Assembly: GCF_000230555.1 (NCBI RefSeq)
Contig: NC_016078.1
Coordinates: 3,247,001 to 3,311,000, forward strand
Reading direction: 5' to 3'
DNA: 64,000 nucleotides
From: Pelagibacterium halotolerans B2
Lineage (GTDB): Bacteria > Pseudomonadota > Alphaproteobacteria > Rhizobiales > Devosiaceae
In this document: piece by piece, positions 1 through 64,000 of the stretch
Layout: the number at the start of each line of letters is the position of its first letter
How positions within the stretch are numbered: the first letter of the stretch is position 1
The notes under the pieces: model-generated
What the model saw: the letters and a program-made list of their open reading frames with translations, nothing else
What the model was told of the DNA's origin: nothing
Database searches by the model: none
Position numbers and translations under genes: made by a program

Positions 1-1201
1 GCGCGCCATAGGTTTTCAGTCGCAGCCCGTTGAGCTTGATAAAGCCCTCTGCGTCGTGATGGTCATAGGTTCCCGTGCCCTCTTCGAAGGTCACCAGATC
101 CTCCGAATAGAGAGAATAGGGCGAAGACCGGCCCACCACGTTGGCTGAGCCCTTGTAGAGCTTGAGCGTTACTTCGCCGGCGACGAATTCCTGACTCTTG
201 TCGATCAGCGCCTGCAGCATCTCGCGTTCGGGCGAATACCACAGCCCGTTATAGATCAGCTCCGCATAGCGCGGCATGATCTCGTCCTTGAGATGGGCGG
301 CGCCCCGATCGAGCGTGATCGATTCGATGCCGCGATGGGCAGCGAGCAGGATCGTGCCGCCCGGCGTTTCGTAGATGCCGCGGCTTTTCATGCCAACGAA
401 CCGGTTTTCGACAAGATCGAGACGTCCGATGCCGTGCCTGCCGCCCAATTCGTTGAGCCTGGTGAGAAGGCTGGCAGGCGAGAGCGTTTCGCCATTGACC
501 GAAACCGCATCGCCCTTTTCGAACCCGATGGTGATGGTTTCAGGCGTATCGGGCGCATCCACCGGATCGACGGTGCGCTGATAGACGTAATCGGGTGCCT
601 CGATGGCCGGATCTTCGAGCACCTTGCCTTCCGAGGAGGTGTGCAAGAGGTTGGCATCGACCGAGAACGGCGCTTCGCCGCGCTTGTCCTTGGGAACCGG
701 TATCTGGTTCTGCTCGGCAAATTCGATGAGCTTGGTGCGGCTCTGGAGGTCCCATTCGCGCCATGGGGCGATGACGCGAATGCCCGGGTTCAACGCATAG
801 GCCGACAATTCGAAGCGCACCTGATCATTGCCCTTGCCGGTCGCCCCGTGTGCCACCGCGTCGGCGCCCGTCGCCTCGGCGATTTCGACAAGACGCTTGG
901 CGATCAGCGGCCGGGCGATCGACGTGCCCAGCAGATAAACGCCTTCATAAAGCGCATTGGCCCGGAACATCGGAAAGACGAAATCGCGCACGAACTCTTC
1001 GCGCAGATCCTCGATATAGATTTCGGTGATGCCCATCATCTCGGCGCGCTTGCGAGCCGGTTCGAGCTCTTCACCCTGGCCCAGATCGGCGGTGAAGGTC
1101 ACCACTTCGCAATCATAGACCTGCTTGAGCCATTTGAGGATGATGGAGGTATCGAGGCCCCCCGAATAGGCGAGGACGACTTTATTGATGTCTTTGCTCA
1201 T
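1..1201 (-). CDS. argG: Argininosuccinate synthase, 3' end cut by window edge
   Basis: This enzyme joins citrulline and aspartate using ATP to make argininosuccinate, the penultimate step of cytosolic arginine synthesis. The protein starts at the ATG on the minus strand at 1201 and opens with [19 protein letters not shown], containing the SGGLDTS PP-loop of the N-type ATP pyrophosphatase fold. Later segments such as [10 protein letters not shown] and [18 protein letters not shown] are typical of ArgG. About 400 codons lie in the window, so only a few C-terminal residues are missing compared with the usual 400-410. It is divergent from the LysE-type exporter at 1357, with about 155 bp between them. 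Identification is secure. Confidence 0.96.
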
Positions 1202-1356
1202 GGCGTGACCGATAACCGCGTTGAAAGCTCAGGATAAGTTGGCGCGACACTAATCAGATCGCGCGCGGCCTGTCCATATTGGCGCAAATATCGGGTTGCG
1301 CAGCGCAGCGCGCACGCGCATGGTCTGCGCCATTCGCGTTCTTTCCGGACACACCC

Positions 1357-2004
1357 ATGCTGGTCTATGCCCCCGATCTTTCGATCATTCTCGCTTTCGC
1401 CCTCGCGGCCATCGTTCTGGCCATAACACCCGGGCCGGACATGGCGCTGTTTATTTCCCGGACCGTCAATTTCGGGCTCAGGCACGGTTTTGCAACCGTG
1501 GGCGGCGCCGTGACGGGCATTGCCGTCCACACCATGCTGGCCGCCTTCGGCATATCCATCCTGATCGTTACGGCGCCGGCCGCCTTCTGGGCGCTGAAAA
1601 TCGCCGGGGCGGTCTATCTGCTCTGGCTCGCCTTTGCCGCTATCCGCTCGGGCACCGGGCTGACCGTGGCGCGCAGCACCGGCAAGGTGCCGGGCCTTAA
1701 AAATTCCTACCTGACGGGGCTGGGCATCAACCTGACCAACCCCAAAGTGGCACTGTTCTTTGTGACCTTCCTGCCCCAGTTCGTTTCCGCATCGGACCCC
1801 CATGCCGCGGCCAAGCTGATCTTTCTGGGTGCCGAGTTCGTGGTGCTGTCACTGCCCATCGTCATTGCCATCGTCTTCGGCGCCCAATGGCTGACCGAAA
1901 CCCTGATGCGTTCGACACGGATTCAGAAAGCGCTCAACTGGTCGTTCGCCGCCGTCTTTGCCGCCTTTGCGGTGACCATCCTGACGGCCGAAGCCAGAAA
2001 ATAG
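1357..2004 (+). CDS. LysE/RhtB-family amino acid exporter
   Basis: The product is a 215-residue inner-membrane protein with about six hydrophobic segments and the N-terminal motif ITPGPDMALFI that marks LysE/RhtB translocators, which export amino acids or related compounds. The frame is open upstream to 1279, but the ATG at 1357 gives the usual family length and begins right before the first membrane segment. It is divergent from argG, which makes arginine or a related amino acid a possible substrate; that is inference only, since the family is broad. rlmJ follows after 7 bp, so the two are probably co-transcribed. Confidence 0.85.
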   Translation: MLVYAPDLSIILAFALAAIVLAITPGPDMALFISRTVNFGLRHGFATVGGAVTGIAVHTMLAAFGISILIVTAPAAFWALKIAGAVYLLWLAFAAIRSGTGLTVARSTGKVPGLKNSYLTGLGINLTNPKVALFFVTFLPQFVSASDPHAAAKLIFLGAEFVVLSLPIVIAIVFGAQWLTETLMRSTRIQKALNWSFAAVFAAFAVTILTAEARK

Positions 2005-2011
2005 CCCGCCC

Positions 2012-2863
2012 ATGAACTATCGTCATGCCTTTCACGCTGGCAATTTCGCCGATGTGGTCAAACACATCATCCTCACGCGCATTCTCGCTTACCTGATGCG
2101 CAAAGACGCGGCATTTCGGGTGATCGATACCCATGCCGGGGTCGGCCTCTATGATCTCTTGGGCGATGAAGCCAGCAGGACCGGCGAATGGCGCGAGGGG
2201 ATCGCGCGCCTGATGGCCGCCGAACTGCCGGCTCCGGCAGCCGAACTGGTGGCGCCCTATCTTGCGGCGGTGAACGCGCGAAACCCCGACGGCCAACTGC
2301 GCCATTATCCCGGCTCGCCCTTTATCGCCCGGCACATGCTGCGCGAACAGGACCGCCTCATGGCGCTCGAATTGCATCCCGCCGATGCCCAAGCGCTAAG
2401 GGAAAATTTCGCCGGCGATTTCCAGACACGGGTAACCGAACTCGATGGCTGGGCCGCCATGGGCACCCATCTGCCGCCAAAGGAAAAGCGTGGCGTCGTG
2501 CTTGTCGACCCGCCCTTCGAGGTCAAGGGCGAGTTCGAGCGCATGACCCAGGCGCTGGTCAAGGCCCATACGCGCTGGCCGGGGGGAACCTATGCCTTCT
2601 GGTATCCCATCAAGGACCCCGGCGATATCCGCTCTTACGTCAGGGCATTACAGGGCACGGGGATTGCCAAGATCCTGCGCCTCGAACTGACGATCCGTGC
2701 ACCATCCACGCCGCCGCGCCTGCATGGAACCGGCATGATTGTGGTCAATCCACCTTTCGTTCTCGAAGAGGAAATGCGGACGCTTTTGCCGATCCTTGCC
2801 GGGCTGCTGGCCGATGAAGGGCGCGGTCGGTTCCATATCGAATGGGTGCGGGGCGAAAGCTAG
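2012..2863 (+). CDS. rlmJ: 23S rRNA adenine(2030)-N6-methyltransferase RlmJ
   Basis: RlmJ methylates A2030 of 23S rRNA using S-adenosylmethionine. The 283-residue protein begins with MNYRHAFHAGNFADVVKH, the N-terminal signature of the family, has an SAM-binding motif I near DTHAGVGLYDL (about residues 39-49), and has the catalytic DPPFE motif at about residue 166, where the DPPY/F class of N6-adenine methyltransferases carries it. Length matches the family. It follows the LysE-type gene at a 7-bp gap and is followed by a small membrane peptide gene. Confidence 0.93.
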   Translation: MNYRHAFHAGNFADVVKHIILTRILAYLMRKDAAFRVIDTHAGVGLYDLLGDEASRTGEWREGIARLMAAELPAPAAELVAPYLAAVNARNPDGQLRHYPGSPFIARHMLREQDRLMALELHPADAQALRENFAGDFQTRVTELDGWAAMGTHLPPKEKRGVVLVDPPFEVKGEFERMTQALVKAHTRWPGGTYAFWYPIKDPGDIRSYVRALQGTGIAKILRLELTIRAPSTPPRLHGTGMIVVNPPFVLEEEMRTLLPILAGLLADEGRGRFHIEWVRGES

Positions 2864-2939
2864 CCCTTGGGGAACACTCTTGCCCTTGGCAAACTTGTAC
2901 CCATATTCGAAAAACCTCTTTGACTACGGGACCGCAAAT

Positions 2940-3137
2940 ATGACCTTTGGTGACTTCATCCGGATCTTGTTTTCGATCCTCATTCCCCCGCTCGGCGTTT
3001 TCCTGCGCGTCGGGTTCGGGCTGCACTTCTGGCTCAATATTCTCCTGACGATCCTGGGCTACATTCCCGGACTTATCCACGCGATCTGGATCATCGCCAG
3101 CTACCGCACTCGCGACGACATCGCCTTCCGGCGCTGA
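2940..3137 (+). CDS. YqaE/Pmp3-family small membrane protein
   Basis: This 65-residue protein consists almost entirely of two hydrophobic segments (about residues 9-27 and 33-53) joined by a short turn, with the family pattern ILIPPLGVFLRVGFG and LGYIPGLIHAIWII. Pmp3/YqaE proteins are two-helix membrane proteins, in several organisms linked to salt or osmotic stress and membrane potential. The frame is open well upstream, but the ATG at 2940 begins the conserved domain; an upstream start would add unrelated sequence overlapping rlmJ. It converges with the acetyltransferase gene at 3149 with only 11 bp between. Confidence 0.85.
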   Translation: MTFGDFIRILFSILIPPLGVFLRVGFGLHFWLNILLTILGYIPGLIHAIWIIASYRTRDDIAFRR

Positions 3138-3148
3138 GACCGGGCCGG

Positions 3149-3571
3149 TCAGGCCTTAAGGTCGAATTCGTAATAGGCCATTGTCTGTCCCTTGCCGTCG
3201 AGCCGCTCATACAGCGCCTTGGCCGGGATGTTGTCGTCCTCTGTGCCGACCCAGGCATATCTGACCCCGCGCCGGCGGGCAGCGTCGAAAAGCGTTGTCA
3301 TCAGGCGCCTGGCGATACCGTTCCGCTGATGGCTTTCGGCCACGCCGACTTCGTTGACAAAGAATTCGAGCGGCTTGTCGGGATGGAAATAATAAAGGCC
3401 CGTCGCCATGCCGACGACCTTGTCCCCTTCACTGGCCAAAGCGATGAGATAATCGGGATGGGCCAGATAGGCTTTGGCGAGATCGGGCTGGATGGGTCCA
3501 TCGAAAACCGAAATGTCCGCCGAAATCAAAAGGTCGAGATCGTTTTCGTCGAGCAGTTTGACTGTGATCAT
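3149..3571 (-). CDS. GNAT-family N-acetyltransferase
   Basis: The 140-residue product has the GNAT acetyl-CoA motif A, seen as VGVAESHQRNGIARRL at about residues 73-90 with the (Q/R)xxGxA loop, and a C-terminal motif B region around ALYERLDGKG. The ATG at 3571 is chosen because it is preceded by a strong GAGGAG Shine-Dalgarno sequence and begins the conserved fold. It lies 8 bp after the rlmN stop, so the two form an operon. The start FDGPIQPD recalls AAC(3)-I aminoglycoside acetyltransferases, but the substrate cannot be set from sequence alone. Confidence 0.8.
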   Translation of the reverse strand: MITVKLLDENDLDLLISADISVFDGPIQPDLAKAYLAHPDYLIALASEGDKVVGMATGLYYFHPDKPLEFFVNEVGVAESHQRNGIARRLMTTLFDAARRRGVRYAWVGTEDDNIPAKALYERLDGKGQTMAYYEFDLKA

Positions 3572-3579
3572 GGTGCTCC

Positions 3580-4779
3580 TCAGAGCATGAACGCCTCGCG
3601 ATCCTTTTTCTTGAGGCGCTCGGTTTCCGATTTGAGCTGCCCGCAGGCCGCAAAGATGTCGCGGCCGCGCGGCGTCCTGACCGGGGAGGCATAGCCGGCC
3701 CGGTTGACGATATCGGCAAACGATTCGATCCGGTCCCAGTCCGAGCACACATAGTTCGATCCCGGCCAGGGATTGAACGGGATCAGATTGATCTTGGCGG
3801 GAATCTTGGCCAGAAGCCGCACGAGTTCGCGCGCGTCGGCATCGGAATCATTGATGCCCTTGAGCATCACATATTCGAAGGTGATGCGCTTGGCGTTCGA
3901 TACCCCCGGATAGGTCCGGCAGGCCTCGAGCAGTTCTTCGAGCGGCCATTTCTTGTTGATCGGCACCAGAACGTCGCGCAAATCGTCGCGCACGGCGTGC
4001 AGCGAGATGGCCAGCATGACCCCGATTTCCGATCCGGTCGGCTCGATCTGGGGGACCACACCCGAGGTTGAAAGCGTGATCCGGCGTTTCGACAGCGAAA
4101 GCCCTTCGCCATCCGAAGCGATGAGCAGCGCCTGCTTGACGTTCTCGTAATTGTAGAGCGGCTCACCCATGCCCATCATCACGATATTGGTGATGGCCCG
4201 GCTTTCGCCATGCGGCACCAGCCCGTCGGTGGGACGGACGCCGCCCGGAAAATCCCCGAGCCGTTCGCGCGCCATCATCACCTGGCCCAGAATTTCACCG
4301 GCAGTGAGGTTGCGGACCAGCTTCTGGGTGCCTGTATGGCAGAACGAGCATGTGAGCGTGCAGCCGACCTGCGAGGAAACGCACAGCGTTCCCCGATCCG
4401 ATTCCGGAATATAGACGGTTTCCACTTCAACCGGCGGCATGTTGGGGTGCGCCGGGTCGCGGAAGCGGAACAGCCATTTGCGCGTGCCGTCATTGGAAAC
4501 CTGTTCGGAAACGATTTCCGGGCGCCCGATGGTAAAAGCCTGCGCCAGATCGGCCCGCAGACCCTTGGCGATATTGCTCATCGCGCCGAAATCGGTGGCC
4601 CCGTTCACATAGATCCAGTTCCAGAGCTGGCTGGCCCGCATGCGTGAATCGCGCTCGGAAAGCCCGGTTTCGGCCAGTCGCGCGCTGATCTCCTTCTTGG
4701 AAAGGCCCAGCAGATCGAGCGGTCCGGATTTTTGCGGACGCGGCACGGATCCATGATCGATATTGAGCGCCAGACTCAT
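3580..4779 (-). CDS. rlmN: Dual-specificity RNA methyltransferase RlmN
   Basis: RlmN is a radical-SAM enzyme that methylates C2 of A2503 in 23S rRNA and A37 in some tRNAs. The 399-residue protein has the cluster-binding motif CTLTCSFC (Cys 140, 144, 147), preceded by SSQVG, and the C-terminal DIFAACGQL element whose cysteine (near residue 380) corresponds to the methyl-carrier cysteine of the family. Other family blocks are MGMGEPL and TLSTSGV. Length is typical for alphaproteobacteria. The downstream acetyltransferase gene is in the same transcription unit. Confidence 0.97.
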
Positions 4780-4903
4780 GGGCGGTATTCCAGAAGGACT
4801 GTGAGGGTTTCGGGGTATATGGATTTGGGCCGGCCGGTTTCAAGGCGGCAGCGCATCCAGCGCCAGCCTCTAGCACAATCGGGCGTTGGGCGCAAAGTCG
4901 GAG

Positions 4904-5416
4904 CTAGCAGGCTCCATCCATGGCGCGCCCCGCAGCGGTGGCGCCCGAAAGTGAAAACGACTGACGCACACTCTGCCCGTCCGCACTCGTGCCCGTAACC
5001 GACATGGTCGAGCCGGCCCGAATGGCCTGCACGGCGGTTTCCGATTGACCCGGTTCGGCCATCCATGCGGCGTCCCCTTCGGTAAAGAGCTCGAAATTCT
5101 GACTGCCCACGGTCAAGGTCGCCATGCTTTGCGGCTCGAACTGATAGCCTGAAACCACGTTGATTTCCGAGCGTATGCCCTGCGCGGGACGATGGGTTAT
5201 GTAGAAATAGGCCTCGGTGAACCCGGCGGGGGTGGGTTCGGTCGCCGTTGGCCGCGAGAGGACGAAACAGATCTGACCGGCGCTTTCGGTCGTCGCATAG
5301 GCCGACCATGCATTGTGTTCGCCCAGGATGCGCACCGATTGCCCAAGAGCAGGCGATAGACACACCCCCGTCGCTATTGTGGCGATGGTCAGGATATCGG
5401 CGAAACGGAATGCCAT
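4904..5416 (-). CDS. Invasion-associated locus B (IalB) family protein
   Basis: The 170-residue product has a signal peptide ending near residue 25 (LSPALGQ) and belongs by appearance to the IalB family of periplasmic or secreted proteins common in Hyphomicrobiales. The family motifs are a W-A-Y near residue 38, a GQICFVLSRP strand, and a late GST/MSVTGTSADG segment. A cysteine at about residue 49 and one at the C-terminus may pair. It is a paralogue of the gene at 5513-6040 directly upstream, in tandem. The name comes from Bartonella; no virulence role is implied here. Confidence 0.75.
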   Translation of the reverse strand: MAFRFADILTIATIATGVCLSPALGQSVRILGEHNAWSAYATTESAGQICFVLSRPTATEPTPAGFTEAYFYITHRPAQGIRSEINVVSGYQFEPQSMATLTVGSQNFELFTEGDAAWMAEPGQSETAVQAIRAGSTMSVTGTSADGQSVRQSFSLSGATAAGRAMDGAC

Positions 5417-5450
5417 GAAAAAAGGTCCTAAACGATCCGGGCGGGTTCAA

Positions 5451-5477
5451 ATGCAAAAGGTCGGGCGGACCCGACCT
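5451..5477 (-). terminator. Rho-independent terminator of the upstream IalB-type gene
   Basis: On the minus strand an 8-bp perfect stem AGGTCGGG/CCCGACCT with a 4-nt loop is followed by TTTTGC. It lies 35 bp after the stop of the IalB-type gene at 5513-6040 and just before the start region of the second IalB gene. The T-tract is short, so termination may be partial, letting some transcription reach the second paralogue. Confidence 0.55.
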
Positions 5478-5512
5478 CTGCCAAATTGCTGCTTTTCGCG
5501 CAAGCGGTCACG

Positions 5513-6040
5513 CTATTCCGGGCATTCCCCCGCCGCCTCGTTGAGAGCTGCGGTAACACCCCGGAGTGAATAGGTGTCGACCGTATTGGTGCCCCGCTGG
5601 GAGGTGGCACGAACCACCATGTTCGATCCGGCCCGCATGGCGCCCACAAAGCCCGGTTCATCCTCGATGGAGGCCAGCCAGCCCGACTCGCCCTGGGTCA
5701 CCATGGGATAGGACCGACCGTCCACCGATACCGACGCGTCGGCATTTGTCTCGTGGATCGGATATCCGACAATCGTCGCGACCTCGTTGCGGTTTGTGGG
5801 CCGAATGGTGACGATGAAATGGATCGCCCCGCGATTGACATTGGTGGGCTCGGTGGTCTGGGGCGTCGAAGAGATATAGCAGATCTTGCCTCCGCCATCG
5901 GTATCTGACCACGCCGTCCAGAAATCGAAGGTTCCCAGATTGGTGGCGGCAAAGGCCGCCGGGCTGGCACAAAGCACGGCCGCTCCGGAGACCAAAGCGG
6001 CTACCGTGCGGCGGATGTGGCTGCGAAACGTAAAAGTCAT
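5513..6040 (-). CDS. Invasion-associated locus B (IalB) family protein, paralogue
   Basis: The 175-residue protein has a clear signal peptide (MTFTFRSHIRRTVAALV then cleavage near SPAAFA) and the IalB family layout: FDFWTAWSDTDGGGKICYIS, a central AIHFIVTIRP strand and VVRATSQRGTNTVD near the end. It resembles the downstream paralogue at 4904-5416 along its full length, so the pair probably arose by tandem duplication. The ATG at 6040 is preferred over an upstream in-frame start because it begins the signal peptide and has an AAGGGG-rich sequence upstream. Periplasmic or secreted location is inferred from the signal; the molecular role is unknown. Confidence 0.75.
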   Translation of the reverse strand: MTFTFRSHIRRTVAALVSGAAVLCASPAAFAATNLGTFDFWTAWSDTDGGGKICYISSTPQTTEPTNVNRGAIHFIVTIRPTNRNEVATIVGYPIHETNADASVSVDGRSYPMVTQGESGWLASIEDEPGFVGAMRAGSNMVVRATSQRGTNTVDTYSLRGVTAALNEAAGECPE

Positions 6041-6255
6041 CGCCAAACCCTTCCCCTTAATTCTCTCATAGATGCACATGATTGCCGCTCTTTTTGCACC
6101 CATTATGGTTACCAAGGAGCAAATACGCGCGGCTTTTCCCGACCGGGACACAAAGTAGGGATGAATTTGGCCGGAATTGGGCCTGATCCATCCCATATTT
6201 GTGAGACGTCTTGTGCGCCGACGCGGGTGAACGCGGGCTGAATAAGATCGAGGTA

Positions 6256-6795
6256 TCAGGCGGCCAGCGGATAGTCCTGTTCGACGATATAGGGGCCCCC
6301 GCCCACCGAATCCCGGCTGGAAAACACAACGAACTCATCGACGGAAAACTGCATGGGCGCAAAATGCCCGGCCTGCGCGATGTGGCGCGCCAGATCGGAC
6401 GGACCGGTATCGCGCAGGCGGGCCAGCGTAACGTGCGGCACGAACTTGCGGCCGTCGGGGCTGAGCCCGATGCGCTGGAGCAGGCGCTCCTGGCTGGCTT
6501 GCAGCCGATTCAGGGGCTCTGAAGGCGCGATGGCGGCGTAAAGCGCCCGCGGCTTATTGCCGCCGAAAACGCCGAGATGGGAAATGGTGAGATCGAACGG
6601 TTCGACATCGGCGTGCATTTCGAGCGCGTCATAGACTTCCCCCGCCGTGCGATGGTCGATGTCGCCGATATAGCGCAGGGTGACGTGATAGTTTTCCGGA
6701 TCGATCCAGCGCGCACCCGACAGCCCACCCCGCTTGAGGGAAAGAACGAAGGCGATATCTGAGGGGATTTGCAGACCGGTGAACAGTCTGGGCAT
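6256..6795 (-). CDS. thpR: RNA 2',3'-cyclic phosphodiesterase ThpR (LigT family)
   Basis: ThpR-type enzymes open 2',3'-cyclic phosphates on RNA; they belong to the 2H phosphoesterase superfamily. The 179-residue product has both diagnostic HxTx tetrapeptides, HVTL at residues 37-40 and HVTL at residues 121-124, at the usual spacing, and the N-terminal MPRLFTGLQIP. The ATG at 6795 begins the conserved domain; the frame is open further upstream but without homology. The gene is isolated, divergent from the Bax-inhibitor-1 gene. Confidence 0.9.
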   Translation of the reverse strand: MPRLFTGLQIPSDIAFVLSLKRGGLSGARWIDPENYHVTLRYIGDIDHRTAGEVYDALEMHADVEPFDLTISHLGVFGGNKPRALYAAIAPSEPLNRLQASQERLLQRIGLSPDGRKFVPHVTLARLRDTGPSDLARHIAQAGHFAPMQFSVDEFVVFSSRDSVGGGPYIVEQDYPLAA

Positions 6796-6960
6796 GAGCG
6801 AAAACCCTCCATGTCCCGGCCGACCGGCCGATCCGGCGCGGCCCGAATCAAAGCCTATCACATCGCTGTCTCCCGGGAATCAAAAACCCGTAAAACAGGC
6901 GATGCCGGTCTCGATGGATCATCGGTTTCGCTTGTATTTTCAACGTCCCATCTCCATATT

Positions 6961-7030
6961 AATCGGCAACTGGCAAATCCGGGGGCGGCATGGGGCCGTT
7001 CCGGTTGCCGGACAGCCACTTTTAACTGAG
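6961..7030 (+). promoter_or_regulatory. Possible structured leader upstream of the Bax-inhibitor-1 gene
   Basis: A small hairpin TCCGG-TTG-CCGGA at 7000-7012, enclosed by GGC/GCC pairing, lies about 30 nt upstream of the start of the YbhL-type gene. A leader motif named ybhL (Rfam) is known from alphaproteobacteria upstream of this gene family. I cannot confirm that this sequence fits that model; only the hairpin and its position are seen. Confidence 0.3.
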
Positions 7031-7043
7031 GATGGAACGGAAA

Positions 7044-7769
7044 ATGGCACAATACGACCGTCAGACCGTCGCTGGGCGCGTAGGCACGGCCGCCGCCATC
7101 GACGAGGGTCTGCGCAGCCATATGCTGCGTGTTTACAACTATATGGGCATCGGCCTGGCCGTAACCGGCGTGGTCGCGTTCTTCTTTGCGCAATGGGCAA
7201 TGTCGAGCCCCGCAGTGGCGCAGACGATCTATGGCAGCCCGCTCGCCTGGGTCATCATGCTTTCGCCTCTGGCCTTCGTGCTGGTCCTCTCCTTCGGGAT
7301 CAACAAGCTCTCCTTCGGGGCAGCTCAGATGACCTTCTGGGGCTTTGCCGCCGTCATGGGTCTCTCGCTCTCCTCGATCTTTCTCGTCTATACGTCGGCC
7401 TCGATCGCCAAGGTTTTCTTCATCACCGCCGCCATGTTCGGCTCGATGAGCCTTTACGGCTACACAACCAAGCGCGACCTGACCGGAATGGGCTCGTTCC
7501 TGATGATGGGCCTGATCGGCATCATCATCGCAATGGTGGTCAATATCTTCCTGCAGAGCTCGGCTCTCGAATTCGCCATCTCGGCGATCGGTGTCGTGAT
7601 CTTTGTTGGCCTGACCGCCTACGACACCCAGAAGATCAAGGAAGCCTATGCCGAAAATATCGGCCATGAAGGCCTGGGCAAGCTTGCCATCATGGGCGCG
7701 CTGACCCTGTATCTGGACTTCATCAACCTGTTCCTGATGCTGCTCCGCCTGTTCGGCAATCGCGAATAG
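7044..7769 (+). CDS. Bax inhibitor-1/YccA family membrane protein
   Basis: The 241-residue product has about seven membrane segments and the family features YNYMGIGLAVTG near residue 32 and the C-terminal TAYDTQKIKEAY followed by ALTLYLDFINLFLMLLRLFG. Bacterial BI-1 (YbhL/YccA) proteins are inner-membrane proteins, some acting as pH-sensitive calcium leak channels. The ATG at 7044 is chosen over one at 7032 because GAGGATGG lies at a workable distance upstream. A strong terminator follows 41 bp after the stop, so the gene is monocistronic. Confidence 0.9.
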   Translation: MAQYDRQTVAGRVGTAAAIDEGLRSHMLRVYNYMGIGLAVTGVVAFFFAQWAMSSPAVAQTIYGSPLAWVIMLSPLAFVLVLSFGINKLSFGAAQMTFWGFAAVMGLSLSSIFLVYTSASIAKVFFITAAMFGSMSLYGYTTKRDLTGMGSFLMMGLIGIIIAMVVNIFLQSSALEFAISAIGVVIFVGLTAYDTQKIKEAYAENIGHEGLGKLAIMGALTLYLDFINLFLMLLRLFGNRE

Positions 7770-7809
7770 CGAGCGTCCATGGGGCTGCCTTGCAGTCCAG
7801 ACAATACGA

Positions 7810-7844
7810 GGCCGCGGATCGATTTCCGCGGCCTTTTCTTTTTT
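7810..7844 (+). terminator. Rho-independent terminator of the Bax-inhibitor-1 gene
   Basis: A perfect 9-bp stem GGCCGCGGA/TCCGCGGCC with a 6-nt loop is followed by TTTTCTTTTTT. It ends the YbhL-type transcript upstream of the palindromic repeat. Confidence 0.92.
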
Positions 7845-7878
7845 GCCACCGGCATTGGACAGCACGTCGGGAAATTTT

Positions 7879-7982
7879 TAGAGCGCGTCCAGCAAAAGTG
7901 GAAACGGTTTTGCGGTTCGGACGCGCGACGAAACAACAACTTAGAGGATTTTCGCGATTCGAAGAAAAGCGGAAATACTCTA
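7879..7982 (-). repeat. Convergent-junction two-hairpin repeat, copy 1
   Basis: This 104-bp element runs from TAGAGC to CTCTA and is the reverse complement of copy 3 (34945-35048) with about one difference. It has two hairpin modules. One has an 8-bp outer stem GCGCGTCC/GGACGCGC, an unpaired GAACC, an inner stem GCAAAA/TTTTGC and a single bulged T. It lies between the convergent Bax-inhibitor-1 and DUF2794 genes, and its edge supplies the TAG stop codon of the DUF2794 gene (complement of 7980-7982). It resembles the intergenic mosaic elements (RIME) described in rhizobia, but kinship is not proven. Confidence 0.9.
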
Positions 7983-8351
7983 GCGGACCACATGCAGTTG
8001 CGGGTCGAGTATGCGCAGAACGCTTGAAAGCTCGTGTCCGCGCTTGAGCACCCGGCCATCGCTGCCCAGAACCATGTACTGCCCCTGGCGTCGCGCCAGC
8101 TTCGGGTTTTTCTCGACGACGAAGAGCGGGCGCTCGGACGTGCGTTGATAGATCGAGAACATGGCCCGTTCCCGCCCGAAATCGAGCGCATAGTCGCGCC
8201 ATTCACCAGCCGCCACCTTGCGTCCATAGACATTGAGGATAAGCGCAAGTTCCCTACGGTCGAAACTGACAATGGGGACGGGCCGGCCTGGGGAGCGGGT
8301 GGGTGAAAAGGGAAAAACGTCACCCTTCTTGCTGTCGAAACGCTCGCTCAA
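7980..8351 (-). CDS. DUF2794 domain protein
   Basis: The 123-residue product matches what I know of the DUF2794 family, a small alphaproteobacterial family of unknown function; the core is SFDRRELALILNVYGRKVAAGEWRDY followed by a QRTSERPLF segment (quoted in parts). The start is a TTG at 8351: a strong AAGGAGG sequence lies 9 nt upstream, and no ATG sits at the right place. The stop codon TAG lies inside the end of the palindromic repeat copy 1, so the last codons may differ from relatives. No function can be given. Confidence 0.8.
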   Translation of the reverse strand: MSERFDSKKGDVFPFSPTRSPGRPVPIVSFDRRELALILNVYGRKVAAGEWRDYALDFGRERAMFSIYQRTSERPLFVVEKNPKLARRQGQYMVLGSDGRVLKRGHELSSVLRILDPQLHVVR

Positions 8352-8519
8352 ACCGGACTACCTCCTTGCGGATGTGACGATCATGTAACGATGATTGCCG
8401 CGTTCGCATGCGCTGGCAAGGGCCATCTGCAACGACACCCGGCGCAAACTTTCCTCCAATTGACCGGATTTAAGCCACAATCGAACCCTTCTTGCGCCAT
8501 TTTGCGCGCCTAGGATTGC

Positions 8520-8700
8520 ATCATTGCCTCCAGTAGCCGGCCTCTGAATCCACCGAGCCCCCAAACCATGGATTCAGTTGGCCGGCGCCCTTCCCGGCCT
8601 TGCCTCCGGGAAATCCTGGCACCTTTTGAGAGGCTTTGCGTCCTCCAAAATCAAAGCCTCTGGCTCCCCGGTCATCGATATGACACGGGGAGTTTTTCTT
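8520..8700 (+). ncRNA. Candidate small RNA with three hairpins and a terminator
   Basis: The 358-bp gap between DUF2794 and the DUF1223 gene holds a chain of strong hairpins read on the plus strand. They are 8537-8585 (CCGGCC and CTGAATCCA arms with perfect partners), 8591-8612 (TTCCCGG/CCGGGAA), 8629-8661 (10-bp perfect AGAGGCTTTG stem, loop containing TCCTCC) and an intrinsic terminator at 8664-8692 followed by TTTTTCTT. The T-tract direction requires a plus-strand transcript, yet no plus-strand gene lies upstream. The CCTCC in a loop is complementary to Shine-Dalgarno sequences, as in several known alphaproteobacterial sRNAs. The 5' end and promoter are not located. The remainder of the gap (8352-8519) shows nothing clear. 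Confidence 0.5.
8664..8700 (+). terminator. Rho-independent terminator of the candidate small RNA
   Basis: The arms CTCCCCG+GTCAT and ATGAC+CGGGGAG pair around CGAT with a single bulged A, followed by TTTTTCTT. On the minus strand the hairpin has no T-tract, so it is not the terminator of the minus-strand DUF1223 gene. Confidence 0.8.
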
Positions 8701-8709
8701 GTGTCCGCC

Positions 8710-9447
8710 TCAACGAATAAACAATGAAGCGCCCAGGATCCGCCCGGGCAGCGTGCCATTCTTTTCCTGGACGATGATGGCGGCGCCATCCGAATTGGGG
8801 CCAAGGACCTCTTCGAGGGGAATGGTGATCTCCGCGCCTTGAGCGGGATTCCACATGCCGATGGCCTGGCGGGAAGTGACGATATGGGTATAAGGCAGGG
8901 CCTGTCCGGAATTTTCACCGCGTTCGATGGTCACCTCGGCGCGGGCCCTGTAGGGCACCACCCAGACCACGGCGGCTGACAACTCCTGATCGGCCGGGGC
9001 GCTGAAGACGATCGAATCCGGCCCGTTGATTCGCAGGGTGACCGGCAGCAGCGGCGCTGCCTGTTCGATGGCGCGCTCGGCCTCGGCGACGTCCGACCCC
9101 ACAACCGCGCTCTGGCCATTGATGACCATTTGCGGCGTATAAATCCGGTTCTTGCCCCAGCTTTCGGCGTAGCCCTTCTGCAATTCGGTATTGGCCGGCA
9201 GGGCGAAGGTATCCTCCCAGCCGATATAGTCCCAATAGTCGATATGATAGGCCAGGGCGACGATATCCTCACGCGCGCCAAGCTGGGCCAGCAGCCGATC
9301 CGCATCGGGGCACCGGGAACAGCCCTGGCTGGTGAAGAGCTCGACAACCGTATCGGCCTGGTTGCGAATCTCGATGGCGCCGGCCGGCAGCGCGGCAAGG
9401 CACAAAACAACACTGGCAAGACCGAGCCGGAGCGGAGAGGCGTTCAT
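8710..9447 (-). CDS. DUF1223 family secreted thioredoxin-like protein
   Basis: The 245-residue product has an N-terminal signal peptide (cleavage near LPAGA, residue 24) and a thioredoxin-like start VVELFTSQGCSRCPDAD with a CxxC at Cys 43 and 46, the mark of DUF1223 proteins. Conserved features LAYHIDYWDYIGW and YTPQMVINGQ follow. A periplasmic redox role is likely from the CxxC and signal peptide, but no substrate is known. The ATG at 9447 begins the signal peptide. The stop of selO lies 38 bp upstream, so the two may be co-transcribed. Confidence 0.82.
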   Translation of the reverse strand: MNASPLRLGLASVVLCLAALPAGAIEIRNQADTVVELFTSQGCSRCPDADRLLAQLGAREDIVALAYHIDYWDYIGWEDTFALPANTELQKGYAESWGKNRIYTPQMVINGQSAVVGSDVAEAERAIEQAAPLLPVTLRINGPDSIVFSAPADQELSAAVVWVVPYRARAEVTIERGENSGQALPYTHIVTSRQAIGMWNPAQGAEITIPLEEVLGPNSDGAAIIVQEKNGTLPGRILGASLFIR

Positions 9448-9485
9448 GGGCGTGTTTTGTACGCGCTCAAACGCCCCCCCGCCAG

Positions 9486-10931
9486 TCAATTGATGGTGAA
9501 AGTTTCAACCCCGTACGCCCGGCCCATGTCCTCGATCTCCTCGATGGCCGCCGTAAAGCCGGCCCAGTCATCGGCCGCCGCAATCGGCGCCCAGATGGCC
9601 TCGACCTCTTCGATCAGCATGGTGCGCGGTTCGGTCCGCGCGAAATAGGGATGGAAAAGATTGGCGTCGGGCGCGCTTTCATAGGCCGCCAGCAGCGCCT
9701 TGAAGGCGCTGAAGCTTTCACTGTCGTAAAGTGCGGCCTGCGGGCTCGACAGCGCGCGCTTTTCTGAAGCGAACCCTCCGCGCCAGTCGAAAAACACCTG
9801 CTCATAGGCAGGGCGGTCGACGGCCATAAAGGCAAAAAGGGCCGACAGCAGCTCGCCGTCGGCAATCGCACCGCGTGGGATCAAGCCCAGTCGGCCCACG
9901 ATCACTTTCGCAAGCTGGGACTGGAAGGCCGGCCAGAAGCGGTTGAGTTCGGGCTCGAGTTTTTCAACGCTCGAAATCGGAACCAGACATTCTGCCAGTC
10001 GCGTGAGGTTCCAGGCCATCGCATCGGGTTGCCGACCGAACGCGTAAAGGCCAGTCTCGTCGAAATAGGCAGCCGTGAAGCGTGGGTCATAAACCGGCAG
10101 GAAGCGCCAGGGACCGTAATCGAAACTTTCGCCGGTAATGTTGGTGTTGTCGGTGTTGAGCACGCCATGGACGAAGCCTGCCCCGATCCATTGCGCCGTG
10201 ACCCTGGCCACATTTTCGGCCACCGCACCCATGAAAGCCGGAACCCGCGCATCAGGGGGAAGATCGGAAAGCTCTGAATAATAATGCGCGATGCAATGTT
10301 CGACCAACCCGGCCATCCGCGTATAATCCTCGAAATAGTCGAGGCGCTGGAACGTACCGATGCGGATATGAGAGTGCGAAAGGCGGACCAGCACCGAGGA
10401 CCGGGTCGGCGAGGGCTCATCGCCGCGAAACAATGCTTCGCCGGTTTCGATCAGGGAAAAGCTTTTTGAAGTTTCGACCCCGAGCGCTTCGAGCATCGTT
10501 GTGGCCAGCACTTCGCGCACACCACCCTTGAGTGTCAACTTTCCATCGCCACCCCGCGAAAAGGGCGTCACCCCCGACCCCTTGGTGCCGAAATCGCGCA
10601 ACCTGCCGTCGGCAAGATCATACCCTTGAGCAAACAGAAACCCCCGCCCGTCTCCGATATCGGGATTGTAGCTCTGGAACTGGTGGCCGTGATAGCGCAG
10701 CGCGAGGGGGATCTCAAAACTCCCCGGCAAGGGTGCAAACCGCCCGAAATGCTCGACCCACTGGGCATCGGTGAGCCCGTCCAGCCCCATGCGCCCGGCC
10801 CAATGCCGATTGCGGTAACGCAGGACGGCTTGCGGAAAATCGGCGGGACGGGCCGGATCGAAAAAGGCTTCGCCCAATCCCGCGTGTATCGTCGCGCCCC
10901 GAAAGCGCGCGCTGGCGTCGAAATCGCTCAT
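9486..10931 (-). CDS. selO: Protein adenylyltransferase SelO (YdiU)
   Basis: SelO is a pseudokinase-fold enzyme that transfers AMP from ATP to serine, threonine or tyrosine of target proteins, linked to redox homeostasis. The 481-residue protein shows the family blocks YSGHQF-like RYHGHQFQSYNPDIGDGRG, the glycine-rich FGTKGSGVTPFSRGGDGK, LVRLSHSHIRIGTFQ and the active-site region HGVLNTDNTNITGESFDYGP. Length matches bacterial SelO. It shows no frameshift and no missing motif. The DUF1223 gene follows on the same strand. Confidence 0.94.
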   Translation of the reverse strand: MSDFDASARFRGATIHAGLGEAFFDPARPADFPQAVLRYRNRHWAGRMGLDGLTDAQWVEHFGRFAPLPGSFEIPLALRYHGHQFQSYNPDIGDGRGFLFAQGYDLADGRLRDFGTKGSGVTPFSRGGDGKLTLKGGVREVLATTMLEALGVETSKSFSLIETGEALFRGDEPSPTRSSVLVRLSHSHIRIGTFQRLDYFEDYTRMAGLVEHCIAHYYSELSDLPPDARVPAFMGAVAENVARVTAQWIGAGFVHGVLNTDNTNITGESFDYGPWRFLPVYDPRFTAAYFDETGLYAFGRQPDAMAWNLTRLAECLVPISSVEKLEPELNRFWPAFQSQLAKVIVGRLGLIPRGAIADGELLSALFAFMAVDRPAYEQVFFDWRGGFASEKRALSSPQAALYDSESFSAFKALLAAYESAPDANLFHPYFARTEPRTMLIEEVEAIWAPIAAADDWAGFTAAIEEIEDMGRAYGVETFTIN

Positions 10932-10972
10932 GTCAGTCCAACGCCGGCCACCGGTTGAGGTTCACTCATCGA

Positions 10973-11764
10973 CTAGATGGTTTCGAAATGCGCGTAAACC
11001 TCACGAGAGATATCTTCGAGTGCGCCGCGATCGAGGAACCCCGAAATCGCATAGGCCAGCGGGCCGTCGATCCAGCGGAACGTATTGACGCCCGAATCTT
11101 CGGAAAACTGAAATGCCGTGTCGCGGGCGCCGGTATTGCGGGCCATCAGAATCGTGGCCCTGTCGCCCTGGGCGTTTTCATACATCAGCATGGCGCCCGG
11201 CTTTCCCCCGATGGGCAACAGCCGCCCACCGACAAGCTCGAACCCCAGATCGGCGAGGCTGGGCGCGGTGAAGGGCTTTTCGATGCGGTTGCCCAGCCAG
11301 TTGACCAGATGGTCGCGCTCGGATGCATCCACTTCGACCGGATGACGCACTTCGCGGACATAGGTCAAAAAAACATCCCGCGCCGCCATTTCGAGCCACG
11401 CCGATTCCATTTCGGCCAACTGGGCTTGCGGCGGTTGCATCCAGAGCCCACGGGCCAGATAGCCCGAGCCCCCACCAAGCCCGAACGCGATAACCAGCGC
11501 CGCGGCAATTGCCGGCCAGCCGCCCAAACGTGCCACGGGCCAACGGGTGGAGGGGGGGAGGTCGGACATGTCTCCATATCCATAGGCCGAAAGAAGCTCG
11601 GATAGCGCAGCATCATTGGTACGCCAGGTCTCCACCTCGTCGGAAAGCTCAGTGTTGGCGTCCAGATGGGCCCGAACCTGCGCACTGCGTTCCGCATCGA
11701 GCCTGTCATCGACAAAGGCATGCAGTTCATCCTCCGATACTGGTTTGCCGTTTTCACTGTTCAT
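10973..11764 (-). CDS. Membrane-anchored anti-sigma factor
   Basis: The 263-residue product has a cytoplasmic N-terminal part beginning MNSENGKPVSEDELHAFVDD, which resembles anti-sigma domains that bind ECF sigma factors, then one membrane segment at about residues 81-102, and a periplasmic C-terminal domain. There is no HxxxCxxC zinc motif, so it is not a ZAS type with zinc. The gene starts 12 bp after the ECF sigma factor stop, the standard arrangement for a sigma/anti-sigma pair. The signal sensed outside the cytoplasm is unknown. Confidence 0.82.
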   Translation of the reverse strand: MNSENGKPVSEDELHAFVDDRLDAERSAQVRAHLDANTELSDEVETWRTNDAALSELLSAYGYGDMSDLPPSTRWPVARLGGWPAIAAALVIAFGLGGGSGYLARGLWMQPPQAQLAEMESAWLEMAARDVFLTYVREVRHPVEVDASERDHLVNWLGNRIEKPFTAPSLADLGFELVGGRLLPIGGKPGAMLMYENAQGDRATILMARNTGARDTAFQFSEDSGVNTFRWIDGPLAYAISGFLDRGALEDISREVYAHFETI

Positions 11765-11776
11765 GGGCGTGCGACA

Positions 11777-12310
11777 TCATCGGTTCGAAAGGGAGGTTAT
11801 GGATTTGTGGGCCAACAATTCGCTCAATTGCCGGCGGGCACGCGACAGCCGCGACATCACTGTTCCGATCGGCAGGTCCAGGATCTGGGCGACTTCGGCA
11901 TAGGCGCATCCTTCGATGGCGACAAGCAACAGAACCGCGCGCGCCTCCGGGTTGAGCGTATCGAGCGCGCGCATCAACGTATTGTGCAGCAATGGGTCGG
12001 GCGCCGGCGCATCGTCGGACACGGCCAGGTCCTCACCTATCGGTTGCAGCAGGGGCTGTCGCGCCCTTGTTCTCAGCCGGTTGCGGTTGAGGTTGGTCAT
12101 TATGGCATAGAGCCAGCTCTTGCCATTCTCTCCCCGCCATTGCCTCTGGTTCTCGACGGCGCGCAACAGCGTTGTCTGGAGGAGGTCTTCGGCCTCTTCC
12201 CGACTGCCCGCAAGTCCGTGGGCATAGCGCCTGAGCGCCGGCAGATGGATCAAGAGCGCGTCACGCATGCGATTGTCCCGGCACAGCTCCACCAGAGCCG
12301 CGCCGGGCAT
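11777..12310 (-). CDS. ECF-type RNA polymerase sigma factor
   Basis: The 177-residue protein has sigma region 2 (LRRYAHGLAGSREEAEDLLQ, then SWLYAIMTNLNRNRLR) and sigma region 4 (LNPEARAVLLLVAIEGCAYA followed by a helix-turn-helix with GTVMSRLSRARRQL). Such factors direct RNA polymerase to a small regulon and are held by the anti-sigma factor encoded next to them. The ATG at 12310 lies 7 bp after the stop of the upstream secreted-repeat gene; a start 48 bp further upstream would overlap that gene. Translational coupling across the three genes is likely. Confidence 0.88.
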   Translation of the reverse strand: MPGAALVELCRDNRMRDALLIHLPALRRYAHGLAGSREEAEDLLQTTLLRAVENQRQWRGENGKSWLYAIMTNLNRNRLRTRARQPLLQPIGEDLAVSDDAPAPDPLLHNTLMRALDTLNPEARAVLLLVAIEGCAYAEVAQILDLPIGTVMSRLSRARRQLSELLAHKSITSLSNR

Positions 12311-12317
12311 CTTAGCA

Positions 12318-12707
12318 TCAGGGGCGTGCCACGTCCCAATTGCCGCCAACGCCATCACCGGACGTCATTCCGGGTTCCGTATCATTGATCCAGTAGTAAA
12401 GCGGCATGCCATCCTTGGCCCAGATCATGGTGCCGTCAGTGCGCTCCACGATCGAATAGGGCTCTTCGGCCATGGCACCTTCCTCCGCGAAGAAGGGCGG
12501 CCAGTTGACGGCGCACTGCTCATAGCAATTGGAGACGCCCGGCTCGTCATTGGCGAAGGTGTAGAGCACCATGCCTTCGGAATCGGCGATCACCTCGCCG
12601 ATATCGGTTTCCAATGTCTGGACGTCAGGGGCGGCAAACGCCGCGCCGGCGGTAAGAACAAGAGCAGCCGCGCCGGTGGCCAGCGAAGCGAAGAGTCGGA
12701 AAGTCAT
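12318..12707 (-). CDS. Secreted repeat (COG4315/PF03640-type) protein
   Basis: The 129-residue product has a signal peptide ending near residue 26 and two PF03640-like repeats. The first carries the diagnostic MVLYTFANDEPGVSNCYEQC...NWPP pattern with cysteines at 61 and 65; the second reads MIWAKDGMPLYYWINDTEPG. The molecular role of this family is unknown. It is the first gene of a unit with the ECF sigma factor and anti-sigma factor, so it is either a target of, or an accessory to, that stress circuit. The ATG at 12707 begins the signal peptide. Confidence 0.82.
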   Translation of the reverse strand: MTFRLFASLATGAAALVLTAGAAFAAPDVQTLETDIGEVIADSEGMVLYTFANDEPGVSNCYEQCAVNWPPFFAEEGAMAEEPYSIVERTDGTMIWAKDGMPLYYWINDTEPGMTSGDGVGGNWDVARP

Positions 12708-12800
12708 TACGATGTCTCCCTTGGTGCATGACGGGGCAAATGCGCCCAGCGCACGCCCCCACATTTGTTAGACACCAGTGGCCGCCGATTTATTCCCGCT

Positions 12801-12836
12801 GCAAACAAAAAAGCCCGGCCATCACGGCCGGGCTTT
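12801..12836 (-). terminator. Rho-independent terminator after rplS
   Basis: On the minus strand a perfect 11-bp stem AAAGCCCGGCC/GGCCGGGCTTT with a 5-nt loop is followed by TTTTGTTTGC. It lies 25 bp after the rplS stop and closes the ffh-rpsP-rimM-trmD-rplS operon. Confidence 0.92.
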
Positions 12837-12861
12837 AGCGATATTGGGGAAAAAGACGGGC

Positions 12862-13428
12862 TTATTCGCCCTTGTTCTCTTCAGCGGGAGCTTCGGCAGC
12901 GGCTGCGGCCTCTGCAGCAGCAGCTTCCTCGGCAGCCTTCTTTTCGGCTGCTTCCTGCGCGGCCAGTTCAGCGGCCAGAGCCTCGGCGGCGGCGACCTTT
13001 TCGGCCTCGCGCGCGGCGCGGGCTTCGACGGCGGCCTGACGCTCATCGGCCTCGATCTTCTTGGTGCGGGCATTGGTCGATTCAAAGATACGAGCCGACT
13101 TGCCGCGACGATCGCGCAGATAATAGAGCTTGGCGCGCCGGACCTTACCGCGCTTGAGGATCTCGATGCGGTCGATCATCGGGGAGTGAACGGGGAACAC
13201 GCGTTCCACGCCTTCGCCATACGAGATCTTGCGGACGGTGAAGCTTTCCATCAGCCCACCGCCGGTGCGGGCGATCACGACGCCTTCATAGGCCTGAAGG
13301 CGTTCTTTTTCGCCTTCGCGGATCTTGACCCAGACCTTGACGGTATCGCCATGGGAGAATTCGGGAACCGCACGCTTTGCAACGAGCGCTTCGAGCTGCT
13401 CTTTTTCGAGCTGCTGGATAATGTTCAT
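12862..13428 (-). CDS. rplS: 50S ribosomal protein L19 with long Ala/Glu tail
   Basis: L19 sits at the interface of the ribosomal subunits. The conserved part is residues 1 to about 125 ([46 protein letters not shown]). A further 60 or so residues form a low-complexity tail rich in Ala, Glu and Lys, ending [11 protein letters not shown], so the protein is 188 residues against about 115-125 in most bacteria. Tails of this style occur in other Hyphomicrobiales. It is the last gene of the ffh operon, followed by a strong terminator. Confidence 0.95.
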
Positions 13429-13543
13429 TTCGTTTTCCGTTCTATCTTTTCAAAGGAGCCCTTTTTGGGCCCGGTCTTGTTTGGACGGCGGGATGTGCTC
13501 ATCCCATAGTCGAGCGCGCTATACACGCCATGCGCCCCGGAGT

Positions 13544-14242
13544 CTAGGACTTTTGGGTGTAGAGTTCCCACAGGTCGGGGCGTCTTTGTCGGGTGAGGGC
13601 TTCCGATTGTTCGCGCCGCCATTTTTCGATCCGGCCATGATCGCCGGACGTCAGGATTTCGGGAATGTCGCGGCCCTCGAAACTCTGGGGGCGGGTGTAG
13701 TGCGGATATTCGAGCAGGCCGTTTTCAAAGCTCTCGTCCGCATGGCTCTCCGCCGCGCCCAAAACCCCCGGCAAGAGCCGCACCACGGCTTCGAGCAGCA
13801 CCATGGCGGCCACTTCGCCGCCGGCCAGCACATAATCGCCGATCGAAATCTCTTCGAGATTGCGCGCATCGATGACCCGCTGGTCGATGCCTTCGAAGCG
13901 CCCACAGACGACCACAGCGCCCGGACCCTGAGCCAGTTCGCGCACCCGCTGCTGGGTAAGCGGAGCACCGCGCGGGCTCATCAGGATTTTCGGGCGCGGA
14001 TCACCATTAGGCGCGACATCATCGAGCGCCGCGGCCAGAATATCGGACCGCAGCACCATACCCGCGCCGCCGCCCGAGGGCGTATCGTCGACGGTGCGAT
14101 GCTTGTCGCCGGCATAATCGCGCAAAAAATGCGTTTCGAGCGACCATGCCCCCTTTTCCATGCCGCGCCCGATGACCGAAGCGCCGAGCGGACCGGGAAA
14201 AAGGTCAGGGAACAGCGTTATGACCGAAGCGCGAAAGCTCAT
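13544..14242 (-). CDS. trmD: tRNA (guanine(37)-N1)-methyltransferase TrmD
   Basis: TrmD makes m1G37 in tRNAs that read CNN codons, guarding the reading frame. The 232-residue product starts [20 protein letters not shown], has the SAM-knot region [32 protein letters not shown] [14 protein letters not shown] and [13 protein letters not shown]. The ATG at 14242 overlaps the rimM stop as ATGA, which supports this start over one further upstream. Confidence 0.96.
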
Positions 14243-14793
14243 CGGCTTTCGTCCGGCTCGACATCTTCGGGATCGCGCGGCGTATCCTCGAGCCATCCCT
14301 CGGGCGGAATGGCGATAACATAACCATCGGCGATGTGGAGCTCGGGAACGACCGTTTTGGTGAACGGCAGATAGACCGATTTGCGCGTTTCAGCGAGCTT
14401 GATGTCCAACAGATCGTCGGAGCCGAAATTTTCGATGGCCGAAACGGTGCCCAATACTGCGCCGTCGACAAGCCGCACTTCGAGTCCGATCAGATCGGCA
14501 TAATAGAATTCGTCTTCGTCCGGCTCGTCGAGCCGATCGCGGCTGACATAGAGAGAAACGCCGTTGAGCTTTTCGGCATCGTTGCGGTCGGTGACATCTT
14601 TGAGCGTCGCGACGACGACGTTTTTGGCCAGCCGTGCCTTGGCAATCGAGATCGACAGTCCCGGACGGTCGGTTTCGAGCGGGTCGTAATCGGCGATGGC
14701 CAGGGGGTCCTCGGTGAACGCCGTGATGCGCACCTCCCCCTTTATCCCATGGGCCGCTCCGATGCGGCCCATGAGAATGAGGTTTTCAGGCAT
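14239..14793 (-). CDS. rimM: Ribosome maturation factor RimM
   Basis: RimM binds S19 and helps 30S subunit assembly. The 184-residue protein begins [21 protein letters not shown], the RimM N-terminal beta-barrel signature, and has the PRC-barrel region with [12 protein letters not shown] and [18 protein letters not shown] at 14808, closer to the rpsP stop, is a possible alternative start adding five residues; neither has a convincing Shine-Dalgarno sequence. It lies between rpsP and trmD as in most bacteria and overlaps trmD by 4 bp. Confidence 0.93.
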
Positions 14794-14813
14794 TTTGCGC
14801 CCGGTCACCGAAC

Positions 14814-15233
14814 TTACTCGGCGGTCGCTTCTTCAGCAGCGGGAGCCTCTTCGGCAGGGGCTTCCTCAGCCGGAGCTGCGGCAGCCTCTTTGGCGGCTTC
14901 CTCAGCGGCCTTCTTTTCCTCGAGGCGTTCAAGCGCCTTGGCGCCCGGCTTTGCCTTGTTGGGGTTGTTCTTGGCGGTCCGCTTCAAAAGGCCCGCGGCA
15001 TCAAGGAAACGCTCGACGCGATCGGTCGGCTGGGCACCGCTCTGCAGCCAGTAGGTGGCGCGCTCGATATCAAGCACGACGCGCTTTTCGTCGCCCTTTT
15101 CGAGCATGGGGTTGTACGAACCGATGCGCTCGATGACGCGGCCGTCACGCGGGGCGCGCACGTCGGCAATGACGACGTGGTAGTAAGGGCGTTTCTTGGA
15201 GCCGGCGCGAGCCAGGCGGATCTTGGTAGCCAT
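14814..15233 (-). CDS. rpsP: 30S ribosomal protein S16 with Ala/Glu tail
   Basis: S16 is needed for 30S assembly. Residues 1 to about 85 are conserved ([26 protein letters not shown], shown here in part, and RIGSYNPML). The rest, to residue 139, is a charged and alanine-rich tail ending [12 protein letters not shown], so it is longer than the common 80-90 residue form. The tail resembles that on L19 at the other end of the same operon. It is preceded by ffh after 39 bp. Confidence 0.95.
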
Positions 15234-15272
15234 GGTGTCTTTGTCTTTCTGCTTGGATAGAATTTAAGTCGG

Positions 15273-16820
15273 TTACTTCTTTTTGCCCGGCAATCCGGGC
15301 AGTCCCGGAAGCCCCGGGAATTTCGAGCCGCCAAGTCCGGGAAGGCCGGGCATTCCACTCCCCCCCTGCTTGACCAGCTTGGAAAAATCATCGGGCAGCT
15401 TGGAAGGATCGCCCCCCATCTGCTTTGTCATCTGTTCGATCTGGGCCGGGTCCATGTCGGGCATTCCGCCCATCATCTGCTTGCCCATGCCCCCGAACAT
15501 GCCGGCCAGACCGCCCGGTCCGCCGCGCGAGACCTTTTTCATCATGTCCGCCATCTGGCGATGCATCTTGATGAGCTTGTTGATTTCGGAAACTTCGACA
15601 CCCGAACCCGCCGCAATGCGCTTGCGGCGCGACGCGTTGAGCAAATCGGGCTTTTCGCGTTCCTTTTTGGTCATCGACTGGATGATGGCCACCTGGCGAT
15701 CGAACACCTTGTCGTCGGTGCGGCCATTGGGCAGGTTCTTGGCCATATTGCCCATGCCCGGCATCATCTTCATGAGCGAGGCCATGCCGCCCATCTTTTT
15801 CATCTGCAAAAGCTGGCCCATGAGGTCGTCGAGATCAAACTGACCCTTCTTGAGCTTCTTGGCCATTTTCTGGGCGTCTTCGGCGGTGACGTTCGCCGCG
15901 GCCTTTTCGACCAGCGAGACGATGTCGCCCATGCCCAGAATGCGATCCGCGATACGGCTGGGATGGAAATCTTCCAGCGCGTCCATTTTTTCGCCGACAC
16001 CGATCAGCTTGATCGGCTTGCCGGTCGCGGCTCGCATGGAAAGCGCAGCACCGCCGCGCCCGTCACCATCGACACGGGTCAGAACGATACCGGTGATATC
16101 GACGCGCGCATCGAACGATCGCGCCAGGTTGACGGCGTCCTGACCGGTCAGGCTGTCGGCGACCAAAAGGATTTCATGCGGATTGGAGACGCGCTTGATC
16201 TCGGCGGTCTCTTCCATCAGCTCTTCGTCGATATGGGTGCGGCCCGCCGTATCGAGCATGACGACGTCATAGCCACCGGTCCGAGCGGTTGAAATCGCGC
16301 GCTTGGCGATCTCGACCGCTGACTGGTTGGGGACGATCTCGAGCACATCGACCCCGATCTGGCCGCCCAGCGTCTTGAGCTGCTCCATGGCGGCAGGACG
16401 GCGCGTATCGAGCGACGCGAGCAGGACGCGCTTATTCTGCTTGTCCTTTAACCGCTTGGCGATCTTGCCGGTGGTGGTGGTCTTGCCCGAGCCCTGCAGG
16501 CCGACCATGAGGATCGGCACCGGCGATGGGGCGTTGAGCGAAATGGGCGAGGCCTCCTCGCCCAGGACCGCCACCAGTTCGTCATGGACGATCTTGATGA
16601 CCTGCTGGCCGGGCTTTACCGAGCGGGTGACTTCGGCGCCCACGGCGCGCGCGCCGACCTGTTCAGTAAAGGCGCGCACCACTTCGAGCGAAACGTCGGC
16701 CTCGATCAGCGCGCGGCGGACTTCGCGCAGCGCCGCTTGCACATCTGCTTCGCTCAGCGCACCTCTTCCGGTGATCCCGGAAAAGATCTTGCCCAGGCGG
16801 TCTGACAGGCTTTCAAACAT
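15273..16820 (-). CDS. ffh: Signal recognition particle protein Ffh
   Basis: Ffh is the GTPase of the signal recognition particle that brings nascent inner-membrane proteins to FtsY (encoded at 19229). The 515-residue protein has the N domain (MFESLSDRLGKIFSGITGRG), the G domain with P-loop GLQGSGKTTT near residue 107, DTAGRTHIDEELM and TRVDGDGRGGAAL, and a methionine-rich M domain. The C-terminus is a Gly/Pro/Leu/Met-rich repeat ending LPGLPGLPGKKK. It is the first gene of the operon and has a well-formed promoter at 16987-17015. Confidence 0.97.
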   Translation of the reverse strand: MFESLSDRLGKIFSGITGRGALSEADVQAALREVRRALIEADVSLEVVRAFTEQVGARAVGAEVTRSVKPGQQVIKIVHDELVAVLGEEASPISLNAPSPVPILMVGLQGSGKTTTTGKIAKRLKDKQNKRVLLASLDTRRPAAMEQLKTLGGQIGVDVLEIVPNQSAVEIAKRAISTARTGGYDVVMLDTAGRTHIDEELMEETAEIKRVSNPHEILLVADSLTGQDAVNLARSFDARVDITGIVLTRVDGDGRGGAALSMRAATGKPIKLIGVGEKMDALEDFHPSRIADRILGMGDIVSLVEKAAANVTAEDAQKMAKKLKKGQFDLDDLMGQLLQMKKMGGMASLMKMMPGMGNMAKNLPNGRTDDKVFDRQVAIIQSMTKKEREKPDLLNASRRKRIAAGSGVEVSEINKLIKMHRQMADMMKKVSRGGPGGLAGMFGGMGKQMMGGMPDMDPAQIEQMTKQMGGDPSKLPDDFSKLVKQGGSGMPGLPGLGGSKFPGLPGLPGLPGKKK

Positions 16821-16986
16821 ACTTCGCTCATTTCGTTCGTGTCAGGATAGATGCGAATATGGGTCCCAACCGGCCAAATGCAAAATACACCCGCGGGCGC
16901 AACGCGCTGGCGGATGTTGACCGGAAACCTCTCGGGTTGCCTAGTGACTCGCAAATCCATCGTTTCTGACAGAAGGTCGAGGCGGC

Positions 16987-17015
16987 TTATAAGCAGGCAG
17001 GCGAGCGGAGTCAAT
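16987..17015 (-). promoter_or_regulatory. Housekeeping promoter of the ffh-rplS operon
   Basis: On the minus strand TTGACT (17015-17010) and TATAAG (16992-16987) are separated by 17 bp, close to the sigma-70 consensus. The start of ffh lies about 165 bp downstream, leaving a long leader. The 286-bp gap to dapF holds this promoter and must also hold the divergent dapF promoter; a TATAAG at 17064-17069 on the plus strand is a possible -10 element without a good -35. Confidence 0.75.
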
Positions 17016-17106
17016 TGCAGCACGATCGGGTGCAAAGGTGGAAATCGCAAGACTTTTGCGCCATATAAGCCAAAGATGACACTTGGTTGAGCCGAAAAGC
17101 CCGAAA

Positions 17107-17973
17107 ATGACTGCGCCACTGCCCTATCTCAAGATGAATGGCCTTGGAAACGACTTTGTCGTTCTCGATGCGCGCGCGCAGAAAATTGCGCTGTCGCAAC
17201 AGCAGATTATCGCCATTTCGGACCGGGCCAACGGGATCGGCTGCGACCAGCTGATCGTCATGGAACCCGACACCGTCGATGGCGTCGATGTGTTCATGCG
17301 CATCTACAATGCCGAAGGCGGCGAGGTCGACGCTTGCGGCAATGCCACGCGCTGCATTGCGGCGCTCGTCGCTGAGGAACTGGGGTCCAATAGCGCGACC
17401 ATTCGCACCAATGCGGGAATTCTGGCCGCAAACGTGGCCGGCGATATCGTGACTGTCGACATGGGCGTACCGCGTTTTGCCTGGGATCAGATCCCGCTCG
17501 CTGAACCCTTTTCGGATACGACAGGTATCGAACTGCAGATCGGTCCCATCGACAAACCGCTCCTGCACACCCCTTCGGTGGTCAATGTCGGCAATCCGCA
17601 CGCAATCTTCTGGGTCGATGATCTCGATATCCATGACCTTGCCAAGTTCGGACCCATGCTCGAAAACCATCCGATCTTTCCAGAGCGCGCCAACGTCACG
17701 CTGGCCCAGGTGCTCGCCGACGACCGCATCAGGGTCAAGGTCTGGGAACGCGGTGCGGGATTGACGCTGGCATGCGGCACCGCCGCCTGCGCCACCGCCG
17801 TGGCCGCGGCCCGCAAGGGGCTGACGGGGCGCAAAGCGACCATTGAACTTCCGGGCGGCCCGCTCGATATCGAATGGCGCGCCGCCGACGATCACATCCT
17901 GATGACCGGACCGTGGACGCTGGACGGGAAAGGCTTCATTCCGCCTACCCTTTTGGGCGAGGATGCCGCATGA
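17107..17973 (+). CDS. dapF: Diaminopimelate epimerase
   Basis: DapF converts LL- to meso-diaminopimelate for lysine and peptidoglycan synthesis. The 288-residue protein has KMNGLGNDFVVLDAR at the N-terminus and both catalytic cysteines, Cys 77 in EVDACGNATRC and Cys 223 in LTLACGTAACA. A TTG at 17083 is open in frame, but the ATG at 17107 is the natural start. The stop overlaps the mtaB start as ATGA. Confidence 0.97.
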   Translation: MTAPLPYLKMNGLGNDFVVLDARAQKIALSQQQIIAISDRANGIGCDQLIVMEPDTVDGVDVFMRIYNAEGGEVDACGNATRCIAALVAEELGSNSATIRTNAGILAANVAGDIVTVDMGVPRFAWDQIPLAEPFSDTTGIELQIGPIDKPLLHTPSVVNVGNPHAIFWVDDLDIHDLAKFGPMLENHPIFPERANVTLAQVLADDRIRVKVWERGAGLTLACGTAACATAVAAARKGLTGRKATIELPGGPLDIEWRAADDHILMTGPWTLDGKGFIPPTLLGEDAA

Positions 17974-19232
17974 GCATAGAGACCATAACCTTCGGGTGCC
18001 GGCTCAATGCCTATGAATCCGAGGTAATGAAGGCCGAGGCGCAAAAGTCCGGTCTCGATAACGCAATCATCATCAACACCTGCGCGGTGACCGCGGAAGC
18101 CGTGCGCCAGGCCAAACAAACCATCCGCAAAGCCCGGCGTGAAAACGCCGACGCCAGGATCATCGTCACCGGCTGCGCAGCGCAAACCCAGGCGCGCGAT
18201 TTCGGCGACATGGCCGAGGTCGATCTGGTGATCGGCAACAACGACAAGCTCAAGGCTGAAAGCTATCGGCCTATCGCGTTCGGCGTGGCCCTGAACGACA
18301 AGGTTCAGGTCAACGACATCATGAGTGTGACCGAGACCGCGGGCCATCTGATCGACGGGCTCGATGGCAGGGCGCGGGCTTTCGTTCAGGTCCAGAACGG
18401 GTGCGATCACCGCTGCACCTTCTGCATCATCCCTTTTGGCCGCGGCCCCTCACGCTCGGTGCCCATGGGGGTCGTCGTCGATCAGATCAGGCGCTTGGTG
18501 GACAATGGCTATGCCGAAGTGGTGCTGACCGGGGTCGATATCACTTCATATGGCAGCGATCTGCCCGGTTCGCCCACACTGGGCAGGCTCACGCAATCGA
18601 TCCTCAAGCATGTCCCGTCCCTGCAGCGCTTGCGCATTTCCTCGATCGATTCCATCGAAGCCGATCCTGCGCTCTATGAAGCGGTGACCGATCCGCGCCT
18701 GATGCCGCACCTGCATCTCTCGCTGCAATCGGGCGATGACATGATCTTGAAGCGCATGAAGCGCCGGCACAGCCGCGCCGATGCGCTGGGGATCGTGGAA
18801 AAACTGCGCGGCCTGCGGCCCGACATGGTGTTCGGCGCCGATATCATCGCGGGGTTTCCGACCGAAACCGACATAATGTTTGAAAATACGCTGCGTTTCG
18901 TGACCGAAGCCGATCTGACCTATCTTCACGTTTTTCCTTTTTCCCCCCGTGAGGGCACACCCGCGGCGAAAATGCCCCAGGTTTCGCGCCGTATCGGCAA
19001 AGAGCGTGCGGCACGGCTGCGCGCGCTGGGCGAAACCCAGTTTGCAAGGCTCTGCGCCTCCCGGGTCGGAAAGACCGAAAGCATTCTTGTCGAACGCGAC
19101 GGCATGGGGCGCACGGAACAGTTCATACCCGTTGCCGTTGAGCGCGGACGGCCCGGCGATATCGTTACCGCCGAAATCGATGGAACATCCACCGACGGGC
19201 TGATTGCCCGCCGCGACAAGGTTGCTGCATGA
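17970..19232 (+). CDS. mtaB: tRNA t6A37 methylthiotransferase MtaB
   Basis: MtaB converts t6A to ms2t6A at position 37 of ANN-decoding tRNAs. The 420-residue protein has the N-terminal UPF0004 domain with three cluster cysteines (Cys 10, 38, 69: TFGCRLN, NTCAVT, VTGCAAQ), the radical-SAM motif CDHRCTFC (Cys 145, 149, 152), and a C-terminal TRAM-like part. The N-terminal pattern and the CxxxCxxC spacing fit MtaB rather than MiaB. It overlaps dapF upstream and ftsY downstream by 4 bp each, so the three are co-translated. Confidence 0.93.
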   Translation: MSIETITFGCRLNAYESEVMKAEAQKSGLDNAIIINTCAVTAEAVRQAKQTIRKARRENADARIIVTGCAAQTQARDFGDMAEVDLVIGNNDKLKAESYRPIAFGVALNDKVQVNDIMSVTETAGHLIDGLDGRARAFVQVQNGCDHRCTFCIIPFGRGPSRSVPMGVVVDQIRRLVDNGYAEVVLTGVDITSYGSDLPGSPTLGRLTQSILKHVPSLQRLRISSIDSIEADPALYEAVTDPRLMPHLHLSLQSGDDMILKRMKRRHSRADALGIVEKLRGLRPDMVFGADIIAGFPTETDIMFENTLRFVTEADLTYLHVFPFSPREGTPAAKMPQVSRRIGKERAARLRALGETQFARLCASRVGKTESILVERDGMGRTEQFIPVAVERGRPGDIVTAEIDGTSTDGLIARRDKVAA

Positions 19233-20539
19233 CCCAAGACAAAAAGCCCGGCTTCTGGGGACGCCTGTTCGGCGAAAAACCCCAGCCGAAATCGGATACC
19301 GAGGAGGCCATCGAACGGGCCACCGAGGAGCCGCGTGGCGAAGAGGAGGCTCTGGCTGCGCTGCGCGAGGAGCGTGAAGCGCCCGAACCATCGGCAGAGA
19401 GCGAGGATTCGCGCGATGCCGCTCCGCCCGAAATGCAGGCCGAATGGCTCGAACGGGGCCATCCCAATCCTCCAGCGCACGAACCGCCCACGCCGGACGA
19501 CGTGACCGACCCGCTCGAGCGACCCGATGCTATCGAGGACAAGATTGCATCCGATCCGGAAGAGCCCGCAGCAAGTGAACGCGAGCCGGCTCCTGCCGCC
19601 CCACTTGCCGAGCCGGCCGAGCCACGCAACTGGCTTCAGCGCCTGGGCGCCGGTCTCAAACGGTCCTCGGACAATCTCACCTCTTCGATCGGCGCGATCT
19701 TCACCAAGCGCAAGCTCGATGAAGCAACGCTGCAGGACCTCGAAGACACCTTGATCACCGCCGATCTGGGCATCGATACGGCCATGACGATCACCGAAAA
19801 ATTGCGCGCCGACAAATTCGACAAAGACGTTTCGACAGAGGACGTGCGGGCCGTTCTGGCCGCTGAGGTCGAGGCTGCACTCGGGCCCGTGGCGGTGCCG
19901 CTCACCATCGATAGCACCAGCAAGCCCTTCGTGATCCTCATGGTCGGCGTCAATGGCTCGGGCAAGACAACGACGATCGGCAAGCTTACGGCCAAGCTCA
20001 GGGCCGAGGGAAAATCGGTGCTTTTGGCTGCCGGCGATACGTTTCGCGCCGCAGCCGTCGAACAGCTTCAGGTCTGGGGCCAGCGCAACGATGTCGAAGT
20101 GATGACCCGTCCAACTGGCGCGGACGCCTCGGGGTTGGCATTCGACGCGGTGGCCAAGGCGCAGGACACCGGGACCGATGTCGTGATCATCGATACGGCT
20201 GGCAGGCTTCAGAACCGCAGCGAACTGATGGATGAGCTCGAAAAGATCATCAGGGTCATCAAAAAGCGCGATCCCGACGCTCCGCACGCCACGCTTTTGA
20301 CACTCGATGCCACAACGGGTCAGAATGCCCTTAATCAGGTCGAAATCTTCGGCCAGAAAGCGGGTGTAACCGGTCTTGTGATGACCAAGCTCGACGGGAC
20401 GGCGCGCGGGGGCATCCTCGTCGCCATCGCCAGGAAATTCGGACTGCCCATCCATTTTATCGGCGTCGGGGAAGCCATTGGCGATCTCGAGCCCTTCAGG
20501 GCCTCAGATTTCGCCCGCGCGATTGCGGGCAAGGAGTAA
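19229..20539 (+). CDS. ftsY: Signal recognition particle receptor FtsY
   Basis: FtsY is the membrane-associated receptor for the signal recognition particle. The 436-residue product has a long acidic, proline-rich N-terminal A domain (to about residue 130), then the NG domain with P-loop GVNGSGKTTTIGKL, AAGDTFRAAAVEQL, DTAGRLQNRSELMDEL and TKLDGTARGGI. The start ATG overlaps the mtaB stop. Its partner Ffh is encoded 2.4 kb away on the other strand. Confidence 0.97.
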   Translation: MTQDKKPGFWGRLFGEKPQPKSDTEEAIERATEEPRGEEEALAALREEREAPEPSAESEDSRDAAPPEMQAEWLERGHPNPPAHEPPTPDDVTDPLERPDAIEDKIASDPEEPAASEREPAPAAPLAEPAEPRNWLQRLGAGLKRSSDNLTSSIGAIFTKRKLDEATLQDLEDTLITADLGIDTAMTITEKLRADKFDKDVSTEDVRAVLAAEVEAALGPVAVPLTIDSTSKPFVILMVGVNGSGKTTTIGKLTAKLRAEGKSVLLAAGDTFRAAAVEQLQVWGQRNDVEVMTRPTGADASGLAFDAVAKAQDTGTDVVIIDTAGRLQNRSELMDELEKIIRVIKKRDPDAPHATLLTLDATTGQNALNQVEIFGQKAGVTGLVMTKLDGTARGGILVAIARKFGLPIHFIGVGEAIGDLEPFRASDFARAIAGKE

Positions 20540-20543
20540 GATT

Positions 20544-21233
20544 ATGGCGCAAAGCCAACCCAAAACCGCCGAAGCGAGCATCGAGGATCTCAAACCTGCT
20601 CTGACAAAGCTCTCGCTCGAGCTGGGGCCGCTGGTTGTCTTTTTCATCGTCAATGCCCAGGGCGAAAATATTCTCGAGGCATTTCCGACACTTCAAACCT
20701 GGTTCAGCCAGCCGATCATCTTTGCGACCGCCGTTTTCATGGTTGCCATGGCGATCTCGCTGGTACTTTCCAAGCTGATCCTGAAAACCATCCCGGTCAT
20801 GCCGCTGGTGACCGGCGTCGTGGTTCTGGTTTTTGGCGGCATGACGCTCTATTTTCAGGACGCGTTGTTCATCAAGCTCAAACCCACCATCACCAATGTG
20901 CTCTTCGGCTCGGTTCTGCTCGGCGGGTTGGCCTTCGGCCACTCCCTGCTGCGCTATGTGTTCGGTGAAGTCTATAAGCTCCAGGACCGCGGTTGGTATC
21001 TGATGACCCTGCGCTGGGGCATCTTCTTTTTTGTGCTCGCCGCGCTCAACGAGATCGTCTGGCGCAATTTTTCCGATGATTTCTGGGTGGCCTTCAAGGT
21101 TTGGGGCATCATGCCGCTGACCATGGCGTTCGCGATGAGCCAGCTTCCCCTGCTCAACAAATACGCGCCAAACGACGAGCCGGCGGCGAGCCCCGTCAAG
21201 GCAGCCGCCGAAGGCGCTCAGACCGAAACGTAG
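20544..21233 (+). CDS. yciB: Inner membrane-spanning protein YciB (septation protein IspZ family)
   Basis: YciB/IspZ is a polytopic inner-membrane protein linked to envelope integrity and septation. The 229-residue product has five to six membrane segments and the family motifs ELGPLVVFFIVN, ALNEIVWRNFSDDFWVAFKVWG (in parts) and MSQLPLLNKY. It starts 4 bp after the ftsY stop. The IS5-type element begins 6 bp after its stop codon, so its original 3' region has been displaced, although the coding sequence is intact. Confidence 0.9.
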   Translation: MAQSQPKTAEASIEDLKPALTKLSLELGPLVVFFIVNAQGENILEAFPTLQTWFSQPIIFATAVFMVAMAISLVLSKLILKTIPVMPLVTGVVVLVFGGMTLYFQDALFIKLKPTITNVLFGSVLLGGLAFGHSLLRYVFGEVYKLQDRGWYLMTLRWGIFFFVLAALNEIVWRNFSDDFWVAFKVWGIMPLTMAFAMSQLPLLNKYAPNDEPAASPVKAAAEGAQTET

Positions 21234-21238
21234 GCTTA

Positions 21239-22100
21239 GGTTGTGGTGACAATTTAGCTATTTGAGCCAGAGCATGATGCTTGCGAGCTTGATGAAGCCG
21301 AGGAAGTTGACGGCAAGCTTGTCGTAGCGGGTGGCGATGCGCCGCCATTGCTTGAGCCTGGCAAAGAAGCCTTCGATTCCCCAGCGCTGGCGGTAGGCGA
21401 ACTGGTCATAACTGTGCTGGTACTTGCGGTGGCGGCGCGGCGGAATGACCGGCTCGCCGCCCTCGTTGAGGATGACATCGTGAAGGCTGTCGGCATCATA
21501 GGCGCGGTCGGCGATGACCTTGCCCGATGCCAGGCCGGCGACGAGCTGGCACGCCGGCGCCATGTCGTTCTGCTGTCCGGGACCGATCTGGAAGCGGACC
21601 GGCAGGCCAAGCGCGTCTACGACAGCATGGATCTTGGTGCCGAAGCCGCCGCGCGAGCGGCCGAGAGCCTGGGCTTCAGGTCCCCCCTTTTATGCCGGGC
21701 GCCGGCAGCTTGGGCCTGCGCCCGGATGACGGTGGCGTCGATGGCCAGCCATTCCAGGTCGGGGTCGGTCGCCACGGCCTCGAACAGGCGATCGAACACC
21801 CCCATCTCAATCCAGCGATAATAGCGCCGCTTGGCCGTCTGGTAGGGCCCGAAACGCTCTTCCGGCAGATCCCGCCAGCGTGCGCCTGATCGCGCCATCC
21901 ACAACAAGGCGTCGAAGAACCGACGCCCATCGCTGCGCGGTCCGCGCTTGCCTTTGCGACCACCCGGAACGAACGGCTTCACCTTCTCCCACTGATCGTC
22001 GCGCAAAACCTCGCCATCCATCGCCAGCCTCCAAAAGCTAGCGTTGAATCTGATTTGCGCCCTCGCGGGAATCCCTCGGACTTAAATTGTCACCACAGCC
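21239..22100 (-). mobile_element. IS5-family (IS427-type) insertion sequence, 862 bp
   Basis: The element is bounded by near-perfect inverted repeats: the left end GGTTGTGGTGACAATTTA at 21239 and its partner at 22100, which differs by one base. A TA flanks both sides (21237-21238 and 22101-22102), fitting the 2-bp TA duplication of the IS427 group, though a 3-bp TAG is also possible. It holds one transposase in two overlapping frames. It has split the yciB/ccmG junction and sits exactly at the left edge of repeat copy 2. The ends and both frames look intact, so it may be active or recent. Confidence 0.92.
21258..22021 (-). CDS. IS5-family transposase, two frames joined by a -1 frameshift
   Basis: The N-terminal frame (22021 down to 21617, starting MDGEVLRDDQWEKVKPFVPG) holds a helix-turn-helix region and the first DDE aspartate in LEWLAIDATVIRAQ. 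The C-terminal frame (ending 21258) holds the second aspartate in VIADRAYDADSLHD and the YRQRWGIEGFFARLK region with the glutamate. Reading shifts by -1 near an AAAAGGGGGG run (complement of 21682-21691); the shifted product would then read GGPEAQALGRSRGGFGTKIH. Programmed frameshifting at such a run is common in IS5 relatives. Both frames lack internal stops. Confidence 0.85.
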
Positions 22101-22206
22101 TAGAGCATTTCAGCGCTTCTTCGAACCGCTTCAATTGCTCGAGGTCTTGGTTTGGCCGCGCTTCCGAACCGAATAAGTGGCATCCACTTATTCTGGAAGC
22201 GCTCTA
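22101..22206 (+). repeat. Convergent-junction two-hairpin repeat, copy 2
   Basis: This 106-bp copy runs from TAGAGC to GCTCTA. The right module pairs GCGCTTCC/GGAAGCGC outside and GAATAAGTGG/CCACTTATTC inside, with the same unpaired GAACC and single bulged T as the other copies, although the stem sequence itself differs. The left module pairs GAGCA/TGCTC and AGCG/CGCT. The right edge gives the TAG stop codon of ccmG (complement of 22204-22206). Its left edge is the IS5 insertion point. Confidence 0.85.
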
Positions 22207-22755
22207 AGCCGGGTTCTGCGCCGCTGTGATAGCCGGGAGCAGCACGTTCTCGTAGCTCTCCTGGTCGAGCGGGCCGACATGCTTGAACCGGATGATACCT
22301 TCATTGTCGACGACAAAGGTTTCCGGCACACCATAAACGCCCCATTCGATGCCCACCCGGCGATCACGGCCGGCGCGGATCCGATCGTAGGGATTGCCCA
22401 GTTCGGCCAGAAAGGCCCGGGCATTTTCCGCCGGATCGTCGTAGTTGAGCCCGAAGATCTCGACCGGCTCATCCGCGAGTTCCATCAGGAAGGGATGTTC
22501 GGCCCGACACGGCACGCACCATGATGCAAAGACGTTGACGACGACAACGCCATTGCCAGCCAGATCGGCAGTCGCAAATCCCGGCTGAGTATGTCCCTCG
22601 ACAGAAGCAAGATCGAATTGGGGCACCGGTTTGTCGATCAGGGCCGACGGAACGAAACTCGTCGAGCGCCCCATCTGCGAGGCGAAAACGCCAAGCAGGG
22701 CCGCAAGAACAACAAGCGGCAAAACCGCAAGGCCGATTCTCACCGATGGCTTCAT
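22204..22755 (-). CDS. ccmG: Cytochrome c biogenesis thiol:disulfide oxidoreductase CcmG (DsbE)
   Basis: CcmG is a membrane-anchored periplasmic thioredoxin that keeps apocytochrome c cysteines reduced for heme attachment. The 183-residue protein has an N-terminal membrane anchor (about residues 7-27), the active site FASWCVPCRAEHP (Cys 80 and 83), and GVYGVPETFVVD with the cis-proline. It ends the ccmABCDG operon and overlaps ccmD. Its stop codon lies within repeat copy 2. Confidence 0.93.
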   Translation of the reverse strand: MKPSVRIGLAVLPLVVLAALLGVFASQMGRSTSFVPSALIDKPVPQFDLASVEGHTQPGFATADLAGNGVVVVNVFASWCVPCRAEHPFLMELADEPVEIFGLNYDDPAENARAFLAELGNPYDRIRAGRDRRVGIEWGVYGVPETFVVDNEGIIRFKHVGPLDQESYENVLLPAITAAQNPA

Positions 22756-22913
22756 TGCTGCCTGCGCGCCTGACGCGCCGCTTCGAGCATGGCCACGCGT
22801 GCTCTGGCCGCGCGGGCCGAAAACACTGTCCAGCCGATCAGCCCGCCGATAATCACGATGGTTCCGGCATAGGCTGCGGTGATGAACTCCCAGTGCTGGC
22901 CCAGATCGATCAT
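22752..22913 (-). CDS. ccmD: Heme exporter protein CcmD
   Basis: This 53-residue protein has one membrane segment (about residues 15-33) and a basic, alanine-rich C-terminal tail, which is the layout of CcmD. CcmD helps release holo-CcmE from the CcmABC complex. It begins MIDLGQHWEFI, similar to other CcmD proteins. It overlaps ccmC by 4 bp at its start and the ccmG start by 4 bp at its end, so it is clearly a gene of the operon despite its size. Confidence 0.9.
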   Translation of the reverse strand: MIDLGQHWEFITAAYAGTIVIIGGLIGWTVFSARAARARVAMLEAARQARRQQ

Positions 22914-23680
22914 GCGCCTTCTCCCGCGCGAGCCTGAGCCAATTCCAGCGAGCGAATGCGGCGTTTGGTGATTTCGGTGCGCATGCGAACCAGATGCAGG
23001 GTCAGAAACAGCAGCGAAAACGCCAGCGTCATGACCAGCAGCGGGACAAGGATCGAGCCGTCAACGGTCGGACCGTCGGTCCTGAATACGGAAGCAGGCT
23101 GGTGCAAGGTCTGCCACCAATCGACCGAAAACTTGATGATCGGAATGTTGATGGCCCCCACCAGGGTCAGAACCGCAACGATGCGGGCTGCCTTGAGCTG
23201 ATCGTCGAAGGCCCGCCACAAGGCGATCAGCCCAAGATAGATGAACAGCAGAACCAGCGTCGAGGTCATGCGCCCGTCCCATTCCCAGAACGTGCCCCAG
23301 GTGGGCCGACCCCACATCGAGCCGGTGAAAAGCGCCAGCGCCGTGAAAGCGGCGCCCAGCGGAACGGCGGCTTTCTGGCTTACATCAGCCATGGGATGGC
23401 GCCAGACGAGCGTGCCGATGGCCGAGCAGAACATCACCGCGTAACAGAACTGGCTGAGCCAGGCGCTGGGCACATGCACATACATCATGCGCACTGTATC
23501 GCCCATCTGATAATCGGCGGGCGAAGCAAGGAACGAAAAATAGAGGCCCACTGCAAAGGCGAGCGCAGTCACGATCGAAAGCGGCAAAACCAGATGACGC
23601 GACCACCCCATGAACATCCCCGGATGGGCAATGCGGGTGAACCATCCCGGCTCGGCAGGTTTGGGCTGGGTCTGAACCAT
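22910..23680 (-). CDS. ccmC: Heme exporter protein CcmC
   Basis: CcmC presents heme to the chaperone CcmE on the periplasmic side. The 256-residue protein has six membrane segments and the tryptophan-rich WWD-type motif WGTFWEWDGRMT, with flanking histidines such as in YVHVPSAW and WQTLHQPAS. It starts directly after the ccmB stop and overlaps ccmD by 4 bp. Confidence 0.95.
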   Translation of the reverse strand: MVQTQPKPAEPGWFTRIAHPGMFMGWSRHLVLPLSIVTALAFAVGLYFSFLASPADYQMGDTVRMMYVHVPSAWLSQFCYAVMFCSAIGTLVWRHPMADVSQKAAVPLGAAFTALALFTGSMWGRPTWGTFWEWDGRMTSTLVLLFIYLGLIALWRAFDDQLKAARIVAVLTLVGAINIPIIKFSVDWWQTLHQPASVFRTDGPTVDGSILVPLLVMTLAFSLLFLTLHLVRMRTEITKRRIRSLELAQARAGEGA

Positions 23681-24343
23681 CTATTCCCCGGAAATCCTCA
23701 ACGCCAGCGCCGCGGCGAACGGCGCAAGCGTCACACTTAGAAGACTGAGCGCGCCGAGCAGCAACAGCGCCTGGGACGATCCGCCCAGCCGCGCCACATC
23801 GAACGCACCGGCGCCGAAAATAAGCACTGGCAGGCTCAGCGGCAAGACAAGAACCGGTGCAACCAGCCCCCCGCGCTTGAGGCCAACTGTCACAGCCGCC
23901 CCGATGGCACCGAAAGCGGCCAAGGCCGGCGTTCCAAGCGCAAGCGAAAAAACCGCCAGCCAAAACCCCTGTCCATCAAGCCCCAGCATAAGGGCCAAAA
24001 TCGGCATCGCCACAATCAATGGGAGCCCGGTGAGCAGCCAGTGCGCGACGAGTTTGGCGGCAACAACCATCTCGAGCGGAATGATCACATGCCGGAACAC
24101 GGCAAGGCTCCCATCGTCGAAATCGCCTCGAAACAGGCGTTCGTTGGACAAAAGCTGCGCCAGAAGCGCCGCCACCCAGATGATGGCCGGAGCGAGTTGG
24201 GCGAGAAGCGGGCGGTCGGGTCCGACCGCGAATGGCATCAGCACGCCCACGATGACGAAGAACAGCACGAGGGTGAGAATATCGCCGCCCTGGCGCAGAC
24301 CCAGCCGGAGATCACGAAGGATGATCGCGCCCAGAGCGTTCAT
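23681..24343 (-). CDS. ccmB: Heme exporter protein CcmB
   Basis: CcmB is the membrane subunit that pairs with the ATPase CcmA in the holo-CcmE releasing complex. The 220-residue product has six hydrophobic segments and the conserved N-terminal ILRDLRLGLRQGGDIL and WVAALLAQLLSNERLFRGDFDDG (in parts). Its start overlaps the ccmA stop by 4 bp, and ccmC starts directly after its stop. Confidence 0.94.
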   Translation of the reverse strand: MNALGAIILRDLRLGLRQGGDILTLVLFFVIVGVLMPFAVGPDRPLLAQLAPAIIWVAALLAQLLSNERLFRGDFDDGSLAVFRHVIIPLEMVVAAKLVAHWLLTGLPLIVAMPILALMLGLDGQGFWLAVFSLALGTPALAAFGAIGAAVTVGLKRGGLVAPVLVLPLSLPVLIFGAGAFDVARLGGSSQALLLLGALSLLSVTLAPFAAALALRISGE

Positions 24344-24984
24344 TGCGCCGATCCGCGCAACTGGAGCGACTTCACATTGCCGTCAACGGCAATATCGAGA
24401 TGGGTGGCGATGACCGCCAGCCCGCCTCTGCGCAAATGATCGGAAATCAGCGCGCCCACCCACATCGCGCCGGCGGCATCGAGCGCGCTGGTTGGCTCGT
24501 CCAGCAGCCAGAGCGGGCGACGAACGGCGATCAGACGTGCCAGCGCCAGGCGCCGGGTCTGTCCGGCCGAAAGCAGGCCGGCATCGATACCGCCCAGTTC
24601 CCCCAGTCCCGCCTGGGACAACGCGGCCCCGATATCGACAGGCGCTCCGGCAAGAACGTCAACCCAGAATTTGAGATTTTCGGCGACGCTGAGCCCCGAC
24701 TTTATGGCCGGCGCATGCGCAACATAGTGCAGATGACCATATTTAGGGGCTTCCAGATCAACACCCGTGTGATCGATGCGACCAGCGCGCGGATCGAGCA
24801 AACCGGCCAACGCCATGAGCAAGGTGCTCTTGCCAGCCCCGTTGGGGCCACGCAACATAAGGGCCGTCCCCGGTTCGAGCGAAAAGCTCAGCCCTGTCAG
24901 AATGTCCCGTCCACCCCGGCTTAGTGCAAGGGCGCTGACGCCAAGCCCGGTTTCCGGCATGCGGGAAAGCCCTTCATTGTTCAT
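24340..24984 (-). CDS. ccmA: Heme exporter ATP-binding protein CcmA
   Basis: CcmA is the ABC ATPase of cytochrome c maturation. The 214-residue product has Walker A GPNGAGKST, the signature LSAGQTRRLALARL and Walker B LWLLDEPTSALD. The ATG at 24984 is used; an in-frame ATG at 24960 with GAAGGG upstream is an equal candidate. It is the first gene of the operon ccmA-B-C-D-G and divergent from acnA with 219 bp between. Confidence 0.94.
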   Translation of the reverse strand: MNNEGLSRMPETGLGVSALALSRGGRDILTGLSFSLEPGTALMLRGPNGAGKSTLLMALAGLLDPRAGRIDHTGVDLEAPKYGHLHYVAHAPAIKSGLSVAENLKFWVDVLAGAPVDIGAALSQAGLGELGGIDAGLLSAGQTRRLALARLIAVRRPLWLLDEPTSALDAAGAMWVGALISDHLRRGGLAVIATHLDIAVDGNVKSLQLRGSAQ

Positions 24985-25157
24985 GCCAAAGCTCTATTGA
25001 ACCAAAGTCCGGGCTGGCAAGTGCAAATTGGATTCATTATAGAGAGGGCGAAAAGGGCGGGGGAGAAGTTGTGCTTTCCCGCTTCATGCCTCCGGACGAG
25101 CCGGTGGCCATTGCAGCGTTGCACAATTTTCGACGCGAAATTGGCCGTTTGGCCCGG

Positions 25158-25190
25158 TCTCAATCGGGGGTGCCCGCAACCCTATTGAGA
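25158..25190 (+). promoter_or_regulatory. Hairpin in the acnA leader
   Basis: The 7-bp arms TCTCAAT and ATTGAGA enclose an inner GGGT/ACCC helix, 14 nt upstream of the acnA start and directly before its AAGGCGG ribosome-binding sequence. It could be a leader hairpin affecting translation, or a palindromic protein site. Nothing known to me matches it. Confidence 0.45.
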
Positions 25191-25203
25191 CAAGGCGGAC
25201 CGC

Positions 25204-27969
25204 GTGACCGAGACATCCAATAGCTTTAAGACCAAGACGAACCTCACCGTTGGAAACAAGGCCTATACGATCTTTTCGCTCGCCGAGGCCGAAAAGAACG
25301 GATTGGATGGCATTTCCCGCCTGCCTCATTCCCTCAAGGTCGTCCTGGAAAACCTGCTGCGCTTCGAAGATGACCGCACCGTCAAGGCTGCCGACATCAA
25401 GGCCGTAAAGGCCTGGCTCGACGATCGCGGCCGCGCCGGACACGAAATCTCCTACCGCCCCGCCCGAGTTCTGATGCAGGATTTCACCGGCGTTCCCGCC
25501 GTTGTCGATCTGGCCGCCATGCGCGATGCGACCGCAAAGCTGGGCGCCGACCCCCAGAAGATCAATCCGCTGGTCCCCGTCGATCTGGTCATCGACCACT
25601 CGGTGATGGTCGATTATTTCGGCACACCCGGCGCGTTCGAGCAGAACGTGGAAAAAGAATATGAACGCAATGGCGAGCGCTATGAATTTTTGCGCTGGGG
25701 CCAGTCGGCGTTCGAAAACTTCCGCGTCGTGCCCCCCGGAACCGGCATCTGCCATCAGGTGAACCTGGAATATCTGGCCCAGACCGTCTGGACCAAAAAG
25801 GAAAATGGCGAGGAAATCGCTTATCCCGATACGCTTGTCGGAACCGACAGCCATACCACGATGGTCAATGGCATGGCCGTTCTGGGCTGGGGCGTTGGCG
25901 GCATCGAGGCTGAAGCTGCGATGCTCGGCCAGCCGATCTCCATGCTGATCCCCGAAGTGATCGGCTTTAAATTCACCGGCAAGCTGCCCGAAGGCACCAC
26001 CGCAACCGACCTCGTGCTGCACGTTGTCGAAATGCTGCGCAAGAAGGGGGTTGTGGGCAAGTTCGTCGAATTCTTCGGCGCCGGCCTTTCCAACCTTTCG
26101 CTCGAAGACAAGGCGACCATCGCCAACATGGCGCCTGAATATGGCGCGACCTGCGGTTTCTTCCCGATCGACAAGGAAACCATCAAATATCTCAACGATT
26201 CCGGTCGTGAACCCGATCGCGTCGCGCTTGTCGAAGCCTATGCCAAGGCCCAGGGCATGTTCCGCGCCGACAACGACGAAGACCCTATCTTCACCGATAC
26301 GCTCGAGCTCGACCTTTCGACCGTTGTTCCCTCGCTGGCCGGCCCCAAGCGCCCGCAGGACCGCGTTGCCCTGACAGAGGCCTCAACCGCTTTCGTCAAG
26401 GCGCTCGAAGAAATTGCCGGAGGCCGCAAGACCTCGCCCGAGCCCGAATCCAAGGGCGATTCGCGCTATATGGACGAAGGCGCAACCGGCGTGCACGACA
26501 CGCCTGAGGATAATGAAAATCACGGCTATGCCGTCAATGGTGCGGACTACCGGATTGCCGATGGCGACGTGGTGATTGCCGCAATTACCTCCTGCACCAA
26601 CACGTCGAACCCCTCGGTGCTGATTGCCGCCGGGCTTGTGGCCCGCAAGGCGCGCGAAAAAGGCCTGAAACCTCAACCCTGGGTCAAGACGTCTCTGGCT
26701 CCCGGTTCGCAGGTCGTCACCGAATACCTCGAAAAGTCGGGGCTCCAGGAAGATCTGGACGCCATGGGCTTCAATACCGTGGGCTATGGCTGCACGACCT
26801 GTATCGGCAATTCCGGCCCGCTCGACGAAAACATCTCGAAATGCATCAATGACAACGATCTGGTTGCCGTTTCGGTGCTTTCCGGCAATCGCAACTTCGA
26901 AGGCCGCGTCAATCCCGACGTGCGGGCCAACTATCTCGCCTCGCCCCCACTTGTCGTTGCCTATTCGCTGCTCGGCAAAATGACCGGCGACATCACGACA
27001 CAGCCTCTCGGCACCGGGTCGGACGGAGAGCCCGTCTATCTCAAGGATATCTGGCCCACTTCAACCGAAATTGCCGAAGTTCTGCGCTCGGCGATTTCGG
27101 TCGACATGTTCAAGCGCCGCTATGGCGATGTGTTCAAGGGCGACAAGCGCTGGCAGGAAATCAAGGTCGATGGCGGGGAAACCTACAAGTGGAGTTCCGC
27201 ATCCACCTATGTTCAGAACCCTCCCTATTTCGAGGGCATGACCATGGAACCCAAGCCGGTGACCGATATCGAGAACGCACGGGTTCTTTCGATCTTCCTT
27301 GATTCGATCACCACCGACCACATCTCCCCGGCCGGCTCGTTCAAATCGGGCACGCCTGCCGGCAAGTATCTGATGGAACGTCAGGTCAAGCCGATCGACT
27401 TCAACTCGTTCGGCGCACGACGCGGCAACCACGAAGTGATGATGCGCGGAACCTTCGCCAATATCCGCATCAAGAACCAGATGCTGGACGGGGTCGAGGG
27501 CGGCTTCACCAAATCGCCTTCGGGCGAAGTGGTGCCGATCTATGACGCGGCCATGGAGTACAAGGCTCAGGGCACCCCGCTGGTGATCTTCGCCGGCAAG
27601 GAATACGGCACGGGCTCGTCGCGCGACTGGGCGGCAAAGGGCACGACCCTGCTCGGGGTTCGCGCCGTGATCGCCCAGAGCTTTGAGCGTATCCACCGCT
27701 CGAATTTGGTCGGCATGGGCGTTCTGCCGTTGGTGTTTCAAGAGGGTACGTCCTGGCAATCGCTCGGCATCAAGGGTGACGAGACGGTCTCTATTCGCGG
27801 GCTGACCGAGATCGAGCCGCGCCAGACGCTCGAGCTCGACATAACCTTTGGTGATGGCCGCAAGGAGCTGGTGCCGGTGCTCCTGCGCATCGATACGCTG
27901 GACGAACTCGAATACTACCGCCACGGCGGCATTCTGCAATATGTGCTGCGCAATCTGGTCGCCGCATAG
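25204..27969 (+). CDS. acnA: Aconitate hydratase AcnA
   Basis: AcnA interconverts citrate and isocitrate in the TCA cycle with a [4Fe-4S] cluster. The 921-residue protein (GTG start) carries the cluster cysteines in [11 protein letters not shown] and [12 protein letters not shown], the substrate-binding [12 protein letters not shown] and the swivel-domain [13 protein letters not shown], all in the AcnA/IRP order. The length (about 890-930) fits AcnA, not AcnB. A hairpin lies just upstream and a bidirectional terminator follows. Confidence 0.97.
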
Positions 27970-27990
27970 CGGCCGGTGAGAAGACAACGA

Positions 27991-28017
27991 AAAGGCGGCC
28001 ATCGGCCGCCTTTTTTA
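27991..28017. terminator. Bidirectional terminator between acnA and a TauE/SafE gene
   Basis: A perfect stem GGCGGCC/GGCCGCC with an ATC loop is followed by TTTTTT on the plus strand and by TTTTCGTT on the minus strand. It can therefore end both convergent transcripts. Confidence 0.9.
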
Positions 28018-28037
28018 TTGCTCGAAATCGGGAAGGG

Positions 28038-28778
28038 TCAAATGCCCAGCACCATCTTGAACCCGATGACGCCGAGAAAGATCAGGATCATCCTATCGAA
28101 GGCAGCCTGGCTGAGCTTGCCCGAAAGCCATTGCCCCAAGGGCATGAACAGGAAAGTCGGGATCAGCGCAAACAGCCCCTGCAAAAGCCATTCGGGGCGC
28201 AGCACCCCGGCAATCCACAGCGATGGCGCCTGAAAGATGGCAAGCACCATAAACATCGCCGAAACCGCATAGACATGCGCATCGCGCCCGAACCGCATGG
28301 CGTGGATGAAGGTCACACCGATCGGGGCGGAGATGCCCGTCGCGCCATGCAAAAGGCCGGCCCCCAGCCCCGCCGGCATGGCCCATCGCCGTGCCGCTTC
28401 GGGGCCAACCGAAAAGTGCGGATTGAAAAGGCGCAGCGCCAGATAGCCGAGCAGCAGGATTCCGAGCGCCAATGCCAACCCGCGCTCCGGAGTTGCCGTC
28501 AGGAACCAGGTTCCACCGATAACCCCCACGACGCAAAGCGCCAGCATGGGCGCGAGAAAGCCCAACCGGTCATCGCCTCGCGCGTGCCGAAAGCGATAAA
28601 GCTGAGAAGCGTTGGACACCAGAATGGGGATCAACAGCACCGCAACCGCATGCTGCAAGCCAAAAGTCGCCGCAAGGAAGGGAATGGCAATGAGCGGCAT
28701 GCCCATCCCCGTCGCACCCTTGGAGATGGCTCCGGCGCCGACCGCGGCGAAGATAATGGCGAGTGTAATGAAATCCAT
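28038..28778 (-). CDS. TauE/SafE family permease (first copy)
   Basis: The 246-residue membrane protein has about eight hydrophobic segments and the TauE/SafE start AAVGAGAISKGATGMGMPL, with a second half-repeat GLGAGLLHGATGISAPIG. Members export sulfite, sulfoacetate or other organic anions, or move them inward; the substrate here is unknown. The ATG at 28778 begins the first membrane segment (a TTG further upstream is open). It follows the GntR-type regulator by 98 bp on the same strand, so it may belong to the regulon of the facing ABC transporter operon. Confidence 0.82.
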   Translation of the reverse strand: MDFITLAIIFAAVGAGAISKGATGMGMPLIAIPFLAATFGLQHAVAVLLIPILVSNASQLYRFRHARGDDRLGFLAPMLALCVVGVIGGTWFLTATPERGLALALGILLLGYLALRLFNPHFSVGPEAARRWAMPAGLGAGLLHGATGISAPIGVTFIHAMRFGRDAHVYAVSAMFMVLAIFQAPSLWIAGVLRPEWLLQGLFALIPTFLFMPLGQWLSGKLSQAAFDRMILIFLGVIGFKMVLGI

Positions 28779-28876
28779 GGAAAGGCAAAACTGATAAACG
28801 ATGGCAGGCAAACAACACTAGCTAGACCAGTTGCCCCACCAAGACAATTAAACCTTTGAGCCAGCGCGGGTGATCC

Positions 28877-29581
28877 TCAGCGCGTTCGGACCTCGGGGGC
28901 TTCCATCAGATGCCGCTCGACCTGCCGCAAATGCTGGTACATGGCGCGGCTGGCGCCATCGAGATCGCGTTGCTCGATTGCCGTGATGATCTGGTCGTGC
29001 TCTGCAAAAGAATGATGGTCCTGCGGTGGGCGGTCGGAATTGCTCCGCAACAATCCCCAGACCACAGCGCGGCGCACCGCGTTGAGCGCATCGAACAGCG
29101 CCAGAAGCAATCGGTTATCGGTCGCCTCGGCAATGCAGCGGTGAAACTCGTTATCGGCCGCCTCATACTGCCGCCACGTACCCGCCCTGTGGGTCCTCTG
29201 GATACAGCGATGCATGGCTTCCACATGACGTGAGGTTGCATTGAGCGCTGCCTCGCGGGCAATGATCGGCTCGATCAGCAGGCGGGTGCGCATGACTTCT
29301 GCGGGATTGGTCTCCCGGTCGATTTCCGCAAGACTGAGCACTTCGATCGCCCGGCTGCCGGTAAAGGTGCCTTTGCCCACATGGCGCCAGAGCTGACCTT
29401 CGGCCTCGAGCGTCGCCAGCGCCTTGCGCAGATCGGCCCGGGAAACGCCAAGCTGTTCGGAAAGCTCCCGTTCCGCGGGCAGCCTTGTATCTGGCGGAAA
29501 ATTGTGCCGTGTCAGCCAGGCCCGCAATTGGACCAGCGTCGCGCCATTTCCGTCTTCGGTTTCCTGGGTCTCTTCAGTCAT
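28877..29581 (-). CDS. GntR-family (FadR subfamily) transcriptional regulator
   Basis: The 234-residue protein has an N-terminal winged helix (LPAERELSEQLGVSRADLRK, then LEAEGQLWRHVGKGTF) and an all-helical FCD ligand domain with the metal-binding pattern seen in ADNEFHRCIAEATDN and a later FAEHDQIITAI. Such proteins bind a carboxylic acid and control a nearby catabolic or transport operon. The ATG at 29581 with GGGG-rich upstream sequence is chosen; upstream in-frame starts only add intergenic sequence. A perfect palindrome lies just before the start, suggesting autoregulation. Confidence 0.88.
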   Translation of the reverse strand: MTEETQETEDGNGATLVQLRAWLTRHNFPPDTRLPAERELSEQLGVSRADLRKALATLEAEGQLWRHVGKGTFTGSRAIEVLSLAEIDRETNPAEVMRTRLLIEPIIAREAALNATSRHVEAMHRCIQRTHRAGTWRQYEAADNEFHRCIAEATDNRLLLALFDALNAVRRAVVWGLLRSNSDRPPQDHHSFAEHDQIITAIEQRDLDGASRAMYQHLRQVERHLMEAPEVRTR

Positions 29582-29592
29582 CCCTGCCCCTG

Positions 29593-29610
29593 AACCAATT
29601 TGAATTGGTT
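29593..29610. promoter_or_regulatory. Probable operator of the GntR/FadR regulator
   Basis: The sequence AACCAATT-TG-AATTGGTT is a perfect 8-2-8 palindrome located 12-29 bp upstream of the regulator start. The half-site recurs in the same 306-bp divergent region as AACCAATT at 29789-29796 and as AACCA-N9-TGGTT at 29811-29829, before the ABC operon. FadR-type proteins bind such palindromes. The rest of the divergent region shows no clear sigma-70 elements to me. Confidence 0.65.
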
Positions 29611-29810
29611 TGGCACTTTTATCGGGGAAATCCGGGAAGTCAATCCCGTCAATCGAAGCCAATTCATGGATCTCAACATTTCTCATTTCATAGAACCCAA
29701 CGAAGACTTCCAATAAAACAACGTTATTTCAATGGATTAACGAGAAGCACTCCTCTTTTTCCTCGTACCTGCCGAGAGATTGACCTGAAACCAATTACGT
29801 GAAAATATCA

Positions 29811-29829
29811 AACCATTCTGGATTTGGTT
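29811..29829. promoter_or_regulatory. Second operator-like site before the ABC operon
   Basis: AACCA and TGGTT arms are separated by 9 bp; the half-site matches the palindrome before the regulator gene, and another AACCAATT lies at 29789. The sites sit about 60-100 bp upstream of the binding-protein start, fitting repression or activation by the divergent GntR/FadR protein. Confidence 0.45.
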
Positions 29830-29887
29830 GCGGCAAGGAGGGCTGCTTCCCGGCCGGAAACCGATTTTCACAAGGGAGGAGAAACTT

Positions 29888-30871
29888 ATGAAGATCACGC
29901 GCAGACTGTTTACGATTGCCGGCACGGCAATTGCCCTGAGTATCCCGCTCGGCGCCATACCGGCCCTTGCCCAGGATGCCCCCATTCGGGTGGCAATGGG
30001 TGACATAGCCAGTGTGGAAAGCCTTGGGCTTCTGGTCGCCATCGAGCGCACCAAGGAGCGCGGCGTGCCCATGGAACTGACCTTCTTTAACTCCGAGGAT
30101 GTTGCGACCCAGGCCGTTGTCGGCGGACAGGCCGATATCGGCGTGGGAGCACCCTATGCGTTCATCCAGAACTCGAACGCCCCCATCCGCATGTTCTACC
30201 GCATGACCACGCTCTTGTTCTTCCCTGTCGTCAATTCGGAAGTCTATTCGAGCTGGGCCGATCTCGATGGCGAGGAAATGACCGTGCACTCTCGCGGATC
30301 GGGGACCGAAGCGCTGATGCGGCTCATGGAGCAGAACGAAGGCATCACGTTCTCGAACCTCAGCTACGTTCCGGGCGCCGAAGTGCGTGCCGGTGCCCTG
30401 CTGCAAGGCACGATCAATGCCTCGATCGTCGACGCGGCCTCCATGCGGCTGCTCGAGGAACAGGCTCCCGGCAAGTTCATGCAGCTTCCCGTAGAGGGCG
30501 TAAACGCAACCGACGAGGCCCTGTACGCCAACGCCAGCTTTCTCGAAAACCGCACAGATGATTTGACGGTGTTTGTCGAGGAACTGATCGGTACCTGGGA
30601 AGATATCAACGAAAATCCCGCGCAGGTCGCCGAGTGGCGCGCGCAATACGACCTTCTGCCCGACCTTCCGGCCGAAGCGGCCGGCGATATCGAACAGTTT
30701 TACGCCGAGGCTGTCGAAGGTGGCGTCCTGCCGCTCGGTGGCGGCACGCCCGAAGATGCAATGGACGATCTGGCATTTCTTGCCGCAGCCGGTCAGGTCC
30801 AGGCCCCCGGTGAAGACGTGGATGTCTCCATGTACTGGGACTTCGGCGCCCTGGACGCTGCCCGCCAGTAG
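29888..30871 (+). CDS. ABC transporter substrate-binding protein (NMT1/taurine-like)
   Basis: The 327-residue product has a signal peptide (MKITRRLFTIAGTAIALS, cleavage near PALAQ, about residue 29) and a type-2 periplasmic binding fold of the nitrate/sulfonate/NMT1 class, with QAVVGGQADIGVGAPYAFIQ and TVHSRGSGTEALMRLM. A very strong AGGGAGGAG sequence precedes the ATG, expected for a protein needed in excess. It opens an operon with two permeases, an ATPase, an FAH hydrolase and a TauE/SafE permease. The ligand is unknown. Confidence 0.85.
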   Translation: MKITRRLFTIAGTAIALSIPLGAIPALAQDAPIRVAMGDIASVESLGLLVAIERTKERGVPMELTFFNSEDVATQAVVGGQADIGVGAPYAFIQNSNAPIRMFYRMTTLLFFPVVNSEVYSSWADLDGEEMTVHSRGSGTEALMRLMEQNEGITFSNLSYVPGAEVRAGALLQGTINASIVDAASMRLLEEQAPGKFMQLPVEGVNATDEALYANASFLENRTDDLTVFVEELIGTWEDINENPAQVAEWRAQYDLLPDLPAEAAGDIEQFYAEAVEGGVLPLGGGTPEDAMDDLAFLAAAGQVQAPGEDVDVSMYWDFGALDAARQ

Positions 30872-30940
30872 CACCTTGTGGGCGCGCGGGGAGATTTCCC
30901 GCGCGCCGCCCGATCGGTTCAAACACACCCAGGTACACTC

Positions 30941-31768
30941 ATGTCGACACTGAACACGGCCGATACCGCCCTGTTGCGCGGCCGGATCGATGCTCCCGGA
31001 CTCGCCACCCGCCTCGCTCAGATCCCCCTGATCTGGAAACTGCTCTCGGTCGCCATTTTTGCGCTGGCCTGGGAAATGGCCGGTCGCTCGGGCTTCAACT
31101 TTTCCTTCCCGACCTTTTCGGCGACCGTGGCCGCTTTTTGGGAAATGCTCGTGGATGGCTCGATGGGCATGGCCTATCTGCGCACCATGGAACCGTTGGC
31201 CATCGGGCTGGCCTTCTCGCTGATCGTGGGGGTAACGATGGGCGTTGCCATGGGTCTGCGCGAAGACGTCGAATGGCTGGCGCTGCCGATATTCATCGTC
31301 ATGCAGGCGGCCCCCATGGCGGCGCTGATCCCGCTCGTGACGTTCATCTACGGCATCAGCCTTACGGCCAAGGTGATCGCCGTTGTCATGCTCGCCATGC
31401 CGGTCATCACCATCAATTCCTACAAGGCCGTGCGAAACGTCCCCGGATCGCTGGTCTCCATGTGCCATTCCTTCATGGGCAATCGCCGCCAGCAGATCTG
31501 GTATGTGGTCATGCCGGCGGCCAGTCCCATGATGTTTGCCGGGTTGCGCCTTGGCGTTGCCGAGGGCTTTTCCGGCGTCGTTCTTGCCGAATTGCTGATT
31601 ACCCCAACCGGCATCGGCGATCTCATCACCTTCCACCGCTCGGTGGCCAATTTTGCCCATATGTACGCGACCATCGCATCAATCGTGTTGTTTGCCGTGA
31701 TCGCAGTGGGTCTCCTGCAATGGGTCGAAACACTTCTGTTCCGCCCGGAAAAACGGAGCGTGAAATGA
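30941..31768 (+). CDS. ABC transporter permease (first)
   Basis: The 275-residue inner-membrane protein has about six membrane segments and the permease coupling segment SMCHSFMGNRRQQIWYVVMPAASP (here in parts) with the EAA-type ...GLRLGVAEGFSGVVLAE pattern found in the TauC/SsuC class. It follows the binding-protein gene by 69 bp and overlaps the ATPase gene by 4 bp. A second, distinct permease lies after the ATPase, so the importer is probably heterodimeric. Confidence 0.86.
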   Translation: MSTLNTADTALLRGRIDAPGLATRLAQIPLIWKLLSVAIFALAWEMAGRSGFNFSFPTFSATVAAFWEMLVDGSMGMAYLRTMEPLAIGLAFSLIVGVTMGVAMGLREDVEWLALPIFIVMQAAPMAALIPLVTFIYGISLTAKVIAVVMLAMPVITINSYKAVRNVPGSLVSMCHSFMGNRRQQIWYVVMPAASPMMFAGLRLGVAEGFSGVVLAELLITPTGIGDLITFHRSVANFAHMYATIASIVLFAVIAVGLLQWVETLLFRPEKRSVK

Positions 31769-32577
31769 AAATCGCGACCCCCGATACGCTTGAAAAAGGA
31801 GCTTCCCCAGTGGGCGCATCCAACAAGATCATCGAAGTCAAAAATATCTCGAAGGTCTATGGCACCGAAGTGATGGCCCTCAAGGACATCAATCTCGATT
31901 TCCAGGCCGGTCAGCTCACCAGCCTTCTCGGACCCTCCGGGTGCGGAAAGACCACCCTGCTCAAGATCATCGCCGGGCTGTTGCCCGCAACACAGGGCGA
32001 AGTGCTGGTTAACGGCAAAAAGATCTCCGGACCCGGTCCCGAGCGCGCTTTCGTCTTTCAGGATTTTGCGCTGCTGCCCTGGGCAAGCGTTCTCGACAAC
32101 GCCGCTTTCGGCCTCAAGATGCAAGGGATGGGAAAATCCGAGCGCGAAGAGATCGCCAATCACTATATCGGCGAAGTGGGCCTCGACGGTTTCCAGAAAA
32201 GCTATCCCCACCAGCTTTCGGGCGGCATGCGCCAACGCGTTGGGCTGGCCCGAGCCCTCTCAGTCAACGCCGATGTCCTGCTGATGGACGAACCGTTCTC
32301 GGCCGTCGACGAACAGACCCGGCGCAAATTTCAGGAAGACCTGATCCGCCTGCGTGAAGTGGAGAAAAAGACTTTCATCTTCGTGACCCATTCCATCGAG
32401 GAGGCGGTTTATGTGTCGGACCGCATCATCCTCCTTTCACCGCGCCCCGGCCGGGTCTCCGAAATCATCGATCCCGACATTCCAGGCGATATCGGCCCCG
32501 ACGAGCTGCGCCGCAACGAAGTCTATCTCGAAACGGTCGAGAGCATCTGGCACGGCATCAAGAAATACGTGGAGTGA
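31765..32577 (+). CDS. ABC transporter ATP-binding protein
   Basis: The 270-residue ATPase has Walker A LLGPSGCGKTTLL, Q-loop VFQDFALLPW, signature LSGGMRQRVGLARAL, Walker B VLLMDEPFSAVD and H-loop FVTHSIEEAV, in the SsuB/TauB style. The ATG at 31765 overlaps the upstream permease stop as ATGA. It energises uptake through the two flanking permeases. Confidence 0.93.
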   Translation: MKIATPDTLEKGASPVGASNKIIEVKNISKVYGTEVMALKDINLDFQAGQLTSLLGPSGCGKTTLLKIIAGLLPATQGEVLVNGKKISGPGPERAFVFQDFALLPWASVLDNAAFGLKMQGMGKSEREEIANHYIGEVGLDGFQKSYPHQLSGGMRQRVGLARALSVNADVLLMDEPFSAVDEQTRRKFQEDLIRLREVEKKTFIFVTHSIEEAVYVSDRIILLSPRPGRVSEIIDPDIPGDIGPDELRRNEVYLETVESIWHGIKKYVE

Positions 32578-32580
32578 ACC

Positions 32581-33333
32581 ATGACAATCAATGGATTCAA
32601 ACTCCCCAAGATGGCGGCGCTGGTCGTCTGGCTCGTCGTCTGGGAAATCGTCGGGCAGTTCGACCTGCTCATGCTCTTTCCGCCCTTTTCATCGGTCGTC
32701 ATGGCCATGGGCGAAGTGGTCACCTCGCGCAGCTTCGGCAACGCCGTCTGGATCACCCTTTCGTGCTACGCGATGGGCATGGGCCTTGCGCTCGTGGTCG
32801 GTATTACGACCGGCATCCTGATGGGCCTGTTCAAGCCGGTCGACGATATGCTCAACATGTGGGTCAACGTCTTCCTGTCGGCTCCCCTTTCGGCCCTGGT
32901 ACCGATTTTCATGATCCTGTTCGGACTGGGCACGCCGACTGTCGTCGTTACAGTCTTCATGTTCGCCGTCTGGATCATCGTGCTCGATACAAGGGCCGGG
33001 GTGCAGAACATTTCCCCTTCCCTGCTTGAAATGTCCCATTCCTTCGGCGCCAACCGTCTGGAGCGCGCAAGGATCGTCCTTTTGGCCGCGCTGCCTGAGA
33101 TTCTTGCCGGCATCCGGCTTGGCATGGTCCGCGGCGTCAAGGGCGTCGTCATCGGCCAGCTCCTGGTCTCTATCATCGGGGTGGGTGCGCTGTTCGCGCT
33201 CTACCAGCAGAACTTCCTCATGTCCCACTTCTGGGCCCTGATCGTCCTTCTATTCACCTTTGCCCTGACCATGGCGGACCTGATCGGCCGGCTGGAAAAG
33301 CGCATCGAATACTACGCACACGTTAGGAGTTGA
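32581..33333 (+). CDS. ABC transporter permease (second)
   Basis: The 250-residue membrane protein has about six segments and the coupling segment EMSHSFGANRLERARIVLLA followed by GIRLGMVRGVKGVVIGQLL. It is similar in class to the first permease but clearly different in sequence. It starts 3 bp after the ATPase stop and is followed 4 bp later by the FAH-family gene, so all are in one operon. Confidence 0.88.
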   Translation: MTINGFKLPKMAALVVWLVVWEIVGQFDLLMLFPPFSSVVMAMGEVVTSRSFGNAVWITLSCYAMGMGLALVVGITTGILMGLFKPVDDMLNMWVNVFLSAPLSALVPIFMILFGLGTPTVVVTVFMFAVWIIVLDTRAGVQNISPSLLEMSHSFGANRLERARIVLLAALPEILAGIRLGMVRGVKGVVIGQLLVSIIGVGALFALYQQNFLMSHFWALIVLLFTFALTMADLIGRLEKRIEYYAHVRS

Positions 33334-33337
33334 AATA

Positions 33338-34051
33338 ATGAACGAGAGTGCACTCAAACCAGCCGGCGCCAACTTCGTCGTGGCCCCCAACCCGGTACCG
33401 ACGCTTCCCGTAGAGGGCACGGCAGACGTATTCCCGGTCAACCGGATCTTCTGCATCGGCCGCAACTATGCCGCGCATGCCGTCGAAATGGGTCACGATC
33501 CCGACAAGGAGCCACCCTTTTTCTTCTTCAAGCATGGTGGCGCCGTGATTTCGGACGGCACCTTCCCCTATCCCACCGAAACCTCCGACGTGCACCACGA
33601 AGTGGAAATGATTGTCGCTCTTGGAAAAGGTGGCACTGATATCGCTGTCGAAGACGCCCTCGACCACGTCTTCGGGTATGGCGTGGGTCTCGACATGACA
33701 CGTCGCGATCTGCAGGCCGATGCAAAAAAGCTTGGCCGTCCCTGGGAAGTGGCCAAGAGCTTTGAGGCTTCCGCCCCCTGCGGCCCTCTGGTTCCCGCCA
33801 GCCGCATCGGCCACCCCGATCAAGGGGCGGTCGTTCTCAAGGTCAATGGCGAAACGCGCCAGCAAGGCGACCTCAACCAGATGCTGTGGAAGGTTCCCGA
33901 GATGATCTCCATTCTGTCGCGCTTTTTTTCCCTGCAGCCCGGCGACATCATCATGAGTGGAACCCCATCGGGCGTTGGCGCCGTATCGCGCGGCGATACG
34001 ATCACGGCAAGTGTCCAAGGGGTAGGTGAAATTCAGATCGCCGTGGTCTAA
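33338..34051 (+). CDS. Fumarylacetoacetate hydrolase (FAH) family protein
   Basis: FAH-family enzymes hydrolyse or decarboxylate acylpyruvates and related 1,3-diketones with a divalent metal. The 237-residue product begins its domain at RIFCIGRNYAAHAVEMG, has the acidic metal site HHEVEMIVALG and GYGVGLDMTRRDLQ, and ends with DIIMSGTPSGVGAV. The layout fits fumarylpyruvate hydrolase or acylpyruvase. A TAGGAG sequence precedes the ATG. Location inside a transporter operon suggests that it acts on the imported compound. Confidence 0.88.
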   Translation: MNESALKPAGANFVVAPNPVPTLPVEGTADVFPVNRIFCIGRNYAAHAVEMGHDPDKEPPFFFFKHGGAVISDGTFPYPTETSDVHHEVEMIVALGKGGTDIAVEDALDHVFGYGVGLDMTRRDLQADAKKLGRPWEVAKSFEASAPCGPLVPASRIGHPDQGAVVLKVNGETRQQGDLNQMLWKVPEMISILSRFFSLQPGDIIMSGTPSGVGAVSRGDTITASVQGVGEIQIAVV

Positions 34052-34122
34052 TACGAATCAGGCGGGGCGCGGACAGGATCGCGCTCCGCATATTTATGCG
34101 CCAGAGCAGGGATTAAAGTTAA

Positions 34123-34947
34123 ATGTTGGACGTCGATCCGGGCCAGGCCCTCTTCCTGCTCGCCACCCTGCTGGCAACCGGCGCAATCGCGGGCATTATT
34201 TCCGGACTTCTGGGCGTTGGCGGCGGCATTGTCATAGTGCCCGTGCTGTTTTTTGTCTTTCTCGCACTCGACGTGTCCGAAACTGTGCGCATGCATGTCG
34301 CCGTCGGCACATCGCTGGCTACCATAATCTTTACCGGCTTTATGTCCGCGCGATCGCACTGGAAACGCGGCAGCGTCGATACGGCCCTGCTGCGCAGCTG
34401 GGGACCGTGGATCGCTTTCGGCGTCGTTGCCGGCACCATAATCGGCGGCAACGTGTCAGGCACGGTCCTCACGCTGGTGTTCGCTGCCATCGCGGCGCTC
34501 GTGGCAATCAATATGGCTTTCAAGCCCGCCGACGCGGCCAAGCCCCGTCCCATGCCGGGAACGCCACTCAAACAAATCCTTTCGACGATCATCGGGCTGA
34601 TTTCGGTGATGATGGGGATTGGCGGCGGAACGCTGGCGGTTCCAATTCTATCGTTTTTTACGTACCCCATTCGCCTTGCAGTCGGCACCGCCGCAGCAAT
34701 CGGCCTCATCATCGCCGTGCCCGGAACGATCGGCTACGCTCTGTTCGGCCTGGGCACGCCCGATCTGCCGCCGTTCTCGCTTGGCTATGTCAACCTTGCC
34801 GGGCTGATCGCCATCATCCCCACATCGATGCTGACGGCACCGCTCGGGGTCAGGCTCGCTCACGCCATTCCGCAACTGGCCCTGCGCTGGTGCTTTGCGG
34901 GGTTTCTGGCCATCACCTCCATCCGGATGATCACCAGCGTCTTTTAG
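34123..34947 (+). CDS. TauE/SafE family permease (second copy)
   Basis: The 274-residue membrane protein has about eight segments and two TauE/SafE half-repeats, starting IAGIISGLLGVGGGIVIVPV and IGLISVMMGIGGGTLAVPI. This domain pattern is closer to the classical family than the first copy at 28038. It lies 71 bp after the FAH gene and may export the product of the hydrolase; this is inference. Its stop codon TAG (34945-34947) is the first three bases of palindromic repeat copy 3. Confidence 0.85.
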   Translation: MLDVDPGQALFLLATLLATGAIAGIISGLLGVGGGIVIVPVLFFVFLALDVSETVRMHVAVGTSLATIIFTGFMSARSHWKRGSVDTALLRSWGPWIAFGVVAGTIIGGNVSGTVLTLVFAAIAALVAINMAFKPADAAKPRPMPGTPLKQILSTIIGLISVMMGIGGGTLAVPILSFFTYPIRLAVGTAAAIGLIIAVPGTIGYALFGLGTPDLPPFSLGYVNLAGLIAIIPTSMLTAPLGVRLAHAIPQLALRWCFAGFLAITSIRMITSVF

Positions 34948-35048
34948 AGCATTTCCGCTTTTCTTCGAATCGCGAAAATCCTCTAAGTTGTTGTTTCGTC
35001 GCGCGTCCGAACCGCAAAACCGTTTCCACTTTTGCTGGACGCGCTCTA
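34945..35048 (+). repeat. Convergent-junction two-hairpin repeat, copy 3
   Basis: This 104-bp copy is almost identical to copy 1 in the opposite orientation. The right module pairs GCGCGTCC/GGACGCGC and GCAAAA/TTTTGC with the GAACC and T bulges. The left edge TAG is the stop codon of the second TauE/SafE gene. The right edge lies in TCTAGA, the target of the IS481 insertion. Confidence 0.92.
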
Positions 35049-36014
35049 GATGTGGTGCCTCAACAGGTTGTCCTCGGTCAGGCCGAGGCGACTGATGGGT
35101 GGCTTGGAGTTTAGGCTGCCATGGGGTCTGTGCCAATTGTACATATGGTTCCAGATTGGCAGATGGGCAGCGCGCTGATCGGATGTTTTGTAGGCGCGGG
35201 CATAAGCCCATTCCCTGATTGCGGTCTGGATGAATCGTTCGGCCTTGCCATTGGTTTGGGGTGTATAGGGCTTGGTGCGGATGTGTGTGAGGCCCAATTG
35301 GCGGCAGGCATCGCGGAAGGCGCGGGACTGGTAGCATGGCCCGTTGTCGGTCATCACCCGCTCGACGGTGACCCCCAAGAGTCGGTACCAGGCGAGGGCG
35401 GCCTTGAGATGGGCGACGGCACTGACGGCCTTTTCGTCAGGGTGGATCTGGGTAAATGACAGCCGTGAATGGTCGTCGATAGCGACATGGACGAATTCCC
35501 AGCCGGGCGCAGTGCCGTTTCCGCGCTGGCTGCTCTGCCGGCGCCGGTCACCGGTGATGCGGTGACCGCTCCGATTGAATTTGCCCAACTTCTTGATGTC
35601 TATATGGATCATCTCGCCGGGACGCTTGCGTTCATAGCGACGCACCGGCTCGGCCGGGTCGATGTCTCTTAGCCGCGAAAGGCCGGCCCGCTTGAGCACT
35701 CTGCTGACCGTGGCCGGCGATACGCCAACCTCCATGGCGATATGGTTGCCGGTCCACCGTAGACGCCGCAGCGCGATGACGCGCTCGATGGTTGTTTGCG
35801 GGACAGGGCAATGTAGCCGGTGGGGCCGCGACGAACGGTCGGTCATGCCCGCTCGGCCCTCTGATGTGTAGCGCTCTACCCAGCGCGCCACGATTTTTGG
35901 CGATACACCGTAGCTCCGCGCTGCCTGGGCTTTGGAAAGACCGCCTTCGATGACGCAAAGCGCCATCTCCTCTCGACGCAGCGGCGTCAGACGGGCATTC
36001 TTGTGGATGTTCAT
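35046..36014 (-). CDS. IS481-family transposase
   Basis: The 322-residue transposase has an N-terminal helix-turn-helix region (SKAQAARSYGVSPKIVARWV) and an rve DDE core: the first Asp in MIHIDIKKLGKF, the second in VERVMTDNGPCY and Glu in QTNGKAERFIQT. The start at 36014 begins MNIHKNARLTPLRREEMAL, the usual N-terminus. The frame reads through the end of the element; its TAG stop is formed by the target duplication TCTAGA, not by the IS itself. It looks intact. Confidence 0.93.
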   Translation of the reverse strand: MNIHKNARLTPLRREEMALCVIEGGLSKAQAARSYGVSPKIVARWVERYTSEGRAGMTDRSSRPHRLHCPVPQTTIERVIALRRLRWTGNHIAMEVGVSPATVSRVLKRAGLSRLRDIDPAEPVRRYERKRPGEMIHIDIKKLGKFNRSGHRITGDRRRQSSQRGNGTAPGWEFVHVAIDDHSRLSFTQIHPDEKAVSAVAHLKAALAWYRLLGVTVERVMTDNGPCYQSRAFRDACRQLGLTHIRTKPYTPQTNGKAERFIQTAIREWAYARAYKTSDQRAAHLPIWNHMYNWHRPHGSLNSKPPISRLGLTEDNLLRHHI

Positions 36015-36097
36015 TCGGACCCTCCGGTGAGTGCTGAAGCTTGGTAACTCCAGTCTCCCCGTTCCGATCCGAATGGACAACCTATTGAGAGCTCACA
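35051..36097 (-). mobile_element. IS481-family insertion sequence, 1047 bp
   Basis: The ends are imperfect inverted repeats: TGTGGTGCCTCAACAGG at 35051 and, on the other strand from 36097, TGTGAGCTCTCAATAGG, both then continuing TTGTCC. A perfect 6-bp duplication TCTAGA flanks the element (35045-35050 and 36098-36103), matching the NCTAGN target known for IS481 of Bordetella. It carries one transposase gene. The insertion lies at the right edge of repeat copy 3, between the TauE/SafE gene and tRNA-Gly. Confidence 0.95.
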
Positions 36098-36115
36098 TCT
36101 AGAGGCCGAAACGGC

Positions 36116-36142
36116 CAAACAAAAAGGGCCTCTCGGCCCTTT
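36116..36142 (-). terminator. Rho-independent terminator of tRNA-Gly
   Basis: On the minus strand a perfect stem AAAGGGCC/GGCCCTTT with a 4-nt loop is followed by TTTGTTTGG. It lies 31 bp downstream of the tRNA gene. Confidence 0.85.
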
Positions 36143-36172
36143 GATCTCAAGGCTCCTACGCCTTGGATTTTT

Positions 36173-36247
36173 TGGAGCGGGCGATGAGATTCGAACTCAC
36201 GACCCTAACCTTGGCAAGGTTATGCTCTACCCCTGAGCTACGCCCGC
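36173..36247 (-). tRNA. tRNA-Gly(GCC)
   Basis: On the minus strand the sequence folds as a full cloverleaf. The acceptor stem GCGGGCG pairs with CGCCCGC. The D arm is GCTC/GAGC. The anticodon stem TAACC/GGTTA encloses the loop TTGCCAA, which gives anticodon GCC. The T arm holds GTTCGAATC. The genome encodes the 3' CCA (TCCA at 36176-36173). It is a lone tRNA with its own terminator, and its neighbour on that side is the IS481 element; no integrase or tRNA-end duplication is seen. Confidence 0.97.
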
Positions 36248-36465
36248 ACTCCAATCCCGGACCAGCCCTTGGCGGCACCGCGATGGGCGCCTATATGCCC
36301 AACCGAAATGACAATTGCAACCCATATTTTCACCCTTCGCCACCGCACCCCTGCCAGGACGGCAAACAGCCAATCGCTTTGGGCTTTTGCACCGGCGCCC
36401 GGCTTGGTGTAAGGCTCGTCGCAAATATCGGCGCCCAACCGAAGGGCCAGTAAAGGCATCACCAG

Positions 36466-37401
36466 ATGGACCTCAATCTCAATACACAGCAGGCCCAGAC
36501 CCAGGATGGGCTGATCGTTGATTCTTCGACGGCGCGCTTTCAGGCTGACGTCCTCGAGGCCTCCATGCAGCGCCCCGTTCTAGTCGATTTCTGGGCTCCC
36601 TGGTGCGGACCGTGCAAACAGCTGACGCCAGCATTGGAGAAAATTGTCACTGCCTTGGGCGGCAAGGTGGCTCTGGTCAAGATTAACGTCGACGAAAATC
36701 AGGCTCTCGCGGGCCAGATGGGCGTACAATCGATTCCCGCCGTCTTCGGCTTTGTCGGTGGTCGGCCGGTCGACGGCTTCATGGGTGCATTGCCCGAAAG
36801 CGAAGTCGCCCGCTTTGCTCAAAAGCTTATCGATATGGCCGCCAAGGCCGGTGTCGGCGGGCCATCGGAAGCTGAAAGCCAGATCACAGCCGCCATGGAA
36901 GCCGCGCAGGCGGCCCTGGAGGCCGAAGATCTGGAACGGGCCTATCAGATATTTGCCACGGTGCTGCGCCATGCGCCCGACAATCTTGATGCGCTGGTTG
37001 GTGTGGCAACGGTCCAGTTCCGGACGGGCGATCGCGACGGTGCCCTACAAACACTGGCAATGCTCCCCGAAGATCAGAACCACGCTGGTGCCGATGCCCT
37101 CCAAAAGGCAATCGCACTCGAACAGGAGGCCGAAAAGCTCGGCGACGCCACCCAGCTTGAACAGGCGCTTGCATCAAATCCTGACGATCATCGGGCGCGT
37201 TTCGACCTCGCGATGATACTGAACGCCAAAGGCGACAGGCTCGGCGCGGCACAGGCGCTGGTGGCCATCATGGAGCGGAACCGCGAATGGGAGGACGATG
37301 GAGCACGCAAAAAGCTGCTCGAGTTCTTCGAGGCGTGGGGACCCAAGGATGCCGCGACGCTCAGGGGACGCCGCATGTTGTCCTCGCTCTTGTTCCGCTA
37401 G
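36466..37401 (+). CDS. ybbN: Thioredoxin-like co-chaperone YbbN (CnoX)
   Basis: The 311-residue protein joins an N-terminal thioredoxin domain, with active site WAPWCGPCKQL (Cys 47 and 50), to a C-terminal TPR-like helical region from about residue 130, the layout of YbbN/CnoX. These proteins hold unfolded clients and pass them to GroEL or DnaK. Unlike E. coli CnoX, which has SXXC, this one keeps a full CGPC and may be redox active. The Lon-N domain gene lies 117 bp downstream. Confidence 0.88.
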   Translation: MDLNLNTQQAQTQDGLIVDSSTARFQADVLEASMQRPVLVDFWAPWCGPCKQLTPALEKIVTALGGKVALVKINVDENQALAGQMGVQSIPAVFGFVGGRPVDGFMGALPESEVARFAQKLIDMAAKAGVGGPSEAESQITAAMEAAQAALEAEDLERAYQIFATVLRHAPDNLDALVGVATVQFRTGDRDGALQTLAMLPEDQNHAGADALQKAIALEQEAEKLGDATQLEQALASNPDDHRARFDLAMILNAKGDRLGAAQALVAIMERNREWEDDGARKKLLEFFEAWGPKDAATLRGRRMLSSLLFR

Positions 37402-37518
37402 ATCGGCTGCCTGACGAAATCTCGCTTGCCCGATCCGCAAATACGACGAACCAAGGGCCTGGATGGCGATCCGATACAACCGGGCCCGGATCAAAGAGAA
37501 ACCAAGAGAGGAAACGCC

Positions 37519-38178
37519 ATGCGCCGCCCGGCCTCGATATCGGAACTGCCGGACATGCTCGCGCTCTTTCCTTTGAGCCGCGCGCTGCTTCTGCCCGGAT
37601 CACACCGGCCGCTCAATGTTTTCGAGCCCCGTTTCGTTGCGATGGTCGACGACGCGCTGGCCGGAAACCGCATGATTGGCCTCATTCAACCGCGTGATAC
37701 GGCAGAGGAAGCCCCTCGCGGGCAAGTTCCGCTGGAAAAAGTGGGTTGCATCGGACGAGTGACCCATTTTGAAGAACAGGCCGAGGGCCGCTATTTTATC
37801 ATTCTCGAAGGTGTTTGCCGTTTCGCGCCGACCGAGGAGCTGACAACAGCGACGCCCTATCGCCAGGCGCGGATCGATACGTCTGAATTTGCCGCAGACT
37901 TTACCCCTGAGCTCGGTGAAGACGCCGTGGATCGCCCGCGCCTGCTCAAGGTGCTGCGCGCCCATGCCGAGTTCTCCGACATCGAGGTCGATTGGGACGA
38001 AATAGAAGACATGGCGACCGGCGAACTGGTCGATCTTGCAGCTATGTTGGGACCGTATGGTGCCGCCGAAAAACAGGCCCTGCTCGAGGCCCGCACACTG
38101 GTCGAACGCGCCGAAACCCTTATGGCCCTCGCCGAGATTGAAATGGCCCGGGCCCGGTCGGGTGTCGTTTTGCAATGA
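37519..38178 (+). CDS. LON peptidase N-terminal (substrate-binding) domain protein
   Basis: The 219-residue product consists of a PUA-like Lon N-terminal domain without the AAA or protease parts. Diagnostic blocks are LALFPLSRALLLPGSHRPLNVFEPR (in parts), VGCIGRVTHFEEQAEGRY and the late helical region. Its function is unknown; such free Lon-N proteins are widespread. The ATG at 37519 has AGAGAGGAAA upstream. The stop overlaps the start of the Trm112-type gene as ATGA. Confidence 0.88.
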   Translation: MRRPASISELPDMLALFPLSRALLLPGSHRPLNVFEPRFVAMVDDALAGNRMIGLIQPRDTAEEAPRGQVPLEKVGCIGRVTHFEEQAEGRYFIILEGVCRFAPTEELTTATPYRQARIDTSEFAADFTPELGEDAVDRPRLLKVLRAHAEFSDIEVDWDEIEDMATGELVDLAAMLGPYGAAEKQALLEARTLVERAETLMALAEIEMARARSGVVLQ

Positions 38179-38435
38179 CAATGGATGATGCCCCAGCCCC
38201 GGCGGGGGATAATCCGCGCTACAGGCTCGACCCGCGCACCATCGAAATGCTCGTGTGCCCGGTCACCAAAACGCGGCTTACACTTTCGGCCGATGGCACA
38301 GAGCTGATCTCGATCGTTGCCCGCTACGCCTTTCCGATCCGCAAGGGCGTTCCCTTGCTGGTGATCGATGCAGCGCGCCGGATTGACGAGGAGGAAGCCG
38401 AAGCATTGCGAACCCGACCGGGGCCTGGAAATTGA
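38175..38435 (+). CDS. Trm112 family (YcaR-type) small protein
   Basis: The 86-residue product has the core RTIEMLVCPVTKTRLTLSADG and IRKGVPLLV typical of the Trm112/YcaR family. Eukaryotic Trm112 is an activator of methyltransferases; bacterial partners are little known. Only one cysteine of a possible zinc site remains, which is usual for the YcaR branch. It overlaps the Lon-N gene by 4 bp and converges with the hydroxylase gene 9 bp away. Confidence 0.85.
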   Translation: MTMDDAPAPAGDNPRYRLDPRTIEMLVCPVTKTRLTLSADGTELISIVARYAFPIRKGVPLLVIDAARRIDEEEAEALRTRPGPGN

Positions 38436-38444
38436 GACCGCATC

Positions 38445-39671
38445 CTAAAGTGGGATGCCCCTGAGCAGCTTGGCGCCCGCTTGCCCTGCCGCCTGGCTCA
38501 TGAACGTATCCTTCAAAGGATCGATGCGATTGACAAGCGAGAGCCCGAAATCGCGCGCCGCCCGGACCGGGGCGACATCATTGGAAAACAACCGATTGAG
38601 CCCATCTGTCGCACATGCCATCAACGCAGTATCGGCGCGCCGTCGGCGTTCGTAGCGCTCGAGTACAGTCATCGAGCCCAAATCTTCGCCGAGCCTGACG
38701 GCATCGACCAGCACCTCGGCGAGAACCGCAACATCACGCAATCCCAGATTGAGTCCCTGCCCGGCGAGTGGGTGGATGACGTGAGCTGCATCGCCCACCA
38801 GCGCCAGCCGCGGGGCGGCCAATCGACGGGCCAGTACCAAACTCAGGGGAAAGCTCTGAACCGTTTCGATGATTTCGACGGAGCCGAGCACCGAACCCAT
38901 GGCGACTTCGATCCGCTGTGCGAGATCGCTGGGCGCCATGGCAACGAGTGCTTGCGCGGCCTGGGGCTTTTCCGTCCACACCAGTGAAGAGCGATTGCCC
39001 GCCAAAGGCAGGGAAGCGAAAGGGCCGGCAGGCCGGAAATGCTCATAGGCCACATCATGATGCGGCAGGGCATGGCCGATGGTGGTCACGAGGCCCGACT
39101 GCCTGTAATCCCGGGAAAAGGCCCTGATGCCAGCAAGCCCGCGTAGCGTCGACTTGCCCCCATCGGCAGCCACGATCAACCCGGCCGACAGGCTTCGCCC
39201 ATCTTCAAGATCAATCCGACCGATGGCCGGCCCCGCGCTAAACGCGGATACGGTTCCGGGCTCGACAATGGTCACCAGATTTCGCGCCGCAGCGATCAGG
39301 CTGGCGGCGCTCGCCGTGTTGGGAACCATATGCGCAAAGGGTTCACCGGGAGCCTTTGGCCCGGAAAAATCGAGAAACACCGGGCGGCTGATGTCGCCGC
39401 TCCCCGAATCGGTGATTTTCATCTGCGCAATGGGATTGGCGGCACCAGCCATGCCGTCCCAGGCCCCGATAGCCTCGAACAGATGCTTCACACCCGCTGC
39501 AATCGCCGACGCACGCGAATCTCTGGGCACCGCGAGCGCCCGCCTGTCCAGCAGGCCCACATTGATGCCGGGAACAAATCGCGCCAATGCGATGGCCAGT
39601 GAAAGACCCACCGGTCCGCCGCCGACAACCAGAATGTCGAAAGATTGTACCTGGTCGCTACCCGCCATCAT
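38445..39671 (-). CDS. UbiH/UbiF-family FAD-dependent hydroxylase
   Basis: The 408-residue flavoprotein has the FAD-binding GxGxxG in DILVVGGGPVGLSLAIALAR (residues about 12-31), the DG motif LIVAADGGKSTLRGLAGI, and the ribose-binding GDAAHVIHPLAGQGLNLGLRD. This class hydroxylates the ubiquinone ring, with a few other roles. Which ring position is used cannot be told. The ATG at 39671 has GGAG at good distance; ATG at 39668 is an alternative. It is divergent from glnK. Confidence 0.88.
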   Translation of the reverse strand: MMAGSDQVQSFDILVVGGGPVGLSLAIALARFVPGINVGLLDRRALAVPRDSRASAIAAGVKHLFEAIGAWDGMAGAANPIAQMKITDSGSGDISRPVFLDFSGPKAPGEPFAHMVPNTASAASLIAAARNLVTIVEPGTVSAFSAGPAIGRIDLEDGRSLSAGLIVAADGGKSTLRGLAGIRAFSRDYRQSGLVTTIGHALPHHDVAYEHFRPAGPFASLPLAGNRSSLVWTEKPQAAQALVAMAPSDLAQRIEVAMGSVLGSVEIIETVQSFPLSLVLARRLAAPRLALVGDAAHVIHPLAGQGLNLGLRDVAVLAEVLVDAVRLGEDLGSMTVLERYERRRRADTALMACATDGLNRLFSNDVAPVRAARDFGLSLVNRIDPLKDTFMSQAAGQAGAKLLRGIPL

Positions 39672-39799
39672 GCATGCTCCGGATCGTTTCCCGCTCAAAC
39701 ATGCGTCTGCGGCCGGCACGACGCAAGGAGAGTATTGCCGCACGCCCCTGGACGACCCTGCATTTAAATTCACCATTCCTTAAAAGATCAATCCAAACT

Positions 39800-39816
39800 T
39801 GCCTATTTTTTAGGCA
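39800..39816. promoter_or_regulatory. NtrC-type binding site upstream of glnK
   Basis: The 17-bp inverted repeat TGCCTA-TTTTT-TAGGCA has the size and symmetry of NtrC sites (consensus TGCACC-N5-GGTGCA, from the literature) and lies about 100 bp upstream of the sigma-54 promoter of glnK, the usual enhancer distance. The match in outer bases is partial, so the assignment is inferred from context. Confidence 0.5.
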
Positions 39817-39902
39817 TGATCAATTGTGTCCGGAATTTGGCGCATTCATGGAGTCCAAAAAACCATCTTTTAAATCAATTGATTGGCGTCCGAAAACGCT
39901 TG

Positions 39903-39919
39903 TTGGCACGGCTTTTGAG
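39903..39919 (+). promoter_or_regulatory. Sigma-54 promoter of glnK-amtB
   Basis: The sequence TTGGCACG-GCTT-TTGAG fits the sigma-54 consensus TTGGCACG-N4-TTGCA, with a perfect -24 block and one mismatch in the -12 block. It lies about 45 bp upstream of the glnK start and 100 bp downstream of an NtrC-like site, so nitrogen control is expected. The 291-bp gap also holds the divergent promoter of the hydroxylase gene, which I could not find. Confidence 0.8.
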
Positions 39920-39962
39920 TCCTTTTGTCGCGTGTCAGGTGCGGAATCGGAAAGGAGCACCC

Positions 39963-40301
39963 ATGAAACTGCTAATAGCCATCATAAAGCCATCGCGGCT
40001 CGAGGAGGTCCGTCAGGCCCTCAATTCGCTCGATGTGCACGGCATGACCGTAACAGAGGTCAAGGGGTATGGACGTCAGAAGGGTCACTCCGAGATCTAC
40101 CGCGGTACCGAATACGCCGTTCACTTCCTCCCCAAGCTCAAGGTCGAGATCGCCGTTGACGCCGCCCAGGTCGATGCGGTTGCCAGCGCCATCAAGGACT
40201 CCGCGCAGACGGGTCGCATCGGCGACGGCAAGATTTTCATTCTCGATCTCGAACAGGCCATCCGCATCCGTACCGGTGAAACCGGAACCGAAGCCCTCTG
40301 A
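39963..40301 (+). CDS. glnK: Nitrogen regulatory protein P-II (GlnK)
   Basis: P-II proteins report nitrogen and energy state; GlnK binds and blocks the ammonium channel AmtB when nitrogen is ample. The 112-residue protein starts MKLLIAIIKPSRLEEVRQAL, has the T-loop GYGRQKGHSEIYRGTEY with the uridylylation tyrosine Tyr 51, and the B-loop TGRIGDGKIFI. It has an AAAGGAG sequence upstream and amtB follows 32 bp later. The ATG at 39963 is the natural start, although the frame is open upstream. Confidence 0.97.
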   Translation: MKLLIAIIKPSRLEEVRQALNSLDVHGMTVTEVKGYGRQKGHSEIYRGTEYAVHFLPKLKVEIAVDAAQVDAVASAIKDSAQTGRIGDGKIFILDLEQAIRIRTGETGTEAL

Positions 40302-40333
40302 GAGCCTGGCGTCCAACTAGGAGAAGGACAATC

Positions 40334-41707
40334 ATGAATTTCAAGACAAGCAAATTGCTGGGTGCGGCGGCGCTAGCCTCCCTGCTCATCGCACTGCCCG
40401 CGCTGGGGCAGGATGCCGAGGTGGCCGAGGAAGTCGTTGAAACCCTGTCCGAGGGTGTCTCCGCCGACGTTGTGTTTATCCTCAACTCGTTCCTGATGAT
40501 CTTCGGCGGCGTATTGGTGATGTGGATGGCTGCCGGCTTTGCCATGCTCGAAGCCGGTCTGGTGCGCACCAAGAACGTATCGATGCAGCTCTTAAAGAAC
40601 ATATCGCTCTTTGCGATCGCTGCGATCTTCTACTATCTCATCGGCTACAATCTGATGTATCCGCTGGGCAACTGGACCATCGGATCCGACGACACTGGCG
40701 GCTATCTGGGCGCCTTCGGTATCGGCATTCTCGAAGCTGTCGGCATCACGGCCGATGACGCCGATGATTTCGGCTATGCCGCGACGAGCTCGGACTTCTT
40801 CTTCCAGGTCATGTTCTGCGCCACCACCGCCTCGATCGTTTCGGGCACGCTGGCCGAACGGATCAAGATCCTGCCGTTCCTGATCTTCACTGTCGTTCTG
40901 ACCGCGCTGATCTACCCGATCCAGGCCTCCTGGAAGTGGGGTGGCGGCTTCCTCGATGCCATGGGCTTCCTCGATTTTGCCGGTTCCACTGTCGTACACT
41001 CCGTGGGTGGCTGGGCCGCTCTGGCCGGGGCCATCCTTTTGGGTGCCCGCATCGGCAAGTACAATCCGGACGGCACCGTCAACGCCATGCCCGGCTCGTC
41101 CATGCCCCTGGCAACGCTCGGCACGTTCATCCTCTGGATGGGCTGGTTCGGCTTCAACGGTGCATCCCAGCTCGCGATGGGTTCGGTCGGTGACGTGGCC
41201 GATGTGGGCCGGATCATGGCCAATACCAATGCCGGTGCCGCCGGCGGTGCTGTTGCCGCGCTGATCCTGACGGCGATCATCTACAAGAAGGTCGATCTGA
41301 CCTTCGTGCTGAACGGCGCCCTTGCCGGTCTGGTTTCGGTAACCGCCGAACCTCTCACCCCGGGTCTGGGCACCGCCTCGCTGATCGGCGCCGTCGGCGG
41401 CGTAATCGTCGTCTTTGCCGTTCCGCTGCTCGACCGACTCAAGATCGACGACGTCGTCGGCGCCATTCCGGTCCATCTTCTTGCCGGCATCTGGGGTACC
41501 ATCGCGGTGATCTTCACCAACGCCGATGCGAACCTTGGCGTTCAGCTTCTTTCGATCGTCGTCGTGGGTATCTTCACCTTCGTCGCCAGCTTCGTCGTGT
41601 GGCTGATCCTGAAGGCCACAATGGGTCTGCGGCCCTCCGAAGATGACGAAGCGCTGGGCCTCGACAAGGCCGAAGTCGGCGTCGAAGCCTATCCGGAGTT
41701 CCGGTAA
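40334..41707 (+). CDS. amtB: Ammonium transporter AmtB
   Basis: AmtB carries ammonium across the inner membrane. The 457-residue protein has a signal-like N-terminus (cleavage near LPALGQ) and eleven membrane segments. Family blocks include GFAMLEAGLVRTKN, FCATTASIVSGTLAERI, DFAGSTVVHSVGGWAAL (containing a conserved pore histidine) and a late VPVHLLAG-like IPVHLLAGIWG. It is co-transcribed with glnK, and a strong terminator follows 14 bp after the stop. Confidence 0.97.
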   Translation: MNFKTSKLLGAAALASLLIALPALGQDAEVAEEVVETLSEGVSADVVFILNSFLMIFGGVLVMWMAAGFAMLEAGLVRTKNVSMQLLKNISLFAIAAIFYYLIGYNLMYPLGNWTIGSDDTGGYLGAFGIGILEAVGITADDADDFGYAATSSDFFFQVMFCATTASIVSGTLAERIKILPFLIFTVVLTALIYPIQASWKWGGGFLDAMGFLDFAGSTVVHSVGGWAALAGAILLGARIGKYNPDGTVNAMPGSSMPLATLGTFILWMGWFGFNGASQLAMGSVGDVADVGRIMANTNAGAAGGAVAALILTAIIYKKVDLTFVLNGALAGLVSVTAEPLTPGLGTASLIGAVGGVIVVFAVPLLDRLKIDDVVGAIPVHLLAGIWGTIAVIFTNADANLGVQLLSIVVVGIFTFVASFVVWLILKATMGLRPSEDDEALGLDKAEVGVEAYPEFR

Positions 41708-41719
41708 TCCAATCTCAAG

Positions 41720-41748
41720 GTCCGGGCAACGCCCGGGCCTTTTTTTTG
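41720..41748 (+). terminator. Rho-independent terminator of glnK-amtB
   Basis: The stem CCGGGC-AAC-GCCCGG is followed by GCC and a run of eight T residues. It lies just after the amtB stop codon. Confidence 0.9.
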
Positions 41749-41755
41749 CTGAAGA

Positions 41756-41900
41756 CGGCATGCAGCCCATATCCCTCTTGACCCCACATCAAAGAGGCCT
41801 TCCCACTCGCAAACGATATGGGCTGCATACCCTCTTCAGCTCCTCCCGGCCCTGCCATGTGCGGGGTCCCTGGCCCGCCCCACTGCGGCGGGCTTTTTTA
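41756..41900 (+). ncRNA. Candidate structured RNA between amtB and ftsK
   Basis: After the amtB terminator there is a 14-bp perfect inverted repeat ATGCAGCCCATATC (41760-41773) and its complement (41815-41828), enclosing an inner CCTCTT/AAGAGG helix. Then follow CTCCTCCC in a likely single-stranded part, a CCCTGC/GCGGGG hairpin, and a second intrinsic terminator at 41873-41900. A separate terminator suggests a separate short transcript of about 140 nt; no promoter was found. It could instead be a processed 3' region of amtB. Confidence 0.4.
41873..41900 (+). terminator. Second Rho-independent terminator upstream of ftsK
   Basis: A 7-bp stem GCCCGCC/GGCGGGC with a 7-nt loop is followed by TTTTTT. 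It is about 125 bp past the first terminator and 64 bp before the ftsK start. Confidence 0.85.
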
Positions 41901-41963
41901 ATGGGCAAAATGCGGCATCGCGCTAATCCAAGGTTAACCATGCACGACTAGGGTTGGGGCCAA

Positions 41964-44561
41964 ATGGTATTGCGTAAACCGACCGGCCGCTCGATGACCC
42001 TGCACCCTTCTCCACATCTGGACGACAGCCACCGCTCAACCCCGGTGCTTTCGATCACCATTCCCGTGCGAATCATCGGCATCGTCGTTGCGGTGGTTTG
42101 TGCGCTGGGGCTTGTCGCTCTCGCGTCATGGTCGGTCGACGACCCGTCCTTTTCCTATGCCACCGACAAACCCGTCGAAAACTGGCTGGGCTTTGCCGGC
42201 GCGGCCATGGCCGATATCGGCTTTCAGCTTTTGGGCCTTGGCGCACCCCTGCTGCTTTTGCCACCGCTCCTTTGGTCATGGACGATGATCCGCCGCGTCG
42301 TCCCGTCCTATCTCGGCCTGCGGCTGACCGGTTGGTTGCTCGGTACGATCCTGGCAACAGGGATGTTTGCCTGCTTCCCATCGCCCCAAAGCTGGCCCCT
42401 GCCGCTCGGTCTGGGCGGTTTTGTCGGTTCGGGATTCACCAATCTGTTCACGACGCTGGCCGGCGACGCGCCGCAGGGTTGGGGAGCAATTCTCTATGCG
42501 GTCTTGCTCGGCGTTCCCGCTCTTGGACTTGTCTGGCTTGCGGCACGGTCCCGGCCCGCATTCGAAAGCGATTTGCCGGCCCCTGCAAAATCCACGGGAC
42601 GCCGTAAGAAAATCTCCGAGCCTGAGTCCGAAATCGACGACACGCCCGATTCCAACGGGGTGTTCGATGTGGCCATCGGCTACCTCGCCCACACGTTCTA
42701 TGGCGCACGGGCGGCGCTGAGGCGCGTTTTTCGCCGCAAGCAATCGGACCAGATGCCGGCCCGCAACTGGCAAACCAATGATTTCGAGCCCCAGCTCGAC
42801 CGGACCATTGCATTCGATCGTCAACAACCTGACGAGCCTCGATCCGGCGGCGATTGGGATGAGGACGCTTACGACGACTATGAGGACGAATACGCTTCCC
42901 AAGCCTCTCCGCGCCGCGAGGCCGACGACATCGCGCGCATGATTGTCGAACAGCCCTCCGGCCGGCCCCGGGTTGCTGCCCCGGCACCGCGTCCCGCCCC
43001 CTCCCCGCGGCAGGTGCGTGAGGCCCAGGCATCGTTTCTGCCCACCGACGGATTCGAACTGCCGCCGCTCGAACTGCTCGCGGCTCCGAGTTCAACCCAG
43101 GTCTTGCCCGAGCACAATCCCGAAGCACTCGAGGCGAACGCCAAGCGGCTGGAAGGCGTGCTGGAAGATTTCGGCGTCAAAGGCGACATCATCAATGTGC
43201 GCCCAGGCCCCGTGGTCACGCTTTACGAGCTCGAGCCCGCGCCGGGCATCAAGTCGAGCCGGGTGATCTCGCTCGCCGACGACATTGCCCGCTCCATGAG
43301 TGCTATTTCCGCCCGCGTAGCCGTCGTTCCCGGCCGCAACGCGATCGGCATCGAGTTGCCCAACAAAACGCGCGAAACCGTATTCCTGCGCGAACTTCTG
43401 GCCTCCAACGATTTCGACAGGGCCAAGGCCAAACTGCCCATCTGCCTGGGCAAGACCATCGGCGGCGAACCGATCATCGTCGATCTGGCCCGCATGCCGC
43501 ATCTGCTGATCGCCGGCACCACAGGCTCGGGCAAGTCGGTGGGGATCAACACGATGATCCTTTCCCTGCTCTATAAGATGAACCCCGAGCAATGCCGGCT
43601 CATCATGATCGATCCCAAGATGCTCGAATTGTCGGTTTATGACGGCATCCCACATCTTCTGACCCCGGTCGTTACCGACCCGGCCAAGGCGGTCGTCGCC
43701 CTCAAATGGGCGGTTCGCGAGATGGAGGATCGCTACAAGAAGATGAGCAAGATCGGTGTGCGCAACATCGATGGCTTTAACGCCCGCGTCGCCGAATCCG
43801 CAGCCAAGGGCGAAGTTCTGACGCGCACCGTTCAGACCGGATTTGACCGGGAAACCGGCGAGGCGATCTTTGAGAGCGAAGAGTTTGACCTCGAACCCCT
43901 TCCCTTCATCGTGGTGATCGTCGACGAGATGGCGGACCTGATGATGGTGGCCGGCAAGGACATCGAAGGCACGATCCAGCGGTTGGCCCAGATGGCCCGC
44001 GCCGCCGGCATCCATATCATCATGGCGACCCAACGTCCCTCGGTCGACGTCATCACCGGCACCATCAAGGCCAACTTCCCCACCCGCGTCTCGTTCCAGG
44101 TCACTTCCAAGATCGATTCGCGCACAATTCTGGGCGAACAGGGCGCCGAGCAACTGCTGGGCAATGGCGACATGCTCTATATGGCTGGTGGTGGACGCAT
44201 AAAGCGCCTCCACGGCGCCTTTGTTGCCGACAACGAGGTCGAGGACATCGTCGCGCACCTCAAGAGCCAGGGCACGCCTGAATATCTCGAATCGATCACC
44301 GCTGAAGACGACGACGGCCAGGGCAGCTTTGACGATGATGGCGGCTTCGGCGGCTCGGGAGACGAGCTTTACGACAAGGCCGTCAATATCGTCCTGAGCG
44401 ACAAGAAGGCCTCGACCTCCTACATCCAGCGTCGGCTTTCGGTTGGTTACAACAAGGCCGCCACGCTGATCGAGCGCATGGAGCAGGAAGGGATCATTTC
44501 CCCCGCCAACCACGCAGGCAAGCGCGAAGTGCTCATCGGCGACAATGCCGACGGCTATTAG
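41964..44561 (+). CDS. ftsK: DNA translocase FtsK
   Basis: FtsK pumps DNA at the septum to resolve chromosome dimers and clear the division plane. The 865-residue protein has four N-terminal membrane segments (within residues 25-180), a variable linker, then the motor with Walker [16 protein letters not shown], Walker [16 protein letters not shown] and the RFGxKV-like [19 protein letters not shown]-terminal winged-helix gamma domain ([20 protein letters not shown]) reads KOPS sequences. ATG at 41964 or at 41994 are both possible starts. Confidence 0.95.
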
Positions 44562-44692
44562 GGCCAAAGGGAACATGGTCGGTACACGACGAGTTTACCG
44601 CCCGGCCGCGAGGGTTCGCGGTCTTGCCGCAATTGGCAATTACCTCAGCGGTCAAGGGGTCGACCTGCCTGTACCCAATTGGAGTCTTTGAA

Positions 44693-45322
44693 ATGATTCG
44701 CCTCGCCGCTGCCATCCTGACCGGCCTTTGCGCGCTTGCCCTGGCCATGCCGGCAACCGCCCAGTCCCGGACATTGACCCCGGACGAGGAATTCATCCTT
44801 CAGGAGATTTCCGCCCACAATACCGAAATCCGCACCATGGCCGGACGTTTCGTCCAGATCGACAGCCAGGGCGGCCAGATCGAGGGGACGTTCTGGCTCA
44901 AGCGTCCCGACATGGTCCGCTTCCGCTACGCACCTCCCAGCCGGGAAGAGATCATCTCGCAGGGGCGCGGCTTTTACGTCATCGACCGCCAGGAACGTAC
45001 GCAATACGCTTATCCTCAGGACAATGTGCCGCTGCGCCAGTTCCTTGGGGACCAGGTCAGCCTCATCAATTCCAACCTGTCCGATGTCGTTATGTCCGAG
45101 ACCCATGTTTCGGTGATGATTACCGACGACAGCCCTATCGGTGTCGTCCAGGTTTCCCTGATCTTTGACCGCGAGACGCTTGATCTCGTGCAATGGAGCC
45201 TTATCGAACCCTCGGGCGTCGAAACCACGTTCTCGATTGCCGAAACCGAAAAGAATGTCGAGATCCCCGACCAGTATTTCCGTATCGATCCGACCTATCG
45301 GTCCGTCAACGCTCCAGGCTGA
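44693..45322 (+). CDS. lolA: Outer-membrane lipoprotein carrier protein LolA
   Basis: LolA ferries lipoproteins through the periplasm from LolCDE to the outer membrane. The 209-residue product has a signal peptide (MIRLAAAILTGLCALALAMP, cleavage near ATAQ) and the LolA fold with MAGRFVQIDSQGGQIEGTFW (in parts), RPDMVRFRYAPPSREEIIS and a late VQVSLIFDRETLDLVQW. GGAG lies 9 nt before the ATG. It follows ftsK on the same strand, a common pairing in alphaproteobacteria, and precedes xthA. Confidence 0.88.
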   Translation: MIRLAAAILTGLCALALAMPATAQSRTLTPDEEFILQEISAHNTEIRTMAGRFVQIDSQGGQIEGTFWLKRPDMVRFRYAPPSREEIISQGRGFYVIDRQERTQYAYPQDNVPLRQFLGDQVSLINSNLSDVVMSETHVSVMITDDSPIGVVQVSLIFDRETLDLVQWSLIEPSGVETTFSIAETEKNVEIPDQYFRIDPTYRSVNAPG

Positions 45323-45407
45323 TTTCCTCTCGCGCGGACGCGGGGGTTTACCACGCCGGGCGGGGCGGTCATAAAGGCGGCACCCTTTCCGTCCTCCCGA
45401 GTCGTTC

Positions 45408-46208
45408 ATGCCCTCGCTTGCCACCTGGAACATCAATTCGGTGCGGCTGCGCCTGCCCATCGTCCTCGATTTTCTGTCTCAGTACACCCCCGATGTCCTG
45501 TGCCTGCAGGAGATCAAATGCATGAATGACCAGTTCCCGGCCACGGCGCTGGCCGATGTCGGTTACCCGCACCAGGCGGTGCACGGGCAAAAGGGCTACC
45601 ACGGTGTGGCCATCGTATCGAAACATCCGCTTGACGAAGTTACGGCGCGCGGATTCTGCGACATACCCGATTGCCGCCATGTTTCGGCGCGGCTCGACTT
45701 CGGCAAGGGCCCCCTCACCGTTCACAATTTCTACGTCCCGGCAGGCGGCGACGAGCCCAACCCCGAGATCAACCCCAAATTCCGCCATAAGCTCGACTTC
45801 CTCGCCGAGATGGAAGAATGGTTCGATGAGCTGGTATTTGATGAGCGTCAGTTGATCTGCGGCGATTTCAACGTCGCGCCGCATGAAAACGACGTCTGGA
45901 GCCACAAGCAGCTCCTAAGGGTCGTTTCGCACACGCCTGTGGAGACCGAAGCGCTCGATCGCCTGCTCTCGCGGCGCAACTGGGTCGACCTGGTCCGCCA
46001 GCACATTCCGATCGAGGAAAAGGTCTATTCCTGGTGGAGCTACAGAGCCAAGGATTGGGACAGTTCCGACCGTGGCCGCCGCCTCGACCACATATGGGCA
46101 ACGCGCGACATTGCAGCACACGCAAGAGCGGCCCATATCCTGCGTCCGGCGCGTGGCTGGTCGGAAAAGCCGTCGGATCACGTGCCGGTCATTGTCGAAT
46201 TCGCATAA
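45408..46208 (+). CDS. xthA: Exodeoxyribonuclease III
   Basis: This enzyme cuts abasic sites and trims 3' ends in base-excision repair. The 266-residue protein shows the exonuclease-endonuclease-phosphatase fold: ATWNINSVRLRLP at the N-terminus, LCLQEIKC with the metal-binding Glu, GDFNVAPHENDVW, DRGRRLDHIWAT and the C-terminal SDHVPVIVE with the catalytic Asp-His. It ends 3 bp from the convergent cyclic-nucleotide-domain gene. Confidence 0.95.
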   Translation: MPSLATWNINSVRLRLPIVLDFLSQYTPDVLCLQEIKCMNDQFPATALADVGYPHQAVHGQKGYHGVAIVSKHPLDEVTARGFCDIPDCRHVSARLDFGKGPLTVHNFYVPAGGDEPNPEINPKFRHKLDFLAEMEEWFDELVFDERQLICGDFNVAPHENDVWSHKQLLRVVSHTPVETEALDRLLSRRNWVDLVRQHIPIEEKVYSWWSYRAKDWDSSDRGRRLDHIWATRDIAAHARAAHILRPARGWSEKPSDHVPVIVEFA

Positions 46209-46211
46209 CAG

Positions 46212-46664
46212 TCAGCTCGAGAACCGCCCGCCAAGCTGCGCGATGGAATCGAGATAGCGCGAAAGCTCTGCCCTGATCGTCGTCGCAACGTCCTCGGCGA
46301 GTTCGGGATGGCTTCTCAGCAACTTCAGAAACGCCCCACGTGGTACGAAAAGCAGTGTGCTCGTTCGCGCCGCCCTGAGCGAAGCCCCGCGCGGGCGCGT
46401 CAGCATAAGACCGAGTTCGCCCACAAGCGCGACGGGCTCGATGCGAAACCGCTTGCTGCCCTCAACCGGCGAGTGGGTCGCCTCAAGGGCGCCTGAAACA
46501 AGCACGTAGCCGCCATCTGCGGCGTCGCCGGCGCTATAGAGAATATCGCCCGGCGCCAGCGAAACCTCTTCGCAGACAAACGCCAAAAGGCGCAGCTGTT
46601 CGTCAGAAAAGCTGGAAAAAATGTCGAGTTCTGCGAATGCGGCCACGGCCGCCGCCTCGTCCAT
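46212..46664 (-). CDS. Cyclic nucleotide-binding domain protein
   Basis: The 150-residue product is a single cNMP-binding (Crp-like) beta-roll domain: LAPGDILYSAGDAADGGYVLVSG (in parts), a later VGELGLMLTRPRGASLRAARTS where the phosphate-binding cassette would be, and a helical end. It has no DNA-binding domain. The start at 46664 has GGGGG upstream; ATG at 46703 would add 13 residues. It lies next to a response regulator gene on the same strand, but 87 bp apart; a shared role is not shown. Confidence 0.8.
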   Translation of the reverse strand: MDEAAAVAAFAELDIFSSFSDEQLRLLAFVCEEVSLAPGDILYSAGDAADGGYVLVSGALEATHSPVEGSKRFRIEPVALVGELGLMLTRPRGASLRAARTSTLLFVPRGAFLKLLRSHPELAEDVATTIRAELSRYLDSIAQLGGRFSS

Positions 46665-46750
46665 ACATGCCCCCGGCAGCGCGTTGAGGGCTATGATTGG
46701 CATAAATTACCGCGCGCGCAAAGACTTAGACAGATCTGGCTCCGAGGAAA

Positions 46751-47434
46751 TCAGGGAACCAGCCGATATCCGCCCTCTTCGGTCACCAGAAGACGTGCGT
46801 TCGACGGATCGCGTTCGATCTTCTGGCGCAAGCGATAAATGTGAGTTTCGAGCGTGTGTGTGGTGACCCGGTTGTTGTATCCCCAGACCTCCGCAAGGAG
46901 CACGTCGCGGGAGATCGTCTTTGCGCCCTGCCGGTAGAGAAATTTGAGGATCGAGGTTTCCTTGTCGGTAAGCCGGATTTTCGAGCCGTCACCGTTTTCC
47001 AGCGTCTTGGCGGCTGGCTGGAAGCTGTAGGGGCCGATGGTAAAGACCACATCCTCGCTTTGATCGTGCTGACGCAATGCGGCCCGCATGCGGGCAAGCA
47101 GGACCGAAAAGCGAAAGGGTTTGGTGACATAGTCATTGGCACCGCTTTCGAGGCCCCGAATTTCGTCGGACTCACTATCCTGCCCCGTCAACATGATAAC
47201 CGGTGCCCGAAATCCGTCAGCGCGCATGATCTTGAGCGCTTCGCGTCCATCCATGTCGGGAAGCCCCACATCGAGCAGCATGAGATCGAAATGGCTCGCC
47301 TTGGCGGTTTCACGCGCACCGGACGCCGTCCCGGCCTCCGTGATATCGAATTCGCGATAGGGTTCGAGCTGCCCCACCAATGCGGCTCGCAAATCGGTGT
47401 CGTCATCGACAACCAGCAAACGGCGCTTGTTCAT
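46751..47434 (-). CDS. OmpR-family response regulator
   Basis: The 227-residue product has a receiver domain with acidic pocket VVDDD, phospho-acceptor Asp 55 in LMLLDVGLPDMDG and the conserved Lys in YVTKPF, followed by a winged-helix DNA-binding domain ending LETHIYRLRQKIERDP. No histidine kinase gene is adjacent, so it is an orphan regulator in this window. The ATG at 47434 begins the receiver. Target genes are unknown. Confidence 0.9.
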   Translation of the reverse strand: MNKRRLLVVDDDTDLRAALVGQLEPYREFDITEAGTASGARETAKASHFDLMLLDVGLPDMDGREALKIMRADGFRAPVIMLTGQDSESDEIRGLESGANDYVTKPFRFSVLLARMRAALRQHDQSEDVVFTIGPYSFQPAAKTLENGDGSKIRLTDKETSILKFLYRQGAKTISRDVLLAEVWGYNNRVTTHTLETHIYRLRQKIERDPSNARLLVTEEGGYRLVP

Positions 47435-47539
47435 CAGCAAAAACTCCCGCTTCTTCCTGGCAGGGATCAAACACCTGCTCACGGAAATGACATACGATTC
47501 AATCTAGCGTGGGGGACACAATCGCCAATCACATGCGCG

Positions 47540-48214
47540 TTATCGCGCCCCAAAAAGCGCGGATCCCACCCGAACCTGTGTCGCGCCCATAAGTATTGCC
47601 ACTTCAAAGTCCGCGCTCATCCCCATGGACAACCGAGAGACCCCTGCCGCCCTTGCCAGGCGCGCCAATTGCGCGAAATATGGTCCCGGCGCCTCATCGA
47701 TCGGGGGAATACACATCAAACCAACGATATCGAGCCCATATTGATCCCTGCAGCGATCGACGAATTCTACGGTTTCCGCCGTGGAAACGCCGGCCTTTTG
47801 CTCTTCGCCGCCGATATTGACCTGCACGAAACAGGGCAGACGCCGGTTCTGCTTGTCCATTTCCGTGGCAAGAATTCTGGCCAGCTTGTCGCGATCGACG
47901 CTTTCGATAACATCGAACAAGGCAACCGCATCGGCTGCCTTGTTGGTCTGGAGCGGACCGATCAGATGCAGGACGAGATCGGGGTATTCCGATTTCAGCC
48001 CCGGCCATTTGCCCTGTGCCTCCTGGACGCGATTTTCACCGAAATGGCGCTGTCCGGCCTCTATGACCGGAACGATCGCCTCGGCATCGAAGGTCTTGGA
48101 AACGGCAACCAGTTCCGCGACATCCCCTCCTTCAATCCGACGGGCGGCGCGCTCCATGCGGGCCTTTATGTCGGCGAGCCGATCGGCGGCAGTTTCCGGG
48201 GCGTTTGGGCTCAT
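47540..48214 (-). CDS. yggS: PLP homeostasis protein YggS
   Basis: YggS (PLPBP) binds pyridoxal phosphate and balances vitamin B6 and amino acid pools. The 224-residue protein is a single TIM barrel with the PLP lysine in ELVAVSKTFDAEAI, FGENRVQEAQGKW, HLIGPLQTNKA and the final SMGMSADFEVAILMGATQVRVG (in parts). The ATG at 48214 begins the family domain. It is divergent from leuS with 93 bp between. Confidence 0.93.
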   Translation of the reverse strand: MSPNAPETAADRLADIKARMERAARRIEGGDVAELVAVSKTFDAEAIVPVIEAGQRHFGENRVQEAQGKWPGLKSEYPDLVLHLIGPLQTNKAADAVALFDVIESVDRDKLARILATEMDKQNRRLPCFVQVNIGGEEQKAGVSTAETVEFVDRCRDQYGLDIVGLMCIPPIDEAPGPYFAQLARLARAAGVSRLSMGMSADFEVAILMGATQVRVGSALFGAR

Positions 48215-48307
48215 GGCAATGGTTGACCTTCCGGCGCTTTTCTGGTGATGGTCGCCTACCCAATTTCTCATCTCTTCTCAAGTATAGGGCGGCCACCGGT
48301 ACTTTCT

Positions 48308-50929
48308 ATGGCAAACGCTTCCGAGCGCTACAATCCGCGCGAACAAGAACCCCATTGGCAAAAGGTCTGGGCGGAGAAGAAAACCTTCGAAACGTCCAAC
48401 GACGACCCACGCGATCCCTATTACGTGCTTGAGATGTTTCCCTATCCCTCGGGCCGCATCCATGTGGGCCATGTGCGCAATTATACCATGGGCGATGTGG
48501 TCGCCCGGTTCCAGCGCGCCAAGGGCAAAAAGGTTCTCCACCCGATGGGATGGGACGCCTTCGGGATGCCCGCCGAGAACGCGGCGATGGCCAACAAGGT
48601 CCATCCCCGCGACTGGACCTATGAAAACATCGCGGCAATGCGCAAGCAATTGCAGTCCATGGGATTTTCCCTCGACTGGAGCCGGGAATTTGCGACCTGC
48701 GACGAGGAATATTACCACCGCCAGCAGATGCTGTTCATCGACATGCTCGAAGCGGGCCTGGTGACGCGCAAATCCTCCAAGGTCAATTGGGATCCTGTCG
48801 ACCATACGGTTCTGGCCAATGAACAGGTGATCGACGGCCGCGGCTGGCGCTCGGGCGCGCTGGTCGAACAGCGCGAATTGACCCAATGGTTCTTCAAGAT
48901 TTCCGACTTCGCCGAGGACCTGCTGTCGGCCATCGATGGCCTGACCGACTGGCCCGAAAAGGTCCGGCTGATGCAGCGCAACTGGATCGGTCGATCTGAA
49001 GGGCTGCGGGTGCTGTTCGCGATCGCCTCGGGCGAGGCCGGGCAGGACAGCGTCGAGATTTTCACCACACGTCCCGATACCCTGTTTGGCGCCTCCTTCG
49101 TTGCCCTTTCGCCCGACCACCCCATGGCGGCTCATCTGGCCGAATCCGATCCGGCTTTGGCCGAATTCATCGCCGAGTGTCACCGCATGGGCACTTCGGC
49201 CGAAGTGATCGAAACCGCCGAAAAGCGGGGCTACCGTACGGAAATTACCGTGAAACATCCGGTGATCGAAGGTGCGACATTGCCCGTCTATGTCGCCAAT
49301 TTCGTTCTGATGGACTACGGCACCGGCGCGATCTTTGGCTGCCCGGCGCACGATCAGCGCGACCTCGAATTTGCGCGCAAATATGACCTGCCCGTCATCC
49401 CTGTCGTCTTGCCGCCCGATGCAGACGCCAGCGAATTTTCCATTGCGGCAGAAGCCTATACAGGACCCGGCATCGCCTTCAATTCGGGTTTCCTCGACGG
49501 CATGGACGTCGACGCGGCCAAGGACGCAATCGCCCGTTTCCTGGAAACCGAAAAGGTCGAAGGCAAGCCCCAGGGGGTTCGCCAGGTCAATTATCGCCTG
49601 CGCGACTGGGGCATTTCGCGGCAACGCTATTGGGGCTGCCCGATCCCGGTCATCCATTGCGATATCTGCGGCATCGTGCCGGTGCCAAAGGATCAACTGC
49701 CCGTGCGGCTGCCCGAAGATGTCGAATTCGATACGCCGGGCAATCCGCTCGATCGCCATCCGAGCTTCAAGCATGTCGATTGCCCCTCTTGCGGCTCGAA
49801 AGCGCGCCGGGAAACCGACACTATGGACACCTTTGTCGATTCGTCCTGGTATTTCGCACGCTTTACGGCGCCGCGCGCCGAGAACCCCACGATCCCCGAA
49901 ATGGCCAATGAATGGCTGCCGGTTGATCAGTATATCGGCGGCATCGAGCACGCCATTCTGCATCTGCTCTATTCGCGCTTCTTTGCCCGCGCCATGAGCC
50001 GCACCGGACATATGGACGTCGACGAGCCGTTCAAGGGCCTGTTCACGCAGGGCATGGTCACCCATGAAACCTACAAGGACAAGGCAGGCAACTGGGTCTC
50101 TCCTTCCGAGGTGGTTCTGCAGTCGACCGAAGGAAAGCGTGTTGCAACTTCATCGGTCACCGGCGATCCGGTGACCATCGGCTCGATCGAAAAGATGAGC
50201 AAATCCAAGCGCAATGTCATCGATCCCGACGACATGATCGCCGCCTATGGCGCAGACACGGTGCGTTGGTTCGTGCTGTCGGATTCGCCGCCCGAACGCG
50301 ACGTGCAATGGACCGAAGCGGGCATTGAAGGCGCCTGGCGCTTCACGCAACGCGTTTACAAGCTCGTTGGGGAAGCGCGTGAACTGCTTTCGCTCGATCC
50401 CGCCATTATCGATGGCGAGGACCCCCGCACAATGGAAATCCTCAAGGCGGCCCATAAGGCAACGGCTCTGATCGAGGCCGATCTGGCAGGTCTGCGCTTC
50501 AATCGCGCCGTCGCCCAGATTTACGAGTTGGCCAACGCAATCCAGAAGTTCATCCCTGCGGTGAGCGAATCACCCTCGCTGGCCAATATTTCCGCGCTGC
50601 GGACCGCCATCGAGCGTTTTGTGCAGTTCATCGCCCCCATGATGCCGCATCTGGCTGAAAGCTGCTGGGCCAATCTGGGCCACCAGACGATGATTTGCGA
50701 TACCGCCTGGCCGGAAGTCGATCCAGCCTATCTTGTTGACGATACCGTAGTTCTGGCCGTTCAAGTGAACGGAAAGCGTCGCGGTGAAATCGAAATGCCC
50801 AAGGATGCCCCTTCCGGCCAGGCCGAAGCTGCAGCCTTGTCACTCGAAGCGGTTGCCCGCATTCTGGACGGCAATCCACCCCGCAAGGTGATCGTCGTGC
50901 CCAACAGGATCGTCAATGTTGTTTGCTAG
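48308..50929 (+). CDS. leuS: Leucyl-tRNA synthetase
   Basis: LeuRS charges tRNA-Leu. The 873-residue class I synthetase has the HIGH box as [15 protein letters not shown], a CP1 editing domain (about residues 225-430, with [11 protein letters not shown]), a zinc-like knuckle in [13 protein letters not shown] and [10 protein letters not shown], and the KMSKS box in [14 protein letters not shown]. The ATG at 48308 begins the conserved N-terminus [19 protein letters not shown]. lptE overlaps its end by 14 bp. Confidence 0.97.
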
Positions 50930-51410
50930 GGTTTTTCGCGCTGTCTGTCTGGCTGCCGCCTTGGTCGCGTCGGGCGTCCTGGCCGGCTGTACGCTGACGC
51001 CGGTCTATGGCGATGCGGCGATGTCGAGCCAGAGCCTGGCCCTACATTATGCTGAGCCCGAAACGCGCCAGGAGCAACTGGTCTATCGCACGCTGTCCAG
51101 CAGGCTTGGACCCGATAGGGCGGACGCACCGCAGTTTTCGGCCCAGGTTTCATCGAGCCCGACGCGGATTGGCCTGTCCGATGTGTCCGGACCAATAACC
51201 GACAATCAGCTCACAATAACAATAACTTACCTTGTCGTTGCGGATGGCGAAAGCATCGCAAGCGGTACGCGATCGGCCACGGTTGGCTATAGAACAACCG
51301 GTCAGATCGTGGCAGACGATGCCGCACGCGCGGCGGCCGAGGAACAGGCGATCGGTGCAGCGGCAGCGACCATCCGCCTAGCGCTGCTGGCCGATTTGCA
51401 GGCAAGATGA
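50916..51410 (+). CDS. lptE: LPS-assembly lipoprotein LptE
   Basis: LptE plugs LptD and helps insert lipopolysaccharide in the outer membrane. The 164-residue product has a lipoprotein signal with lipobox LAGC (Cys 25) followed by TLTPVYG, the pattern usual for alphaproteobacterial LptE. Sequence beyond the signal is weakly conserved, so the call also rests on gene order: leuS-lptE-holA is a conserved block. It overlaps leuS by 14 bp and holA by 4 bp. Confidence 0.85.
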
Positions 51411-52429
51411 CCGCTCTCAAGGGTCGCGATATCGAGAAATTTCTCTCGCGCCCCGATTTGGCGGCGGGCCTTGTTCTGGTTTATGGACCCGATATCGGAT
51501 TGGTCAGCGAGAACGCGGCCCAGCTCGTCAAGCATTTTGCCGGCGATCCGCCCGATCCCGAGAGCCTGTCCCAACTGCATATGAGCGAGATCGATGCCGA
51601 TCCGCAGCACCTCGGGATATTGGCGCGCAGCCCATCCCTGTTCGGCAGTCAGGCGACAATCCGTATCCGCGCCGCCACGAACAAGCTGGCGCCAACCCTT
51701 GTGGAACTGCTCGATGAGGGGGCTCAGGCTGTCTTTATCGTCGAGGGCGCTGATCTCAAACCGTCGGACGCTTTGCGTAAACACGCCGAGGCCCGCAAGG
51801 ACGCCCGGGCACTTCCGTGCTACGCGGATACCGGGCAGACCATCGACGGCCTGATCCGCGAAACTTTTGCCAAGGCCAATATAAGTTTGGAGACCGATCT
51901 GGCGCCTATGCTGCGCGATATGCTGGGCAATGACCGGCAAGTGACCCGCAGCGAACTGCAAAAGCTGGTTCTCTATGCAGGCGAAGGCGGCAAATTAACC
52001 CGGGACGACGTCATGCGGCTCTGCGGTGACAACGCGGCACTGGCCATCGACGCCGTGGTCGATGCCATCGCCACGGGCCACGCCCGCCGCTTCGATGACG
52101 CCATGACCCGCGCCGCCGGCGCAGGAACCGACGCGCAGCGGCTCCTTATTGTTGCAATGCAGCATTTTTCACGATTGCGGGCCATGCGTGCCGAAATCGA
52201 TGCCGGGGCCGGCATCGATCAGGTCCTTGGGCGAGCCACGCCGCGCATTCATTTTTCAAGAAAGGCCAGTTTCGAACAGCAGCTCAGGCTGTGGAACGAC
52301 GACGGCCTCGCAGCAGCCTGCAATCGCTTGGCCAGCGCCATCCTCGAGAGCCGTAAATCGAGCGCGCTTGCTCCGGCCACAGGGCGTCAGGCGCTACTTG
52401 CCATATGCATGGCCGCAGCAAGACGATAG
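51407..52429 (+). CDS. holA: DNA polymerase III subunit delta
   Basis: HolA is the clamp-loader subunit that opens the sliding clamp. The 340-residue product has the N-terminal AAA+-like domain with LVLVYGPDIGLVSENAAQLV (in parts), the middle LRDMLGNDRQVTRSELQKL and a C-terminal domain ending ATGRQALLAICMAAARR. Its start overlaps the lptE stop. It converges with parB across a parS-like site and repeat copy 4. Confidence 0.92.
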   Translation: MTALKGRDIEKFLSRPDLAAGLVLVYGPDIGLVSENAAQLVKHFAGDPPDPESLSQLHMSEIDADPQHLGILARSPSLFGSQATIRIRAATNKLAPTLVELLDEGAQAVFIVEGADLKPSDALRKHAEARKDARALPCYADTGQTIDGLIRETFAKANISLETDLAPMLRDMLGNDRQVTRSELQKLVLYAGEGGKLTRDDVMRLCGDNAALAIDAVVDAIATGHARRFDDAMTRAAGAGTDAQRLLIVAMQHFSRLRAMRAEIDAGAGIDQVLGRATPRIHFSRKASFEQQLRLWNDDGLAAACNRLASAILESRKSSALAPATGRQALLAICMAAARR

Positions 52430-52451
52430 CTATTTCAGCTACTTATACCGA

Positions 52452-52467
52452 TGTTTCACGTGCAACG
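52452..52467. other. parS-like site between holA and parB
   Basis: TGTTTCACGTGCAACG matches the parS consensus TGTTTCACGTGAAACA at 14 of 16 positions by eye. It lies 23 bp after the holA stop, next to parAB. Confidence 0.6.
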
Positions 52468-52471
52468 CCCC

Positions 52472-52576
52472 TAGAGCCGTTCAGGATTTGATTGAATCAA
52501 ATCCTCGGCTCTAAGCCTTTGTTTTATCGCGTGTCCGAACCGCAAAACCGTTTCCACTTTTGCTGGACACGCTCTA
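52472..52576 (+). repeat. Convergent-junction two-hairpin repeat, copy 4
   Basis: This 105-bp copy has a nearly perfect left module, AGAGCCG/CGGCTCT and AGGATTTGATT/AATCAAATCCT, and a right module with outer stem GCGTGTCC/GGACACGC and inner stem GCAAAA/TTTTGC, again with GAACC and T unpaired. The outer stem differs from copies 1 and 3 by paired changes that keep base pairing. It lies between convergent holA and parB, and its right edge is the TAG stop codon of parB (complement of 52574-52576). Confidence 0.9.
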
Positions 52577-53458
52577 GTGGGGCAAGAGCCGGGCACAAAT
52601 TCCGTCGAGCTGCTCCAAAGTCTTGTAGCGGATTTCCAGCTTCCCCCCACGATCCTTATGATCGAGCGTAACGGAAAGACCCAGCGCATCGGACAACTGC
52701 TTTTCGAGCGCCAGCGTATCCGCATCCTTGGAGGAGCTACGCTTCTCGCCAGCCGGTTGCGGACGGCGCGCCTCGGTACCCTGCTGATGCAAGGCTTCGG
52801 CCTCGCGCACCGAAAGTCCCGCATCGACGATCCGGCGCGCCAGAGCCAATGGGTCGTCGGATGTAATCAGGGTTCGCGCATGGCCGGCGGTCAGTTCGCC
52901 ATGCTCGAGCATTGTCTGAACCTCGCTCGGCAGGCGCAACAGCCTCAGCGTATTGGCGACGTGGGATCGGGACTTTCCGATGACTTGCGCCAGATCATTC
53001 TGCGTGTAATCGAACTGTTCGATCAGTTGTCCATAACCCTGCGCTTCCTCAAGCGGGTTCAGGTCGGCGCGCTGGACGTTTTCGATGATCGCCAGTTCGA
53101 GCGCTTCCTTGTCATCGACCTCGCGGATGATGACGGGCACTTCATGCAGACCGGCGCGCTGCGCCGCACGCCAGCGCCGCTCGCCGGCGATAATTTCAAA
53201 CACATCCGGGCCCTGGTCGCTCGGACGCACCAGAAGTGGCTGCATGACGCCCTTTTCACGGATTGAATTGGTCAGATCCTCGAGCAACTCGGCATCGAAA
53301 TCCTTACGCGGGTTGGCGCGGCTGGCAATGATGAATTCGACCGGCAGCCGGCGCGCGCCAGACGATGTTTCCGCCTGGCGCGGGGCAGTCTCGAGCGGTT
53401 GCATATCTCCGATGAGGGCGGCAAGGCCGCGGCCGAGACGTGTGGGTTTATCGTTCAT
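52574..53458 (-). CDS. parB: Chromosome partitioning protein ParB
   Basis: ParB binds parS and, as a CTP-dependent clamp, spreads to form the partition complex. The 294-residue protein begins MNDKPTRLGRGLAALIGD, has the CTP-binding region with NPRKDFDAELLEDLTNSIRE and EIIAGERRWRAAQRAG, and a helix-turn-helix YTQNDLAQVIGKSRSHVANT. The ATG at 53458 is used because GGAG lies 7 nt before it; an ATG at 53470 overlapping parA is an alternative. Its stop is supplied by repeat copy 4. Confidence 0.96.
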   Translation of the reverse strand: MNDKPTRLGRGLAALIGDMQPLETAPRQAETSSGARRLPVEFIIASRANPRKDFDAELLEDLTNSIREKGVMQPLLVRPSDQGPDVFEIIAGERRWRAAQRAGLHEVPVIIREVDDKEALELAIIENVQRADLNPLEEAQGYGQLIEQFDYTQNDLAQVIGKSRSHVANTLRLLRLPSEVQTMLEHGELTAGHARTLITSDDPLALARRIVDAGLSVREAEALHQQGTEARRPQPAGEKRSSSKDADTLALEKQLSDALGLSVTLDHKDRGGKLEIRYKTLEQLDGICARLLPH

Positions 53459-53469
53459 GGTGTTCTCCA

Positions 53470-54270
53470 TCAGGCCGCCCGCAACTGGCGTTCGCGTTTG
53501 ATGACTTCGGTGGCCAATCGAAGGTAGGCCTGACTTCCGGCGCATTTAAGATCGTACAGAAGCGCCGGTTTGCCATAGCTCGGCGCCTCGGAAAGACGGA
53601 CATTGCGCGGAATGACCGTATCGTAAACCAGTGTCCCCATATGCTCGCGCACATCGCTGAGAACCTGTTCGGACAAATTGTTGCGCTTGTCGAACATTGT
53701 CATCACGACACCCTGGATCGATAGGCGCGGATTGAGTGTCGAGCGGATTTGCTCAATGGTTTGAAGCAATTGGCTCAAACCCTCGAGTGCAAAGAATTCG
53801 CACTGCAGCGGCACGAGAACGGCATCCGCCGCCGTCAGAGCATTGATGGTGAGCAGGTTGAGCGAAGGCGGGCAGTCGATCAGCACATAGGTGATCGGCT
53901 TGCCGTCGATGTTCACTTCGCTGACATTGTCCAGCGCGGACTTCAGGCGGAACGCCCGATCACGCTCGGCGGCGATCATCAATTCGACCCCCAGCAGATC
54001 CATCGTCGAAGGGACGATGGCCACGTTGGGCACATTGGTGCGGACCGCCGCATGCTTGACCGTCGCTTCGTTGAGCAGCAGATCGTAGGACGAGCGCTCA
54101 CGCTGCTGGCGGCCGAGACCGAGACCGGTGGAGGCATTGCCCTGGGGATCGAGATCGACGATCAGAACCCGCTCGCCGATCGCCGCAAGGGCTGTTGCGA
54201 GGTTGATGGCCGTCGTCGTCTTGCCGACGCCACCCTTCTGATTGGCGAGTGTAATGATACGCGGATGCAT
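53470..54270 (-). CDS. parA: Chromosome partitioning ATPase ParA
   Basis: ParA drives origin segregation through an ATP-dependent gradient on the nucleoid. The 266-residue protein has the deviant Walker A NQKGGVGKTTTAINL at the N-terminus, DLDPQGNASTGLG and VLIDCPPSLNLL. It is the chromosomal type (no N-terminal helix-turn-helix). It is followed directly by parB and preceded by rsmG after 37 bp, the canonical origin-side order. Confidence 0.97.
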   Translation of the reverse strand: MHPRIITLANQKGGVGKTTTAINLATALAAIGERVLIVDLDPQGNASTGLGLGRQQRERSSYDLLLNEATVKHAAVRTNVPNVAIVPSTMDLLGVELMIAAERDRAFRLKSALDNVSEVNIDGKPITYVLIDCPPSLNLLTINALTAADAVLVPLQCEFFALEGLSQLLQTIEQIRSTLNPRLSIQGVVMTMFDKRNNLSEQVLSDVREHMGTLVYDTVIPRNVRLSEAPSYGKPALLYDLKCAGSQAYLRLATEVIKRERQLRAA

Positions 54271-54307
54271 CTGACCTCCGAAACCGACGCGGTTTCAAAC
54301 ACTTAGG

Positions 54308-54967
54308 TTAGGTGCGAGGCCGCAGATGGGAAATCTCGAGCAGAACGCCGTCTTTGTCCGTCGCACTTTGATGCTTTAACACATCGTAAACCCAATCTGA
54401 ATCCGCTGATTTCAGTTCTTCCCCATTTTCGCGCCCCTTATGCAGAATGGCGCGACTTTCCGGGCTCCAGAAGCGGTGAATATAGCTCAAAAGCAGCGGC
54501 AGGGGTGCCAGCGCCCGGGACGTAAAAAGGTCGATCGAACCTATGGTTGCGGGTGGCACCGCCTCGATTCGGGCCGTATGAACGGTTATCGGGAGATCGA
54601 ATTCGCGCGCCGTCGCGCGCAGAAACGCACATTTTCGTGTGTTGGATTCGATCAGATGCATCGAAAAATCGATGTCCCGCAGCGCGATGGCCATCGGAAT
54701 CGCCGGAAAACCCCCGCCGCTGCCGATATCGAGAATGCGCAACGGCCCGGAAATCGGCCCGATCAGCGGCAAAATCTGAAGCGAATCAAGGATATGGCGG
54801 GACCACAGATCGCCAGGTGTTTCACGTGAAACCAGATTCTGAACCTTCTGCCAACGCAAAAGATGACCCAAAAAACTATGGAGTTGAGTGGAAGTTACCT
54901 CAACATTGCCGAACATTGCCGCATTATGGCGCTCAAGATCGGCGATGCGCTGCGCCGCGCCGCTCAT
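54308..54967 (-). CDS. rsmG: 16S rRNA (guanine(527)-N7)-methyltransferase RsmG
   Basis: RsmG (GidB) makes m7G527 in 16S rRNA. The 219-residue protein has [20 protein letters not shown] (in parts), the SAM motif [16 protein letters not shown], and a central [13 protein letters not shown]. The start overlaps the mnmG stop as ATGA. A parS-like site lies inside the gene at 54818-54833, where the VSRET codons fall. Confidence 0.94.
54818..54833. other. parS-like site inside rsmG
   Basis: TGTTTCACGTGAAACC matches the parS consensus at 15 of 16 positions by eye, the best match of the five in the window. It lies in coding sequence, about 550 bp upstream of the parA start. Confidence 0.8.
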
Positions 54968-56829
54968 GACGCCTTCCGGTCGATACGACCCCGCCGGATC
55001 ACCGCAAGGATCAATGTGAGCGCCGCGGGCGTCACGCCCTCGATGCGTTGCGCCTGGGCAATGGTCTGCGGACGCGCGGCGATTAGCTTCTGCTTCATCT
55101 CATTGGACAGGCCGGGCAAGAGACTGTAGTCGAGCCATTCCGGAATCGCCCGTGCTTCGTCCCGCTTGACCGCCTCGACATCCGCCTGCTGGCGCTCGAG
55201 ATACACTGCATATTGCGCGTCAATGGCAACTTGCTCATAAGTCTTTGTTTCAATTGCGGAAACATCGGGCCAAATCGCCTCGAGATCGTCACGGGAGGTC
55301 GTCGGATAGCTCATAAGCTCGAACGCCGAGCGGCGGACGCCATCGGCGTTGACATTGACGCCCGCCTTTCGAGCTTCGGTCGGGGTTACCCATAGGGAAT
55401 GCAAAAGCGCCTTCGCGCCGTCCAACCGCGTCATGCGATCATGGAAATGCTGCTGGCGCTCCTGCGATACCAACCCGGTATCGATTCCCAATTGCGTCAG
55501 GCGCTGGTCGGCATTGTCCACCCGCAGCTGCAGGCGAAACTCAGCGCGCGAGGTGAACATGCGGTAAGGCTCTGTTACGCCACGGGAAATCAGATCGTCA
55601 ATCATCACGCCGAGATAGGAATTGGTGCGCGAGAGGATCAGTGGAGGACGACCGAGTGCCGCCAGGGCAGCGTTGGCACCGGCCAAGAGGCCCTGGGCGG
55701 CCGCTTCTTCATAGCCTGTGGTGCCGTTGATCTGGCCGGCGAGATAGAGCCCCGGAAGCGCGCGCAGCATAAGGCTTGGCGCCAATTCGCGCGGATCGAC
55801 GTGGTCATATTCAATGGCATAGCCCGGGCGCTTGATGACGACATTTTCAAGCCCCGGCATGGCCTTAAGGAACTGGAGCTGGACATCGGCTGGGAGCGAC
55901 GTCGACAGGCCGTTGGGGTAGATCGTGGGATCGTCGAGGCCCTCAGGCTCCAGAAAGACCAGATGGCTGTCCTTATCGGCAAATCGGACGATCTTGTCTT
56001 CGATCGAGGGGCAATAACGCGGACCACGCGACTGGATACGCCCCGAATACATCGCTGATTTTGAAAGGTTTTCAGCAATGATGCGATGCGCTTCCGGCGT
56101 CGTGCGGGTTTCAAAGCACGAAATCTGCGGTGTCGTTATGGCATCGGTAAGCGCGGAAAACGGCTCGGGCGGCTCGTCACCAAGCTGCTCGTTAAGGACC
56201 GAAAAATCGATGGTTTCAGCGTCGAGCCGCGGCGGTGTTCCGGTCTTGAGCCGTCCCAGTTTGAGCCCAAGGGCCTCAAGACGAACCGAAAGACCCAGGA
56301 CCGGCTTTTCGCCGGCCCGGCCGGCCGGAATGGTTTCCTCGCCGCGATGGATCAACCCGCGCAGAAACGTACCGGTGGTCAGAACCACGGCCTTTGCGGA
56401 AATCTTCCGCCCGTCGAGCAGCGCAACACCACCGACGACGCCATCGATCACCAGAAGATCGTCGACTTCGCCCTCAATGATGTCGAGATTGGGCGTTCCT
56501 GAAAGTTCGGCCTGCATCGCCTCGCGATAGAGCTTGCGGTCCTGCTGCGCCCTCGGGCCGCGCACCGCAGGCCCCTTGCGGCGATTGAGGACACGGAACT
56601 GGATCCCGCCCTTGTCGGCAATCCGCCCCATCACACCGTCGAGCGCGTCGATTTCGCGGACGAGATGGCCCTTGCCCAAGCCACCGATGGCCGGGTTGCA
56701 GCTCATTTCGCCGATGGTGGCGAATCGGTGCGTCACCAAGGCTGTAGGCACGCCCAGACGCGCCGAGGCGGCGGCGGCTTCAGCTCCCGCATGGCCGCCC
56801 CCCACGATAATGACGCCATAATCACTCAT
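54964..56829 (-). CDS. mnmG: tRNA uridine-5-carboxymethylaminomethyl modification enzyme MnmG
   Basis: MnmG (GidA) works with MnmE to place cmnm5 or related groups on wobble U34 of certain tRNAs. The protein of about 621 residues has the FAD motif [21 protein letters not shown] (in parts), [38 protein letters not shown] and [14 protein letters not shown] [13 protein letters not shown]. The ATG at 56829 is used; a GTG six bases upstream is an alternative. It overlaps rsmG, and its partner mnmE lies just upstream. Confidence 0.96.
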
Positions 56830-56846
56830 AGCCACGGTCTCGGTTC

Positions 56847-56862
56847 TGTTTCACGTGAATCC
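56847..56862. other. parS-like site upstream of mnmG (1 of 3)
   Basis: TGTTTCACGTGAATCC matches the parS consensus at 14 of 16 positions by eye. It is one of three sites in the 102-bp gap between mnmE and mnmG. Confidence 0.75.
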
Positions 56863-56882
56863 GTTTCGTGCGAGTCTTGCAA

Positions 56883-56898
56883 TGTTTCACGTGAATCC
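56883..56898. other. parS-like site upstream of mnmG (2 of 3)
   Basis: TGTTTCACGTGAATCC, identical to the site 36 bp away, also 14 of 16 to the parS consensus by eye. Confidence 0.75.
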
Positions 56899-56918
56899 CA
56901 GGGCAATGGTCCCACGGG

Positions 56919-56934
56919 CGTTTCACGTGAATCA
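56919..56934. other. parS-like site at the mnmE stop (3 of 3)
   Basis: CGTTTCACGTGAATCA keeps the central TTTCACGTGAA of parS and lies 36 bp from the second site. It overlaps the mnmE stop codon (complement of 56932-56934). The 36-bp phasing of the three sites is regular. Confidence 0.65.
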
Positions 56935-58248
56935 TTTCCCGATACAAAAGCCGGCGAACAATCGGTCCAGAACCGCTTCATTGTCCATAAGGCCGATCAG
57001 GGCCGCCAGAACATCCGCAGCGCGACGCAAATCCTCGGCGCACAATTCGGGCTGTTCGATGCGCCCGAGCGCCGATTCCACGCTCCCGAGCGCGGCATCC
57101 AGCGCGTCCCTGTCGCGAAGATGACTGACAAGGCTCGCTTCGCTTGCACCAAGGCGGCCTTCAATATGGCTTTCGAGGCGCTTTAGCAAGGTCTCGATGC
57201 CGTCTCCTGTCAGCGCCGATAGCCGCAGGTCAACCTCTGGCCCGGCGCCATCGAGGTCTGACTTGGTGCCGATGCGCCATACGGATCGGTCCATGTCCGG
57301 GAAAGGCTGGGCATCGCCCGGAGCCATGAGCCAAAGCACGAGATCGGCAGCCTGCATGGCCTTGCGGGCGCGGACTATGCCTTCCCCTTCGGCCAGACTG
57401 ATCGTATCCCTGAGCCCTGCGGTATCGGTCAGCGTAACGTACTGGCCGCCGAGATCGATGGCGACATCCTTGGTGTCGCGGGTGGTGCCGGCTTCAGCGG
57501 TAACGATCGCCACATCCGAACCGGCGAGCCGGTTGAGCAGGCTCGATTTACCGGCATTGGGCGCCCCGGCGAGAACGATGCGGAACCCTTCCCTGACGAT
57601 ACGGCCACGATCATAGGTGGCCCGCGCCGCGCTGAGCGCGCCGGCAAGCGTTTGCAGATCGGCAACAAAATGCGCCGGCAGTTCGAAGGGAACGTCGTCT
57701 TCGTCGGAAAAATCGAGCCGCGCTTCGATTTCGGCCCGGGCGTGGAGCAGGAGCGAGCGCCACACCGCGATCTGATCGGCCAGCCCGCCCTCAAGCCTGG
57801 AAAGAGCCTGGCGCCGCTGGGATTCGGTTTCCGCGGCCAGAAGATCACCAAGGCCCTCCACCGCCGTTAGATCAAGCTTGCCGTTTTCAAAGGCCCTGCG
57901 GGTGAAATCGCCCGCTCCTGCCAATGCCACATCACAATGGGTCGTCAGCGCGCTCAGGATGGCTTTCACACCGGCCGGCGAGCCGTGGACCTGAAACTCG
58001 GCGCAGTCTTCTCCGGTAAACGAGTGTGGACCAGGAAACACCGCCACCAACCCCTGGTCGAGCGCCTCACCGGTCTGAGGATGCTTTAAAGTTTTCAGGG
58101 CCAGTGCGCGCGGCTTCGGCAACTGCCCGCATATCCTTTCGACCGCCTCAAATGCAGTGGGGCCCGAAAGCCGGATAACGGCGCCCCCTGACGGCAGGCT
58201 GCCGGTGGACAGGGCGGCAATGGTCTTGCTGGTCTGCATCAAATTCAT
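56932..58248 (-). CDS. mnmE: tRNA modification GTPase MnmE
   Basis: MnmE (TrmE) is the GTPase partner of MnmG. The 438-residue protein has the N-terminal formyl-THF domain (GGAVIRLSGP, HSFTGEDCAEFQVHG), the G domain with P-loop LAGAPNAGKSSLLN and TAGLRDT, and the invariant C-terminal FCIGK with its reactive cysteine. ATG at 58248 or 58239 are possible starts. rho lies downstream of the other end on the same strand. Confidence 0.96.
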   Translation of the reverse strand: MNLMQTSKTIAALSTGSLPSGGAVIRLSGPTAFEAVERICGQLPKPRALALKTLKHPQTGEALDQGLVAVFPGPHSFTGEDCAEFQVHGSPAGVKAILSALTTHCDVALAGAGDFTRRAFENGKLDLTAVEGLGDLLAAETESQRRQALSRLEGGLADQIAVWRSLLLHARAEIEARLDFSDEDDVPFELPAHFVADLQTLAGALSAARATYDRGRIVREGFRIVLAGAPNAGKSSLLNRLAGSDVAIVTAEAGTTRDTKDVAIDLGGQYVTLTDTAGLRDTISLAEGEGIVRARKAMQAADLVLWLMAPGDAQPFPDMDRSVWRIGTKSDLDGAGPEVDLRLSALTGDGIETLLKRLESHIEGRLGASEASLVSHLRDRDALDAALGSVESALGRIEQPELCAEDLRRAADVLAALIGLMDNEAVLDRLFAGFCIGK

Positions 58249-58329
58249 TCCGATGGCCCAGAACGGAACGGGGCCGCGCCGTGTCTAACCACGCGCAGCC
58301 CCGAACTGAAAGCGAAAACCTGCGCGATA

Positions 58330-59595
58330 TCAGGTGTTCATCGAATCAAAGAATTCGGCGTTGGTCTTGGTCTGCCGCAGCTTGTCGAGCAGGAATTCCA
58401 TGGCATCGACGGTGCCCATGGGATTGAGGATGCGCCGCAGCACATACATCTTGCGCAGGATATCGGGTTCGACAAGCAGCTCTTCCTTGCGGGTGCCCGA
58501 TTTCGTGACGTCGATGGCCGGGAACACGCGCTTGTCGGAAACCTTGCGGTCGAGCACGATTTCCGAATTGCCGGTGCCCTTGAACTCTTCGAAGATCACT
58601 TCGTCCATGCGGCTGCCCGTGTCGATCAGCGCTGTCGAAATGATGGTCAGCGAACCGCCATCCTCGATATTGCGCGCCGCACCGAAAAAGCGCTTGGGGC
58701 GCTGCAGGGCATTGGCGTCTACACCGCCGGTCAACACCTTGCCCGAGGACGGCACCACCGTGTTGTAGGCACGGCCCAGGCGGGTGATCGAATCGAGAAG
58801 GATCACGACATCGCGCTTGTGCTCGACAAGGCGCTTGGCTTTTTCAATAACCATTTCAGCCACTTGCACGTGGCGTGATGCCGGCTCGTCAAAGGTCGAG
58901 GAAATCACTTCGCCCTTCACCGAGCGCTGCATGTCGGTGACTTCTTCGGGACGTTCGTCGATCAGAAGCACGATCAGATAGCATTCGGGATGATTGGTCG
59001 CGATCGATTGTGCAATATTTTGCAACAATACAGTCTTACCGGTACGCGGTGGAGCAACGATCAGCGCGCGCTGGCCCTTGCCGAGCGGGGCGACCAGATC
59101 GATGACACGGGCCGAGCGATCCTTGGTGGTGGGATCGGCAAGTTCCATGTTCAGCCGCTCGTCGGGATAGAGCGGGGTCAAATTGTCGAAATTGATCTTG
59201 TGGCGGACCCGTTCGGGATCCTCGAAATTGATGGTGTTGACCTTCAAAAGCGCGAAATAGCGCTCGCCTTCCTTGGGAGAGCGGATCTGGCCCTCGACGG
59301 TGTCGCCGGTGCGCAGGCCGAAACGGCGAATCTGGGAGGGGCTGACATAGATGTCGTCGGGGCCGGGCAGATAGTTTGCATCGGGAGAGCGCAGGAAGCC
59401 GAAGCCATCGGGCAGAACCTCGACAACGCCTTCGCCGGTTATTTCCACATCGCGGGTCGCCAATTGCTTGAGAATGGCGAACATCAATTCCTGCTTGCGC
59501 AGTGTATTGGCATTTTCGACGTCGAGCTCTTCGGCAAAGGACTGCAACTCGGCCGGTGATTTGGCCTTGAGGTCCCTGAGCTTCATGAATTCCAT
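58330..59595 (-). CDS. rho: Transcription termination factor Rho
   Basis: Rho is the hexameric RNA helicase that ends transcription. The 421-residue protein has the N-terminal RNA-binding domain ([21 protein letters not shown] in parts), P-loop [29 protein letters not shown], the Q-loop and [22 protein letters not shown] (in parts). The start at 59595 ([10 protein letters not shown]) has AAGG at good distance. It is intact. Confidence 0.97.
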
Positions 59596-59756
59596 GATCA
59601 GCCTTCTTAGGGGAGATGGTCGGGATAAATTAAAAAAGGAGGGAGAAGCGGGGCGGAGCGTTTGCCGCCCATCTCACGGCGAATGCGTGAGTTGCCCGTT
59701 CCTCATAAACCAATCAATGCAGCCAATGCAAGCAGAACTCGAACCGGTAAAACCGA

Positions 59757-60185
59757 TCAGAACGGTTTGACGATGACCATAATAACAATCACGATCATGA
59801 TGAGGGTGGGCACCTCGTTGATGGCACGATAAAATTTGGCATCGCGCTTGTTTTCATCTTTGGCGAAGGCCTTGAGCGTCCGGCCCAGAAAACCGTGAAA
59901 GCCCGAAAGGGCAATCACGAAGGCCAGTTTGACCCAGATCCAGCCCATGGCGAACAGGCCCAGGCCATAAAGATGGATCATCCAAAGCCCGAACACCCAG
60001 GTGGCAATCATTGCCGGCGTGGTGATGGCGCGAAACAGGCGCCTTTCCATGATCTTGAAGGTTTCCGACTGAACCGAACCGATCTCGGCATCGGCGTGGT
60101 AGACGAACAAACGCGGCAGATAAAGCATTCCGGCCATCCAGGCGATGACCGAAATCACATGAAGCGCCTTGACCCATTCCAGCAT
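59757..60185 (-). CDS. hemJ: Protoporphyrinogen oxidase HemJ
   Basis: HemJ oxidises protoporphyrinogen IX to protoporphyrin IX in many alphaproteobacteria that lack HemG and HemY. The 142-residue protein has four membrane segments, an N-terminal WVKALHVISVIAWMAGMLYLPRLFVYH (in parts) with the conserved His 9 region, and a later FGLWMIHLYG and KLAFVIALSGFHGFLGR. It lies 28 bp after hemE on the same strand, so two heme genes are adjacent. Confidence 0.92.
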   Translation of the reverse strand: MLEWVKALHVISVIAWMAGMLYLPRLFVYHADAEIGSVQSETFKIMERRLFRAITTPAMIATWVFGLWMIHLYGLGLFAMGWIWVKLAFVIALSGFHGFLGRTLKAFAKDENKRDAKFYRAINEVPTLIMIVIVIMVIVKPF

Positions 60186-60213
60186 CGTTCTTTCCCCTGA
60201 TTGTCAGACCTGC

Positions 60214-61263
60214 TTAGCGCCCATGGACCAGATCGACAAGGCGTGACACATGGGCAATCGGGGTTTGCGGCACGATGCCGTGCCCGAGATTGAAGATATG
60301 GGGGCGATCGGCAAACGCCTCGATGATCGCATTGGCGCGCTTTTCCATCTGCGCGCCCCCGGCCACCAGCCGTAAAGGATCGAGATTGCCCTGTACCGGA
60401 AGGGTTTTTGGCAGATTCGAGGATGCGAAATCCAGCGGGGTCGCGAAATCGAGGCCCAGAACGCTGACCCCGGTCTTTTCGGCATATTCGGCAAGCATCC
60501 CTGCAGCCCCACGCGGAAATCCGGTGATTGGCGCATCGGGAATGAAACTGCGCACCTTTTCGATAATCCGCCGATTTGGCTCGATGACATGGCTGCGGAA
60601 CGCCTCTTCATCGAGATTGAGCGCCCAGCTCTCAAAAAGCTGCACCATATCCGCTCCGGCGCGGAACTGGGCGATCAGATATCGGGCGGAAACTTCGACA
60701 AGAATATCGATCAGCGCCGCAAAGGCCTTGGGGTGATTGAGCGCAAAAAGCCGGGCCGCGGCCTGGTCGGGCGAGCCGCGGCCCCCGATCATGTAGGTGG
60801 CAACCGTCCACGGAGCGCCGCAGAACCCGATCAGCGTCTTGTTTTCGCTCAGGGCAAGCTTGATCCTCTCGATCGCTTCGAGAACCATATCGAGATTGTC
60901 CAGCGCCTTTTCCGGCTTGAGCGTTGAAAGCGTCGTCTCATCGATCGGATCGAGAACCGGTCCTTCTCCCTGCGCAAACCGTACGGGCTGGCCCAGGGCA
61001 TGTGGGATCACCAAAATATCGGAAAACAGGATTGCCGCATCAAGATCGAACCTGCGCAGGGGCTGAAGGGTAACCTCGGTGGCAAGGGCCGGCGTGTAGC
61101 ACAGATCGAGAAAGCTTCCGGCCTTTTCCCGTACCGCGCGATATTCGGGCAGGTAGCGCCCCGCTTGCCGCATGATCCAGACCGGGGGGCGATTCTGCTT
61201 GAGGCCCAGTGCTGTATCGAGAAGCGGTTTTCCAGTCGAGATCGTGGGTGAGGGAGAATGCAA
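60214..61263 (-). CDS. hemE: Uroporphyrinogen decarboxylase
   Basis: HemE converts uroporphyrinogen III to coproporphyrinogen III. The 349-residue protein has RPPVWIMRQAGRYLPEYR with the substrate-binding arginines, ILFSDILVIPHALG with the catalytic Asp, and GFCGAPWTVATYMIGG. The start is a TTG at 61263: an in-frame TAA lies 24 bp upstream and no ATG occurs before the first motif; GAGAG precedes the TTG. The probable chromosomal origin lies directly upstream, the same place as in Caulobacter. Confidence 0.95.
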   Translation of the reverse strand: MHSPSPTISTGKPLLDTALGLKQNRPPVWIMRQAGRYLPEYRAVREKAGSFLDLCYTPALATEVTLQPLRRFDLDAAILFSDILVIPHALGQPVRFAQGEGPVLDPIDETTLSTLKPEKALDNLDMVLEAIERIKLALSENKTLIGFCGAPWTVATYMIGGRGSPDQAAARLFALNHPKAFAALIDILVEVSARYLIAQFRAGADMVQLFESWALNLDEEAFRSHVIEPNRRIIEKVRSFIPDAPITGFPRGAAGMLAEYAEKTGVSVLGLDFATPLDFASSNLPKTLPVQGNLDPLRLVAGGAQMEKRANAIIEAFADRPHIFNLGHGIVPQTPIAHVSRLVDLVHGR

Positions 61264-61457
61264 TTGGCCGGGCTCTCGATCGTGTTAGGGAATCTATCTT
61301 TAAGAGTCTTCTTCTTCTTTATGGCTGTGTTTTGCACCAATTGTTTTGAGCCCACAACCGCGCCGCCATAAATCGCCTTGCGTCAGTTTCGCGCGGCGGT
61401 CGTGTTGTTCGGGGATGTCGGCAAAGCGGGGATGAAAGCCTGAGAGCGCCTGCGCAG

Positions 61458-61472
61458 TTAACGTTTCGTTAA
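61458..61472. promoter_or_regulatory. CtrA-type box 1 in the origin region
   Basis: TTAA-CGTTTCG-TTAA fits the TTAA-N7-TTAA recognition pattern of the cell-cycle regulator CtrA. CtrA itself is not encoded in the window. Confidence 0.65.
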
Positions 61473-61492
61473 GGTCTGGCCTGTGCAAATCC

Positions 61493-61507
61493 TTAATGAA
61501 AGATTAA
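61493..61507. promoter_or_regulatory. CtrA-type box 2 in the origin region
   Basis: TTAA-TGAAAGA-TTAA is a second perfect TTAA-N7-TTAA, 35 bp from the first. Two such boxes in so short a GC-rich gap are unlikely by chance. Confidence 0.65.
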
Positions 61508-61708
61508 CGCCGGATCGGGTCGGAAAACGATCATTTTCCCCGCTCTTGTCCCCAGCCCTGCCAGGCTGTCCCCAATTCACCAACTGTTAACCCGATATCG
61601 GCCTTTGGGGAAAACTTCGGCCCTTGACGGCCGCAAACCGAATTGGGCTTTAACTGTGAGAGCGCATGTGGAAAAGCTCGTCCCCTCACCAACTCCAAAA
61701 GCCCGGCC

Positions 61709-62311
61709 ATGCTGATCCTCGCCTCCAAAAGCGCCACGCGGAAAACCCTGCTGGAAAATGCGGGTCTGGCATTTTCGACCGCCGGCGCCGGGATCGATGA
61801 GCGAGAAATCGAAAATGCCGCCTTGACCGGTGGCGAGAATCGGGCGGGCCTCGCGCGGCTCCTGGCGGAGGCCAAGGCGCTTGCCGTCAGCACCATGACA
61901 CCGGCAGCTTTTGTCATTGGCGCCGATCAGACGATCGCTTTTGAAGGCCATGGGCTGCACAAGCCGCGCGACCGCGACGACGCCACCGAGCGGCTGATGG
62001 CCATGGCGGGCAAATCTCACGAGCTTCATTCGGGCGTTGCGCTGGCCCGCGCCGGGAACATCGTCTGGAGCACCGTCGAGACGGCAGTGCTGACCTTTAA
62101 ATCCTTCGATCGCACGATGCTCGATAGCGTGCTCGATCTCGAAGGCGCCGCGATCCTCGATTCGGTGGCCGCCTACAGGCTCGAGGGGCCCTCCATTCGC
62201 CTCTTCGAGCGCATCGAGGGGGATTATTTCACAATTTTAGGCCTGCCGCTCCTGCCGCTTCTGGCAGCGCTCGAGCAGTATGCCCCTGAAGTCTTTGGGC
62301 CGCGTTCATGA
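61709..62311 (+). CDS. maf: Maf-family nucleoside triphosphate pyrophosphatase
   Basis: Maf proteins hydrolyse non-standard or modified nucleoside triphosphates to monophosphates. The 200-residue product has the family start MLILASKSATRKTLLENAGL, the substrate-binding FVIGADQTIAFEG and YRLEGPSIRLFERIEGDY (in parts). The motif pattern fits the YceF-like branch. The ATG at 61709 begins the domain. It opens the group maf-aroE-coaE-dnaQ, each overlapping or closely spaced, directly beside the probable origin. Confidence 0.92.
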   Translation: MLILASKSATRKTLLENAGLAFSTAGAGIDEREIENAALTGGENRAGLARLLAEAKALAVSTMTPAAFVIGADQTIAFEGHGLHKPRDRDDATERLMAMAGKSHELHSGVALARAGNIVWSTVETAVLTFKSFDRTMLDSVLDLEGAAILDSVAAYRLEGPSIRLFERIEGDYFTILGLPLLPLLAALEQYAPEVFGPRS

Positions 62312-63135
62312 AAAAAGCCTTCGTTATCGGTCACCCGATCGCTCATTCCAGATCGCCCCTGATCCATCGGACGTGGATCGCCGAGCATGGGCTCGATGCA
62401 AGCTATGAGGCGATCGACGTCGCGCCGGCCGATCTCGCCGCGTTCATTGGTCGGCTGCGCGAGGGAGAATTTGCGGGCGGCAATGTCACAATTCCGCACA
62501 AGGAAGAGGTGATGGGGCTGGTCGACGCGCTCGATCCCCTGGCCAAAAGGATCGGCGCGGTCAATACGCTGGTGGCCCAAAAGGGTAAGATCCTGGGCAC
62601 CAACACCGACTATGAAGGGTTTCTCGCCAATCTCGACGCCCAGGCGCCGGGCTGGGACGCGGCGCTTGAATCGGCAGTGGTGATCGGGGCCGGCGGCGCG
62701 GCCCGGGCCATCCTTGCCGGCCTTACCGATCGCGGCGTGCCCCGCATCGATCTGGTCAACCGCACATTGGGACGGGCCCAGGCCCTTGCCGCCGAATTCG
62801 GGCCCACTATCGCGCCCGGGCCGCTTTCCCGGATGACCGCGCGGTTTCAAGGCGCCGGCCTCGTCGTCAACACGAGCTCGGTCGGCATGAAGGGCACCGC
62901 CTTTACCGATCTCGATCTGTCCGGTCTCGCGCCCGGCGCTGTGGTCGCCGACATCGTTTATACACCGCTAATCACCCCGCTTTTGGCCCAGGCGCGGGCC
63001 AAGGGGTTTGCCTGTGTCGACGGGCTGGGTATGCTGCTCCACCAAGCGGTGCCGGGGTTTCGGGCCTGGTTCGGCGTTGCGCCGGCCGTGACCGAAACGC
63101 TCACAAACCGCGTTCTGGCCGCACTCGGGCAGTAA
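62308..63135 (+). CDS. aroE: Shikimate dehydrogenase
   Basis: AroE reduces 3-dehydroshikimate with NADPH in aromatic amino acid synthesis. The 275-residue protein has the substrate site VIGHPIAHSRSPLIHRTWI (in parts), NVTIPHKEEVM with the catalytic Lys, GTNTDYEGF with the catalytic Asp, the dinucleotide motif VVIGAGGAARAIL and the late GMLLHQAVPGFRAWFG. The start overlaps the maf stop as ATGA. Confidence 0.96.
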   Translation: MKKAFVIGHPIAHSRSPLIHRTWIAEHGLDASYEAIDVAPADLAAFIGRLREGEFAGGNVTIPHKEEVMGLVDALDPLAKRIGAVNTLVAQKGKILGTNTDYEGFLANLDAQAPGWDAALESAVVIGAGGAARAILAGLTDRGVPRIDLVNRTLGRAQALAAEFGPTIAPGPLSRMTARFQGAGLVVNTSSVGMKGTAFTDLDLSGLAPGAVVADIVYTPLITPLLAQARAKGFACVDGLGMLLHQAVPGFRAWFGVAPAVTETLTNRVLAALGQ

Positions 63136-63157
63136 GAGAGACGTTTTCGGGGGAAAT

Positions 63158-63751
63158 ATGCTGCGCGTTGTGCTCACCGGCTCCATCGCCACTGGGAAAT
63201 CGACAGTGCTTGCCCGTTTTGCCGAGCGGGGGTTTCCCACCTATTCCGCCGATGAAGCCGTCCATGAACTTTATGCCGGACCCGCTGCCGCTTTGGTCGA
63301 GACGCTTTTTCCCGGGACCGTGCGGGACGGGATGGTGGACCGCAAGGCGCTCAGCGCCGCCATTGCGGCAGAACCGGACAGGATTGCCGAACTCGAAGAG
63401 GTCATCCATCCGCTCGTGCGCGAAAAGGCGCTCGATTTCATGGACAGTGCCGAGGCAAGGGGCAATGGCCTGGCCGTCGTCGAAATCCCGCTGTTTTTTG
63501 AAACCGGCGCCAAATATTCCATCGACAAGGTCGTGGCCATCCATTGCGATCCCGAAATCCAGCGCCGGCGGGTCCTGACCCGGCCGGGCATGAGCGGCGA
63601 AAAACTCGATTTCATCCTCTCGCGGCAACTGACCCAGGACGAAAAGCGGACCCGGGCCGACTATGCGATCGATACTTCGGGCACCATGGACGATACCATT
63701 GCCCGCACCGATGCCGTCATCGAAGCACTGCTTGACGAGGCCAGGGCATGA
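63158..63751 (+). CDS. coaE: Dephospho-CoA kinase
   Basis: CoaE adds the 3'-phosphate in the last step of coenzyme A synthesis. The 197-residue protein has the P-loop [12 protein letters not shown], the substrate-binding [14 protein letters not shown] [19 protein letters not shown] and [15 protein letters not shown] lies before the ATG. The stop overlaps the dnaQ start as ATGA. Confidence 0.95.
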
Positions 63752-64000
63752 GCCATCTGCGCGAAATCGTCCTCGACACCGAAACCACGGGCCTTTCGGC
63801 GGCCAATGGCGACAGGTTGGTGGAAATCGGCTGTGTCGAACTGATCAATCACGTTCCGACCGGGCGCCATTATCACGTCTATATCAACCCCGAGCGCGAC
63901 ATGCCCGAAGAGGCGTTCCGCGTGCATGGGTTGTCGGAAGACTTCCTGCGCGACAAGCCCAAATTCGCCGAGGTGGCCCAGGCCTTTGCCGATTTTATCG
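63748..64000 (+). CDS. dnaQ: DNA polymerase III epsilon subunit, cut by window edge
   Basis: DnaQ is the 3'-5' proofreading exonuclease of the replicative polymerase. About 84 codons are in the window, opening [20 protein letters not shown] with the ExoI motif DTET, followed by [35 protein letters not shown] (in parts). The ExoII and ExoIII motifs lie beyond the edge. The order maf-aroE-coaE-dnaQ beside the origin is conserved in alphaproteobacteria. Confidence 0.93.

Follow-up and report, generated by a model that had tools for sequence, protein, structure and literature searches.

RIME1, the Rhizobium-specific intergenic mosaic element reportedly described by Osteras, Stanley and Finan in 1995, measures about 105 bp (roughly 100-110 bp), contains two large palindromes and is present in many intergenic copies. 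Intrinsic terminators, which a repeat forming hairpins downstream of genes also resembles, consist of a G+C-rich hairpin with a T run directly after it. GTAG-type REPs are units of 20-40 bp carrying a GTAG tag, found mostly at convergent and co-directional junctions, the termini of which often give the neighboring genes their TAG stops (PMC3733652). In pneumococci RUP is 107 bp long and inserts at TA sites with an IS630 as presumed helper (PMC3049150/PMC2229807), RUP and BOX alike are overrepresented at convergent junctions, and the stop codon of a gene is encoded within 36 copies of BOX (PMC3049150).

Here we analyzed a repeat found in a 64,000-nt stretch of contig NC_016078.1 of Pelagibacterium halotolerans B2 (hereafter the window). 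The repeat resembles RIME1 in general features, namely its size, its two palindromes and its rhizobial homologues, and differs from it in its host, a Pelagibacterium-like genome outside the rhizobia. With RUP it has in common a comparable size and a TA target, but a search of its own genome for the IS630 helper domain PF13358 (DDE_3) gave no match. To our knowledge the RUP and BOX sequences are unrelated to the repeat. The TA target duplication of IS630-type MITEs was also recognized, in the ccmG site of two relatives (G011 against G008) and in the flanks of 108 copies. The repeat shares with GTAG-type REPs (PMC3733652) the junction bias and the TAG stops at the termini, but it is about 105 bp long and its TAG is preceded by C or T in 105/108 copies and by G in 1/108. 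The original prediction knew of no description of the link with stop codons; stop-giving, convergent-biased repeats are already in print for REPs (PMC3733652) and BOX (PMC3049150). What the present comparisons establish for this repeat is a YTAR target, TA duplication and the rebuilding of stops. The repeat is of a known kind with a simple explanation, and it represents no new system. Very probably it is a RIME1-type mobile element that lacks autonomy and has a stop-compatible YTAR target; its copies would have been filtered by selection, and it can be accounted for without assuming any function at gene ends.

Copies of the repeat in the window and in the genome

The original prediction listed four copies with TAGAGC/GCTCTA-type ends, and all four were recovered (Table 1), one end of c1 being TAGAGT. 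Two imperfect hairpins are present in each. Copies c1 and c3 are 99% identical over 104 nt, and c4 shows 90% identity to either of them over 68-69 nt; a core pattern of these three copies gave three matches against none in 100 shuffles and misses c2, which belongs to a divergent subtype. The targets of c1 and c4 read T-TA-G and C-TA-G. In all four copies a terminal TAG is, as had been claimed, the stop of a neighbor (DUF2794, on the right end of c1, ccmG, TauE and parB), and the right terminal TAG of c3 is in addition the stop used by the IS481 transposase, its right-hand gene. The gene caller also returned the same count of eight convergent junctions, but only three of them directly hold a copy (c1, c3 and c4) instead of four. 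Copy c2 lies between two minus-strand genes, a fragment of an IS5-type transposase (DUF4096) and ccmG, and only in the absence of the IS5-type element would its junction be convergent, the IspA-family septation gene then facing ccmG. This element, flanked by TA, adjoins the left edge of c2, and its place on the left terminal TA of the copy suggests that it entered there. Similarly, the IS481-type element has TCTAGA on both flanks, and the overlap of the left TCTAGA with the right end of c3 suggests entry at that end.

Table 1. Positions of the repeat copies and of neighboring features in the window
Feature	Position	Strand	Remarks
Copy c1	7879..7982	(-)	small-hairpin end first on minus strand
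Copy c2, divergent subtype	22101..22206	(+)	right terminal TAG is stop of ccmG
Copy c3	34945..35048	(+)	left terminal TAG is stop of TauE/SafE gene
Copy c4	52472..52576	(+)	right terminal TAG is stop of parB
DUF2794 gene	7980..8351	(-)	stop on c1
ccmG-like gene (Redoxin domain)	22204..22755	(-)	stop on c2
TauE/SafE-family gene	34123..34947	(+)	stop on left end of c3
parB	52574..53545	(-)	stop on c4
Intrinsic-terminator-like hairpin adjoining c1	7808..7835	(+), also reads on minus strand	
IS5-type insertion sequence (DUF4096 and DDE_Tnp_1 ORFs)	21239..22100	(-)	boundaries read directly
IS481-type insertion sequence	35051..36097	(-)	boundaries read directly

The genome of the source organism contains at least 147 matches to the repeat, from which the 39 scoring under 60 bits were omitted, leaving 108 strong copies. 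The element is 104-106 nt long in 84 of these, and seven copies, including c3, are 100% identical over 104 nt; because identical copies exist, the repeat would have spread recently. In 14 of the 29 predicted hairpin pairs at least one of 11 sequences has both sides changed. Relatives on plasmids amounted to 223 records, in 196 of which a single place covers 80% or more of the query, and include full-length elements from Rhizobium, Sinorhizobium, Shinella and Agrobacterium, identity ranging from 78 to 83% in the best rows (Rhizobium, Sinorhizobium and Shinella plasmids). Thirteen of these sequences were fetched and examined, and 11 regions were annotated: by the deposited annotation copies in Rhizobium and Shinella overlap a stop in five of the 11, and one of the 11, in Rhizobium, falls within an annotated CDS, close to the 5' end of the latter. 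Length, two hairpins and rhizobial plasmid homologues all support the earlier guess of a RIME-type repeat, and the element appears to be recently mobile, MITE-like and of the RIME1 type. A point against this assignment is that neither a transposase nor an autonomous partner was found; scans for paired distant ends that could mark such a partner, covering less than half of the genome, yielded no clear candidate.

Target site and stop codons

The base flanking the strong copies is a pyrimidine on the left in 105/108 and a purine on the right in 103/108. At the end of ccmG, where several relatives have copies of their own in the same place or close to it, the empty site in G011 reads TGA GCC TA GACCTCGG and the filled site in G008 reads TGA ACC TA-element-TA GACCTCGG, so that, bar one substitution, the two differ by the element and one TA. 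Because of this pair of sites and because almost every copy has Y on its left and R on its right flank, the repeat can be taken to insert at YTAR with duplication of TA. Read on either strand, YTAR is TAG or TAA, and because of this the stop would predate the element. A neighbor's stop coincides with the terminal triplet in 62 of the 108 strong copies. Where a copy has TA at both ends, the opposite flank restores TAG or TAA at every terminus stop (50/50); of the 68 terminus stops in total, two give TAC, and the two copies concerned are decayed at their opposite end.

These data fit a mechanism in which the repeat, probably moved by a trans-acting enzyme that duplicates a 2-bp palindromic target, would enter Y-TA-R and duplicate the TA. 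When a TAG or TAA stop is entered from either side, TA and the first G of the element would form TAG, the rebuilt stop would keep the same codon and the protein would remain unaltered. Comparison with relatives agrees with this expectation: the parB orthologues in G009 and G012, with no repeat match there, have TAG at the same codon, as have the element-free DUF2794 orthologues in G001, G008, G009, G011 and G012. For 11 of the 108 copies a fetched relative aligned over the junction; five of these were used, and the other six lie in repeats or are decayed or ambiguous. For the copies at 1741252 and 2094959 the stretch of G008 that aligns over the joined flanks carries a stop at the corresponding position.

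Placement of the copies and rival explanations

The strong copies are distributed over 56 convergent, 47 co-directional and 5 divergent junctions, and the presence of the repeat only at convergent ends is thus not borne out across the genome. None of the 108 spans the interior of a called gene, although the gene caller would split a copy-interrupted gene into two and this zero is no proof that no gene was disrupted; nine copies share 8-71 nt with the end of a gene. Since 41-45% of YTAR sites are genic, these counts, together with the five divergent copies, support the tolerance reading. Copies falling in coding sequence, promoters and operon interiors would have been purged by selection, and those surviving would occupy stop codons and the spacers that follow genes, chiefly where genes converge. 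This removal by selection is inferred, and a transposase preferring certain spacers would look alike.

Expectations were computed for the 66 intact copies with TA at both ends, the other 42 being omitted, and the P-values assume independent copies while some are tandem or nested. The convergent share was 41/66 against 15% expected (about fourfold; p=5e-18) and stop use was 44/66 against 31% (p=4e-9), with 38/62 and 40/62, respectively, outside the window. Compared with the YTAR supply within each junction class, the stop share was 31/41 against 60% (p=0.054) and 13/23 against 38% (p=0.087). Stop use is near expectation once target and junction class are given, and an additional preference for stops is possible because the share is above expectation in both classes, neither test reaching 0.05. 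In the genome-wide survey proposed with the original prediction placement is non-random and stop overlap exceeds the plain expectation, but the excess stems mostly from target sequence plus junction class.

We consider it unlikely that, in addition to YTAR, the transposition machinery actively favors stop codons or the 3' ends of genes, such as terminator regions or places where transcription converges. The overall excesses, maintained outside the window, the recurrence of copies at the ccmG end in relatives and the location of copies L005, L012 and L018, by eye, at the center of another palindrome argue for such a preference, but within the junction classes stop use exceeds expectation only a little and purging from promoters and genes yields the same picture. 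The YTAR target leaves no need for targeting of 3' ends.

Still harder to sustain is the view that the repeat is kept as a bidirectional 3'-end element, its hairpins terminating transcription or protecting both converging mRNAs from exonucleases. The paired changes preserving the hairpins and the convergent excess agree with it, but hairpin ends may instead serve transposition, 52/108 copies lie away from convergent junctions, and for pneumococcal repeats and IS elements the same bias is taken as tolerance (PMC3049150). A scan of 7700-8100 found a terminator-like site beside c1 and none inside it, c2-c4 being read by eye; direct reading revealed no T run after the hairpins in the four window copies, and relatives free of the element also carry a similar hairpin downstream of DUF2794. 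Function at 3' ends is accordingly not supported. Finally, that the repeat supplies new stops and shortens the C-termini of its neighbors is hardly credible, despite the many terminal triplets serving as stops, given that element-free parB and DUF2794 orthologues stop at the same codon and that an in-frame terminal TAG at YTAR implies an earlier in-frame TAG or TAA.

The window observation therefore stands for copies, ends, hairpins and stop overlap and falls for convergent-only placement and for supplying as the mechanism; its first interpretation was right on RIME type and tolerance, 3'-end targeting and function being the parts set aside. Under the preferred reading of target plus selection, an apparent functional link, that of a stop-supplying repeat at convergent ends, gives way to a simple target rule: a transposon with a target that reads as stop on both strands, and with ends that complete it, can enter stops and leave the protein unaltered. 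The same logic may account for stop-overlapping repeats in other bacteria, and it cautions that such overlaps need not signal regulation.

Orientation along the chromosome

Along the whole chromosome 86/108 strong copies have one orientation, and small unrestricted samples from G008 and G009 gave 14+/4- and 8+/2-, in the same direction. The longer lists for these two genomes cover the 150 candidates scored in each. For the strong copies an artefact of candidate selection was ruled out by an unrestricted sample. This chromosome-wide bias is not explained by target plus selection. One orientation on both arms in three species, a GC skew that keeps its sign from one arm to the other and KOPS-like motifs flipping as on a normal two-armed chromosome could together reflect strand-polar insertion across the chromosome, a speculation to which we give little credence. 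In G000, G008 and G009 there are two places where the motif GGGNAGGG, which we take to be KOPS-like, flips. A search for SSU rRNA gave a match in none of four genomes. In the family control G018 the raw skew was positive in 15 and negative in 5 of 20 stretches, each of 4 kb; this is no normal two-armed pattern either, and the control is uninformative. One-way replication of the chromosome as a firm claim was dropped: the flips of GGGNAGGG and the strands of the tRNA genes of G000 (n=44; 5+/20- on one arm, 8+/11- on the other) leave it a mere possibility. The orientation bias is the part that specialists may want to chase. If strand-polar insertion were true, the repeat would be the reporter of a chromosome-wide strand asymmetry independent of replication arm, such as forks mostly running one way round or a strand-specific transposition intermediate.

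The repeat, its folds and its relatives

The four copies proposed for the window (c1 to c4, see table) were all found in place. When aligned in one orientation they share the ends TAGAG.../...GCTCTA, and c1 and c3 are 99% identical over 104 nt. Each copy is predicted to form two hairpins, the smaller joined to the larger by a linker. Five folds were computed over the four copies, and all were more stable than dinucleotide shuffles, with z between -3.4 and -7.8. The core shared by c1, c3 and c4 occurred three times against none in 100 shuffles, and an alignment of 11 copies from the own-genome group and plasmid relatives showed paired changes at 14 of the 29 predicted pairs. In the window, Rfam models at gathering threshold matched only the ffh RNA and one tRNA.

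Repeat copies and insertion sequences (IS) located in the window
Feature	Window positions	Content	Flanks and contacts
Repeat copy c1	7879-7982		
Repeat copy c2	22101-22206		
Repeat copy c3	34945-35048		
Repeat copy c4	52472-52576		
IS5-type IS	21237-22102	DUF4096 and DDE_Tnp_1 in separate ORFs	TA flanks; adjoins left edge of c2
IS481-type IS	35045-36103		TCTAGA on both sides; left TCTAGA overlaps right end of c3

The contig containing the window measures 3.94 Mb. By blastn all 40 scored candidates (of 125) matched, and at least seven copies among them, c3 itself counted, were 100% identical to c3 over 104 nt. A covariance model built from 10 copies yielded at least 147 matches in the own genome (G000) when 150 of 2612 candidates were scored, including 108 at 60 bits or more (strong copies); a full search over 61 stretches that include the window and total 1.264 Mb returned 52 matches, of which 35 reached 60 bits, all belonging to the 108. 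Matches occurred in 33 of the 41 genomes searched, own genome counted, and the core 30-mer had exact counterparts in named genomes, in 27 stretches belonging to Pelagibacterium, one Devosia and a Rhizobiales MAG. Blastn also retrieved 223 plasmid records, from Rhizobium (102), Sinorhizobium (101), Shinella (14), Agrobacterium (5) and Martelella (1), with identities of 78-83% in the best 40 of the 223 and the best places of 187 of them in the 60-80% band.

Target site and stop codons

The original prediction held that the terminal TAG supplies the stop codons of the DUF2794 gene, ccmG, a TauE/SafE gene and parB. The association itself is confirmed: 62 of the 108 copies in the strong set have a neighbour's stop exactly on a terminal triplet. 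Counted by genes, 68 of the 159 3' ends facing a copy stop there, on TAG in 63 cases and on TAA in five. The evidence points, however, to stops that predate the insertion and are not supplied by the element. The bases flanking strong copies are C or T on the left in 105/108 and G or A on the right in 103/108, and the 66 copies that have TA at each terminus rebuild targets of CTAG (28), TTAG (19), CTAA (14), TTAA (4) and GTAA (1). Flanks and rebuilt targets together indicate that the element enters YTAR and duplicates TA. Because YTAR gives TAG or TAA on both strands, an in-frame terminal TAG stop implies an earlier stop at the site, rebuilt as TA plus the element's G. Restoring the site from the opposite flank gave TAG or TAA for all 50 terminal stops in copies with both TA ends and for 66 of the 68 overall, the remaining two, from copies with one end decayed, giving TAC. 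These counts depend on the flank rule, so orthologues in relatives are needed as evidence.

At ccmG, the empty site of G011 and the filled site of its close relative G008 differ by the element and one TA, besides one substitution. The DUF2794 gene ends without the element on TAG at the same codon in G001, G008, G009, G011 and G012; G004 carries a weak, shortened match (30 bits) directly at its own stop. For parB, G009 and G012 have TAG at the same codon and no covariance-model match there; G008 and G011 have a TGA stop, some 45 nt downstream of which lies a weak match of 38-44 bits. Alignment of joined flanks to a relative is consistent with an earlier stop at the site for the copies at 1741252 and 2094959, and the copy at 2547006 is apparently nested within the TTAG of another. 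In 13 plasmid regions fetched, the left flank is Y in 12 and the right flank R in 10; among the 11 with gene annotation, a deposited CDS stops exactly on the terminal TAG in five.

At the ccmG end in G008, G012, G009 and G010 (loci L234-L236 and L240) copies lie at or near the stop with differing offsets, as if insertion had been repeated at the ccmG 3' end of several relatives. Copies at L005, L012 and L018 (~1486-1620) are centred in another, longer palindrome of the AATGTCGATTCAGCC/GGCTGAATCGACATT type, which probably represents a second family of repeats centred on CTAG.

Published accounts describe REPs that lie preferentially at convergent or co-directional junctions and whose termini provide TAG stops (PMC3733652), and BOX repeats that have a convergent bias and include stop-encoding copies (PMC3049150). 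The rebuilding of stops by RIME elements through a YTAR target is not stated in the accessible parts of the literature searched, a scope outside which lie the 1995 RIME paper and most subscription journals.

Placement relative to genes

Genes were called with a custom dicodon scorer, by which 91% of the window is coding. Restriction to convergent gene ends, as originally proposed, does not hold across the genome: 56 of the 108 strong copies lie at convergent junctions, 47 at co-directional and five at divergent ones, convergent junctions being 152 of 1203 in the genome sample. None of the 108 runs through the inside of a called gene (a gene split by a copy would show as two genes); in nine, 8-71 nt overlap the end of a gene. 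The count of eight convergent junctions in the window was right, with copies at three of them rather than four, since c2 sits between two minus-strand genes, an IS5/DUF4096-type transposase fragment and ccmG. By deposited genes, whose annotation is incomplete, 3/11 plasmid copies are convergent, 7/11 co-directional and 1/11 within a CDS close to its 5' end.

Could the target alone account for this placement? Outside elements the sample holds 1717 YTAR sites, of which 771 are genic, 713 intergenic and 233 within stop codons; non-disruptive sites, weighted by site type, predict 31% of copies at stops and 15% at convergent junctions. Intact copies were at stops in 44/66 (67%; P=4e-9) and at convergent junctions in 41/66 (62%; P=5e-18), which is not the random placement that would have refuted the original proposal; outside the window the values were 40/62 and 38/62. 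Within junction classes the share at stops was 31/41 against 60% predicted (convergent; P=0.054) and 13/23 against 38% (co-directional; P=0.087). Being close to prediction, these shares argue that target and junction class account for most of the stop link, leaving scope for a mild additional stop preference. The convergent excess is the part that requires selection or targeting; PMC3049150 puts forward the selection argument for repeats and IS elements of the pneumococcus.

Strand bias, function and neighbouring insertion sequences

The strong copies of G000 are oriented 22 plus to 86 minus (P=4e-10), with 11 to 41 in the full 61-stretch sample and the bias present in both arms (13/54 and 9/32). 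Among matches listed, the ratio was 45/5 in G009 (8/2 in a small full-search sample) and 71/18 in G008 (14/4). The parB gene is on the minus strand in G000 and on the plus strand in G008 and G009, which indicates that the same physical strand is favoured in all three genomes. After correction for gene direction, GC3 skew keeps a single sign in 13/13 bins of G000 (means by hand) and in 19/20 stretches each of G009 and G008, sampled along the chromosomes, while the KOPS-like motif GGGNAGGG flips as expected of a two-armed chromosome in all three. In the family control G018, raw skew was positive in 15 and negative in 5 of 20 stretches of 4 kb, a mix unlike the usual two-armed pattern. Searches for SSU rRNA (RF00177) gave no match in the sequence searched of G000, G001, G008 and G009, controls being positive.

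A terminator role of the repeat is not supported: a scan of the c1 region found no terminator-like hairpin inside c1, and the one adjoining it is also present in relatives without the element. An influence of the repeat on mRNA stability would be a less likely alternative.

REPs of S. meliloti are known to serve as IS targets, according to PMC1525189. To the right of c3 lies an IS481 transposase gene, whose ORF extends beyond the IS end and draws its TAG stop from the target CTAG at the c3 edge.
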